From NCBI RefSeq assembly GCF_964204865.1, contig NC_135255.1:17513135-17577134 (forward strand): a DNA stretch of 64,000 nucleotides, in the 5' to 3' direction. Every line of letters starts with the position of its first letter. Position 1 is the first letter of the stretch. Origin of the DNA: Styela clava. Its lineage: Eukaryota > Chordata > Ascidiacea > Stolidobranchia > Styelidae. Below the pieces are notes generated by a model. It searched no databases and was not told the origin of the DNA. It worked only from the letters and a program-made list of their open reading frames with translations. A program made the translations under genes and the position numbers. Of this stretch, positions 1-64,000 are shown one piece after another.

Positions 1-40
1 TAATCCTGAAAATATACCGGAGTTGACTGACAATTACTTG

Positions 41-164
41 AAATTTTGGCGCTCCCGAAGTATGTGCACTAAGATGGCGCGCAACCTGAACCCTAACATG
101 GTACACATACTGTGTTGAGGTTCTGAGCCATCTTGGTGCACATACTTCAGGAGCCCCGAAATTT
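41..164. mobile_element. Foldback MITE copy A (short form)
   Basis: Inverted terminal repeats of about 38 bp, with core CCCGAAGTATGTG and AAGATGGC, lie at 41-78 and, reversed, at about 127-164. The interior keeps CTGAACCCTAAC. The same family recurs at 3,457-3,708 and 14,274-14,525; this copy is about half their length, so it is probably internally deleted. No coding capacity. A clear target duplication was not found, so the superfamily is unknown. Confidence 0.8.
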
Positions 165-540
165 TTTTAGGCAGATTATGTGACTTATGTCTAGTATGTA
201 AGCCTATGTAAAATGTATACACAGGTATTTAAATTATAAAATGTATACCAGTATATCACTTACACAATATAGTTTTATTTTCAAATTTCTGATTTAAATA
301 CATTTTACCTTGAACATTTATTAATAATGGCGGCACAGACATTTATTTAGATAGATAGGGCCAAGAAATTGATTTCTGAATCGATCGTAAATGAATATTC
401 TCAGTCATATTGGACACCAGAAGCATGACAATTGAAAAATGGATGAACAAAACTATTTTTCATCAGGAAACTGAATACCAAATTCAAAAATTACAAAACA
501 ATTTCAATTTATTAACATTCTTATACCAAATATAATAATA
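165..540. other. AT-rich non-coding stretch
   Basis: AT-rich sequence with no exon, RNA gene or repeat that I could recognise. It would be intron or 3' sequence of the TMEM45-like gene that runs leftwards on the - strand. Confidence 0.5.
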
Positions 541-842
541 TTATCCTTCTGAGTGGGCCAGATACAGATAATAGACATGGTTACTGGTCCAGAAGCTCAA
601 AATTCAGTATGAAAAACTATGAATGAAAAGTAGTTTATTTACATCAGCTAGGCTAACGTTTATATAATAATACAAAGCCCAATGTATAATTAGGGTCGTT
701 ATGACGTTATTTTTATCAACATTTTCAACAGAAATTTATATCCATAGAACCTATAGTAGTAATTTCTGTAGACAAAAGTGGGCCGAATAAAACACTCGGG
801 TGGGTCGGATCTGGCCCACGGGCCGTCATTAGCCCACCCCTG
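541..842 (-). mobile_element. hAT-like transposon end (truncated)
   Basis: On the - strand the end at 842 begins CAGGGGTGGGC and is followed by GGCCCGTGGGCC and further GGCCCAC motifs. This is the usual look of hAT termini (CAGGGGTG plus a GC-rich 'cggcccg' zone). A second GTGGGCCAGAT motif lies at about 553. I could not find the opposite terminus or an 8-bp target duplication, so the left limit is uncertain. No transposase frame is visible. Confidence 0.5.
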
Positions 843-974
843 TATTATAATATCCAGCTATATTTCGTCAAAGACTTGCTAATTAAAACTACAATATCAA
901 GTTACCAAATATCTGTTTTTCGATTATTTAATCCCGTACAACCTGAATACAACGTTTAATAATAAAGCACAAAC

Positions 975-1145
975 CTTTAGGCACTACATTTTTTGCAGTA
1001 TAAGAAATGATGTCTGCCAAACCAGATAAACCAAAAAAGAAATACATGGTAGCGTGCTGCCAGTTCATGGGATGAGTGAAATCGCCGTCAGAGTTATGTA
1101 AAGCTCCCATTGGGGCACCAGGATAGAAAAGTTCAACTAATGTAC
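975..1145 (-). CDS. TMEM45-like protein (DUF716), exon 3
   Basis: Internal coding exon of 171 nt. It is bounded by a TTCAG acceptor (1150-1146) and a GTTTGT donor starting at 974. It encodes a stretch containing PMNWQHATMYFFFGLSGLAD, which matches the hallmark 'MNWQHSTMYLFFAVSG' region of TMEM45A/B, multi-pass membrane proteins of the DUF716 family. Exon 2 ends one base into a Gly codon, and this exon supplies the other two, so the frame runs through. It ends with one base of a codon; the exons for the remaining membrane helices must lie left of position 1. The cellular role of TMEM45 proteins is poorly known, so none is asserted. Symbol left blank because A/B orthology cannot be decided. Confidence 0.85.
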
Positions 1146-1164
1146 CTGAATGTAAGAGTAATGT

Positions 1165-1250
1165 GAAAATTTATAATAAAATTATTTGGACGACGCAATG
1201 GCCTAGTTGGCCGTTTGGACGACGCAATGGCCGTTTAATAATAAGATGTT
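1165..1250 (+). repeat. Partial duplicate of SINE head
   Basis: AAAATTATTTGGACGACGCAATGGCCTAG at about 1,179 resembles the head of the SINE at 1,310-1,345 (AAAATTATTTGGACAACGCC). The GGACGACGCAATGGCC piece then occurs again at about 1,216. These are fragments only, lying in intron 2 of the TMEM45-like gene. Confidence 0.55.
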
Positions 1251-1309
1251 AAAACTTTAATATGCTGTTATTGTGGAATATACCCTCAGGTAATAGTAAT
1301 GTGAGACTA

Positions 1310-1431
1310 ATTAATAAAATTATTTGGACAACGCCATGGCCTAGTGTTTTAGTCGTCAGAACTGTGTCTGTGTTGCGGAATATGCTCTCGGGTTCAAATC
1401 CCATGCCCCCACTCGCCCAGGGTGCAACGAA
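1310..1431 (+). mobile_element. tRNA-derived SINE
   Basis: It has an RNA polymerase III split promoter: A-box-like TGGCCTAGTG at 1337-1346 and B box GGGTTCAAATCCC at 1390-1402, followed by CCCAGGGTGCAA. The element at 2,229-2,340 on the other strand shares the B box and the CCCAGGGTG tail, so both belong to one family. It is not a working tRNA: the A-to-B spacing and the arms do not form a cloverleaf by eye. Confidence 0.65.
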
Positions 1432-1612
1432 TATCTGTGAACACATGAGCGACTACAAGAACATTGATAATTATGATAGTTTTTTTTTTCGTTAAATTAG
1501 GTAGGCCTATGTTTTCAAAGAGAAAAAAAAAACTGTATTACATAATCATTGGTGACGAAATGTTAATTAAAGGTAATTATTGAAGGAATATTGAATTTAA
1601 CTCAATTTTGGA

Positions 1613-1790
1613 CTGCCAATTGAGGAATACCGAGTCAGAAATTCAGCAATTTGACATTTCATTAATTGTGCCAACTGGCAGACATACAGACCTGTTACAG
1701 TCTATCGAGGAATACTGGAACTGAAATCCAGGAACATTTTATCTTTTGTGCCAACTGGCAGACTTACAGACCTGCTACTGTCAATTCAAA
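1613..1790. repeat. Two-unit imperfect tandem duplication
   Basis: TGTGCCAACTGGCAGAC followed by ACAGACCTG occurs at about 1,668 and again at about 1,748. The preceding GAGGAATAC segment is also duplicated, giving two units of roughly 80-90 bp. It lies in intron 2 of the TMEM45-like gene close to the exon 2 donor. Reading frames over it look accidental. Confidence 0.75.
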
Positions 1791-1845
1791 AAGAATAAAA
1801 TGGTGCACGGAGTTGCGTCAAATATTATTTTATTACTTCACTTAC

Positions 1846-1958
1846 CCACAGACGTAAAGAATATTTTCAGGCATCCTTCCACCACAAGCATAGAGCACGG
1901 TAGTTTTCCACAACAGTAGAAAGTTCCATAGTAGTTGTAATCCTTCTTACTTCGTGAT
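1846..1958 (-). CDS. TMEM45-like protein (DUF716), exon 2
   Basis: Internal exon of 113 nt with acceptor CTCATCTCAG (ending at 1959) and donor GTAAGT starting at 1845. It encodes SRSKKDYNYYG, then a hydrophobic segment with LPCSMLVVEGCLKIFFTSVG. The position and pattern match the second membrane segment of TMEM45 proteins, which follows a short basic loop. Its entry phase completes a codon begun by either first exon (4,715 or 6,622). Its last base completes a Gly codon with exon 3. Splice phases therefore agree across all three exons, which supports a live gene. Confidence 0.8.
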
Positions 1959-2228
1959 CTGAGATGAGGAAAAGCAAAATTTAGTAAAAAATAATTTTCA
2001 ATCGATTCCCAGAATGCATGCATCAGTTTTGTATTTCAAAGAACATGCGTAAAGTGGTACCAAAGGAATAACTTCCAGATTTGAAGTATTTTATATGACA
2101 CGATATTTTTTATACAGCGCGTATCGCACATTTCGCTCTAAATATGGCCCTGCACAACATCCTATAACATGTGAAAAGCCACCGTTTTGAGAAGGATTGA
2201 AACCTTTCCGGTTCCTTATTGTCCACCC

Positions 2229-2340
2229 ATCTTATTACACCCTGGGTAAAGTGGGGTACGAGATTTGAACTTGAGATGTGTAATCTATAGCCAACATGGT
2301 TGGGTGAAGCACTTCAACTACCAGACCATCGTGCCCAAAA
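2229..2340 (-). mobile_element. tRNA-derived SINE
   Basis: On the - strand: A-box-like TGGTCTGGTAGTTG (about 2,329-2,316), B box AAGTTCAAATCTC (2272-2260), then a CCCAGGGTGTAATAAG tail. It is the same family as the SINE at 1,310. It lies in intron 1 of the TMEM45-like gene in the same orientation as the gene. Confidence 0.65.
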
Positions 2341-2345
2341 TTTAT

Positions 2346-3035
2346 TTTATATCAACCAAATCCAGTAGTTGACTTGTATGTCACTCACAATGTCACAAAC
2401 ACGTCAATCCGAAACAGTACATATTTGTGATATTTGTTTATACTACCAAGTAGGAACACCATACAATGATACAATAGTAACATAATATGCTGATAATGCA
2501 TGAATATTGAGATGCATGCACACCATTTTCTACCAAACTAAAGCAAGCAATAAAAAAAGACAGAGAATTTGAACGAGACTTACTTTAATCTATAGGTTTC
2601 TATGTACTGGTAAACTAAAAATGGTATCAGTATAAAGCACATGGATTTGTGCAAAAATATTCTATTATTAAATGGAAAGAGAAAAAAAATTCAGATCCAA
2701 AAATACACATCTGAAACCGATTTAAATGATGATGGGCATTCAGATTTCAACTAGGCAAAACATTGATGCCTCCATATTGACTTGCCTTGTTAATTAACGT
2801 AATTACTGGTTGAATGGGCCGAAGCATCTGTCAACATACTTTATTACTGCTGAATTAAATTTTTACCTACGGCAGTTAACTAATTGTTTGAGTATTGACT
2901 TGATTTTTAATAACACTAGGAAAACTTTTCCTTTTGACATTTTACATAGAACAAGATACACAGACAACAACACCGATCTACACCACCAGCTAATCTAAAA
3001 TGATCATGCTTCTATACATTTATTAACATGATATG
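2346..3035. other. Intronic AT-rich stretch
   Basis: I see no exon, RNA gene or clear repeat. The short open frame near 2,810 lacks splice context and any recognisable family pattern. Confidence 0.5.
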
Positions 3036-3425
3036 TAATAGTACTAACAAAGCAATATAAAATGGTATATATGGGTTTGAATCACAGCGCTATAATATAC
3101 GATTATTGGATGGAAATATATCAGACAAATAAAATGTTCAAAATTAAAGTTCTTTGAGGAAACATATTAATTTCAAAAATGGTACTAACAAAGCAGTTTA
3201 ATATGGTAGCCTATATAGATGTGAATAACAGCAATGTAGCTATATAGCTATGTACAATTGTTAGAAATTTATCATACCAATAAAATGTTCAAAGTTACAA
3301 ATTCTTTGAAATGTATTAATTTCATAATGACTTGAGAATTGAGATACCCCGGAATGAGAGTGAAAAACCAAACCAGACTAATAAAATTTTCAAATTCCAA
3401 AATATTTTATTTTCAAGACGACTTG
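3036..3425. repeat. Degenerate tandem repeat, about 145 bp, 2.5 units
   Basis: GTACTAACAAAGCA then ATATGG recurs at about 3,038 and 3,182. CAATAAAATGTTCAAA-type segments (CAAATAAAATGTTCAAA, CCAATAAAATGTTCAAA, CTAATAAAATTTTCAAA) recur at about 3,125, 3,280 and 3,378. Units are diverged and the third is partial. Non-coding; it lies in intron 1 of the TMEM45-like gene. Confidence 0.7.
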
Positions 3426-3456
3426 AGGTACACAATAATGAGTACAGGTAACTAAG

Positions 3457-3708
3457 ACTTTCGGCACTCCCGAAGTATGTGAACCAAGATGGCGGACACC
3501 GGAATGTAGTTAGTATATGCACCAGGTTAGGATTAGACCATGATTTCAGTTACAAGTACTATAGGAGTCACTTGGCTAGTCCCCGAACTCATAATAGAAC
3601 CAAAAAGCTGAAAATAGGAATAAAATTATGGCCTAACCCTAACCTGGTACACATACTACGTTTCGGTGTCCGCCATCTTGGTTCACTTACTTCGGGAGTA
3701 CAAACTTT
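3457..3708. mobile_element. Foldback MITE copy B
   Basis: About 252 bp with inverted repeats of about 50 bp containing CCCGAAGTATGTGAACC, AAGATGGCGGACACCGGAA on the left and the reverse complement on the right. Telomere-like GGTTAGGATTAG and CTAACCCTAACC motifs sit just inside the arms. It matches copy C at 14,274-14,525 in length and layout. It is inserted in intron 1 of the TMEM45-like gene. No open frame spans it meaningfully. Confidence 0.85.
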
Positions 3709-4623
3709 TTATAAATGTTACAAAAGTTCAAATGATATTTGATTACAAAACTATTACAATACACTTTATTCTACTTATTTTGAATGTGGCTAAAAGGCTC
3801 TTGAAAATAGTTACCATTTTCAATGAGGATTAAATTTATACACAACTAAATAACCGAACTTTAATATTGATCTACCATATTACCATAACTTAGAAATAAA
3901 ATCTTGTGCACTAGCATGCATTCCTGTGTAAATTAACAAAAATAAATGAAGGTTTTATATTAAATTTAACATCGTGGCAAAAAAAAACGAAAAAAAAATG
4001 TTTAAAAATTTTGTTTCTGTTTTCCAAATCATAGTTTTCAACACCAAAAAATCCTGAATGTTTCTAATCAAAGAAATTCTAATCAAGAAAATTTCATCTC
4101 AGATTCAAGCTTTAAACTTGAGGAAAATCAAATTTTGATAACAAAAACATTAATATATGCAAAGCTTTGCTTATACACTGCTAAGAATGCTTGATAATCT
4201 TGATGCTTTTTCGATTTGGACTTATAGTTTATCGCTATTGAAATTAAGATTCCAGGCAACACAGTTTGAAAATTCAACTCTGGTAAAAACATGCCAAGCT
4301 CTAACTAAGAGTCAACAGAACAATAACAACACTAAATTTTCCAGAAATTCTATGATTTAAAAAAAAAAAGTTAGTTTAATTGATAATTTTTAGTTGATTC
4401 ACCACTTTATAGCACCTCAATACAATACAATTAACGGTAGGTCAAAATTTAGAGTGAAATTGGGAATATGACTTGCTGTAAAATAAATTCGAATTGTTCA
4501 AAATAATTTACAAAGCATAATCCTAGATGAACTCATGTACAGGATGTGCTACTTTTATACATAAAGAATCACCCGATCATTCCCCTGTGTCATGCAAAAA
4601 CACCAAGCATGCTATAAACTTAC
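3709..4623. other. Intronic AT-rich stretch
   Basis: AT-rich with A/T homopolymers (for example about 3,978-4,000 and 4,360). No exon or RNA gene seen. Confidence 0.5.
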
Positions 4624-4715
4624 GTAAAGTAACTCCAGGAGTATCCAATAACATACCAGATACCAAAAAATATAAAAAAAGAACCAGGAAGAACGTGACC
4701 TCCGTAGCTACCCAT
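4624..4715 (-). CDS. TMEM45-like protein, alternative first coding exon A
   Basis: This is 92 nt from ATG at 4715-4713 to a canonical GTAAGT donor starting at 4623. It encodes MGSYGGHVLPGSFFIFFGIW and a further hydrophobic run. It matches the TMEM45 N-terminus (M-x-x-[FY]-x-GH-x-LPG-[ST]-FF), including the conserved GHxLPG motif and first membrane helix. It ends with two bases of a codon and joins exon 2 in frame as SYFT-SRSKK. A possible acceptor (ATATTTTTAG at about 4,748) lies upstream, so a non-coding leader exon is possible. Confidence 0.85.
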
Positions 4716-6530
4716 TATTTTGGATAATAAAAGTAAAAATTTCACCTAAAAATATCTTTATATACAGTATTTATAGTTAAAATGATTTACATTATTTTGA
4801 GCAAAGTACAATAGATTAAACTTAACATTGAATCTATCAAGGGCCAAGGAAAGACAAATACAGCATGACAGTATCAATGATGTGCAAATTTTTTCACAAA
4901 GTGGTGGCAGACCTTTTTCGTACAGTCGAGCCATGAGAATAATAATTAGCAAAAAAGAGACAGTTTTTTGGATAAGAAATAATGTACAGGAGTACCTGCA
5001 GTATTTTTGTTGTCTTCAAATATAGACATATCGGTAAAATTGTTCAAAAATATTGAAATTAATGTCTAATCCAAAGTAAATATTTCATTGCCAAAAATAT
5101 TGCTAAAGCAATAAATTTTACTCTAATTAAGATACTTTCTACAAAGTTGCACTAGCATACCGGTACTTATTATTAACCTATGTAACTATGTCTGTACAAC
5201 TCAACTGCAACTCTGACTTAGAATTAGCTGGCGAGGCTCAAGATATTATTTTAGTTGCAAGTACATTTGACTGTGAAATGAAAGCTGTGCTCCAAATGAC
5301 ACAATATAATATAATAGGAATTCAACTGATTGATCAACTGTAATCGAAAAATAAATAAACTAAATAGGAATAAAGTGCATCAGAAGCCTACAAGAAATAA
5401 AAGATGTTATAAAATTTGCAAAGTAGATTGAATATTCTATTAATTATACAAAATATTTCATGACTCGTATTCTTGGAACTAGGCTTATCGCGACATCGCA
5501 AATCAGTTTTACGCGCTCGAAGGTTGAAAAATATCGGTGGATGAACAGTACACTAGCGATAAACTACTGGTTTGTTATTGTGCCCTCCAGAAACCACCTA
5601 TTCACAATATCCTGATGCCCTCCCTAGACTGGTAAACTGAGGTCATATTATCATGACCTATACTCAGTCTTCCTCTGATATCCTGTCAAAAATGTGAGTC
5701 AAAAAAAATTTCGGCATCTATTATGCCTTTTGTGGTTTCCAGACAAGTTCTTTTTGTATATAGTTGGTGCACATGATAAAAAAAATTCAAAACTATACAT
5801 AAGTCTTTTATTAAAATATAATCCATTCAAAGTTATTGAGCCAATGCTCTAAAATGAAGAACCAGATGCGGCCCGAAACGAATACTTAAAATGTCCAGAT
5901 TCAGACAGCGTTCTGGCCTATTGTGCAGTTATTTTTTGCTTTCTCATTTCCTGGATTGATGAAGGACAAACGATATATTGGCAGATTCGAGGCATGACAT
6001 GAAACTTTATTTGAGTAACCGAAAATAACCTAAATAAAACGACTCATTTTTAAAAACAGATATTTATTGCTTATGTTTTCGTTACAGCAATCAGTGTATC
6101 ACAACATACTAGTGCGCCATTAAAGAGGCCAAAATATTTAAATAGTAGATCATATGCATCACGATTATGAGACTGTATAATTATGTGGTTTAGAAATACA
6201 TTGTATGTGTAATCGTATACAGGTATAGGGCAGTATAGATGTGAAAAAATGGAAATCAAATCCGCGGTTTTCTGTGCGTGAGGTTTTGTGACTTATATTC
6301 AGACATCTAAGGTTCTCACGCACCGGGCTTGCTGCCTACTCGAAGCCCCTCATTTCAAAGACTCACATGCTTTTTTTTATGTTCCAGAAAATAGCCAGAA
6401 TCTGGTGCTGTACTGCAACACTCTAGACATGACAGCGTCATTTTAAAAACAGAGAATGAGTAATTTTCCAGATTCATAAATAACAGATATCCTGCCCTAA
6501 ATTCAAGTAGTATAAATACCATCTACTCAC
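4716..6530. other. Interval between the two first exons
   Basis: 1.8 kb of AT-rich sequence. I looked for a private second exon that could belong to first exon B and did not find one with splice sites and the TMEM45 pattern. A short hairpin GGTCAT-attatc-ATGACC lies near 5,642. The region near 6,260-6,350 is richer in GC, but I cannot assign it. Confidence 0.45.
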
Positions 6531-6622
6531 TTCAGATATCTTGAAATGTATAGAAAAGCATAATATATTCCAAATATAATAAAAAATGTCCCAGGAAGAG
6601 TATGTCCACCCCAGCTTGCCAT
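6531..6622 (-). CDS. TMEM45-like protein, alternative first coding exon B
   Basis: It runs from ATG at 6622-6620 to a GTGAGT donor starting at 6530, and is 92 nt, exactly as long as exon A. It encodes MASWGGHTLPGTFFIIFGIY followed by more hydrophobic residues, again with the TMEM45 GHxLPG[ST]FF signature and first membrane helix. It ends in the same phase as exon A, so it too can splice to exon 2 at 1,958. It is either a mutually exclusive first exon of the same gene with its own promoter, or the start of a paralogue that has lost the rest. Confidence 0.8.
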
Positions 6623-7117
6623 TTTGTTACAGATACAGCACAGAATTTGTTTAGGCAAAGTTGATTTTAAGAAGTTAGAAGAACTAGTTTAAATCTGAAA
6701 TAGATATAGGCTATTAAAATAAACATATTTAAAAGTTTTTTTTCAATACAAAAATATTTCAGTCTACGAAAGTAAAAGTTGTAACTGCTTAAATAATGTC
6801 AAACAAAAATATGATGTGAGATTTTCAAATTTTTTTAAAAATCCGTCAGCAGCGAAATTAAATTCGTGACAGACATGTTTAGGTATAACCCATGCCAAAT
6901 AGGGTACCGGTACCCGTATACAGGTATAGGGTTTCTTGCGTAAGAGACTTTCATAAAAAAAATTGAGCTGTATTTCCATATCACGTTTTTGTTTGTTATT
7001 TCTATTAAAAGATCCATTATTATCAATAATGTATTTTATACAGATTTTACTGTAATAACAGACCTTCTAGTTAAAAAATCGAATAGACTTTCTTGACCTT
7101 CGACTTTTATGAAAATA
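6623..7117. other. Upstream flank of the TMEM45-like gene
   Basis: It may hold the promoter for first exon B, but I see no clear TATA box or initiator. A GGTACCGGTACCCGTATAC run at about 6,903 belongs to the palindrome family noted at 7,740-8,030. A nearby GTATACAGGTATAGGG is shared with about 6,216. Confidence 0.4.
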
Positions 7118-7126
7118 GAAACAAAG

Positions 7127-7727
7127 GGGACAGACTAAAAGACGACACTTGAAAATTAGGCACTTTTTTAGGCCCCTCTCAAAAAAGGTAAATGGGAGTA
7201 ATAACTTTTAAAAAGATACCGGTAATGAATTAGTTAAAAATATTTTATACAACATGTAAATTGCAACAATTCGAAGTGACCAAATAAGTGCCTAGCATAT
7301 ATGTTGTGATAGAGCACGTGCGCCTCCTTATAATACTACGTTTTAAATATTACCAATGGGTTTACTTGTTGCAATTTGTATGACAATATTTAATTTGAAT
7401 ATTTTCACTTACTAATTCATCGTCTTTTTGAAGTTATTACGCACATTTTACCTTCTTTCCAAAGTGCCTATCTGTAACAACTTATTATTCTCAAATACCA
7501 CTACTAGTACTAGACTCAAGTACATTCATTGGATATTCACCTAGGCTAGTCATTGTGACTACTATTTTTATTTTCTGTCTTTTTTATTGATTATAATTCC
7601 CATTTTCTATATTTTTCGAAGTGCCTGATTAGGTGCCTAGCATATGTGGTGATCGAGAGTTATTACGCCCATTGTACCCTCTTTTCCGAAGTGCCTAATT
7701 TTCAAGTGTCTACTTTTAGTCCGTCCC
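7127..7727. mobile_element. Mutator-like foldback element with 9-bp TSD
   Basis: It is flanked by a perfect 9-bp direct repeat GAAACAAAG (7118-7126 and 7728-7736). The termini are GGGACAGACTAAAAG on the left and, reversed, GGGACGGACTAAAAG on the right. Arms continue through ACACTTGAAAATTAGGCAC and TAATAACTTTTA-like sequence for about 80 bp. A third arm-like segment (about 7,400-7,480, with GAAGTTATTACGC and AAAGTGCCTA) makes a nested foldback. It is 601 bp with no transposase. A 9-bp target duplication with long inverted repeats is typical of the Mutator superfamily; that assignment is inference. Confidence 0.8.
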
Positions 7728-7740
7728 GAAACAAAGCACT

Positions 7741-8025
7741 ACGGTACCGGTAACTAGCCGTAACGTTAGCTGCCGTACCCTACAGAACTATCATAAGATG
7801 GCGTTACCATATGCATGTAAACTATGCTAAATGTGTCATTGAAGTCCAGCACAGTTCTGTAATTTGAAAAAAAGCCATGTATATTTAAAATCAATCAGTC
7901 AATTATACCGGTAACAGTGAATACAAGCCCCTTGGCCTTGATTACGGTACCGGTACCTACCTTACGAGACAATCTGGTACCGGTACCGTAACTCCACATC
8001 CCCCACATTACGGTACCGGTAACAT
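7741..8025. repeat. Cluster of TACCGGTA palindromes
   Basis: TACCGGTA or its GGTACCGGTACC extension occurs at about 7,744, 7,905, 7,944, 7,977 and 8,011, within 280 bp. Single copies occur at about 5,158, 6,904, 7,218 and 10,773. All are perfect palindromes. The open frame on the - strand over this region (8,206-7,895) is built from these repeats and is not a convincing gene. Confidence 0.6.
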
Positions 8026-8029
8026 GTTG

Positions 8030-8605
8030 TAAAGTAAACAACCAGCGCGAATGAATTTTACTATCTGACGACCACCGCACATCGCAATTTGTATGAACTT
8101 GCGAACTTAAAACAGAACACACATTAAACAAGAAAGCTGTGCTCAAATATATGGACACGTTAACCAGAGCGAAGCAGTATTTATCTTTGACGCCACCAGT
8201 ACCCACAAAAAATTCCGAGTTTCGCGTAGAAATAATTTACAGAATCAAACCGGACAGCCAGTGTTCCCATGGATAAAATAATACAGCAAAATTTTAGACG
8301 AAATATCAAATTTCGTGCGAAATTTAGAAATAAATAAAAGTAATAGCTTTCTGGCAAAAAAATCAATCTTTACTCACTGAAAATTTCAAAGCAATTGGTT
8401 CAGTAGTCAAAGAGAGAAGCAGTTTTTTTTCAAATGATGAAGACAAATAATAACAATAACAACAAAATTTTGAAACGATCGTTATGTCCACTACGTGTCC
8501 AATAATATCAGACTGTAGCCGGACTTATACCACTTTCTAATAATTTAAATAATACCACATTTCTGAAAGCACCGCTGACTTAACAAGGTGAAAAAGTCGA
8601 AAGTT
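8030..8605. other. Non-coding stretch
   Basis: No supported gene, RNA or repeat seen between the palindrome cluster and the dispersed repeat at 8,609. Confidence 0.45.
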
Positions 8606-8608
8606 TAG

Positions 8609-8795
8609 TTAAAGGTGGGTTATCACGCAAACGTTTATGTAGAAAATTTGATTCTATATAATTTTTTAGGAATTTTGACGTTTACCGCCTGCATAAAGTG
8701 GACTTCTAGTTATCAATTTTTAAAAACCGCTCGAACGAAAATCGACAGCACTTCGGAAATGGCCTTTGATGACGTATTAGTGAGAACTCGTTCAG
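8609..8795 (+). repeat. Dispersed repeat, copy 1 (inverted partner at 14,679)
   Basis: About 190 bp matching the reverse complement of 14,679-14,869. Shared blocks are TTAAAGG-GGGTT-ATCACGC, AAATTTGATTCT, TTTTTAGGA, CATAAAGTGGACTTC and TAGTGAGAACTCGT preceded by GATGACGTA. Frames are not conserved between the copies (the other copy has early stops), so it is non-coding. Origin unknown. Confidence 0.75.
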
Positions 8796-8799
8796 GAAC

Positions 8800-9649
8800 T
8801 TGCCTTCATTGCGCTTTCGCGAGTAGTGTTTATCTTCTGTTTTGGCGTTTAATATTAGTTCCTCAAAGATTGAAACAATAATGTATAATAAAACAGAAAT
8901 CACAATGCATAGAAAGCTCTGACTGAAAGAAATTAGGCAATGGCGTTTTATGCATTGAGCGTACCGGAACTGACCGGCCGTCAATAGGCCTTGAAAATAT
9001 GATTTTAGAGTAAGTTTCAACCACTTTACTATGTTTTTAAGCTGTTTGATATGATATCCAGTTAATGTACAATGCCAGCATGTTAAACTGTTAACTTTTC
9101 ACATGTTTTAAGTTGCAACTTGGGCGTCTGAACAGTACAAATTGATACGTTCACCAAGAGAGTGATAGTCTACTAGGTAAACGTAAAATAACCAGTAAGG
9201 ATTTATTTTTTTATTCATTCCACATTATTACTGTTGCTTGCTGAACATTACTAATCTGTTTCGTGATATTATGCTGATCTCTTTTATGCCAGTTCTATCA
9301 ATTTAATATTTATACTTTGTTTTCCAGTTCACACTGCGAGTAACAACACAGCTCAGCTGTTAGCGATCAACTAATGGAGCTTCGTGAAAAAACATTTATT
9401 GACATGAATGATTTACATATGATGAACACTCAAAATAAAATGTTAAAAATAAATAAAAACTGATTGGATAAACTGCGTCGGGTATTATTGTTTCGAGCTG
9501 TGGGCTGGAGTTTGCATGGATTCCAACAATTTTAAGGCCGAAACAATCCTCGAATTAGAAGTCTTCTTTTAGTTCCATGGAGGCATCAGAACACGTTACT
9601 TGAGAAAATTTGATCCATCGTTTTTTTTCTTGTTTCCGGCTTTGGGATG
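8800..9649. other. Non-coding stretch
   Basis: AT-rich, with no recognised gene. A splice-acceptor-like TTTGTTTTCCAG at 9,316-9,327 precedes a 30-codon frame (ATG 9,374 to TGA 9,463), but stops lie upstream in that frame and nothing identifies it. Confidence 0.4.
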
Positions 9650-10203
9650 TTTCCGGCTCCTGTCAATTGCAAGTCGGATTATACGTTTCCGTTTGTTATG
9701 CTGTTGAAAATAATTATTTTGTATTGTTCCGTTGTACGTATAGTATACTATAGACAACGAAATGGATCTTCAGTTATATTCCACTGTTTTCAAAAGATCC
9801 GGAACGTCGCGCAATGTGGATATCATCTATTGGCAGGACTGCTTTGTGTCAAGTCCAGAAGTCATCTCGTTTGTGTGTCACTGTTTGCGGACAGTACTTC
9901 GTTGATGGTGAGTGATAATGTGCCGTTATCAATTTCTTTAAATATTCATAAGCTCCCTCATTTCAATGGAAAGCAGATGACAAACTACTGTTATTGGTGG
10001 GCCTAGACGTAGGCCTAGGCTACTTGCAGACTTGTATAAAGAAGTAATCATCAATTGCCATAAGATATTGTTTCCCTAGTAAGCAGGTAATCTATTACTA
10101 AATGTGAAAGGTTGAATAGATAACTAAAGTTTAACACCAGTGGTCATGCAAAAAATAACCAGAATTCAATTGAATTCGCCATCTAGGAATACGCTCGCCA
10201 CCG
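9650..10203 (+). repeat. THAP-segment duplication, copy 1
   Basis: First of four copies of a segment with the order: GGCTCCTGTCA-TTGCAAGTCGG leader, THAP exon, donor, intron with TAGGCCTA-rich sequence, GAATTCAATTGAATTC palindrome (here 10162-10177), and the start of a SINE. This copy stops at 10,203 inside the SINE head. It abuts the far end of the inverted copy 2 at 10,204. Confidence 0.85.
9708..9907 (+). pseudogene. THAP zinc-finger exon, copy 1 (broken)
   Basis: Remnant of a THAP domain (C2CH DNA-binding finger of P-element-like transposases and related animal proteins). The first Cys is present, but a 3-base loss removes the normal GGC before the second Cys. The start codon is gone. 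A later frame reads DPERRAMWISSIGRTAW, a clear THAP core, followed by CGQYF where the zinc-binding His (CGQHF in copy 3) has become Tyr. A GTGAGT donor follows at 9,908. It carries the one-base loss before KDPERR that all four copies share. Dead by several lesions. Confidence 0.75.
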
Positions 10204-10205
10204 GG

Positions 10206-10402
10206 GATTAGTTAGCCAGTTATTTGTTTTCAGAAGCATGGACTTTATGGTGGAGGATGTCGTAATCGACCAGCGGCCGGGTGAACCACCCTCAGTGGGA
10301 GAAGAACTGCAATCTCTCGCACATAACTATTCCCGCATGGGATTGGAACCCGTGAAACTACCAGGGTGATCAGAGATGCGGTGGCGAGCGTATTCCTAGA
10401 TG
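10206..10402 (-). mobile_element. tRNA-like SINE inside THAP segment (copy 2)
   Basis: On the - strand a head with GAATACGCTCGCCACCGC is followed by B-box-like GGGTTCCAATCCC (about 10,350-10,338). A shared body then contains GATTGCAG, CCCACTGAGGGTGG and ATAACTGGCTAAC. The same element occurs at 11,388-11,586 (+) and 13,313-13,495 (-), always at the same site in the THAP segment, so it was inserted before the segment duplicated. Confidence 0.6.
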
Positions 10403-10477
10403 GCGAATTCAATTGAATTCTGATTTTTTTTTGCATAAGCACTGGCGTTAAACTTTAGTTATCTATTCAACTTTTCA

Positions 10478-10512
10478 CACTTACTAATAGACAAGCAGTC
10501 TATTAGTAAGTG
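10478..10512. repeat. Perfect hairpin at deletion junction
   Basis: CACTTACTAATAGA (10478-10491), a 7-nt loop, then TCTATTAGTAAGTG (10499-10512): 14-bp perfect arms. It lies exactly where copy 2 has lost the THAP C-terminus, splice donor and early intron found in copies 1, 3 and 4. Confidence 0.85.
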
Positions 10513-10513
10513 A

Positions 10514-10662
10514 CAATTGACACCAAGCAGTCCTGCCAATAGATGATATCCACATTGCGCGACGTTCCGGGTGTTTTGAAAACAGTGGAATATAACTGAA
10601 GATCCATTTCGTTGTCTATCTATACTATAAGTACAGCTAACGGAACAATACGAAATAACCAT
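10514..10662 (-). pseudogene. THAP zinc-finger exon, copy 2 (truncated)
   Basis: The ATG at 10662-10660 opens MVISYCSVSCTYSID, with the first Cys pair of the THAP finger. A 4-base insertion relative to copy 3 keeps the frame through GSSVIFHCFQ, the expected FHxFP box. The shared one-base loss then shifts the frame, and the part with the second metal-binding pair (C-x2-H) is deleted at about 10,513. Best preserved copy for the first half of the domain, missing the second half. Confidence 0.75.
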
Positions 10663-10738
10663 TTTCAACAGCCAAACAAAACGGAAACGTATAATCCGAC
10701 TTGCAACTGACAGGAGCCAAATGGACGTTTTTGTTTTT

Positions 10739-10842
10739 TTTGCACGTGTCACGTGACCCGTGCAAGTCCTCTATACCGGTACCCTATGCTAATTCTAATA
10801 TAGTCTGTATAGAGGACTTGCACGGGTCACGTGACCTAGTTT
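10739..10842. repeat. Centre of large inverted repeat
   Basis: The arms CACGTGACCCGTGCAAGTCC and its reverse complement face each other across 10,775-10,807. Each contains the CACGTG E-box palindrome and a TATAGAGGACTTGC block. This is the head-to-head junction of copies 2 and 3, so their leaders could act as a divergent promoter if still active; that is inference only. Confidence 0.75.
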
Positions 10843-10930
10843 ACTGGACGGCAATAAAACAAAAACGTCCATTTGGCTCCTGTAAGTTTTAAGTCGGATT
10901 ATACGTTTCCGTTTTGTTTGGCTGTTGAAA

Positions 10931-11127
10931 ATGGTTATTTCGTATTGTTCCGCTGGCTGTACGTATAGTATAGACAACGAAATGGATCTTCAGTTATATT
11001 CCACTGTTTTCAAAAGATCCGGAACGTCGCGCAATGTGGATATCATCTATTGGCAGAACTGCTTGGTGTCAAGTCCAGAAGCCATCTCACTTGTGTTTCA
11101 CTGTTTGCGGACAGCACTTCGTTGATG
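10931..11127 (+). pseudogene. THAP zinc-finger exon 1, copy 3
   Basis: ATG at 10,931 opens MVISYCSAGCTYSID, giving the C-x3-C half of a THAP finger. A shifted frame then reads through DPERRAMWISSIGRTAW to CGQHFVDG, which contains the C-x2-H half and the HF pair typical of THAP domains. All four metal ligands are thus present but split by frameshifts, including the one-base loss before KDPERR common to all four copies. The exon ends GATG with a canonical GTGAGT donor at 11,128. Exon 2 at 11,826 continues the domain in phase. Confidence 0.8.
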
Positions 11128-11387
11128 GTGAGTAATAATGTGTCGTTATCAATTTTTTTAAATATTTATAAGCTACCTCATTTCAATGGAAGTCAGATGA
11201 CAAACTACTGTTATTGGTAGGCCTACTTGCAGACTTGACTCGTGTAAGGTATTAATCAATAATTGCCATAAGGTATTGTTTCACTAGTTAGCAGGTAATC
11301 TATTAGTAAGTGTGAAAAGTTGAATAGATAACTAAAGTTTAACGCCAGTGCTAATGCAAAAAATACCCAGAATTCAATTGAATTCTC

Positions 11388-11586
11388 CATCTAAGAATAC
11401 GCTCGCCACAGCATCTCTGACCCCCCTGGTAGTTTCACAGGTTCCAATCCCATGCGGGGATAGCTATGGACGAGGGGATTGCAGCTCTCCTCCCACTGAG
11501 GGTGGTTCACACGACCGCTGATCGATTACGACATCCCCCACCATCAAGTCCGTGCTTCTAAAACAAATAACTGGCTAACTAATCCC
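11388..11586 (+). mobile_element. tRNA-like SINE inside THAP segment (copy 3)
   Basis: Forward copy of the element described at 10,206-10,402, with GAATACGCTCGCCAC head, B-box-like AGGTTCCAATCCC at about 11,439 and a conserved body. It lies within the intron between the two THAP exons. Confidence 0.6.
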
Positions 11587-11825
11587 GACATAGAATGGTA
11601 ATCGTACGATGTTGCACCTTGCAATCTGTCCCCAACCACAGATAAATTCTATCCTAAAAACTACCCACATTGGTAGGCATAGTTGCGTGTTAAATTGAAA
11701 GAAATCTTCATTAATGGTCAGAAGGTGTTGTCTGATTGTTTTGTTAGTTAGCAGGTAATTTATTACTGATCTGATACACAAACTTGGCACTGTCAAATGA
11801 TGATTAGTGTTTAATTTATTTTCAG

Positions 11826-11911
11826 GAAAAAGGGAAGATAACCCATTATCAGCTGCTTATATGTCCCATCGATATTTGGATTTTCGCCATCCCCAGAGAG
11901 GAAGAGAATAG
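11826..11911 (+). pseudogene. THAP domain exon 2 (copy 3)
   Basis: It follows an acceptor TTTAATTTATTTTCAG ending at 11,825. Joined in phase to the last base of exon 1, it reads GKREDNPLSAAYMSHRYLDF and stops at TAG 11,909-11,911. This matches the end of a THAP domain, where HF is followed by a G-K/R-x(n)-D-P/NP-x-S-x-x-Y segment. It shows that the duplicated segment comes from a spliced THAP-encoding gene or transposon. No exon beyond this was recognised on this strand. Confidence 0.65.
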
Positions 11912-12770
11912 TTAGAAAAGGGGGGGTTTTGAAGAAAGGCAAAAGGCAGGACCATTTCAACAAATTCTGTTAACTTGTATGCGTTGCAATATTAATTTGC
12001 AGTTGTTAGCATAAACATTTAATGTGTCTTACAACTAGACCTACCACACTTTAAAAAAGGCCGCCTACACCCCTTTTCACTAGAACCATAATACTGTAAA
12101 ATATTTGATAGAAATTACCCCCGAGGCATCATATCTTTCATTTGAAAGGGCTGTGGAGGCAGATACATTTTTTACTCTAAATTATGGAATGTTACTTCCA
12201 GGTTATCTTTTCCTTGCTTATAGATATCTTGAGGTTAGGGACTCCAACTGACCCATGCATGCCACACTGAAAATTCTCTTGTGTACCCATAAAATAAGGC
12301 TGTTGGAGCCTTCAGACCTTGAAAACAGTCGAATCTGAGCACGATGGATTCATGTGAAACACGTAATATGCATTTAGAGGCAAAAATATCCCATCCTGAG
12401 CAGCACCGATCCACAACCTCCTGCCTATGGAATCAAAACATTAGACAAATTGGTGTACTGTGCGCATTCACAAATCTTTGTGAATCAAGTGTGCCTTTTG
12501 ACTAAAGAAAATTTAGCATTGAAATGGTCAATCTCAATATCAACCTAGTATCTGCAGATAAAACCAATTGTTTTTTAAAAATACATTTTTGATGTGCTTT
12601 ATTTTTCAAATATAATTTATAATTACTGTAAAGTGTGTGATACATTTGGTACCATGAATACCATTTGCAAATTAGCTTGGGTTACACCCCTCTCAACTAA
12701 AAGTTTAGACTCTTAAGTCATATCTCATAATATTCTTTAAACAAAAGGTTGCGGCTAGCCGGCTACCCAT
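11912..12770. other. Non-coding stretch
   Basis: AT-rich with no recognised gene. A block GTTAGTTAGCAGGTAAT at 11,744-11,760 repeats part of the THAP-segment intron (about 11,285), so a further small duplicate is present just before exon 2. No other repeat seen. Confidence 0.4.
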
Positions 12771-12777
12771 CAGAATT

Positions 12778-13095
12778 TCTGTTCAGATCACAAAGTCGCA
12801 ATATTACGCCTCGCTAAGTTTCATTGGCAACTGTATCTGGTTGTAGTATCGGTGTCCAACTTTAGACTGAAACCTTCTTGATAGGGTCGTCTTGAAGTCG
12901 CTTTCGTTAAAGCACAATGGACACTTTATCTCCACCAATCCACAGTAATCATAAGTTACTTTGTCATTACGATAAGCATCAATAAATGGATACTGGAGAT
13001 GTATTATCAAGTCACGCAAGTTGAGGTCTTGTGCCACTGTGGTCTTGTTGCAACTTATACTTTGCCATCCATCTATTCCATGGTCGCACCCATAT
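12778..13095 (-). pseudogene. YqaJ-type nuclease domain exon (pseudogene)
   Basis: After an acceptor ATTATCTTACAG ending at 13,096, the - strand reads through GCDHGIDGWQS, then DYCGLVEIKCP, then GHRYYNQIQ, and after an in-frame TAA reads YCDFVI before a TGA. GL[VI]EIKCP, the H-x-YY-x-Q[IV]Q motif and YCDFV are the signature blocks of the YqaJ (lambda-exonuclease-like, PD-(D/E)XK) recombinase fold, which occurs in many invertebrate mobile-element-like genes. EIK supplies the catalytic E-x-K. Two stops near the end make it a pseudogene. It lies downstream of THAP copy 4 on the same strand, so both may come from one gene. Confidence 0.7.
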
Positions 13096-13295
13096 CTGTA
13101 AGATAATGGATACAGATAGAGTTTTCATAAAATCTAACGATCAAATCAAGGAGTGTGAAATTTAGGTCCATATCCCACCACAGCCACTAGTCGTGAATGA
13201 ATTTGATTCCGGGTAGCATATCTTTTTTACCAATGACAATAAAAAAACATTTTGGATCAGTTGTACAAGCACCATTAGGATAGGATTTATCTGGA

Positions 13296-13312
13296 GGGGG
13301 GGGGGGGGGGGG
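13296..13312 (+). repeat. G17 homopolymer
   Basis: A run of 17 G directly at the outer end of THAP-segment copy 4 (next to AGCCAGTTATTTG). On the - strand it is a C17 tail after the SINE. Confidence 0.95.
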
Positions 13313-14128
13313 AGCCAGTTATTTGTTTCCAGAAGCATGGACTTGGATGGTCGTAACCGATCAGCGGTCATGTGAACCACCCTCGGTGGGAGTAGAGCTG
13401 CAATCCTCTCGCACATAACTATCCCTGCATGGGATCGAAACCTGTGAAACTACCAGGGTGATCAGAGACGCGGTGGCGAGCGTATTCCTAGATGGCGAAT
13501 TCAATTGAATTCTGGTTATTTTTTTGCATGACCACTGGTGTTAAACTTTAGTTATCTATTCAACCTTTCCCCCTTTTTAATAGATTACCTGCTAATTAGG
13601 GAAACAATACCTTATACCAATTGATTATCAATTCCTTACTCTCTTACACAAGTCAAGTCTGCAACCGCAAGTAGGCCCACGCCTAGGCATACTAATACTG
13701 TAATAACAGTAGTTTGTCATCTGCTTTCCATTGAAATGAGGGAGCTTGTGAATATTTAAAGAAATTGATAACGGCACACTATCACCACATTATCACTCAC
13801 CATCAACGAAGTGCTGTCCGCAAACAGTGAAACACAAGTAAGATGGCTTCTGGACTTGACACCAAGCAGTTCTGCCAATAGGCAATAGATGATATTCACA
13901 TTGCGCGACGTTCCGGATCTTTTGAAATCAGTGGAATATAACTGAAGATCCATTTCGTTGTCTATACTATACGTACAGCCAACGGAACAATACGAAATAA
14001 CCCTTTTCAACAGCCAAACAAAACGGTAACGTATAATCCGACTTGCAACTGACAGGAGCCAAATGGACGTTTTTGTTTTATTGCCGTCCAGTAACAAAGT
14101 CACGTGACCCGTGCAAGTCCTCTATATA
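13313..14128 (-). repeat. THAP-segment duplication, copy 4 (inverted)
   Basis: Complete inverted copy. From 14,128: TATAGAGGACTTGCACGGGTCACGTGAC-type leader, THAP exon, donor, intron, palindrome (13512-13497) and SINE, ending in the C-rich run at 13,312. Its order matches copy 3 throughout. Confidence 0.85.
13801..14008 (-). pseudogene. THAP zinc-finger exon, copy 4
   Basis: The start codon has become AGG, but YCSVGCTYSID keeps the C-x3-C half of the finger. A short insertion near the middle (TTGCCTATTGGC) and the shared one-base loss break the frame. CGQHFVDG with the C-x2-H half and the GTGAGT donor (13,800 downwards) are intact. The next recognisable coding piece on this strand is the YqaJ exon at 13,095. 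Confidence 0.75.
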
Positions 14129-14273
14129 CCAACGATATAACAAAAGTCTGGCTATAGGATCAGACAAGCAGAATAAATAGCCTGGTGTGCGTTATTTCAC
14201 TGGGAAATATGTTGCAACAAAAGGTCCGGAAAAGAACTCGAGTGCTTCTTGACCTCAACTAGTTGAGTTTACT

Positions 14274-14525
14274 GTAATTTCGGTGCTCCCGAAGTATGCG
14301 AACCAAGATGGCGGACATCGGAACGTAACATGGGCAACAGGTTAGGGTTAGGCGATAATTCTTTTCCCAATTTTTCTTATTTTAGTCCTATTATCAGTTC
14401 GAAGACTAGCCAAGAGCCTCCCGTAGTATTTATACCTAAAATTATGGCCTAACCCTAACCTAGTACACATATTACATTTCGATGTCCGCCATCTTGGTTC
14501 GCATACTTCGGGAGCCCCGTAATTT
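14274..14525. mobile_element. Foldback MITE copy C
   Basis: About 252 bp. Arms contain CCCGAAGTATGCGAACC and AAGATGGCGGACATCG on the left and the same reversed on the right. Telomere-like GGTTAGGGTTAGG and CTAACCCTAACC lie inside. Same family and length as copy B; arms are nearly identical to each other. Confidence 0.85.
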
Positions 14526-14678
14526 CTTATAATGCAATGATATTATTTGAAGATATTGGAATGTATTCAAACCACTGAAGCGTTTTCCAAATGCACCGTC
14601 CAATAAAACTAGCATACGGTTCAAAATAAATACACAGAACGCAATAATTGCCTTTGACCTAATGCAAAATTTCGCCGA

Positions 14679-14869
14679 CGAGTTCTCACTACTACGTCAT
14701 CAACGGGACATACCTATATGCGTTCGATTTCGGCAGCGTTTGACTTTTAAAGTTCGAGTCTCGCAAACGAAGTCCACTTTATGGAAACTGTGAACGCCAA
14801 AAATCCTAAAAAGATATACAGAATCAAATTTGTCACAAAAATGTTAGCGTGATAAACCCGCCTTTAAGA
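14679..14869 (-). repeat. Dispersed repeat, copy 2 (inverted partner of 8,609)
   Basis: Reverse-oriented match to 8,609-8,795; see that entry for the shared blocks. Early stops in the frame that is open in the other copy show it is not coding. Confidence 0.75.
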
Positions 14870-14880
14870 AGTCGGGGAGC

Positions 14881-15012
14881 ATCATAATTTCGTTCGGGTC
14901 TGAAATGTTAGTGGCGTTTCGTTTACGTCCGAAATGCTAACTTTCGATCATAATTTCGTTTAGGTCTGAAATGCTTGTAGCGTTTCGTTCAGGTCCGACA
15001 TGCAAACTTCCG
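14881..15012. repeat. 66-bp tandem duplication
   Basis: Two head-to-tail 66-bp units, 14881-14946 and 14947-15012, each starting ATCATAATTTCGTT and ending ACTTTCG or ACTTCCG. Each unit is itself made of two related halves around GGTCTGAAATG and CGTCCGAAATG. It ends just 5' of a TATA-like box. Confidence 0.9.
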
Positions 15013-15018
15013 ATTCAC

Positions 15019-15026
15019 TATATAAA
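15019..15026 (+). promoter_or_regulatory. TATA-like box before the array edge
   Basis: TATATAAA, followed 46 bases later by ATG (15,072) opening only MATTSGEKERGRLFRR before a stop. The spacing fits an RNA polymerase II core promoter whose gene was cut off by the U2 array edge at 15,173. That reading is inference; it could be chance. Confidence 0.3.
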
Positions 15027-15172
15027 CCCTCATCAGGAACATATACCTAGATTAAGGAAGTGATCGAGAACATGGCAACTACATCTGGAGAAAAAGAAAG
15101 AGGAAGATTATTCCGACGATGATTTCAAGGGTACGGCATGATACTCCACGCTGATCGACCGACCTTACGTTG

Positions 15173-15364
15173 CAACTTTCCTCGGCCTGTTGGTGAAGAT
15201 CAGGTGTAGTACCTGTTCTATTCAGATTAATACCTGAATCGTGGGGTACTCCCCCACTCTTGTATTAATTTGATTTTTGCGACGACGAGAGCGAGGGTTC
15301 GGCTTGCCACTCCGCTCTCACCGGTCGGCTTGGCGTTGCACTACAGCCTTGACTGGCCCGTCAC
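15173..15364 (+). pseudogene. Edge U2 copy 1 (diverged 5' end)
   Basis: The first copy in the array. Eleven of the first 40 positions differ from the array consensus (positions 1-5, 9, 17, 22, 23, 31, 40). From position 41 on it appears identical to the other copies. Changes at 22-23 break the GGCC/GGCT pairing of stem I. The GUAGUA branch-site-pairing sequence survives. No TCACCGT-type PSE lies upstream, so it is probably not transcribed. Confidence 0.85.
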
Positions 15365-15653
15365 TTTCCTATTCGGAAAGTTACGATTTATATAATGTTT
15401 GTCATGTTTCTCCTACTACTTTGTAAGGCAAAGCGAGTACTCACCCTCGTTCCGTGTCTTTTGGAATGGGCGCGGAGCGTCAGGCACGAAGACAGCTGCA
15501 AATCTTCCATACTGCTTCCACCGGAGTAACTTCGGAACGCACAACAATTTCACGAATTCTTTAAATGGAAGTTAGATGGGCATTGTGATGTCACAGAGCA
15601 GAGACTGCAATTAAAATGTATTTGGTTACAGGCGAAGAGAATCTGGAATTTCT

Positions 15654-15716
15654 TTAACCGGTTAACTGCAGCGTGACGTTTGACGTAATATTTATTGTTT
15701 TAGCTTATTACGTCGC
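15654..15716. promoter_or_regulatory. Palindrome and TGACGT cluster in spacer (first of 41)
   Basis: TTAACCGGTTAA (15654-15665) is a perfect palindrome containing AACCGGTT, a Grainyhead/CP2-like site. It is followed by TGACGT, TGACGTAA and TTACGTC, CREB/ATF-like. The cluster lies nearly 690 bp before the next U2 and recurs in every unit. Two units have GACCGGTT instead (at about 47,224 and 48,395). Function is inferred from motif resemblance only. Confidence 0.35.
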
Positions 15717-15810
15717 AATGGTTACAAATTAATTTCGAGTGATTTATCCTGGTATCTCTCAAAATTATTGACGAATCTAGATCGTTTTGTGATCCCTTGC
15801 TGCAAGAGAT

Positions 15811-16020
15811 ATGCAGCGTGCTTTGGACATATGGAAGTATTTTCGTGAAACAGTTTCCGTTATTCAATGTCACTTATGTGACAAATTTACAGTGCCCAGT
15901 GTGCAAATTCTTCTTTGAGATATCATACGGAAAAACAGCATCAACTGCGCCACATGGAATAGACAATTTACGCTTTTACCGAAAACTGATTATGAATTTA
16001 TCATTGTCCAATTTTCATAA
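15811..16020 (+). pseudogene. BED-finger-like remnant in spacer (first of 42)
   Basis: The ATG at 15,811 opens MQRALDIWKYFRE, then IQCHLCDKF, and hits TGA at 15,916. W-x2-F and C-x2-C with the following hydrophobic residues resemble the first half of a BED zinc finger (hAT transposases and derived proteins). The expected H-x(n)-H half is absent (RDIIRKN where HLxxxH would be). It repeats at the same place in every unit. In four units (48,551; 50,889; 54,396; 62,579) the TGA is CGA and the frame runs to 69 codons. Probably a transposon relic carried along by the array. Confidence 0.4.
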
Positions 16021-16116
16021 TCAGCAAACTTGGTACTTCAATTATTTTTCACCTCTATTGGGTCTCTACAAATACAGTTAGTGATATTCTTTTAAATGAA
16101 ACGCTACAGGAAATAA

Positions 16117-16124
16117 ATTTGCGA
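16117..16124 (+). promoter_or_regulatory. Octamer-like motif at -225 of U2
   Basis: ATTTGCGA matches six of eight bases of the reverse octamer ATTTGCAT. It sits 225-218 bases upstream of U2, about where the distal enhancer of vertebrate U2 genes holds an octamer. It recurs in every unit. Weak evidence. Confidence 0.25.
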
Positions 16125-16276
16125 AGACGTAATCATTTCTGACAAAATTGTACATTATAAAGATGATTTGTACCTGAGATGTCAGTCAACGGTTAAAATA
16201 AATCGTAACCTTCAACCATCCAGAATGGGTCCACCATTCCCAGCCCCACTAATTAGTATTGTAAGTGGAAACTTAA

Positions 16277-16296
16277 TCACCGTCACCGGAACCGTT
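16277..16296 (+). promoter_or_regulatory. Proximal sequence element (PSE) of U2
   Basis: TCACCGTCACCGGAACCG starts 65 bases upstream of the U2 start and resembles the vertebrate snRNA PSE (TCACCGTGACTTGAA-type). The PSE binds SNAPc to direct polymerase II transcription of snRNAs. The same block precedes copies 2-42 at the same distance. There is no TATA box at -25, as expected for a polymerase II snRNA gene. Confidence 0.7.
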
Positions 16297-16341
16297 TTCA
16301 TAAATTCCCAATACATTATTGCGTGAAAACACCGACCATTT

Positions 16342-16533
16342 ATCGCTTCTTCGGCCTATTGGCTAAGATCAAGTGTAGTAACTGTTCTATTCAGATTAAT
16401 ACCTGAATCGTGGGGTACTCCCCCACTCTTGTATTAATTTGATTTTTGCGACGACGAGAGCGAGGGTTCGGCTTGCCACTCCGCTCTCACCGGTCGGCTT
16501 GGCGTTGCACTACAGCCTTGACTGGCCCGTCAC
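16342..16533 (+). ncRNA. U2 snRNA, copy 2 (reference copy)
   Basis: 192-nt U2 spliceosomal RNA, close to the 187-191 nt usual length. It starts ATCGCTTCTTCGGCC and forms stem I. GTGTAGTAACTG carries GUAGUA (positions 34-39), which pairs with the intron branch site in the prespliceosome. Next come stem IIa (TTCAGATTAATACCTGAA), stem IIb (GTGGGG-tact-CCCCAC), the Sm-protein site GATTTTTGC (positions 100-108), stem III (GAGAGC...GCTCTC) and stem IV. It ends near GGCCCGTCAC. Its spacer class is 1 (CAAACTTGG and CAGGAAATAA upstream). Confidence 0.97.
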
Positions 16534-16550
16534 TTTCCTATTCGGAAAGT
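16532..16550 (+). promoter_or_regulatory. Hairpin at U2 3' end
   Basis: ACTTTCC-tattc-GGAAAGT, a perfect 7-bp stem beginning at the last bases of U2. It is repeated in every unit. Single changes break it after the U2 copies at 22,187 (C to A in the left arm, 22,384) and 26,870 (GGAAAAT), and alter its loop after 60,772. A canonical vertebrate 3' box is not obvious, so this may be the 3'-end formation signal; that is inference. Confidence 0.4.
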
Positions 16551-17510
16551 TACGATTTATATAATGTTTGTCATGTTTCTCCTACTACTTTGTAAGGCAA
16601 AGCGAGTACTCACCCTCGTTCCGTGTCTTTTGGAATGGGCGCGGAGCGTCAGGCACGAAGACAGCTGCAAATCTTCCATACTGCTTCCACCGGAGTAACT
16701 TCGGAACGCACAACAATTTCACGAATTCTTTAAATGGAAGTTAGATGGGCATTGTGATGTCACAGAGCAGAGACTGCAATTAAAATGTATTTGGTTACAG
16801 GCGAAGAGAATCTGGAATTTCTTTAACCGGTTAACTGCAGCGTGACGTTTGACGTAATATTTATTGTTTTAGCTTATTACGTCGCAATGGTTACAAATTA
16901 ATTTCGAGTGATTTATCCTGGTATCTCTCAAAATTATTGACGAATCTAGATCGTTTTGTGATCCCTTGCTGCAAGAGATATGCAGCGTGCTTTGGACATA
17001 TGGAAGTATTTTCGTGAAACAGTTTCCGTTATTCAATGTCACTTATGTGACAAATTTACAGTGCCCAGTGTGCAAATTCTTCTTTGAGATATCATACGGA
17101 AAAACAGCATCAACTGCGCCACATGGAATAGACAATTTACGCTTTTACCGAAAACTGATTATGAATTTATCATTGTCCAATTTTCATAATCAGCAATCTT
17201 GGTACTTCAATTATTTTTCACCTCTATTGGGTCTCTACAAATACAGTTAGTGATATTCTTTTAAATGAAACGCTACAAGAGATAAATTTGCGAAGACGTA
17301 ATCATTTCTGACAAAATTGTACATTATAAAGATGATTTGTACCTGAGATGTCAGTCAACGGTTAAAATAAATCGTAACCTTCAACCATCCAGAATGGGTC
17401 CACCATTCCCAGCCCCACTAATTAGTATTGTAAGTGGAAACTTGATCACCGTCACCGGAACCGTTTTCATAAATTCCCAATACATTATTGCGTGAAAACA
17501 CCGACCATTT

Positions 17511-17702
17511 ATCGCTTCTTCGGCCTATTGGCTAAGATCAAGTGTAGTAACTGTTCTATTCAGATTAATACCTGAATCGTGGGGTACTCCCCCACTCTTG
17601 TATTAGTTTGATTTTTGCGACGACGAGAGCGAGGGTTCGGCTTGCCACTCCGCTCTCACCGGTCGGCTTGGCGTTGCACTACAGCCTTGACTGGCCCGTC
17701 AC
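17511..17702 (+). ncRNA. U2 snRNA, copy 3 (A96G type)
   Basis: Full U2 with G instead of A at position 96, four bases before the Sm site. Class 2 unit: CAAGAGATAA and CTTGATCACC upstream, AATGAAAG downstream. Confidence 0.95.
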
Positions 17703-18679
17703 TTTCCTATTCGGAAAGTTACGATTTATATAATGTTTGTCATGTTTCTCCTACTACTTTGTAAGGCAAAGCGAGTACTCACCCTCGTTCCGTGTCTTTT
17801 GGAATGGGCGCGGAGCGTCAGGCACGAAGACAGCTGCAAATCTTCCATACTGCTTCCACCGGAGTAACTTCGGAACGCACAACAATTTCACGAATTCTTT
17901 AAATGAAAGTTAGATGGGCATTGTGATGTCACAGAGCAGAGACTGCAATTAAAATGTATTTGGTTACAGGCGAAGAGAATCTGGAATTTCTTTAACCGGT
18001 TAACTGCAGCGTGACGTTTGACGTAATATTTATTGTTTTAGCTTATTACGTCGCAATGGTTACAAATTAATTTCGAGTGATTTATCCTGGTATCTCTCAA
18101 AATTATTGACGAATCTAGATCGTTTTGTGATCCCTTGCTGCAAGAGATATGCAGCGTGCTTTGGACATATGGAAGTATTTTCGTGAAACAGTTTCCGTTA
18201 TTCAATGTCACTTATGTGACAAATTTACAGTGCCCAGTGTGCAAATTCTTCTTTGAGATATCATACGGAAAAACAGCATCAACTGCGCCACATGGAATAG
18301 ACAATTTACGCTTTTACCGAAAACTGATTATGAATTTATCATTGTCCAATTTTCATAATCAGCAATCTTGGTACTTCAATTATTTTTCACCTCTATTGGG
18401 TCTCTACAAATACAGTTAGTGATATTCTTTTAAATGAAACGCTACAGGAAATAAATTTGCGAAGACGTAATCATTTCTGACAAAATTGTACATTATAAAG
18501 ATGATTTGTACCTGAGATGTCAGTCAACGGTTAAAATAAATCGTAACCTTCAACCATCCAGAATGGGTCCACCATTCCCAGCCCCACTAATTAGTATTGT
18601 AAGTGGAAACTTAATCACCGTCACCGGAACCGTTTTCATAAATTCCCAATACATTATTGCGTGAAAACACCGACCATTT

Positions 18680-18871
18680 ATCGCTTCTTCGGCCTATTGG
18701 CTAAGATCAAGTGTAGTAACTGTTCTATTCAGATTAATACCTGAATCGTGGGGTACTCCCCCACTCTTGTATTAATTTGATTTTTGCGACGACGAGAGCG
18801 AGGGTTCGGCTTGCCACTCCGCTCTCACCGGTCGGCTTGGCGTTGCACTACAGCCTTGACTGGCCCGTCAC
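18680..18871 (+). ncRNA. U2 snRNA, copy 4
   Basis: Consensus U2; class 3 unit (CAATCTTGG with CAGGAAATAA upstream). Confidence 0.95.
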
Positions 18872-19848
18872 TTTCCTATTCGGAAAGTTACGATTTATAT
18901 AATGTTTGTCATGTTTCTCCTACTACTTTGTAAGGCAAAGCGAGTACTCACCCTCGTTCCGTGTCTTTTGGAATGGGCGCGGAGCGTCAGGCACGAAGAC
19001 AGCTGCAAATCTTCCATACTGCTTCCACCGGAGTAACTTCGGAACGCACAACAATTTCACGAATTCTTTAAATGGAAGTTAGATGGGCATTGTGATGTCA
19101 CAGAGCAGAGACTGCAATTAAAATGTATTTGGTTACAGGCGAAGAGAATCTGGAATTTCTTTAACCGGTTAACTGCAGCGTGACGTTTGACGTAATATTT
19201 ATTGTTTTAGCTTATTACGTCGCAATGGTTACAAATTAATTTCGAGTGATTTATCCTGGTATCTCTCAAAATTATTGACGAATCTAGATCGTTTTGTGAT
19301 CCCTTGCTGCAAGAGATATGCAGCGTGCTTTGGACATATGGAAGTATTTTCGTGAAACAGTTTCCGTTATTCAATGTCACTTATGTGACAAATTTACAGT
19401 GCCCAGTGTGCAAATTCTTCTTTGAGATATCATACGGAAAAACAGCATCAACTGCGCCACATGGAATAGACAATTTACGCTTTTACCGAAAACTGATTAT
19501 GAATTTATCATTGTCCAATTTTCATAATCAGCAATCTTGGTACTTCAATTATTTTTCACCTCTATTGGGTCTCTACAAATACAGTTAGTGATATTCTTTT
19601 AAATGAAACGCTACAAGAGATAAATTTGCGAAGACGTAATCATTTCTGACAAAATTGTACATTATAAAGATGATTTGTACCTGAGATGTCAGTCAACGGT
19701 TAAAATAAATCGTAACCTTCAACCATCCAGAATGGGTCCACCATTCCCAGCCCCACTAATTAGTATTGTAAGTGGAAACTTAATCACCGTCACCGGAACC
19801 GTTTTCATAAATTCCCAATACATTATTGCGTGAAAACACCGACCATTT

Positions 19849-20040
19849 ATCGCTTCTTCGGCCTATTGGCTAAGATCAAGTGTAGTAACTGTTCTATTCA
19901 GATTAATACCTGAATCGTGGGGTACTCCCCCACTCTTGTATTAATTTGATTTTTGCGACGACGAGAGCGAGGGTTCGGCTTGCCACTCCGCTCTCACCGG
20001 TCGGCTTGGCGTTGCACTACAGCCTTGACTGGCCCGTCAC
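19849..20040 (+). ncRNA. U2 snRNA, copy 5
   Basis: Consensus U2; class 4 unit (CAAGAGATAA upstream but A at position 96). Confidence 0.95.
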
Positions 20041-21017
20041 TTTCCTATTCGGAAAGTTACGATTTATATAATGTTTGTCATGTTTCTCCTACTACTTTGT
20101 AAGGCAAAGCGAGTACTCACCCTCGTTCCGTGTCTTTTGGAATGGGCGCGGAGCGTCAGGCACGAAGACAGCTGCAAATCTTCCATACTGCTTCCACCGG
20201 AGTAACTTCGGAACGCACAACAATTTCACGAATTCTTTAAATGGAAGTTAGATGGGCATTGTGATGTCACAGAGCAGAGACTGCAATTAAAATGTATTTG
20301 GTTACAGGCGAAGAGAATCTGGAATTTCTTTAACCGGTTAACTGCAGCGTGACGTTTGACGTAATATTTATTGTTTTAGCTTATTACGTCGCAATGGTTA
20401 CAAATTAATTTCGAGTGATTTATCCTGGTATCTCTCAAAATTATTGACGAATCTAGATCGTTTTGTGATCCCTTGCTGCAAGAGATATGCAGCGTGCTTT
20501 GGACATATGGAAGTATTTTCGTGAAACAGTTTCCGTTATTCAATGTCACTTATGTGACAAATTTACAGTGCCCAGTGTGCAAATTCTTCTTTGAGATATC
20601 ATACGGAAAAACAGCATCAACTGCGCCACATGGAATAGACAATTTACGCTTTTACCGAAAACTGATTATGAATTTATCATTGTCCAATTTTCATAATCAG
20701 CAAACTTGGTACTTCAATTATTTTTCACCTCTATTGGGTCTCTACAAATACAGTTAGTGATATTCTTTTAAATGAAACGCTACAGGAAATAAATTTGCGA
20801 AGACGTAATCATTTCTGACAAAATTGTACATTATAAAGATGATTTGTACCTGAGATGTCAGTCAACGGTTAAAATAAATCGTAACCTTCAACCATCCAGA
20901 ATGGGTCCACCATTCCCAGCCCCACTAATTAGTATTGTAAGTGGAAACTTAATCACCGTCACCGGAACCGTTTTCATAAATTCCCAATACATTATTGCGT
21001 GAAAACACCGACCATTT

Positions 21018-21209
21018 ATCGCTTCTTCGGCCTATTGGCTAAGATCAAGTGTAGTAACTGTTCTATTCAGATTAATACCTGAATCGTGGGGTACTCCCCC
21101 ACTCTTGTATTAATTTGATTTTTGCGACGACGAGAGCGAGGGTTCGGCTTGCCACTCCGCTCTCACCGGTCGGCTTGGCGTTGCACTACAGCCTTGACTG
21201 GCCCGTCAC
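21018..21209 (+). ncRNA. U2 snRNA, copy 6
   Basis: Consensus U2; class 1 unit, opening the second four-unit block. Confidence 0.95.
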
Positions 21210-22186
21210 TTTCCTATTCGGAAAGTTACGATTTATATAATGTTTGTCATGTTTCTCCTACTACTTTGTAAGGCAAAGCGAGTACTCACCCTCGTTCCGT
21301 GTCTTTTGGAATGGGCGCGGAGCGTCAGGCACGAAGACAGCTGCAAATCTTCCATACTGCTTCCACCGGAGTAACTTCGGAACGCACAACAATTTCACGA
21401 ATTCTTTAAATGGAAGTTAGATGGGCATTGTGATGTCACAGAGCAGAGACTGCAATTAAAATGTATTTGGTTACAGGCGAAGAGAATCTGGAATTTCTTT
21501 AACCGGTTAACTGCAGCGTGACGTTTGACGTAATATTTATTGTTTTAGCTTATTACGTCGCAATGGTTACAAATTAATTTCGAGTGATTTATCCTGGTAT
21601 CTCTCAAAATTATTGACGAATCTAGATCGTTTTGTGATCCCTTGCTGCAAGAGATATGCAGCGTGCTTTGGACATATGGAAGTATTTTCGTGAAACAGTT
21701 TCCGTTATTCAATGTCACTTATGTGACAAATTTACAGTGCCCAGTGTGCAAATTCTTCTTTGAGATATCATACGGAAAAACAGCATCAACTGCGCCACAT
21801 GGAATAGACAATTTACGCTTTTACCGAAAACTGATTATGAATTTATCATTGTCCAATTTTCATAATCAGCAATCTTGGTACTTCAATTATTTTTCACCTC
21901 TATTGGGTCTCTACAAATACAGTTAGTGATATTCTTTTAAATGAAACGCTACAAGAGATAAATTTGCGAAGACGTAATCATTTCTGACAAAATTGTACAT
22001 TATAAAGATGATTTGTACCTGAGATGTCAGTCAACGGTTAAAATAAATCGTAACCTTCAACCATCCAGAATGGGTCCACCATTCCCAGCCCCACTAATTA
22101 GTATTGTAAGTGGAAACTTGATCACCGTCACCGGAACCGTTTTCATAAATTCCCAATACATTATTGCGTGAAAACACCGACCATTT

Positions 22187-22378
22187 ATCGCTTCTTCGGC
22201 CTATTGGCTAAGATCAAGTGTAGTAACTGTTCTATTCAGATTAATACCTGAATCGTGGGGTACTCCCCCACTCTTGTATTAGTTTGATTTTTGCGACGAC
22301 GAGAGCGAGGGTTCGGCTTGCCACTCCGCTCTCACCGGTCGGCTTGGCGTTGCACTACAGCCTTGACTGGCCCGTCAC
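22187..22378 (+). ncRNA. U2 snRNA, copy 7 (A96G type)
   Basis: A96G variant in a class 2 unit. Downstream hairpin is broken by C to A at 22,384, and a second private change (GTCACG for GTCATG) lies near 22,419. Confidence 0.95.
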
Positions 22379-23355
22379 TTTACTATTCGGAAAGTTACGA
22401 TTTATATAATGTTTGTCACGTTTCTCCTACTACTTTGTAAGGCAAAGCGAGTACTCACCCTCGTTCCGTGTCTTTTGGAATGGGCGCGGAGCGTCAGGCA
22501 CGAAGACAGCTGCAAATCTTCCATACTGCTTCCACCGGAGTAACTTCGGAACGCACAACAATTTCACGAATTCTTTAAATGAAAGTTAGATGGGCATTGT
22601 GATGTCACAGAGCAGAGACTGCAATTAAAATGTATTTGGTTACAGGCGAAGAGAATCTGGAATTTCTTTAACCGGTTAACTGCAGCGTGACGTTTGACGT
22701 AATATTTATTGTTTTAGCTTATTACGTCGCAATGGTTACAAATTAATTTCGAGTGATTTATCCTGGTATCTCTCAAAATTATTGACGAATCTAGATCGTT
22801 TTGTGATCCCTTGCTGCAAGAGATATGCAGCGTGCTTTGGACATATGGAAGTATTTTCGTGAAACAGTTTCCGTTATTCAATGTCACTTATGTGACAAAT
22901 TTACAGTGCCCAGTGTGCAAATTCTTCTTTGAGATATCATACGGAAAAACAGCATCAACTGAGCCACATGGAATAGACAATTTACGCTTTTACCGAAAAC
23001 TGATTATGAATTTATCATTGTCCAATTTTCATAATCAGCAATCTTGGTACTTCAATTATTTTTCACCTCTATTGGGTCTCTACAAATACAGTTAGTGATA
23101 TTCTTTTAAATGAAACGCTACAGGAAATAAATTTGCGAAGACGTAATCATTTCTGACAAAATTGTACATTATAAAGATGATTTGTACCTGAGATGTCAGT
23201 CAACGGTTAAAATAAATCGTAACCTTCAACCATCCAGAATGGGTCCACCATTCCCAGCCCCACTAATTAGTATTGTAAGTGGAAACTTAATCACCGTCAC
23301 CGGAACCGTTTTCATAAATTCCCAATACATTATTGCGTGAAAACACCGACCATTT

Positions 23356-23547
23356 ATCGCTTCTTCGGCCTATTGGCTAAGATCAAGTGTAGTAACTGTT
23401 CTATTCAGATTAATACCTGAATCGTGGGGTACTCCCCCACTCTTGTATTAATTTGATTTTTGCGACGACGAGAGCGAGGGTTCGGCTTGCCACTCCGCTC
23501 TCACCGGTCGGCTTGGCGTTGCACTACAGCCTTGACTGGCCCGTCAC
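23356..23547 (+). ncRNA. U2 snRNA, copy 8
   Basis: Consensus U2; class 3 unit. Its upstream spacer has a private GAGCC for GCGCC change near 22,962. Confidence 0.95.
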
Positions 23548-24524
23548 TTTCCTATTCGGAAAGTTACGATTTATATAATGTTTGTCATGTTTCTCCTACT
23601 ACTTTGTAAGGCAAAGCGAGTACTCACCCTCGTTCCGTGTCTTTTGGAATGGGCGCGGAGCGTCAGGCACGAAGACAGCTGCAAATCTTCCATACTGCTT
23701 CCACCGGAGTAACTTCGGAACGCACAACAATTTCACGAATTCTTTAAATGGAAGTTAGATGGGCATTGTGATGTCACAGAGCAGAGACTGCAATTAAAAT
23801 GTATTTGGTTACAGGCGAAGAGAATCTGGAATTTCTTTAACCGGTTAACTGCAGCGTGACGTTTGACGTAATATTTATTGTTTTAGCTTATTACGTCGCA
23901 ATGGTTACAAATTAATTTCGAGTGATTTATCCTGGTATCTCTCAAAATTATTGACGAATCTAGATCGTTTTGTGATCCCTTGCTGCAAGAGATATGCAGC
24001 GTGCTTTGGACATATGGAAGTATTTTCGTGAAACAGTTTCCGTTATTCAATGTCACTTATGTGACAAATTTACAGTGCCCAGTGTGCAAATTCTTCTTTG
24101 AGATATCATACGGAAAAACAGCATCAACTGCGCCACATGGAATAGACAATTTACGCTTTTACCGAAAACTGATTATGAATTTATCATTGTCCAATTTTCA
24201 TAATCAGCAATCTTGGTACTTCAATTATTTTTCACCTCTATTGGGTCTCTACAAATACAGTTAGTGATATTCTTTTAAATGAAACGCTACAAGAGATAAA
24301 TTTGCGAAGACGTAATCATTTCTGACAAAATTGTACATTATAAAGATGATTTGTACCTGAGATGTCAGTCAACGGTTAAAATAAATCGTAACCTTCAACC
24401 ATCCAGAATGGGTCCACCATTCCCAGCCCCACTAATTAGTATTGTAAGTGGAAACTTAATCACCGTCACCGGAACCGTTTTCATAAATTCCCAATACATT
24501 ATTGCGTGAAAACACCGACCATTT

Positions 24525-24716
24525 ATCGCTTCTTCGGCCTATTGGCTAAGATCAAGTGTAGTAACTGTTCTATTCAGATTAATACCTGAATCGTGGGGTA
24601 CTCCCCCACTCTTGTATTAATTTGATTTTTGCGACGACGAGAGCGAGGGTTCGGCTTGCCACTCCGCTCTCACCGGTCGGCTTGGCGTTGCACTACAGCC
24701 TTGACTGGCCCGTCAC
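24525..24716 (+). ncRNA. U2 snRNA, copy 9
   Basis: Consensus U2; class 4 unit, closing the second four-unit block. Confidence 0.95.
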
Positions 24717-25693
24717 TTTCCTATTCGGAAAGTTACGATTTATATAATGTTTGTCATGTTTCTCCTACTACTTTGTAAGGCAAAGCGAGTACTCACCCTC
24801 GTTCCGTGTCTTTTGGAATGGGCGCGGAGCGTCAGGCACGAAGACAGCTGCAAATCTTCCATACTGCTTCCACCGGAGTAACTTCGGAACGCACAACAAT
24901 TTCACGAATTCTTTAAATGGAAGTTAGATGGGCATTGTGATGTCACAGAGCAGAGACTGCAATTAAAATGTATTTGGTTACAGGCGAAGAGAATCTGGAA
25001 TTTCTTTAACCGGTTAACTGCAGCGTGACGTTTGACGTAATATTTATTGTTTTAGCTTATTACGTCGCAATGGTTACAAATTAATTTCGAGTGATTTATC
25101 CTGGTATCTCTCAAAATTATTGACGAATCTAGATCGTTTTGTGATCCCTTGCTGCAAGAGATATGCAGCGTGCTTTGGACATATGGAAGTATTTTCGTGA
25201 AACAGTTTCCGTTATTCAATGTCACTTATGTGACAAATTTACAGTGCCCAGTGTGCAAATTCTTCTTTGAGATATCATACGGAAAAACAGCATCAACTGC
25301 GCCACATGGAATAGACAATTTACGCTTTTACCGAAAACTGATTATGAATTTATCATTGTCCAATTTTCATAATCAGCAAACTTGGTACTTCAATTATTTT
25401 TCACCTCTATTGGGTCTCTACAAATACAGTTAGTGATATTCTTTTAAATGAAACGCTACAGGAAATAAATTTGCGAAGACGTAATCATTTCTGACAAAAT
25501 TGTACATTATAAAGATGATTTGTACCTGAGATGTCAGTCAACGGTTAAAATAAATCGTAACCTTCAACCATCCAGAATGGGTCCACCATTCCCAGCCCCA
25601 CTAATTAGTATTGTAAGTGGAAACTTAATCACCGTCACCGGAACCGTTTTCATAAATTCCCAATACATTATTGCGTGAAAACACCGACCATTT

Positions 25694-25885
25694 ATCGCTT
25701 CTTCGGCCTATTGGCTAAGATCAAGTGTAGTAACTGTTCTATTCAGATTAATACCTGAATCGTGGGGTACTCCCCCACTCTTGTATTAATTTGATTTTTG
25801 CGACGACGAGAGCGAGGGTTCGGCTTGCCACTCCGCTCTCACCGGTCGGCTTGGCGTTGCACTACAGCCTTGACTGGCCCGTCAC
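25694..25885 (+). ncRNA. U2 snRNA, copy 10
   Basis: Consensus U2; class 1 unit, opening the third four-unit block. Confidence 0.95.
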
Positions 25886-26869
25886 TTTCCTATTCGGAAA
25901 GTTACGATTTATATAATGTTTGTCATGTTTCTCCTACTACTTTGTAAGGCAAAGCGAGTACTCACCCTCGTTCCGTGTCTTTTGGAATGGGCGCGGAGCG
26001 TCAGGCACGAAGACAGCTGCAAATCTTCCATACTGCTTCCACCGGAGTAACTTCGGAACGCACAACAATTTCACGAATTCTTTAAATGGAAGTTAGATGG
26101 GCATTGTGATGTCACAGAGCAGAGACTGCAATTAAAATGTATTTGGTTACAGGCGAAGAGAATCTGGAATTTCTTTAACCGGTTAACTGCAGCGTGACGT
26201 TTGACGTAATATTTATTGTTTTAGCTTATTACGTCGCAATGGTTACAAATTAATTTCGAGTGATTTATCCTGGTATCTCTCAAAATTATTGACGAATCTA
26301 GATCGTTTTGTGATCCCTTGCTGCAAGAGATATGCAGCGTGCTTTGGACATATGGAAGTATTTTCGTGAAACAGTTTCCGTTATTCAATGTCACTTATGT
26401 GACAAATTTACAGTGCCCAGTGTGCAAATTCTTCTTTGAGATATCATACGGAAAAACAGCATCAACTGCGCCACATGGAATAGACAATTTACGCTTTTAC
26501 CGAAAACTGATTATGAATTATGAATTTATCATTGTCCAATTTTCATAATCAGCAATCTTGGTACTTCAATTATTTTTCACCTCTATTGGGTCTCTACAAA
26601 TACAGTTAGTGATATTCTTTTAAATGAAACGCTACAAGAGATAAATTTGCGAAGACGTAATCATTTCTGACAAAATTGTACATTATAAAGATGATTTGTA
26701 CCTGAGATGTCAGTCAACGGTTAAAATAAATCGTAACCTTCAACCATCCAGAATGGGTCCACCATTCCCAGCCCCACTAATTAGTATTGTAAGTGGAAAC
26801 TTGATCACCGTCACCGGAACCGTTTTCATAAATTCCCAATACATTATTGCGTGAAAACACCGACCATTT

Positions 26870-27061
26870 ATCGCTTCTTCGGCCTATTGGCTAAGATCAA
26901 GTGTAGTAACTGTTCTATTCAGATTAATACCTGAATCGTGGGGTACTCCCCCACTCTTGTATTAGTTTGATTTTTGCGACGACGAGAGCGAGGGTTCGGC
27001 TTGCCACTCCGCTCTCACCGGTCGGCTTGGCGTTGCACTACAGCCTTGACTGGCCCGTCAC
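26870..27061 (+). ncRNA. U2 snRNA, copy 11 (A96G type)
   Basis: A96G variant in a class 2 unit. The upstream spacer has a 7-bp tandem duplication (TGAATTA) at about 26,513, making the unit 1,176 bp. The 3' hairpin arm is changed to GGAAAAT. Confidence 0.95.
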
Positions 27062-28038
27062 TTTCCTATTCGGAAAATTACGATTTATATAATGTTTGTC
27101 ATGTTTCTCCTACTACTTTGTAAGGCAAAGCGAGTACTCACCCTCGTTCCGTGTCTTTTGGAATGGGCGCGGAGCGTCAGGCACGAAGACAGCTGCAAAT
27201 CTTCCATACTGCTTCCACCGGAGTAACTTCGGAACGCACAACAATTTCACGAATTCTTTAAATGAAAGTTAGATGGGCATTGTGATGTCACAGAGCAGAG
27301 ACTGCAATTAAAATGTATTTGGTTACAGGCGAAGAGAATCTGGAATTTCTTTAACCGGTTAACTGCAGCGTGACGTTTGACGTAATATTTATTGTTTTAG
27401 CTTATTACGTCGCAATGGTTACAAATTAATTTCGAGTGATTTATCCTGGTATCTCTCAAAATTATTGACGAATCTAGATCGTTTTGTGATCCCTTGCTGC
27501 AAGAGATATGCAGCGTGCTTTGGACATATGGAAGTATTTTCGTGAAACAGTTTCCGTTATTCAATGTCACTTATGTGACAAATTTACAGTGCCCAGTGTG
27601 CAAATTCTTCTTTGAGATATCATACGGAAAAACAGCATCAACTGCGCCACATGGAATAGACAATTTACGCTTTTACCGAAAACTGATTATGAATTTATCA
27701 TTGTCCAATTTTCATAATCAGCAATCTTGGTACTTCAATTATTTTTCACCTCTATTGGGTCTCTACAAATACAGTTAGTGATATTCTTTTAAATGAAACG
27801 CTACAGGAAATAAATTTGCGAAGACGTAATCATTTCTGACAAAATTGTAAATTATAAAGATGATTTGTACCTGAGATGTCAGTCAACGGTTAAAATAAAT
27901 CGTAACCTTCAACCATCCAGAATGGGTCCACCATTCCCAGCCCCACTAATTAGTATTGTAAGTGGAAACTTAATCACCGTCACCGGAACCGTTTTCATAA
28001 ATTCCCAATACATTATTGCGTGAAAACACCGACCATTT

Positions 28039-28230
28039 ATCGCTTCTTCGGCCTATTGGCTAAGATCAAGTGTAGTAACTGTTCTATTCAGATTAATACC
28101 TGAATCGTGGGGTACTCCCCCACTCTTGTATTAATTTGATTTTTGCGACGACGAGAGCGAGGGTTCGGCTTGCCACTCCGCTCTCACCGGTCGGCTTGGC
28201 GTTGCACTACAGCCTTGACTGGCCCGTCAC
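28039..28230 (+). ncRNA. U2 snRNA, copy 12
   Basis: Consensus U2; class 3 unit. Upstream spacer has TTGTAAATT for TTGTACATT near 27,850. Confidence 0.95.
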
Positions 28231-29207
28231 TTTCCTATTCGGAAAGTTACGATTTATATAATGTTTGTCATGTTTCTCCTACTACTTTGTAAGGCAAAGC
28301 GAGTACTCACCCTCGTTCCGTGTCTTTTGGAATGGGCGCGGAGCGTCAGGCACGAAGACAGCTGCAAATCTTCCATACTGCTTCCACCGGAGTAACTTCG
28401 GAACGCACAACAATTTCACGAATTCTTTAAATGGAAGTTAGATGGGCATTGTGATGTCACAGAGCAGAGACTGCAATTAAAATGTATTTGGTTACAGGCG
28501 AAGAGAATCTGGAATTTCTTTAACCGGTTAACTGCAGCGTGACGTTTGACGTAATATTTATTGTTTTAGCTTATTACGTCGCAATGGTTACAAATTAATT
28601 TCGAGTGATTTATCCTGGTATCTCTCAAAATTATTGACGAATCTAGATCGTTTTGTGATCCCTTGCTGCAAGAGATATGCAGCGTGCTTTGGACATATGG
28701 AAGTATTTTCGTGAAACAGTTTCCGTTATTCAATGTCACTTATGTGACAAATTTACAGTGCCCAGTGTGCAAATTCTTCTTTGAGATATCATACGGAAAA
28801 ACAGCATCAACTGCGCCACATGGAATAGACAATTTACGCTTTTACCGAAAACTGATTATGAATTTATCATTGTCCAATTTTCATAATCAGCAATCTTGGT
28901 ACTTCAATTATTTTTCACCTCTATTGGGTCTCTACAAATACAGTTAGTGATATTCTTTTAAATGAAACGCTACAAGAGATAAATTTGCGAAGACGTAATC
29001 ATTTCTGACAAAATTGTACATTATAAAGATGATTTGTACCTGAGATGTCAGTCAACGGTTAAAATAAATCGTAACCTTCAACCATCCAGAATGGGTCCAC
29101 CATTCCCAGCCCCACTAATTAGTATTGTAAGTGGAAACTTAATCACCGTCACCGGAACCGTTTTCATAAATTCCCAATACATTATTACGTGAAAACACCG
29201 ACCATTT

Positions 29208-29399
29208 ATCGCTTCTTCGGCCTATTGGCTAAGATCAAGTGTAGTAACTGTTCTATTCAGATTAATACCTGAATCGTGGGGTACTCCCCCACTCTTGTAT
29301 TAATTAGATTTTTGCGACGACGAGAGCGAGGGTTCGGCTTGCCACTCCGCTCTCACCGGTCGGCTTGGCGTTGCACTACAGCCTTGACTGGCCCGTCAC
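29208..29399 (+). ncRNA. U2 snRNA, copy 13 (T99A)
   Basis: Class 4 unit with T to A at position 99, directly before the Sm site (AATTAGATTTTT). The change also removes a chance stop, so a spurious 61-codon frame appears at 29,276. Upstream ATTATTACG for ATTATTGCG. Confidence 0.95.
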
Positions 29400-30376
29400 T
29401 TTCCTATTCGGAAAGTTACGATTTATATAATGTTTGTCATGTTTCTCCTACTACTTTGTAAGGCAAAGCGAGTACTCACCCTCGTTCCGTGTCTTTTGGA
29501 ATGGGCGCGGAGCGTCAGGCACGAAGACAGCTGCAAATCTTCCATACTGCTTCCACCGGAGTAACTTCGGAACGCACAACAATTTCACGAATTCTTTAAA
29601 TGGAAGTTAGATGGGCATTGTGATGTCACAGAGCAGAGACTGCAATTAAAATGTATTTGGTTACAGGCGAAGAGAATCTGGAATTTCTTTAACCGGTTAA
29701 CTGCAGCGTGACGTTTGACGTAATATTTATTGTTTTAGCTTATTACGTCGCAATGGTTACAAATTAATTTCGAGTGATTTATCCTGGTATCTCTCAAAAT
29801 TATTGACGAATCTAGATCGTTTTGTGATCCCTTGCTGCAAGAGATATGCAGCGTGCTTTGGACATATGGAAGTATTTTCGTGAAACAGTTTCCGTTATTC
29901 AATGTCACTTATGTGACAAATTTACAGTGCCCAGTGTGCAAATTCTTCTTTGAGATATCATACGGAAAAACAGCATCAACTGCGCCACATGGAATAGACA
30001 ATTTACGCTTTTACCGAAAACTGATTATGAATTTATCATTGTCCAATTTTCATAATCAGCAAACTTGGTACTTCAATTATTTTTCACCTCTATTGGGTCT
30101 CTACAAATACAGTTAGTGATATTCTTTTAAATGAAACGCTACAGGAAATAAATTTGCGAAGACGTAATCATTTCTGACAAAATTGTACATTATAAAGATG
30201 ATTTGTACCTGAGATGTCAGTCAACGGTTAAAATAAATCGTAACCTTCAACCATCCAGAATGGGTCCACCATTCCCAGCCCCACTAATTAGTATTGTAAG
30301 TGGAAACTTAATCACCGTCACCGGAACCGTTTTCATAAATTCCCAATACATTATTGCGTGAAAACACCGACCATTT

Positions 30377-30568
30377 ATCGCTTCTTCGGCCTATTGGCTA
30401 AGATCAAGTGTAGTAACTGTTCTATTCAGATTAATACCTGAATCGTGGGGTACTCCCCCACTCTTGTATTAATTTGATTTTTGCGACGACGAGAGCGAGG
30501 GTTCGGCTTGCCACTCCGCTCTCACCGGTCGGCTTGGCGTTGCACTACAGCCTTGACTGGCCCGTCAC
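30377..30568 (+). ncRNA. U2 snRNA, copy 14
   Basis: Consensus U2; class 1 unit, start of a shortened two-unit block. Confidence 0.95.
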
Positions 30569-31545
30569 TTTCCTATTCGGAAAGTTACGATTTATATAAT
30601 GTTTGTCATGTTTCTCCTACTACTTTGTAAGGCAAAGCGAGTACTCACCCTCGTTCCGTGTCTTTTGGAATGGGCGCGGAGCGTCAGGCACGAAGACAGC
30701 TGCAAATCTTCCATACTGCTTCCACCGGAGTAACTTCGGAACGCACAACAATTTCACGAATTCTTTAAATGGAAGTTAGATGGGCATTGTGATGTCACAG
30801 AGCAGAGACTGCAATTAAAATGTATTTGGTTACAGGCGAAGAGAATCTGGAATTTCTTTAACCGGTTAACTGCAGCGTGACGTTTGACGTAATATTTATT
30901 GTTTTAGCTTATTACGTCGCAATGGTTACAAATTAATTTCGAGTGATTTATCCTGGTATCTCTCAAAATTATTGACGAATCTAGATCGTTTTGTGATCCC
31001 TTGCTGCAAGAGATATGCAGCGTGCTTTGGACATATGGAAGTATTTTCGTGAAACAGTTTCCGTTATTCAATGTCACTTATGTGACAAATTTACAGTGCC
31101 CAGTGTGCAAATTCTTCTTTGAGATATCATACGGAAAAACAGCATCAACTGCGCCACATGGAATAGACAATTTACGCTTTTACCGAAAACTGATTATGAA
31201 TTTATCATTGTCCAATTTTCATAATCAGCAATCTTGGTACTTCAATTATTTTTCACCTCTATTGGGTCTCTACAAATACAGTTAGTGATATTCTTTTAAA
31301 TGAAACGCTACAAGAGATAAATTTGCGAAGACGTAATCATTTCTGACAAAATTGTACATTATAAAGATGATTTGTACCTGAGATGTCAGTCAACGGTTAA
31401 AATAAATCGTAACCTTCAACCATCCAGAATGGGTCCACCATTCCCAGCCCCACTAATTAGTATTGTAAGTGGAAACTTGATCACCGTCACCGGAACCGTT
31501 TTCATAAATTCCCAATACATTATTGCGTGAAAACACCGACCATTT

Positions 31546-31737
31546 ATCGCTTCTTCGGCCTATTGGCTAAGATCAAGTGTAGTAACTGTTCTATTCAGAT
31601 TAATACCTGAATCGTGGGGTACTCCCCCACTCTTGTATTAGTTTGATTTTTGCGACGACGAGAGCGAGGGTTCGGCTTGCCACTCCGCTCTCACCGGTCG
31701 GCTTGGCGTTGCACTACAGCCTTGACTGGCCCGTCAC
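31546..31737 (+). ncRNA. U2 snRNA, copy 15 (A96G type)
   Basis: A96G variant in a class 2 unit; followed directly by class 1 rather than class 3. Confidence 0.95.
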
Positions 31738-32714
31738 TTTCCTATTCGGAAAGTTACGATTTATATAATGTTTGTCATGTTTCTCCTACTACTTTGTAAG
31801 GCAAAGCGAGTACTCACCCTCGTTCCGTGTCTTTTGGAATGGGCGCGGAGCGTCAGGCACGAAGACAGCTGCAAATCTTCCATACTGCTTCCACCGGAGT
31901 AACTTCGGAACGCACAACAATTTCACGAATTCTTTAAATGAAAGTTAGATGGGCATTGTGATGTCACAGAGCAGAGACTGCAATTAAAATGTATTTGGTT
32001 ACAGGCGAAGAGAATCTGGAATTTCTTTAACCGGTTAACTGCAGCGTGACGTTTGACGTAATATTTATTGTTTTAGCTTATTACGTCGCAATGGTTTCAA
32101 ATTAATTTCGAGTGATTTATCCTGGTATCTCTCAAAATTATTGACGAATCTAGATCGTTTTGTGATCCCTTGCTGCAAGAGATATGCAGCGTGCTTTGGA
32201 CATATGGAAGTATTTTCGTGAAACAGTTTCCGTTATTCAATGTCACTTATGTGACAAATTTACAGTGCCCAGTGTGCAAATTCTTCTTTGAGATATCATA
32301 CGGAAAAACAGCATCAACTGCGCCACATGGAATAGACAATTTACGCTTTTACCGAAAACTGATTATGAATTTATCATTGTCCAATTTTCATAATCAGCAA
32401 ACTTGGTACTTCAATTATTTTTCACCTCTATTGGGTCTCTACAAATACAGTTAGTGATATTCTTTTAAATGAAACGCTACAGGAAATAAATTTGCGAAGA
32501 CGTAATCATTTCTGACAAAATTGTACATTATAAAGATGATTTGTACCTGAGATGTCAGTCAACGGTTAAAATAAATCGTAACCTTCAACCATCCAGAATG
32601 GGTCCACCATTCCCAGCCCCACTAATTAGTATTGTAAGTGGAAACTTAATCACCGTCACCGGAACCGTTTTCATAAATTCCCAATACATTATTGCGTGAA
32701 AACACCGACCATTT

Positions 32715-32906
32715 ATCGCTTCTTCGGCCTATTGGCTAAGATCAAGTGTAGTAACTGTTCTATTCAGATTAATACCTGAATCGTGGGGTACTCCCCCACT
32801 CTTGTATTAATTTGATTTTTGCGACGACGAGAGCGAGGGTTCGGCTTGCCACTCCGCTCTCACCGGTCGGCTTGGCGTTGCACTACAGCCTTGACTGGCC
32901 CGTCAC
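32715..32906 (+). ncRNA. U2 snRNA, copy 16
   Basis: Consensus U2; class 1 unit, opening the last four-unit block. Confidence 0.95.
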
Positions 32907-33883
32907 TTTCCTATTCGGAAAGTTACGATTTATATAATGTTTGTCATGTTTCTCCTACTACTTTGTAAGGCAAAGCGAGTACTCACCCTCGTTCCGTGTC
33001 TTTTGGAATGGGCGCGGAGCGTCAGGCACGAAGACAGCTGCAAATCTTCCATACTGCTTCCACCGGAGTAACTTCGGAACGCACAACAATTTCACGAATT
33101 CTTTAAATGGAAGTTAGATGGGCATTGTGATGTCACAGAGCAGAGACTGCAATTAAAATGTATTTGGTTACAGGCGAAGAGAATCTGGAATTTCTTTAAC
33201 CGGTTAACTGCAGCGTGACGTTTGACGTAATATTTATTGTTTTAGCTTATTACGTCGCAATGGTTACAAATTAATTTCGAGTGATTTATCCTGGTATCTC
33301 TCAAAATTATTGACGAATCTAGATCGTTTTGTGATCCCTTGCTGCAAGAGATATGCAGCGTGCTTTGGACATATGGAAGTATTTTCGTGAAACAGTTTCC
33401 GTTATTCAATGTCACTTATGTGACAAATTTACAGTGCCCAGTGTGCAAATTCTTCTTTGAGATATCATACGGAAAAACAGCATCAACTGCGCCACATGGA
33501 ATAGACAATTTACGCTTTTACCGAAAACTGATTATGAATTTATCATTGTCCAATTTTCATAATCAGCAATCTTGGTACTTCAATTATTTTTCACCTCTAT
33601 TGGGTCTCTACAAATACAGTTAGTGATATTCTTTTAAATGAAACGCTACAAGAGATAAATTTGCGAAGACGTAATCATTTCTGACAAAATTGTACATTAT
33701 AAAGATGATTTGTACCTGAGATGTCAGTCAACGGTTAAAATAAATCGTAACCTTCAACCATCCAGAATGGGTCCACCATTCCCAGCCCCACTAATTAGTA
33801 TTGTAAGTGGAAACTTGATCACCGTCACCGGAACCGTTTTCATAAATTCCCAATACATTATTGCGTGAAAACACCGACCATTT

Positions 33884-34075
33884 ATCGCTTCTTCGGCCTA
33901 TTGGCTAAGATCAAGTGTAGTAACTGTTCTATTCAGATTAATACCTGAATCGTGGGGTACTCCCCCACTCTTGTATTAGTTTGATTTTTGCGACGACGAG
34001 AGCGAGGGTTCGGCTTGCCACTCCGCTCTCACCGGTCGGCTTGGCGTTGCACTACAGCCTTGACTGGCCCGTCAC
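33884..34075 (+). ncRNA. U2 snRNA, copy 17 (A96G type)
   Basis: A96G variant in a class 2 unit; the last A96G copy in the window. Confidence 0.95.
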
Positions 34076-35052
34076 TTTCCTATTCGGAAAGTTACGATTT
34101 ATATAATGTTTGTCATGTTTCTCCTACTACTTTGTAAGGCAAAGCGAGTACTCACCCTCGTTCCGTGTCTTTTGGAATGGGCGCGGAGCGTCAGGCACGA
34201 AGACAGCTGCAAATCTTCCATACTGCTTCCACCGGAGTAACTTCGGAACGCACAACAATTTCACGAATTCTTTAAATGAAAGTTAGATGGGCATTGTGAT
34301 GTCACAGAGCAGAGACTGCAATTAAAATGTATTTGGTTACAGGCGAAGAGAATCTGGAATTTCTTTAACCGGTTAACTGCAGCGTGACGTTTGACGTAAT
34401 ATTTATTGTTTTAGCTTATTACGTCGCAATGGTTACAAATTAATTTCGAGTGATTTATCCTGGTATCTCTCAAAATTATTGACGAATCTAGATCGTTTTG
34501 TGATCCCTTGCTGCAAGAGATATGCAGCGTGCTTTGGACATATGGAAGTATTTTCGTGAAACAGTTTCCGTTATTCAATGTCACTTATGTGACAAATTTA
34601 CAGTGCCCAGTGTGCAAATTCTTCTTTGAGATATCATACGGAAAAACAGCATCAACTGCGCCACATGGAATAGACAATTTACGCTTTTACCGAAAACTGA
34701 TTATGAATTTATCATTGTCCAATTTTCATAATCAGCAATCTTGGTACTTCAATTATTTTTCACCTCTATTGGGTCTCTACAAATACAGTTAGTGATATTC
34801 TTTTAAATGAAACGCTACAGGAAATAAATTTGCGAAGACGTAATCATTTCTGACAAAATTGTACATTATAAAGATGATTTGTACCTGAGATGTCAGTCAA
34901 CGGTTAAAATAAATCGTAACCTTCAACCATCCAGAATGGGTCCACCATTCCCAGCCCCACTAATTAGTATTGTAAGTGGAAACTTAATCACCGTCACCGG
35001 AACCGTTTTCATAAATTCCCAATACATTATTGCGTGAAAACACCGACCATTT

Positions 35053-35244
35053 ATCGCTTCTTCGGCCTATTGGCTAAGATCAAGTGTAGTAACTGTTCTA
35101 TTCAGATTAATACCTGAATCGTGGGGTACTCCCCCACTCTTGTATTAATTTGATTTTTGCGACGACGAGAGCGAGGGTTCGGCTTGCCACTCCGCTCTCA
35201 CCGGTCGGCTTGGCGTTGCACTACAGCCTTGACTGGCCCGTCAC
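35053..35244 (+). ncRNA. U2 snRNA, copy 18
   Basis: Consensus U2; class 3 unit. Confidence 0.95.
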
Positions 35245-36221
35245 TTTCCTATTCGGAAAGTTACGATTTATATAATGTTTGTCATGTTTCTCCTACTACT
35301 TTGTAAGGCAAAGCGAGTACTCACCCTCGTTCCGTGTCTTTTGGAATGGGCGCGGAGCGTCAGGCACGAAGACAGCTGCAAATCTTCCATACTGCTTCCA
35401 CCGGAGTAACTTCGGAACGCACAACAATTTCACGAATTCTTTAAATGGAAGTTAGATGGGCATTGTGATGTCACAGAGCAGAGACTGCAATTAAAATGTA
35501 TTTGGTTACAGGCGAAGAGAATCTGGAATTTCTTTAACCGGTTAACTGCAGCGTGACGTTTGACGTAATATTTATTGTTTTAGCTTATTACGTCGCAATG
35601 GTTACAAATTAATTTCGAGTGATTTATCCTGGTATCTCTCAAAATTATTGACGAATCTAGATCGTTTTGTGATCCCTTGCTGCAAGAGATATGCAGCGTG
35701 CTTTGGACATATGGAAGTATTTTCGTGAAACAGTTTCCGTTATTCAATGTCACTTATGTGACAAATTTACAGTGCCCAGTGTGCAAATTCTTCTTTGAGA
35801 TATCATACGGAAAAACAGCATCAACTGCGCCACATGGAATAGACAATTTACGCTTTTACCGAAAACTGATTATGAATTTATCATTGTCCAATTTTCATAA
35901 TCAGCAATCTTGGTACTTCAATTATTTTTCACCTCTATTGGGTCTCTACAAATACAGTTAGTGATATTCTTTTAAATGAAACGCTACAAGAGATAAATTT
36001 GCGAAGACGTAATCATTTCTGACAAAATTGTACATTATAAAGATGATTTGTACCTGAGATGTCAGTCAACGGTTAAAATAAATCGTAACCTTCAACCATC
36101 CAGAATGGGTCCACCATTCCCAGCCCCACTAATTAGTATTGTAAGTGGAAACTTAATCACCGTCACCGGAACCGTTTTCATAAATTCCCAATACATTATT
36201 GCGTGAAAACACCGACCATTT

Positions 36222-36413
36222 ATCGCTTCTTCGGCCTATTGGCTAAGATCAAGTGTAGTAACTGTTCTATTCAGATTAATACCTGAATCGTGGGGTACTC
36301 CCCCACTCTTGTATTAATTTGATTTTTGCGACGACGAGAGCGAGGGTTCGGCTTGCCACTCCGCTCTCACCGGTCGGCTTGGCGTTGCACTACAGCCTTG
36401 ACTGGCCCGTCAC
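36222..36413 (+). ncRNA. U2 snRNA, copy 19
   Basis: Consensus U2; class 4 unit, end of the higher-order region. Downstream ACTGCGATT (for ACTGCAATT) is shared only with the next unit. Confidence 0.95.
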
Positions 36414-37390
36414 TTTCCTATTCGGAAAGTTACGATTTATATAATGTTTGTCATGTTTCTCCTACTACTTTGTAAGGCAAAGCGAGTACTCACCCTCGTT
36501 CCGTGTCTTTTGGAATGGGCGCGGAGCGTCAGGCACGAAGACAGCTGCAAATCTTCCATACTGCTTCCACCGGAGTAACTTCGGAACGCACAACAATTTC
36601 ACGAATTCTTTAAATGGAAGTTAGATGGGCATTGTGATGTCACAGAGCAGAGACTGCGATTAAAATGTATTTGGTTACAGGCGAAGAGAATCTGGAATTT
36701 CTTTAACCGGTTAACTGCAGCGTGACGTTTGACGTAATATTTATTGTTTTAGCTTATTACGTCGCAATGGTTACAAATTAATTTCGAGTGATTTATCCTG
36801 GTATCTCTCAAAATTATTGACGAATCTAGATCGTTTTGTGATCCCTTGCTGCAAGAGATATGCAGCGTGCTTTGGACATATGGAAGTATTTTCGTGAAAC
36901 AGTTTCCGTTATTCAATGTCACTTATGTGACAAATTTACAGTGCCCAGTGTGCAAATTCTTCTTTGAGATATCATACGGAAAAACAGCATCAACTGCGCC
37001 ACATGGAATAGACAATTTACGCTTTTACCGAAAACTGATTATGAATTTATCATTGTCCAATTTTCATAATCAGCAATCTTGGTACTTCAATTATTTTTCA
37101 CCTCTATTGGGTCTCTACAAATACAGTTAGTGATATTCTTTTAAATGAAACGCTACAGGAAATAAATTTGCGAAGACGTAATCATTTCTGACAAAATTGT
37201 ACATTATAAAGATGATTTGTACCTGAGATGTCAGTCAACGGTTAAAATAAATCGTAACCTTCAACCATCCAGAATGGGTCCACCATTCCCAGCCCCACTA
37301 ATTAGTATTGTAAGTGGAAACTTAATCACCGTCACCGGAACCGTTTTCATAAATTCCCAATACATTATTGCGTGAAAACACCGACCATTT

Positions 37391-37582
37391 ATCGCTTCTT
37401 CGGCCTATTGGCTAAGATCAAGTGTAGTAACTGTTCTATTCAGATTAATACCTGAATCGTGGGGTACTCCCCCACTCTTGTATTAATTTGATTTTTGCGA
37501 CGACGAGAGCGAGGGTTCGGCTTGCCACTCCGCTCTCACCGGTCGGCTTGGCGTTGCACTACAGCCTTGACTGGCCCGTCAC
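37391..37582 (+). ncRNA. U2 snRNA, copy 20
   Basis: Consensus U2. Shares the downstream ACTGCGATT variant with copy 19, a sign of neighbour-to-neighbour duplication. Confidence 0.95.
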
Positions 37583-38559
37583 TTTCCTATTCGGAAAGTT
37601 ACGATTTATATAATGTTTGTCATGTTTCTCCTACTACTTTGTAAGGCAAAGCGAGTACTCACCCTCGTTCCGTGTCTTTTGGAATGGGCGCGGAGCGTCA
37701 GGCACGAAGACAGCTGCAAATCTTCCATACTGCTTCCACCGGAGTAACTTCGGAACGCACAACAATTTCACGAATTCTTTAAATGGAAGTTAGATGGGCA
37801 TTGTGATGTCACAGAGCAGAGACTGCGATTAAAATGTATTTGGTTACAGGCGAAGAGAATCTGGAATTTCTTTAACCGGTTAACTGCAGCGTGACGTTTG
37901 ACGTAATATTTATTGTTTTAGCTTATTACGTCGCAATGGTTACAAATTAATTTCGAGTGATTTATCCTGGTATCTCTCAAAATTATTGACGAATCTAGAT
38001 CGTTTTGTGATCCCTTGCTGCAAGAGATATGCAGCGTGCTTTGGACATATGGAAGTATTTTCGTGAAACAGTTTCCGTTATTCAATGTCACTTATGTGAC
38101 AAATTTACAGTGCCCAGTGTGCAAATTCTTCTTTGAGATATCATACGGAAAAACAGCATCAACTGCGCCACATGGAATAGACAATTTACGCTTTTACCGA
38201 AAACTGATTATGAATTTATCATTGTCCAATTTTCATAATCAGCAATCTTGGTACTTCAATTATTTTTCACCTCTATTGGGTCTCTACAAATACAGTTAGT
38301 GATATTCTTTTAAATGAAACGCTACAGGAAATAAATTTGCGAAGACGTAATCATTTCTGACAAAATTGTACATTATAAAGATGATTTGTACCTGAGATGT
38401 CAGTCAACGGTTAAAATAAATCGTAACCTTCAACCATCCAGAATGGGTCCACCATTCCCAGCCCCACTAATTAGTATTGTAAGTGGAAACTTAATCACCG
38501 TCACCGGAACCGTTTTCATAAATTCCCAATACATTATTGCGTGAAAACACCGACCATTT

Positions 38560-38751
38560 ATCGCTTCTTCGGCCTATTGGCTAAGATCAAGTGTAGTAAC
38601 TGTTCTATTCAGATTAATACCTGAATCGTGGGGTACTCCCCCACTCTTGTATTAATTTGATTTTTGCGACGACGAGAGCGAGGGTTCGGCTTGCCACTCC
38701 GCTCTCACCGGTCGGCTTGGCGTTGCACTACAGCCTTGACTGGCCCGTCAC
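38560..38751 (+). ncRNA. U2 snRNA, copy 21
   Basis: Consensus U2; class 3-like spacer, no private change noticed. Confidence 0.95.
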
Positions 38752-39728
38752 TTTCCTATTCGGAAAGTTACGATTTATATAATGTTTGTCATGTTTCTCC
38801 TACTACTTTGTAAGGCAAAGCGAGTACTCACCCTCGTTCCGTGTCTTTTGGAATGGGCGCGGAGCGTCAGGCACGAAGACAGCTGCAAATCTTCCATACT
38901 GCTTCCACCGGAGTAACTTCGGAACGCACAACAATTTCACGAATTCTTTAAATGGAAGTTAGATGGGCATTGTGATGTCACAGAGCAGAGACTGCAATTA
39001 AAATGTATTTGGTTACAGGCGAAGAGAATCTGGAATTTCTTTAACCGGTTAACTGCAGCGTGACGTTTGACGTAATATTTATTGTTTTAGCTTATTACGT
39101 CGCAATGGTTACAAATTAATTTCGAGTGATTTATCCTGGTATCTCTCAAAATTATTGACGAATCTAGATCGTTTTGTGATCCCTTGCTGCAAGAGATATG
39201 CAGCGTGCTTTGGACATATGGAAGTATTTTCGTGAAACAGTTTCCGTTATTCAATGTCACTTATGTGACAAATTTACAGTGCCCAGTGTGCAAATTCTTC
39301 TTTGAGATATCATACGGAAAAACAGCATCAACTGCGCCACATGGAATAGACAATTTACGCTTTTACCGAAAACTGATTATGAATTTATCATTGTCCAATT
39401 TTCATAATCAGCAATCTTGGTACTTCAATTATTTTTCACCTCTATTGGGTCTCTACAAATACAGTTAGTGATATTCTTTTAAATGAAACGCTACAGGAAA
39501 TAAATTTGCGAAGACGTAATCATTTCTGACAAAATTGTACATTATAAAGATGATTTGTACCTGAGATGTCAGTCAACGGTTAAAATAAATCGTAACCTTC
39601 AACCATCCAGAATGGGTCCACCATTCCCAGCCCCACTAATTAGTATTGTAAGTGGAAACTTAATCACCGTCACCGGAACCGTTTTCATAAATTCCCAATA
39701 CATTATTGCGTGAAAACACCGACCATTT

Positions 39729-39920
39729 ATCGCTTCTTCGGCCTATTGGCTAAGATCAAGTGTAGTAACTGTTCTATTCAGATTAATACCTGAATCGTGG
39801 GGTACTCCCCCACTCTTGTATTAATTTGATTTTTGCGACGACGAGAGCGAGGGTTCGGCTTGCCACTCCGCTCTCACCGGTCGGCTTGGCGTTGCACTAC
39901 AGCCTTGACTGGCCCGTCAC
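39729..39920 (+). ncRNA. U2 snRNA, copy 22
   Basis: Consensus U2; class 3-like spacer, no private change noticed. Confidence 0.95.
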
Positions 39921-40897
39921 TTTCCTATTCGGAAAGTTACGATTTATATAATGTTTGTCATGTTTCTCCTACTACTTTGTAAGGCAAAGCGAGTACTCAC
40001 CCTCGTTCCGTGTCTTTTGGAATGGGCGCGGAGCGTCAGGCACGAAGACAGCTGCAAATCTTCCATACTGCTTCCACCGGAGTAACTTCGGAACGCACAA
40101 CAATTTCACGAATTCTTTAAATGGAAGTTAGATGGGCATTGTGATGTCACAGAGCAGAGACTGCAATTAAAATGTATTTGGTTACAGGCGAAGAGAATCT
40201 GGAATTTCTTTAACCGGTTAACTGCAGCGTGACGTTTGACGTAATATTTATTGTTTTAGCTTATTACGTCGCAATGGTTACAAATTAATTTCGAGTGATT
40301 TATCCTGGTATCTCTCAAAATTATTGACGAATCTAGATCGTTTTGTGATCCCTTGCTGCAAGAGATATGCAGCGTGCTTTGGACATATGGAAGTATTTTC
40401 GTGAAACAGTTTCCGTTATTCAATGTCACTTATGTGACAAATTTACAGTGCCCAGTGTGCAAATTCTTCTTTGAGATATCATACGGAAAAACAGCATCAA
40501 CTGCGCCACATGGAATAGACAATTTACGCTTTTACCGAAAACTGATTATGAATTTATCATTGTCCAATTTTCATAATCAGCAATCTTGGTACTTCAATTA
40601 TTTTTCACCTCTATTGGGTCTCTACAAATACAGTTAGTGATATTCTTTTAAATGAAACGCTACAAGAGATAAATTTGCGAAGACGTAATCATTTCTGACA
40701 AAATTGTACATTATAAAGATGATTTGTACCTGAGATGTCAGTCAACGGTTAAAATAAATCGTAACCTTCAACCATCCAGAATGGGTCCACCATTCCCAGC
40801 CCCACTAATTAGTATTGTAAGTGGAAACTTAATCACCGTCACCGGAACCGTTTTCATAAATTCCCAATACATTATTGCGTGAAAACACCGACCATTT

Positions 40898-41088
40898 ATC
40901 GCTCTTCGGCCTATTGGCTAAGATCAAGTGTAGTAACTGTTCTATTCAGATTAATACCTGAATCGTGGGGTACTCCCCCACTCTTGTATTAATTTGATTT
41001 TTGCGACGACGAGAGCGAGGGTTCGGCTTGCCACTCCGCTCTCACCGGTCGGCTTGGCGTTGCACTACAGCCTTGACTGGCCCGTCAC
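40898..41088 (+). ncRNA. U2 snRNA, copy 23 (one-base deletion)
   Basis: ATCGCTCTTCGGCC instead of ATCGCTTCTTCGGCC: one T lost at positions 6-7, in the 5' tail before stem I that pairs with U6 (helix II). The rest is consensus. CAAGAGATAA spacer. Confidence 0.95.
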
Positions 41089-42065
41089 TTTCCTATTCGG
41101 AAAGTTACGATTTATATAATGTTTGTCATGTTTCTCCTACTACTTTGTAAGGCAAAGCGAGTACTCACCCTCGTTCCGTGTCTTTTGGAATGGGCGCGGA
41201 GCGTCAGGCACGAAGACAGCTGCAAATCTTCCATACTGCTTCCACCGGAGTAACTTCGGAACGCACAACAATTTCACGAATTCTTTAAATGGAAGTTAGA
41301 TGGGCATTGTGATGTCACAGAGCAGAGACTGCAATTAAAATGTATTTGGTTACAGGCGAAGAGAATCTGGAATTTCTTTAACCGGTTAACTGCAGCGTGA
41401 CGTTTGACGTAATATTTATTGTTTTAGCTTATTACGTCGCAATGGTTACAAATTAATTTCGAGTGATTTATCCTGGTATCTCTCAAAATTATTGACGAAT
41501 CTAGATCGTTTTGTGATCCCTTGCTGCAAGAGATATGCAGCGTGCTTTGGACATATGGAAGTATTTTCGTGAAACAGTTTCCGTTATTCAATGTCACTTA
41601 TGTGACAAATTTACAGTGCCCAGTGTGCAAATTCTTCTTTGAGATATCATACGGAAAAACAGCATCAACTGCGCCACATGGAATAGACAATTTACGCTTT
41701 TACCGAAAACTGATTATGAATTTATCATTGTCCAATTTTCATAATCAGCAATCTTGGTACTTCAATTATTTTTCACCTCTATTGGGTCTCTACAAATACA
41801 GTTAGTGATATTCTTTTAAATGAAACGCTACAGGAAATAAATTTGCGAAGACGTAATCATTTCTGACAAAATTGTACATTATAAAGATGATTTGTACCTG
41901 AGATGTCAGTCAACGGTTAAAATAAATCGTAACCTTCAACCATCCAGAATGGGTCCACCATTCCCAGCCCCACTAATTAGTATTGTAAGTGGAAACTTAA
42001 TCACCGTCACCGGAACCGTTTTCATAAATTCCCAATACATTATTGCGTGAAAACACCGACCATTT

Positions 42066-42257
42066 ATCGCTTCTTCGGCCTATTGGCTAAGATCAAGTGT
42101 AGTAACTGTTCTATTCAGATTAATACCTGAATCGTGGGGTACTCCCCCACTCTTGTATTAATTTGATTTTTGCGACGACGAGAGCGAGGGTTCGGCTTGC
42201 CACTCCGCTCTCACCGGTCGGCTTGGCGTTGCACTACAGCCTTGACTGGCCCGTCAC
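42066..42257 (+). ncRNA. U2 snRNA, copy 24
   Basis: Consensus U2; class 3-like spacer. Confidence 0.95.
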
Positions 42258-43234
42258 TTTCCTATTCGGAAAGTTACGATTTATATAATGTTTGTCATGT
42301 TTCTCCTACTACTTTGTAAGGCAAAGCGAGTACTCACCCTCGTTCCGTGTCTTTTGGAATGGGCGCGGAGCGTCAGGCACGAAGACAGCTGCAAATCTTC
42401 CATACTGCTTCCACCGGAGTAACTTCGGAACGCACAACAATTTCACGAATTCTTTAAATGGAAGTTAGATGGGCATTGTGATGTCACAGAGCAGAGACTG
42501 CAATTAAAATGTATTTGGTTACAGGCGAAGAGAATCTGGAATTTCTTTAACCGGTTAACTGCAGCGTGACGTTTGACGTAATATTTATTGTTTTAGCTTA
42601 TTACGTCGCAATGGTTACAAATTAATTTCGAGTGATTTATCCTGGTATCTCTCAAAATTATTGACGAATCTAGATCGTTTTGTGATCCCTTGCTGCAAGA
42701 GATATGCAGCGTGCTTTGGACATATGGAAGTATTTTCGTGAAACAGTTTCCGTTATTCAATGTCACTTATGTGACAAATTTACAGTGCCCAGTGTGCAAA
42801 TTCTTCTTTGAGATATCATACGGAAAAACAGCATCAACTGCGCCACATGGAATAGACAATTTACGCTTTTACCGAAAACTGATTATGAATTTATCATTGT
42901 CCAATTTTCATAATCAGCAATCTTGGTACTTCAATTATTTTTCACCTCTATTGGGTCTCTACAAATACAGTTAGTGATATTCTTTTAAATGAAACGCTAC
43001 AGGAAATAAATTTGCGAAGACGTAATCATTTCTGACAAAATTGTACATTATAAAGATGATTTGTACCTGAGATGTCAGTCAACGGTTAAAATAAATCGTA
43101 ACCTTCAACCATCCAGAATGGGTCCACCATTCCCAGCCCCACTAATTAGTATTGTAAGTGGAAACTTAATCACCGTCACCGGAACCGTTTTCATAAATTC
43201 CCAATACATTATTGCGTGAAAACACCGACCATTT

Positions 43235-43426
43235 ATCGCTTCTTCGGCCTATTGGCTAAGATCAAGTGTAGTAACTGTTCTATTCAGATTAATACCTGAA
43301 TCGTGGGGTACTCCCCCACTCTTGTATTAATTTGATTTTTGCGACGACGAGAGCGAGGGTTCGGCTTGCCACTCCGCTCTCACTGGTCGGCTTGGCGTTG
43401 CACTACAGCCTTGACTGGCCCGTCAC
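43235..43426 (+). ncRNA. U2 snRNA, copy 25 (C150T)
   Basis: C to T at position 150 (CACTGGTCGG), at the base of stem IV. Confidence 0.95.
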
Positions 43427-44403
43427 TTTCCTATTCGGAAAGTTACGATTTATATAATGTTTGTCATGTTTCTCCTACTACTTTGTAAGGCAAAGCGAGT
43501 ACTCACCCTCGTTCCGTGTCTTTTGGAATGGGCGCGGAGCGTCAGGCACGAAGACAGCTGCAAATCTTCCATACTGCTTCCACCGGAGTAACTTCGGAAC
43601 GCACAACAATTTCACGAATTCTTTAAATGGAAGTTAGATGGGCATTGTGATGTCACAGAGCAGAGACTGCAATTAAAATGTATTTGGTTACAGGCGAAGA
43701 GAATCTGGAATTTCTTTAACCGGTTAACTGCAGCGTGACGTTTGACGTAATATTTATTGTTTTAGCTTATTACGTCGCAATGGTTACAAATTAATTTCGA
43801 GTGATTTATCCTGGTATCTCTCAAAATTATTGACGAATCTAGATCGTTTTGTGATCCCTTGCTGCAAGAGATATGCAGCGTGCTTTGGACATATGGAAGT
43901 ATTTTCGTGACACAGTTTCCGTTATTCAATGTCACTTATGTGACAAATTTACAGTGCCCAGTGTGCAAATTCTTCTTTGAGATATCATACGGAAAAACAG
44001 CATCAACTGCGCCACATGGAATAGACAATTTACGCTTTTACCGAAAACTGATTATGAATTTATCATTGTCCAATTTTCATAATCAGCAATCTTGGTACTT
44101 CAATTATTTTTCACCTCTATTGGGTCTCTACAAATACAGTTAGTGATATTCTTTTAAATGAAACGCTACAGGAGATAAATTTGCGAAGACGTAATCATTT
44201 CTGACAAAATTGTACATTATAAAGATGATTTGTACCTGAGATGTCAGTCAACGGTTAAAATAAATCGTAACCTTCAACCATCCAGAATGGGTCCACCATT
44301 CCCAGCCCCACTAATTAGTATTGTAGATGGAAACTTAATCACCGTCACCGGAACCGTTTTCATAAATTCCCAATACATTATTGCGTGAAAACACCGACCA
44401 TTT

Positions 44404-44595
44404 ATCGCTTCTTCGGCCTATTGGCTAAGATCAAGTGTAGTAACTGTTCTATTCAGATTAATACCTGAATCGTGGGGTACTCCCCCACTCTTGTATTAAT
44501 TTGATTTTTGCGACGACGAGAGCGAGGGTTCGGCTTGCCACTCCGCTCTCACCGGTCGGCTTGGCGTTGCACTACAGCCTTGACTGGCCCGTCAC
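44404..44595 (+). ncRNA. U2 snRNA, copy 26
   Basis: Consensus U2. Upstream spacer has CAGGAGATAA and GTAGATGG (for GTAAGTGG); only this and the next unit have the latter. Confidence 0.95.
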
Positions 44596-45572
44596 TTTCC
44601 TATTCGGAAAGTTACGATTTATATAATGTTTGTCATGTTTCTCCTACTACTTTGTAAGGCAAAGCGAGTACTCACCCTCGTTCCGTGTCTTTTGGAATGG
44701 GCGCGGAGCGTCAGGCACGAAGACAGCTGCAAATCTTCCATACTGCTTCCACCGGAGTAACTTCGGAACGCACAACAATTTCACGAATTCTTTAAATGGA
44801 AGTTAGATGGGCATTGTGATGTCACAGAGCAGAGACTGCAATTAAAATGTATTTGGTTACAGGCGAAGAGAATCTGGAATTTCTTTAACCGGTTAACTGC
44901 AGCGTGACGTTTGACGTAATATTTATTGTTTTAGCTTATTACGTCGCAATGGTTACAAATTAATTTCGAGTGATTTATCCTGGTATCTCTCAAAATTATT
45001 GACGAATCTAGATCGTTTTGTGATCCCTTGCTGCAAGAGATATGCAGCGTGCTTTGGACATATGGAAGTATTTTCGTGAAACAGTTTCCGTTATTCAATG
45101 TCACTTATGTGACAAATTTACAGTGCCCAGTGTGCAAATTCTTCTTTGAGATATCATACGGAAAAACAGCATCAACTGCGCCACATGGAATAGACAATTT
45201 ACGCTTTTACCGAAAACTGATTATGAATTTATCATTGTCCAATTTTCATAATCAGCAATCTTGGTACTTCAATTATTTTTCACCTCTATTGGGTCTCTAC
45301 AAATACAGTTAGTGATATTCTTTTAAATGAAACGCTACAGGAGATAAATTTGCGAAGACGTAATCATTTCTGACAAAATTGTACATTATAAAGATGATTT
45401 GTACCTGAGATGTCAGTCAACGGTTAAAATAAATCGTAACCTTCAACCATCCAGAATGGGTCCACCATTCCCAGCCCCACTAATTAGTATTGTAGATGGA
45501 AACTTAATCACCGTCACCGGAACCGTTTTCATAAATTCCCAATACATTATTGCGTGAAAACACCGACCATTT

Positions 45573-45764
45573 ATCGCTTCTTCGGCCTATTGGCTAAGAT
45601 CAAGTGTAGTAACTGTTCTATTCAGATTAATACCTGAATCGTGGGGTACTCCCCCACTCTTGTATTAATTTGATTTTTGCGACGACGAGAGCGAGGGTTC
45701 GGCTTGCCACTCCGCTCTCACCGGTCGGCTTGGCGTTGCACTACAGCCTTGACTGGCCCGTCAC
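45573..45764 (+). ncRNA. U2 snRNA, copy 27
   Basis: Consensus U2 with the same CAGGAGATAA and GTAGATGG pair as copy 26. Confidence 0.95.
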
Positions 45765-46741
45765 TTTCCTATTCGGAAAGTTACGATTTATATAATGTTT
45801 GTCATGTTTCTCCTACTACTTTGTAAGGCAAAGCGAGTACTCACCCTCGTTCCGTGTCTTTTGGAATGGGCGCGGAGCGTCAGGCACGAAGACAGCTGCA
45901 AATCTTCCATACTGCTTCCACCGGAGTAACTTCGGAACGCACAACAATTTCACGAATTCTTTAAATGGAAGTTAGATGGGCATTGTGATGTCACAGAGCA
46001 GAGACTGCAATTAAAATGTATTTGGTTACAGGCGAAGAGAATCTGGAATTTCTTTAACCGGTTAACTGCAGCGTGACGTTTGACGTAATATTTATTGTTT
46101 TAGCTTATTACGTCGCAATGGTTACAAATTAATTTCGAGTGATTTATCCTGGTATCTCTCAAAATTATTGACGAATCTAGATCGTTTTGTGATCCCTTGC
46201 TGCAAGAGATATGCAGCGTGCTTTGGACATATGGAAGTATTTTCGTGAAACAGTTTCCGTTATTCAATGTCACTTATGTGACAAATTTACAGTGCCCAGT
46301 GTGCAAATTCTTCTTTGAGATATCATACGGAAAAACAGCATCAACTGCGCCACATGGAATAGACAATTTACGCTTTTACCGAAAACTGATTATGAATTTA
46401 TCATTGTCCAATTTTCATAATCAGCAATCTTGGTACTTCAATTATTTTTCACCTCTATTGGGTCTCTACAAATATAGTTAGTGATATTCTTTTAAATGAA
46501 ACGCTACAGGAAATAAATTTGCGAAGACGTAATCATTTCTGACAAAATTGTACATTATAAAGATGATTTGTACCTGAGATGTCAGTCAACGGTTAAAATA
46601 AATCGTAACCTTCAACCATCCAGAATGGGTCCACCATTCCCAGCCCCACTAATTAGTATTGTAAGTGGAAACTTAATCACCGTCACCGGAACCGTTTTCA
46701 TAAATTCCCAATACATTATTGCGTGAAAACACCGACCATTT

Positions 46742-46933
46742 ATCGCTTCTTCGGCCTATTGGCTAAGATCAAGTGTAGTAACTGTTCTATTCAGATTAAA
46801 ACCTGAATCGTGGGGTACTCCCCCACTCTTGTATTAATTTGATTTTTGCGACGACGAGAGCGAGGGTTCGGCTTGCCACTCCGCTCTCACCGGTCGGCTT
46901 GGCGTTGCACTACAGCCTTGACTGGCCCGTCAC
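46742..46933 (+). ncRNA. U2 snRNA, copy 28 (T59A)
   Basis: T to A at position 59 (GATTAAAACCTG), in the stem IIa loop. Downstream TTTATAAGGC for TTTGTAAGGC. Confidence 0.95.
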
Positions 46934-47912
46934 TTTCCTATTCGGAAAGTTACGATTTATATAATGTTTGTCATGTTTCTCCTACTACTTTATAAGGCAA
47001 AGCGAGTACTCACCCTCGTTCCGTGTCTTTTGGAATGGGCGCGGAGCGTCAGGCACGAAGACAGCTGCAAATCTTCCATACTGCTTCCACCGGAGTAACT
47101 TCGGAACGCACAACAATTTCACGAATTCTTTAAATGGAAGTTAGATGGGCATTGTGATGTCACAGAGCAGAGACTGCAATTAAAATGTATTTGGTTACAG
47201 GCGAAGAGAATCTGGAATTTCTTTGACCGGTTAACTGCAGCGTGACGTTTGACGTAATATTTATTGTTTTAGCTTATTACGTCGCAATGGTTACAAATTA
47301 ATTTCGAGTGATTTATCCTGGTATCTCTCAAAATTATTGACGAATCTAGATCGTTTTGTGATCCCTTGCTGCAAGAGATATGCAGCGTGCTTTGGACATA
47401 TGGAAGTATTTTCGTGAAACAGTTTCCGTTATTCAATGTCACTTATGTGACAAATTTACAGTGCCCAGTGTGCAAATTCTTCTTTGAGATATCATACGGA
47501 AAAACAGCATCAACTGCGCCACATGGAATAGACAATTTACGCTTTTACCGAAAACTGATTATGAATTTATCATTGTCCAATTTTCATAATCAGCAATCTT
47601 GGTACTTCAATTATTTTTCACCTCTATTGGGTCTCTACAAATACAGTTAGTGATATTCTTTTAAATGAAACGCTACAGGAAATAAATTTGCGAAGACGTA
47701 ATCATTTCTGACAAAATTGTACATTATAAAGATGATTTGTACCTGAGATGTCAGTCAACGGTTAAAATAAATCGTAACCTTCAACCATCCAGAATGGGTC
47801 CACCATTCCCAGCCCCACTAATTAGTATTGTAAGTGGAAACTTAATCACCGTCACCGGAACCGTTTTCATAAATTCCCAATACATTATAATGCGTGAAAA
47901 CACCGACCATTT

Positions 47913-48104
47913 ATCGCTTCTTCGGCCTATTGGCTAAGATCAAGTGTAGTAACTGTTCTATTCAGATTAATACCTGAATCGTGGGGTACTCCCCCACTCT
48001 TGTATTAATTTGATTTTTGCGACGACGAGAGCGAGGGTTCGGCTTGCCACTCCGCTCTCACCGGTCGGCTTGGCGTTGCACTACAGCCTTGACTGGCCCG
48101 TCAC
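47913..48104 (+). ncRNA. U2 snRNA, copy 29
   Basis: Consensus U2. Its promoter region has two extra bases (ATTATAATGCG) between PSE and start, so the PSE lies at -67. Downstream CTCCCACC variant. Confidence 0.95.
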
Positions 48105-48550
48105 TTTCCTATTCGGAAAGTTACGATTTATATAATGTTTGTCATGTTTCTCCTACTACTTTGTAAGGCAAAGCGAGTACTCACCCTCGTTCCGTGTCTT
48201 TTGGAATGGGCGCGGAGCGTCAGGCACGAAGACAGCTGCAAATCTTCCATACTGCTCCCACCGGAGTAACTTCGGAACGCACAACAATTTCACGAATTCT
48301 TTAAATGGAAGTTAGATGGGCATTGTGATGTCACAGAGCAGAGACTGCAATTAAAATGTATTTGGTTACAGGCGAAGAGAATCTGGAATTTCTTTGACCG
48401 GTTAACTGCAGCGTGACGTTTGACGTAATATTTATTGTTTTAGCTTATTACGTCGCAATGGTTACAAATTAATTTCGAGTGATTTATCCTGGTATCTCTC
48501 AAAATTATTGACGAATCTAGATCGTTTTGTGATCCCTTGCTGCAAGAGAT

Positions 48551-48760
48551 ATGCAGCGTGCTTTGGACATATGGAAGTATTTTCGTGAAACAGTTTCCGT
48601 TATTCAATGTCACTTATGTGACAAATTTACAGTGCCCAGTGTGCAAATTCTTCTTCGAGATATCATACGGAAAAACAGCATCAACTGCGCCACATGGAAT
48701 AGACAATTTACGCTTTTACCGAAAACTGATTATGAATTTATCATTGTCCAATTTTCATAA
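48551..48760 (+). pseudogene. BED-like remnant, open variant 1
   Basis: TGA at codon 36 is CGA here, leaving 69 codons. The zinc-binding His pair of a BED finger is still missing, so I do not regard it as functional. Confidence 0.35.
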
Positions 48761-49081
48761 TCAGCAATCTTGGTACTTCAATTATTTTTCACCTCTATTG
48801 GGTCTCTACAAATACAGTTAGTGATATTCTTTTAAATGAAACGCTACAGGAAATAAATTTGCGAAGACGTAATCATTTCTGACAAAATTGTACATTATAA
48901 AGATGATTTGTACCTGAGATGTCAGTCAACGGTTAAAATAAATCGTAACCTTCAACCATCCAGAATGGGTCCACCATTCCCAGCCCCACTAATTAGTATT
49001 GTAAGTGGAAACTTAATCACCGTCACCGGAACCGTTTTCATAAATTCCCAATACATTATTGCGTGAAAACACCGACCATTT

Positions 49082-49273
49082 ATCGCTTCTTCGGCCTATT
49101 GGCTAAGATCAAGTGTAGTAACTGTTCTATTCAGATTAATACCTGAATCGTGGGGTACTCCCCCACTCTTGTATTAATTTGATTTTTGCGACGACGAGAG
49201 CGAGGGTTCGGCTTGCCACTCCGCTCTCACCGGTCGGCTTGGCGTTGCACTACAGCCTTGACTGGCCCGTCAC
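49082..49273 (+). ncRNA. U2 snRNA, copy 30
   Basis: Consensus U2, downstream of an open BED-like frame. Confidence 0.95.
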
Positions 49274-50250
49274 TTTCCTATTCGGAAAGTTACGATTTAT
49301 ATAATGTTTGTCATGTTTCTCCTACTACTTTGTAAGGCAAAGCGAGTACTCACCCTCGTTCCGTGTCTTTTGGAATGGGCGCGGAGCGTCAGGCACGAAG
49401 ACAGCTGCAAATCTTCCATACTGCTTCCACCGGAGTAACTTCGGAACGCACAACAATTTCACGAATTCTTTAAATGGAAGTTAGATGGGCATTGTGATGT
49501 CACAGAGCAGAGACTGCAATTAAAATGTATTTGGTTACAGGCGAAGAGAATCTGGAATTTCTTTAACCGGTTAACTGCAGCGTGACGTTTGACGTAATAT
49601 TTATTGTTTTAGCTTATTACGTCGCAATGGTTACAAATTAATTTCGAGTGATTTATCCTGGTATCTCTCAAAATTATTGACGAATCTAGATCGTTTTGTG
49701 ATCCCTTGCTGCAAGAGATATGCAGCGTGCTTTGGACATATGGAAGTATTTTCGTGAAACAGTTTCCGTTATTCAATGTCACTTATGTGACAAATTTACA
49801 GTGCCCAGTGTGCAAATTCTTCTTTGAGATATCATACGGAAAAACAGCATCAACTGCGCCACATGGAATAGACAATTTACGCTTTTACCGAAAACTGATT
49901 ATGAATTTATCATTGTCCAATTTTCATAATCAGCAATCTTGGTACTTCAATTATTTTTCACCTCTATTGGGTCTCTACAAATACAGTTAGTGATATTCTT
50001 TTAAATGAAACGCTACAGGAGATAAATTTGCGAAGACGTAATCATTTCTGACAAAATTGTACATTATAAAGATGATTTGTACCTGAGATGTCAGTCAACG
50101 GTTAAAATAAATCGTAACCTTCAACCATCCAGAATGGGTCCACCATTCCCAGCCCCACTAATTAGTATTGTAAGTGGAAACTTAATCACCGTCACCGGAA
50201 CCGTTTTCATAAATTCCCAATACATTATTGCGTGAAAACACAGACCATTT

Positions 50251-50442
50251 ATCGCTTCTTCGGCCTATTGGCTAAGATCAAGTGTAGTAACTGTTCTATT
50301 CAGATTAATACCTGAATCGTGGGGTACTCCCCCACTCTTGTATTAATTTGATTTTTGCGACGACGAGAGCGAGGGTTCGGCTTGCCACTCCGCTCTCACC
50401 GGTCGGCTTGGCGTTGCACTACAGCCTTGACTGGCCCGTCAC
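50251..50442 (+). ncRNA. U2 snRNA, copy 31
   Basis: Consensus U2. CACAGACC for CACCGACC just before the start; CAGGAGATAA spacer. Confidence 0.95.
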
Positions 50443-50888
50443 TTTCCTATTCGGAAAGTTACGATTTATATAATGTTTGTCATGTTTCTCCTACTACTTT
50501 GTAAGGCAAAGCGAGTACTCACCCTCGTTCCGTGTCTTTTGGAATGGGCGCGGAGCGTCAGGCACGAAGACAGCTGCAAATCTTCCATACTGCTTCCACC
50601 GGAGTAACTTCGGAACGCACAACAATTTCACGAATTCTTTAAATGGAAGTTAGATGGGCATTGTGATGTCACAGAGCAGAGACTGCAATTAAAATGTATT
50701 TGGTTACAGGCGAAGAGAATCTGGAATTTCTTTAACCGGTTAACTGCAGCGTGACGTTTGACGTAATATTTATTGTTTTAGCTTATTACGTCGCAATGGT
50801 TACAAATTAATTTCGAGTGATTTATCCTGGTATCTCTCAAAATTATTGACGAATCTAGATCGTTTTGTGATCCCTTGCTGCAAGAGAT

Positions 50889-51098
50889 ATGCAGCGTGCT
50901 TTGGACATATGGAAGTATTTTCGTGAAACAGTTTCCGTTATTCAATGTCACTTATGTGACAAATTTACAGTGCCCAGTGTGCAAATTCTTCTTCGAGATA
51001 TCATACGGAAAAACAGCATCAACTGCGCCACATGGAATAGACAATTTACGCTTTTACCGAAAACTGATTATGAATTTATCATTGTCCAATTTTCATAA
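50889..51098 (+). pseudogene. BED-like remnant, open variant 2
   Basis: Same CGA change as the frame at 48,551, two units further on. Confidence 0.35.
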
Positions 51099-51419
51099 TC
51101 AGCAATCTTGGTACTTCAATTATTTTTCACCTCTATTGGGTCTCTACAAATACAGTTAGTGATATTCTTTTAAATGAAACGCTACAGGAAATAAATTTGC
51201 GAAGACGTAATCATTTCTGACAAAATTGTACATTATAAAGATGATTTGTACCTGAGATGTCAGTCAACGGTTAAAATAAATCGTAACCTTCAACCATCCA
51301 GAATGGGTCCACCATTCCCAGCCCCACTAATTAGTATTGTAAGTGGAAACTTAATCACCGTCACCGGAACCGTTTTCATAAATTCCCAATACATTATTGC
51401 GTGAAAACACCGACCATTT

Positions 51420-51611
51420 ATCGCTTCTTCGGCCTATTGGCTAAGATCAAGTGTAGTAACTGTTCTATTCAGATTAATACCTGAATCGTGGGGTACTCCC
51501 CCACTCTTGTATTAATTTGATTTTTGCGACGACGAGAGCGAGGGTTCGGCTTGCCACTCCGCTCTCACCGGTCGGCTTGGCGTTGCACTACAGCCTTGAC
51601 TGGCCCGTCAC
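51420..51611 (+). ncRNA. U2 snRNA, copy 32
   Basis: Consensus U2, class 3-like spacer with open BED-like frame. Confidence 0.95.
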
Positions 51612-52588
51612 TTTCCTATTCGGAAAGTTACGATTTATATAATGTTTGTCATGTTTCTCCTACTACTTTGTAAGGCAAAGCGAGTACTCACCCTCGTTCC
51701 GTGTCTTTTGGAATGGGCGCGGAGCGTCAGGCACGAAGACAGCTGCAAATCTTCCATACTGCTTCCACCGGAGTAACTTCGGAACGCACAACAATTTCAC
51801 GAATTCTTTAAATGGAAGTTAGATGGGCATTGTGATGTCACAGAGCAGAGACTGCAATTAAAATGTATTTGGTTACAGGCGAAGAGAATCTGGAATTTCT
51901 TTAACCGGTTAACTGCAGCGTGACGTTTGACGTAATATTTATTGTTTTAGCTTATTACGTCGCAATGGTTACAAATTAATTTCGAGTGATTTATCCTGGT
52001 ATCTCTCAAAATTATTGACGAATCTAGATCGTTTTGTGATCCCTTGCTGCAAGAGATATGCAGCGTGCTTTGGACATATGGAAGTATTTTCGTGAAACAG
52101 TTTCCGTTATTCAATGTCACTTATGTGACAAATTTACAGTGCCCAGTGTGCAAATTCTTCTTTGAGATATCATACGGAAAAACAGCATCAACTGCGCCAC
52201 ATGGAATAGACAATTTACGCTTTTACCGAAAACTGATTATGAATTTATCATTGTCCAATTTTCATAATCAGCAATCTTGGTACTTCAATTATTTTTCACC
52301 TCTATTGGGTCTCTACAAATACAGTTAGTGATATTCTTTTAAATGAAACGCTACAGGAGATAAATTTGCGAAGACGTAATCATTTCTGACAAAATTGTAC
52401 ATTATAAAGATGATTTGTACCTGAGATGTCAGTCAACGGTTAAAATAAATCGTAACCTTCAACCATCCAGAATGGGTCCACCGTTCCCAGCCCCACTAAT
52501 TAGTATTGTAAGTGGAAACTTAATCACCGTCACCGGAACCGTTTTCATAAATTCCCAATACATTATTGCGTGAAAACACCGACCATTT

Positions 52589-52780
52589 ATCGCTTCTTCG
52601 GCCTATTGGCTAAGATCAAGTGTAGTAACTGTTCTATTCAGATTAATACCTGAATCGTGGGGTACTCCCCCACTCTTGTATTAATTTGATTTTTGCGACG
52701 ACGAGAGCGAGGGTTCGGCTTGCCACTCCGCTCTCACCGGTCGGCTTGGCGTTGCACTACAGCCTTGACTGGCCCGTCAC
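52589..52780 (+). ncRNA. U2 snRNA, copy 33
   Basis: Consensus U2; CAGGAGATAA spacer and private CCACCGTTCCC near 52,480. Confidence 0.95.
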
Positions 52781-53757
52781 TTTCCTATTCGGAAAGTTAC
52801 GATTTATATAATGTTTGTCATGTTTCTCCTACTACTTTGTAAGGCAAAGCGAGTACTCACCCTCGTTCCGTGTCTTTTGGAATGGGCGCGGAGCGTCAGG
52901 CACGAAGACAGCTGCAAATCTTCCATACTGCTTCCACCGGAGTAACTTCGGAACGCACAACAATTTCACGAATTCTTTAAATGGAAGTTAGATGGGCATT
53001 GTGATGTCACAGAGCAGAGACTGCAATTAAAATGTATTTGGTTACAGGCGAAGAGAATCTGGAATTTCTTTAACCGGTTAACTGCAGCGTGACGTTTGAC
53101 GTAATATTTATTGTTTTAGCTTATTACGTCGCAATGGTTACAAATTAATTTCGAGTGATTTATCCTGGTATCTCTCAAAATTATTGACGAATCTAGATCG
53201 TTTTGTGATCCCTTGCTGCAAGAGATATGCAGCGTGCTTTGGACATATGGAAGTATTTTCGTGAAACAGTTTCCGTTATTCAATGTCACTTATGTGACAA
53301 ATTTACAGTGCCCAGTGTGCAAATTCTTCTTTGAGATATCATACGGAAAAACAGCATCAACTGCGCCACATGGAATAGACAATTTACGCTTTTACCAAAA
53401 ACTGATTATGAATTTATCATTGTCCAATTTTCATAATCAGCAATCTTGGTACTTCAATTATTTTTCACCTCTATTGGGTCTCTACAAATACAGTTAGTGA
53501 TATTCTTTTAAATGAAACGCTACAGGAGATAAATTTGCGAAGACGTAATCATTTCTGACAAAATTGTACATTATAAAGATGATTTGTACCTGAGATGTCA
53601 GTCAACGGTTAAAATAAATCGTAACCTTCAACCATCCAGAATGGGTCCACCATTCCCAGCCCCACTAATTAGTATTGTAAGTGGAAACTTAATCACCGTC
53701 ACCGGAACCGTTTTCATAAATTCCCAATACATTATTGCGTGAAAACACCGACCATTT

Positions 53758-53949
53758 ATCGCTTCTTCGGCCTATTGGCTAAGATCAAGTGTAGTAACTG
53801 TTCTATTCAGATTAATACCTGAATCGTGGGGTACTCCCCCACTCTTGTATTAATTTGATTTTTGCGACGACGAGAGCGAGGGTTCGGCTTGCCACTCCGC
53901 TCTCACCGGTCGGCCTGGCGTTGCACTACAGCCTTGACTGGCCCGTCAC
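53758..53949 (+). ncRNA. U2 snRNA, copy 34 (T158C)
   Basis: T to C at position 158 (CGGCCTGGCG) in stem IV; CAGGAGATAA spacer. Confidence 0.95.
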
Positions 53950-54395
53950 TTTCCTATTCGGAAAGTTACGATTTATATAATGTTTGTCATGTTTCTCCTA
54001 CTACTTTGTAAGGCAAAGCGAGTACTCACCCTCGTTCCGTGTCTTTTGGAATGGGCGCGGAGCGTCAGGCACGAAGACAGCTGCAAATCTTCCATACTGC
54101 TTCCACCGGAGTAACTTCGGAACGCACAACAATTTCACGAATTCTTTAAATGGAAGTTAGATGGGCATTGTGATGTCACAGAGCAGAGACTGCAATTAAA
54201 ATGTATTTGGTTACAGGCGAAGAGAATCTGGAATTTCTTTAACCGGTTAACTGCAGCGTGACGTTTGACGTAATATTTATTGTTTTAGCTTATTACGTCG
54301 CAATGGTTACAAATTAATTTCGAGTGATTTATCCTGGTATCTCTCAAAATTATTGACGAATCTAGATCGTTTTGTGATCCCTTGCTGCAAGAGAT

Positions 54396-54605
54396 ATGCA
54401 GCGTGCTTTGGACATATGGAAGTATTTTCGTGAAACAGTTTCCGTTATTCAATGTCACTTATGTGACAAATTTACAGTGCCCAGTGTGCAAATTCTTCTT
54501 CGAGATATCATACGGAAAAACAGCATCAACTGCGCCACATGGAATAGACAATTTACGCTTTTACCGAAAACTGATTATGAATTTATCATTGTCCAATTTT
54601 CATAA
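54396..54605 (+). pseudogene. BED-like remnant, open variant 3
   Basis: CGA in place of TGA at codon 36, as at 48,551. Confidence 0.35.
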
Positions 54606-54926
54606 TCAGCAATCTTGGTACTTCAATTATTTTTCACCTCTATTGGGTCTCTACAAATACAGTTAGTGATATTCTTTTAAATGAAACGCTACAGGAGATA
54701 AATTTGCGAAGACGTTATCATTTCTGACAAAATTGTACATTATAAAGATGATTTGTACCTGAGATGTCAGTCAACGGTTAAAATAAATCGTAACCTTCAA
54801 CCATCCAGAATGGGTCCACCATTCCCAGCCCCACTAATTAGTATTGTAAGTGGAAACTTAATCACCGTCACCGGAACCGTTTTCATAAATTCCCAATACA
54901 TTATTGCGTGAAAACACCGACCATTT

Positions 54927-55118
54927 ATCGCTTCTTCGGCCTATTGGCTAAGATCAAGTGTAGTAACTGTTCTATTCAGATTAATACCTGAATCGTGGGG
55001 TACTCCCCCACTCTTGTATTAATTTGATTTTTGCGACGACGAGAGCGAGGGTTCGGCTTGCCACTCCGCTCTCACCGGTCGGCTTGGCGTTGCACTACAG
55101 CCTTGACTGGCCCGTCAC
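54927..55118 (+). ncRNA. U2 snRNA, copy 35
   Basis: Consensus U2; CAGGAGATAA spacer with private GACGTTATC near 54,712. Confidence 0.95.
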
Positions 55119-56095
55119 TTTCCTATTCGGAAAGTTACGATTTATATAATGTTTGTCATGTTTCTCCTACTACTTTGTAAGGCAAAGCGAGTACTCACCC
55201 TCGTTCCGTGTCTTTTGGAATGGGCGCGGAGCGTCAGGCACGAAGACAGCTGCAAATCTTCCATACTGCTTCCACCGGAGTAACTTCGGAACGCACAACA
55301 ATTTCACGAATTCTTTAAATGGAAGTTAGATGGGCATTGTGATGTCACAGAGCAGAGACTGCAATTAAAATGTATTTGGTTACAGGCGAAGAGAATCTGG
55401 AATTTCTTTAACCGGTTAACTGCAGCGTGACGTTTGACGTAATATTTATTGTTTTAGCTTATTACGTCGCAATGGTTACAAATTAATTTCGAGTGATTTA
55501 TCCTGGTATCTCTCAAAATTATTGACGAATCTAGATCGTTTTGTGATCCCTTGCTGCAAGAGATATGCAGCGTGCTTTGGACATATGGAAGTATTTTCGT
55601 GAAACAGTTTCCGTTATTCAATGTCACTTATGTGACAAATTTACAGTGCCCAGTGTGCAAATTCTTCTTTGAGATATCATACGGAAAAACAGCATCAACT
55701 GCGCCACATGGAATAGACAATTTACGCTTTTACCGAAAACTGATTATGAATTTATCATTGTCCAATTTTCATAATCAGCAATCTTGGTACTTCAATTATT
55801 TTTCACCTCTATTGGGTCTCTACAAATACAGTTAGTGATATTCTTTTAAATGAAACGCTACAGGAAATAAATTTGCGAAGACGTAATCATTTCTGACAAA
55901 ATTGTACATTATAAAGATGATTTGTACCTGAGATGTCAGTCAACGGTTAAAATAAATCGTAACCTTCAACCATCCAGAATGGGTCCACCATTCCCAGCCC
56001 CACTAATTAGTATTGTAAGTGGAAACCTAATCACCGTCACCGGAACCGTTTTCATAAATTCCCAATACATTATTGCGTGAAAACACCGACCATTT

Positions 56096-56287
56096 ATCGC
56101 TTCTTCGGCCTATTGGCTAAGATCAAGTGTAGTAACTGTTCTATTCAGATTAATACCTGAATCGTGGGGTACTCCCCCACTCTTGTATTAATTTGATTTT
56201 TGCGACGACGAGAGCGAGGGTTCGGCTTGCCACTCCGCTCTCACCGGTCGGCTTGGCGTTGCACTACAGCCTTGACTGGCCCGTCAC
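56096..56287 (+). ncRNA. U2 snRNA, copy 36
   Basis: Consensus U2. AACCTAATC before the PSE, shared only with copy 41. Confidence 0.95.
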
Positions 56288-57264
56288 TTTCCTATTCGGA
56301 AAGTTACGATTTATATAATGTTTGTCATGTTTCTCCTACTACTTTGTAAGGCAAAGCGAGTACTCACCCTCGTTCCGTGTCTTTTGGAATGGGCGCGGAG
56401 CGTCAGGCACGAAGACAGCTGCAAATCTTCCATACTGCTTCCACCGGAGTAACTTCGGAACGCACAACAATTTCACGAATTCTTTAAATGGAAGTTAGAT
56501 GGGCATTGTGATGTCACAGAGCAGAGACTGCAATTAAAATGTATTTGGTTACAGGCGAAGAGAATCTGGAATTTCTTTAACCGGTTAACTGCAGCGTGAC
56601 GTTTGACGTAATATTTATTGTTTTAGCTTATTACGTCGCAATGGTTACAAATTAATTTCGAGTGATTTATCCTGGTATCTCTCAAAATTATTGACGAATC
56701 TAGATCGTTTTGTGATCCCTTGCTGCAAGAGATATGCAGCGTGCTTTGGACATATGGAAGTATTTTCGTGAAACAGTTTCCGTTATTCAATGTCACTTAT
56801 GTGACAAATTTACAGTGCCCAGTGTGCAAATTCTTCTTTGAGATATCATACGGAAAAACAGCATCAACTGCGCCACATGGAATAGACAATTTACGCTTTT
56901 ACCGAAAACTGATTATGAATTTATCATTGTCCAATTTTCATAATCAGCAATCTTGGTACTTCAATTATTTTTCACCTCTATTGGGTCTCTACAAATACAG
57001 TTAGTGATATTCTTTTAAATGAAACGCTACAAGAGATAAATTTGCGAAGACGTAATCATTTCTGACAAAATTGTACATTATAAAGATGATTTGTACCTGA
57101 GATGTCAGTCAACGGTTAAAATAAATCGTAACCTTCAACCATCCAGAATTGGTCCACCATTCCCAGCCCCACTAATTAGTATTGTAAGTGGAAACTTAAT
57201 CACCGTCACCGGAACCGTTTTCATAAATTCCCAATACATTATTGCGTGAAAACACCGACCATTT

Positions 57265-57456
57265 ATCGCTTCTTCGGCCTATTGGCTAAGATCAAGTGTA
57301 GTAACTGTTCTATTCAGATTAATACCTGAATCGTGGGGTACTCCCCCACTCTTGTATTAATTTGATTTTTGCGACGACGAGAGCGAGGGTTCGGCTTGCC
57401 ACTCCGCTCTCACCGGTCGGCTTGGCGTTGCACTACAGCCTTGACTGGCCCGTCAC
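57265..57456 (+). ncRNA. U2 snRNA, copy 37
   Basis: Consensus U2; CAAGAGATAA spacer, private AGAATTGG near 57,147. Confidence 0.95.
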
Positions 57457-58433
57457 TTTCCTATTCGGAAAGTTACGATTTATATAATGTTTGTCATGTT
57501 TCTCCTACTACTTTGTAAGGCAAAGCGAGTACTCACCCTCGTTCCGTGTCTTTTGGAATGGGCGCGGAGCGTCAGGCACGAAGACAGCTGCAAATCTTCC
57601 ATACTGCTTCCACCGGAGTAACTTCGGAACGCACAACAATTTCACGAATTCTTTAAATGGAAGTTAGATGGGCATTGTGATGTCACAGAGCAGAGACTGC
57701 AATTAAAATGTATTTGGTTACAGGCGAAGAGAATCTGGAATTTCTTTAACCGGTTAACTGCAGCGTGACGTTTGACGTAATATTTATTGTTTTAGCTTAT
57801 TACGTCGCAATGGTTACAAATTAATTTCGAGTGATTTATCCTGGTATCTCTCAAAATTATTGACGAATCTAGATCGTTTTGTGATCCCTTGCTGCAAGAG
57901 ATATGCAGCGTGCTTTGGACATATGGAAGTATTTTCGTGAAACAGTTTCCGTTATTCAATGTCACTTATGTGACAAATTTACAGTGCCCAGTGTGCAAAT
58001 TCTTCTTTGAGATATCATACGGAAAAACAGCATCAACTGCGCCACATGGAATAGACAATTTACGCTTTTACCGAAAACTGATTATGAATTTATCATTGTC
58101 CAATTTTCATAATCAGCAATCTTGGTACTTCAATTATTTTTCACCTCTATTGGGTCTCTACAAATACAGTTAGTGATATTCTTTTAAATGAAACGCTACA
58201 AGAGATAAATTTGCGAAGACGTAATCATTTCTGACAAAATTGTACATTATAAAGATGATTTGTACCTGAGATGTCAGTCAACGGTTAAAATAAATCGTAA
58301 CCTTCAACCATCCAGAATGGGTCCACCATTCCCAGCCCCACTAATTAGTATTGTAAGTGGAAACTTAATCACCGTCACCGGAACCGTTTTCATAAATTCC
58401 CAATACATTATTGCGTGAAAACACCGACCATTT

Positions 58434-58625
58434 ATCGCTTCTTCGGCCTATTGGCTAAGATCAAGTGTAGTAACTGTTCTATTCAGATTAATACCTGAAT
58501 CGTGGGGTACTCCCCCACTCTTGTATTAATTTGATTTTTGCGACGACGAGAGCGAGGGTTCGGCTTGCCACTCCGCTCTCACCGGTCGGCTTGGCGTTGC
58601 ACTACAGCCTTGACTGGCCCGTCAC
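58434..58625 (+). ncRNA. U2 snRNA, copy 38
   Basis: Consensus U2; CAAGAGATAA spacer like its left neighbour. Confidence 0.95.
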
Positions 58626-59602
58626 TTTCCTATTCGGAAAGTTACGATTTATATAATGTTTGTCATGTTTCTCCTACTACTTTGTAAGGCAAAGCGAGTA
58701 CTCACCCTCGTTCCGTGTCTTTTGGAATGGGCGCGGAGCGTCAGGCACGAAGACAGCTGCAAATCTTCCATACTGCTTCCACCGGAGTAACTTCGGAACG
58801 CACAACAATTTCACGAATTCTTTAAATGGAAGTTAGATGGGCATTGTGATGTCACAGAGCAGAGACTGCAATTAAAATGTATTTGGTTACAGGCGAAGAG
58901 AATCTGGAATTTCTTTAACCGGTTAACTGCAGCGTGACGTTTGACGTAATATTTATTGTTTTAGCTTATTACGTCGCAATGGTTACAAATTAATTTCGAG
59001 TGATTTATCCTGGTATCTCTCAAAATTATTGACGAATCTAGATCGTTTTGTGATCCCTTGCTGCAAGAGATATGCAGCGTGCTTTGGACATATGGAAGTA
59101 TTTTCGTGAAACAGTTTCCGTTATTCAATGTCACTTATGTGACAAATTTACAGTGCCCAGTGTGCAAATTCTTCTTTGAGATATCATACGGAAAAACAGC
59201 ATCAACTGCGCCACATGGAATAGACAATTTACGCTTTTACCGAAAACTGATTATGAATTTATCATTGTCCAATTTTCATAATCAGCAATCTTGGTACTTC
59301 AATTATTTTTCACCTCTATTGGGTCTCTACAAATACAGTTAGTGATATTCTTTTAAATGAAACGCTACAGGAGATAAATTTGCGAAGACGTAATCATTTC
59401 TGACAAAATTGTACATTATAAAGATGATTTGTACCTGAGATGTCAGTCAACGGTTAAAATAAATCGTAACCTTCAACCATCCAGAATGGGTCCACCATTC
59501 CCAGCCCCACTAATTAGTATTGTAAGTGGAAACTTAATCACCGTCACCGGAACCGTTTTCATAAATTCCCAATACATTATTGCGTGAAAACACCGACCAT
59601 TT

Positions 59603-59794
59603 ATCGCTTCTTCGGCCTATTGGCTAAGATCAAGTGTAGTAACTGTTCTATTCAGATTAATACCTGAATCGTGGGGTACTCCCCCACTCTTGTATTAATT
59701 TGATTTTTGCGACGACGAGAGCGAGGGTTCGGCTTGCCACTCCGCTCTCACCGGTCGGCTTGGCGTTGCACTACAGCCTTGACTGGCCCGTCAC
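59603..59794 (+). ncRNA. U2 snRNA, copy 39
   Basis: Consensus U2; CAGGAGATAA spacer. Confidence 0.95.
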
Positions 59795-60771
59795 TTTCCT
59801 ATTCGGAAAGTTACGATTTATATAATGTTTGTCATGTTTCTCCTACTACTTTGTAAGGCAAAGCGAGTACTCACCCTCGTTCCGTGTCTTTTGGAATGGG
59901 CGCGGAGCGTCAGGCACGAAGACAGCTGCAAATCTTCCATACTGCTTCCACCGGAGTAACTTCGGAACGCACAACAATTTCACGAATTCTTTAAATGGAA
60001 GTTAGATGGGCATTGTGATGTCACAGAGCAGAGACTGCAATTAAAATGTATTTGGTTACAGGCGAAGAGAATCTGGAATTTCTTTAACCGGTTAACTGCA
60101 GCGTGACGTTTGACGTAATATTTATTGTTTTAGCTTATTACGTCGCAATGGTTACAAATTAATTTCGAGTGATTTATCCTGGTATCTCTCAAAATTATTG
60201 ACGAATCTAGATCGTTTTGTGATCCCTTGCTGCAAGAGATATGCAGCGTGCTTTGGACATATGGAAGTATTTTCGTGAAACAGTTTCCGTTATTCAATGT
60301 CACTTATGTGACAAATTTACAGTGCCCAGTGTGCAAATTCTTCTTTGAGATATCATACGGAAAAACAGCATCAACTGCGCCACATGGAATAGACAATTTA
60401 CGCTTTTACCGAAAACTGATTATGAATTTATCATTGTCCAATTTTCATAATCAGCAATCTTGGTACTTCAATTATTTTTCACCTCTATTGGGTCTCTACA
60501 AATACAGTTAGTGATATTCTTTTAAATGAAACGCTACAGGAGATAAATTTGCGAAGACGTAATCATTTCTGACAAAATTGTACATTATAAAGATGATTTG
60601 TACCTGAGATGTCAGTCAACGGTTAAAATAAATCGTAACCTTCAACCATCCAGAATGGGTCCACCATTCCCAGCCCCACTAATTAGTATTGTAAGTGGAA
60701 ACTTAATCACCGTCACCGGAACCGTTTTCATAAATTCCCAATACATTATTGCGTGAAAACACCGACCATTT

Positions 60772-60963
60772 ATCGCTTCTTCGGCCTATTGGCTAAGATC
60801 AAGTGTAGTAACTGTTCTATTCAGATTAATACCTGAATCGTGGGGTACTCCCCCACTCTTGTATTAATTTGATTTTTGCGACGACGAGAGCGAGGGTTCG
60901 GCTTGCCACTCCGCTCTCACCGGTCGGCTTGGCGTTGCACTACAGCCTTGACTGGCCCGTCAC
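60772..60963 (+). ncRNA. U2 snRNA, copy 40
   Basis: Consensus U2; CAGGAGATAA spacer. Loop of the 3' hairpin reads TGTTC. Confidence 0.95.
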
Positions 60964-61940
60964 TTTCCTGTTCGGAAAGTTACGATTTATATAATGTTTG
61001 TCATGTTTCTCCTACTACTTTGTAAGGCAAAGCGAGTACTCACCCTCGTTCCGTGTCTTTTGGAATGGGCGCGGAGCGTCAGGCACGAAGACAGCTGCAA
61101 ATCTTCCATACTGCTTCCACCGGAGTAACTTCGGAACGCACAACAATTTCACGAATTCTTTAAATGGAAGTTAGATGGGCATTGTGATGTCACAGAGCAG
61201 AGACTGCAATTAAAATGTATTTGGTTACAGGCGAAGAGAATCTGGAATTTCTTTAACCGGTTAACTGCAGCGTGACGTTTGACGTAATATTTATTGTTTT
61301 AGCTTATTACGTCGCAATGGTTACAAATTAATTTCGAGTGATTTATCCTGGTATCTCTCAAAATTATTGACGAATCTAGATCGTTTTGTGATCCCTTGCT
61401 GCAAGAGATATGCAGCGTGCTTTGGACATATGGAAGTATTTTCGTGAAACAGTTTCCGTTATTCAATGTCACTTATGTGACAAATTTACAGTGCCCAGTG
61501 TGCAAATTCTTCTTTGAGATATCATACGGAAAAACAGCATCAACTGCGCCACATGGAATAGACAATTTACGCTTTTACCGAAAACTGATTATGAATTTAT
61601 CATTGTCCAATTTTCATAATCAGCAATCTTGGTACTTCAATTATTTTTCACCTCTATTGGGTCTCTACAAATACAGTTAGTGATATTCTTTTAAATGAAA
61701 CGCTACAGGAAATAAATTTGCGAAGACGTAATCATTTCTGACAAAATTGTACATTATAAAGATGATTTGTACCTGAGATGTCAGTCAACGGTTAAAATAA
61801 ATCGTAACCTTCAACCATCCAGAATGGGTCCACCATTCCCAGCCCCACTAATTAGTATTGTAAGTGGAAACCTAATCACCGTCACCGGAACCGTTTTCAT
61901 AAATTCCCAATACATTATTGCGTGAAAACACCGACCATTT

Positions 61941-62132
61941 ATCGCTTCTTCGGCCTATTGGCTAAGATCAAGTGTAGTAACTGTTCTATTCAGATTAATA
62001 CCTGAATCGTGGGGTACTCCCCCACTCTTGTATTAATTTGATTTTTGCGACGACGAGAGCGAGGGTTCGGCTTGCCACTCCGCTCTCACCGGTCGGCTTG
62101 GCGTTGCACTACAGCCTTGACTGGCCCGTCAC
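61941..62132 (+). ncRNA. U2 snRNA, copy 41
   Basis: Consensus U2; AACCTAATC before the PSE, as in copy 36. Confidence 0.95.
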
Positions 62133-62578
62133 TTTCCTATTCGGAAAGTTACGATTTATATAATGTTTGTCATGTTTCTCCTACTACTTTGTAAGGCAAA
62201 GCGAGTACTCACCCTCGTTCCGTGTCTTTTGGAATGGGCGCGGAGCGTCAGGCACGAAGACAGCTGCAAATCTTCCATACTGCTTCCACCGGAGTAACTT
62301 CGGAACGCACAACAATTTCACGAATTCTTTAAATGGAAGTTAGATGGGCATTGTGATGTCACAGAGCAGAGACTGCAATTAAAATGTATTTGGTTACAGG
62401 CGAAGAGAATCTGGAATTTCTTTAACCGGTTAACTGCAGCGTGACGTTTGACGTAATATTTATTGTTTTAGCTTATTACGTCGCAATGGTTACAAATTAA
62501 TTTCGAGTGATTTATCCTGGTATCTCTCAAAATTATTGACGAATCTAGATCGTTTTGTGATCCCTTGCTGCAAGAGAT

Positions 62579-62788
62579 ATGCAGCGTGCTTTGGACATAT
62601 GGAAGTATTTTCGTGAAACAGTTTCCGTTATTCAATGTCACTTATGTGACAAATTTACAGTGCCCAGTGTGCAAATTCTTCTTCGAGATATCATACGGAA
62701 AAACAGCATCAACTGCGCCACATGGAATAGACAATTTACGCTTTTACCGAAAACTGATTATGAATTTATCATTGTCCAATTTTCATAA
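62579..62788 (+). pseudogene. BED-like remnant, open variant 4
   Basis: CGA at codon 36 as at 48,551; a private G to C lies near 62,830. Confidence 0.35.
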
Positions 62789-63109
62789 TCAGCAATCTTG
62801 GTACTTCAATTATTTTTCACCTCTATTGGCTCTCTACAAATACAGTTAGTGATATTCTTTTAAATGAAACGCTACAGGAAATAAATTTGCGAAGACGTAA
62901 TCATTTCTGACAAAATTGTACATTATAAAGATGATTTGTACCTGAGATGTCAGTCAACGGTTAAAATAAATCGTAACCTTCAACCATCCAGAATGGGTCC
63001 ACCATTCCCAGCCCCACTAATTAGTATTGTAAGTGGAAACTTAATCACCGTCACCGGAACCGTTTTCATAAATTCCCAATACATTATTGCGTGAAAACAC
63101 CGACCATTT

Positions 63110-63301
63110 ATCGCTTCTTCGGCCTATTGGCTAAGATCAAGTGTAGTAACTGTTCTATTCAGATTAATACCTGAATCGTGGGGTACTCCCCCACTCTTGT
63201 ATTAATTTGATTTTTGCGACGACGAGAGCGAGGGTTCGGCTTGCCACTCCGCTCTCACCGGTCGGCTTGGCGTTGCACTACAGCCTTGACTGGCCCGTCA
63301 C
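63110..63301 (+). ncRNA. U2 snRNA, copy 42
   Basis: Consensus U2, last copy in the window. Downstream TATATGATG for TATATAATG. The unit is cut by the window end. Confidence 0.95.
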
Positions 63302-64000
63302 TTTCCTATTCGGAAAGTTACGATTTATATGATGTTTGTCATGTTTCTCCTACTACTTTGTAAGGCAAAGCGAGTACTCACCCTCGTTCCGTGTCTTTTG
63401 GAATGGGCGCGGAGCGTCAGGCACGAAGACAGCTGCAAATCTTCCATACTGCTTCCACCGGAGTAACTTCGGAACGCACAACAATTTCACGAATTCTTTA
63501 AATGGAAGTTAGATGGGCATTGTGATGTCACAGAGCAGAGACTGCAATTAAAATGTATTTGGTTACAGGCGAAGAGAATCTGGAATTTCTTTAACCGGTT
63601 AACTGCAGCGTGACGTTTGACGTAATATTTATTGTTTTAGCTTATTACGTCGCAATGGTTACAAATTAATTTCGAGTGATTTATCCTGGTATCTCTCAAA
63701 ATTATTGACGAATCTAGATCGTTTTGTGATCCCTTGCTGCAAGAGATATGCAGCGTGCTTTGGACATATGGAAGTATTTTCGTGAAACAGTTTCCGTTAT
63801 TCAATGTCACTTATGTGACAAATTTACAGTGCCCAGTGTGCAAATTCTTCTTTGAGATATCATACGGAAAAACAGCATCAACTGCGCCACATGGAATAGA
63901 CAATTTACGCTTTTACCGAAAACTGATTATGAATTTATCATTGTCCAATTTTCATAATCAGCAATCTTGGTACTTCAATTATTTTTCACCTCTATTGGGT

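Follow-up and report, generated by a model that had tools for sequence, protein, structure and literature searches.

A tandem array of at least 42 U2 snRNA genes in Styela clava, with a four-unit higher-order repeat and a hybrid unit at a shift of its register

Tandem snRNA genes are a textbook example of concerted evolution. The respective shares of unequal crossover and gene conversion in this process are hard to see, because the units are nearly identical and arrays can be missing from assemblies. In human, the RNU2 locus is composed of 6.1-kb units, present in 5–82 copies (PMC4132748), its arrays extend over ~40 to >200 kb, and the locus was missing from the assembly (PMC3795722). The copy number of RNU2 changes at a rate of ~5 x 10^-3 per generation, and non-sister chromatids cross over extremely rarely (PMC4132748). 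Unequal sister chromatid exchange was suggested for the histone cluster of Drosophila melanogaster (PMC12400953).

The window analyzed here is a 64-kb stretch of the Styela clava genome. A cmscan search of the whole window with the Rfam U2 model (RF00004) showed the presence of 42 matches above the gathering threshold, all on the plus strand and all over model positions 1–192, with scores of 122.5–146.1 bits (gathering threshold 46) and E-values of 2.4e-24 or better; these E-values, together with the periodicity, exclude a chance origin. This agrees with the first-pass annotation of the DNA, in which at least 42 tandem U2 snRNA genes were proposed. No match at gathering threshold to families other than U2 was found in the 64-kb window. 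The U2 genes start at position 15174 and the last one at 63110, 891 bases before the window end; the array continues beyond this end, and 42 copies are therefore a minimum. One U2 gene is present per unit, and the nearly identical units follow each other head to tail, as in tandem loci of the RNU2 type. The array and its distinctive copies are as follows.

15174..64000, plus strand: tandem array of 42 U2 snRNA units, 41 complete and the last truncated at the end of the window (RF00004 matches, spacings)
15174..15366, plus strand: unit 1, the left-edge U2 copy, 122.5 bits, likely a pseudogene (RF00004 match, alignment)
16342..16535, plus strand: U2 gene of unit 2, the first copy with a normal upstream spacer (promoter side), gene equal to the consensus (RF00004 match, alignment)
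25694..26869, plus strand: unit 10, 1176 bp long, its spacer containing a tandemly duplicated 7-bp segment (ATTATGA) (spacings, alignment)
40898..41090, plus strand: U2 gene of unit 23, lacking one nucleotide near its 5' end, 138.5 bits (RF00004 match, alignment)
63110..63303, plus strand: U2 gene of unit 42, the last in the window, its unit running off the end (RF00004 match)

The start-to-start spacing is exactly 1169 bp in 37 of the 41 intervals; the other four spacings are 1168 bp after unit 1, 1176 bp after unit 10, 1168 bp after unit 23 and 1171 bp, or 2 extra bases, after unit 28. Mean pairwise identity among the 40 complete units 2–41 is 99.65% (minimum 98.7%), and 21 of the 780 unit pairs are identical. 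The array was not picked up by Tandem Repeats Finder, for which the longest period given was 500. The description of the array as uniform in the first-pass annotation holds on average, but it hides a four-unit higher-order repeat within units 1–18.

The consensus gene is 194 nt long; the length of 192 nt given previously is the number of positions in the Rfam model. Both motifs named together with it, the branch-site-pairing GUAGUA (GTAGTA at 34, gene nt 34–39) and an Sm-type site, located inside TTTGATTTTTGCG at 97, are present in the unit consensus. Sequences equal to the consensus are found in 31 of the 42 genes, the variant A96G is common to five genes (units 3, 7, 11, 15 and 17), and six genes, those of units 1, 13, 23, 25, 28 and 34, have unique sequences. 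Variants of the gene in the array include A96G, T59A, T99A, C150T and T158C. A full gene had been ascribed to every unit, which fails for unit 1, with nine differing positions, and for unit 23, in which one T is missing at gene position 6 or 7.

The gene of unit 6, identical to the consensus, folds with a z-score of -4.32, and that of unit 1 with a z-score of -3.91, 0 of 200 shuffles being as good in either case, so the fold does not separate unit 1 from good copies. Nucleotides 54–61 and 90–97 are complementary over 8 bp and form a stem in the predicted fold. In a comparison by eye with the Rfam consensus, each end pair of this stem has both of its nucleotides replaced (U-A to A-U at 54–97, U-A to C-G at 61–90), and the pairing is therefore kept; this comparison involves one consensus and is not a phylogenetic test. 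A96G makes a U-G pair from a U-A pair, while T59A of unit 28 would break a pair. The pairing of 54–61 with 90–97 resembles the long stem II/near-Sm-site structure of nt 40–111 found by SHAPE in naked human U2 (PMC10584915).

A strong hairpin lies across the predicted U2 3' end (16528–16554, unit positions 187–213). When folded in unit 6, it contains 10 base pairs, with an energy of -11.7 kcal/mol and a z-score of -3.23 (1 of 200 shuffles as good), and 39 of the 42 units retain its core without change. This hairpin is possibly part of the precursor or of the 3'-end signal.

Substitution sites make up 5 of 194 gene positions and 30 of 975 spacer positions (first 45 nt of unit 1 excluded; Fisher P = 1), although the power of the test is low with 35 variable sites, and a two-fold difference between gene and spacer could be missed. 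Since gene and spacer vary alike, homogenization acts on the entire unit, as previously proposed, and purifying selection on the gene is not visible within the array. Transitions account for 24 of 36 variable sites, a count that includes the misaligned deletion of unit 23. CpG is not depleted in the spacer, with an observed/expected ratio of 1.15 vs 0.85 in the flank.

The RNA polymerase II promoter of animal snRNA genes is characterized by a PSE near -55 and a 3' box, elements that vary from one animal group to another. Judging from other animal snRNA genes, every 1,169-bp unit is probably its own transcription unit, with a promoter located in the last part of the spacer before it, and the copies would jointly supply the U2 dosage. 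CRE-like motifs are present in the spacer consensus, namely, TGACGT at unit positions 502 and 509 and TTACGT at 536 (span 502–542), those at 509 and 536 forming an inverted pair by eye; the motifs could be regulatory. A search for a second RNA gene in the spacer, performed against Rfam at E up to 1 in the window 14900–16550 (left edge and one unit), recovered two U2 genes and otherwise only a weak snR76 match on the minus strand (26.5 bits vs the gathering threshold of 55, E 0.0059), which was taken as chance. No Pfam match with E up to 1 was found for the 94-aa spacer ORF of unit 1, an ORF that recurs in most of the units. In a scan of viral contigs, a set from which records close to the genome of the window may be missing, no match to a 24-base piece of this U2 was detected.

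The U2 gene itself is ordinary-looking, and the interest of the array is its readable unit order, not its size. As markers, 12 substitution sites with the minor base in at least two of units 1–41 were used. Two features emerge from their order.

15174..36221, plus strand: four-unit higher-order repeat A-B-C-D (4 x 1169 = 4,676 bp), the register moving by two units at unit 15 (marker order, lag test)
31546..32714, plus strand: unit 15, a hybrid unit with 96G and 396A (type C) on the left and 856A (type A) on the right (markers)

The order of units 1–18 is A-B-C-D A-B-C-D A-B-C-D A-B-(C/A)-B-C-D, so that the four-unit block is represented about five times. Type A is marked by 856A (units 1, 5, 9 and 13), type B by 937A, 940G and 1103G (units 2, 6, 10, 14 and 16), type C by 96G and 396A (units 3, 7, 11 and 17), and type D by 937A and 940G (units 4, 8, 12 and 18). 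Within units 2–18, units four apart differ on average by 1.62 substitutions, a value reached in none of 10,000 permutations of the unit order (3.70 after permutation), and units eight apart by 1.56 vs 3.7 (5 of 10,000 permutations as low), and closer neighbors are more distant from each other, with 5.31 substitutions between adjacent units (lag 1) and 5.43 between units three apart (lag 3). Unit 18 was picked as the border after the pattern had been seen; the test over units 1–41, which covers all units and also counts an alignment gap at position 5, gave a lag-4 marker sharing of 34 vs a permuted mean of 13.8, not reached in 20,000 permutations.

No four-unit period was found in units 19–41 (3.37 substitutions at lag 4 vs 3.20 permuted), and block amplification is therefore seen in part of the array only. 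Adjacent units of this part are slightly closer to each other (lag 1, 2.77 vs 3.19 permuted; 142 of 10,000 as low). Markers of type D occur outside the block in units 22, 36 and 37; units 22 and 37 are identical to units 4, 8 and 18, and type D is accordingly not confined to the block. Among the matches listed in a literature search, no title was found that treats snRNA genes and a higher-order repeat jointly; the claim that the combination is unreported is not made.

The exchange point in unit 15 lies between unit positions 396 and 856. Unit 15 is followed by units of types B, C and D (units 16, 17 and 18), the register having moved by two units. The hybrid is read as the scar expected of unequal exchange, in which the left part of a C unit is joined to the right part of the next A unit; such a junction takes out two units and shifts the register by two, as observed. 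Gene conversion alone would leave the register unchanged.

At the left edge, the gene of unit 1 departs from the consensus at nine positions within the first 40 nt, namely, 2, 4 (gap), 5, 9, 17, 22, 23, 31 and 40. Beyond nt 40, the rest of the gene is without differences, and in the unit only 856, the A marker, differs. No similarity to the unit was detected upstream: the best local score of the 150 bases against the unit end is 14 (shuffle mean 15.6, 86% of shuffles at least as good), and comparison of the 15,173-base flank with two units gave no blastn match better than E = 0.10. As no upstream unit similarity was detected, unit 1 is probably without a promoter; together with its nine differing positions, this makes it probably a dead copy, a pseudogene. 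Sequence drift at its 5' end, where exchange would no longer reach, may account for the differences.

The left flank contains several copies of a transposon-like element in both orientations, ~85–93% alike (9655–14126), one of them with a THAP-domain fragment (10974–11132; PF05485, E 1.4e-05). Related self-complementary elements, 70–89% alike in pieces, are located at 34–167, 3459–3701 and 14276–14524; they carry CTCCCGAAGTATG-like ends and are, by eye, MITE-like. A 66-bp repeat in two tandem copies is present at 14881–15014, ~160 bp before the left edge of the array. Exon-like stretches were noted on the minus strand at 931–6688, including two similar first-exon candidates at 6530–6622 and 4623–4715. 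These stretches resemble a TMEM45-type membrane protein, an assignment that is not claimed; Pfam gave no match for three pieces taken singly or for three joined pieces.

The copy number or the four-unit periodicity would be an artefact if the assembly had walked the same 4.7-kb stretch several times, and the close likeness of units 1–4 to units 5–8, which differ at only 3 alignment columns (first part of unit 1 excluded), is what such a path would produce. This explanation is improbable, as other four-unit pairs among units 1–16 differ at 4 to 14 columns, no N bases are present in the window, and the blocks carry changes of their own, namely, three private substitutions in unit 7, two in unit 11, one each in units 12, 13 and 15, and the 7-bp duplication of unit 10; these private changes argue against a path copied in assembly. 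The frequency of private substitutions is also similar in the two parts of the array, with 8 in the 17 units 2–18 and 14 in the 23 units 19–41 (15 with the misaligned deletion of unit 23). Homogenization mainly by gene conversion with rare crossovers is a possible but less likely explanation for the similarity of the units. The markers 940G and 744C are scattered without clear order in units 19–41, as short conversion tracts would leave them; however, conversion alone keeps both unit number and register, and the ordered four-unit repeats and the shift at unit 15 need exchange that changes copy number.

For the left edge, recombination of the array into an older U2 retropseudogene may be considered, with similarity starting from about U2 nt 6 and the switch to the array after nt 40. 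The local alignment of unit 1 does begin at U2 nt 6, the DNA before it being unrelated, and both the upstream 150 bases, no better than shuffles, and the flank, with no blastn match better than E = 0.10, are consistent with such an origin. Loss of the promoter by rearrangement followed by drift would, however, give the same picture, and the 3' end of a pseudogene and any target-site duplication are not visible; the retropseudogene is a possible, though not favored, source of the edge.

The reading preferred here is that of a multi-copy animal U2 locus, the copies of which very probably remain similar through unequal exchange. This exchange, probably between sister chromatids, would involve whole units and sometimes blocks of several units. 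The hybrid unit 15 and the shift of register by two would result from a subsequent exchange in which two units were lost, and the left edge, which falls inside the first U2 gene, would be a promoterless end beyond the reach of exchange. In this locus the rare markers, taken in the order of the units, indicate that blocks were duplicated and that one deletion arose by exchange, and the step size of exchange, four units and then two, is readable from marker order. Held with less confidence, though still favored, is the specific history in which a four-gene block (4.7 kb, one variant A96G) was amplified to about five copies at the array edge, two genes were then lost in one mappable exchange, and the outermost gene became a dead end beyond exchange.

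Among the described systems, the human RNU2 locus at 17q21 is similar in the head-to-tail order, one U2 gene per unit and a nearly perfect array (PMC3795722), and its copy range includes 42 (PMC4132748). The length of the array, considered unusual in the first-pass annotation, is not so in view of human arrays of ~40 to >200 kb (PMC3795722) with 5–82 copies (PMC4132748). The human unit differs in size, 6.1 kb vs 1.169 kb here, and the sections of these reports that were drawn on mention no four-unit higher-order repeat for RNU2. In Xenopus, a comparable number of 40 U2 copies is located on chromosome 8 of X. tropicalis and 8L of X. laevis (PMC10361878). The toadfish Halobatrachus didactylus shares the short unit, with an 820-bp U2 product, and its U2 genes are an exception to the rule that spacers are more variable than genes; the toadfish units differ in having been obtained by PCR and cloning, their order not being given in the portion of the article used, and the PSE, DSE and 3' box were identified there and not here (PMC3544641). 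The histone cluster of D. melanogaster consists of protein-coding units of another gene family, but it is likewise fully resolved and has a similar within-array divergence, with a median of 0.378–0.457% (PMC12400953). The array described here is a further example of the tandem U2 arrangement already known from other animals.
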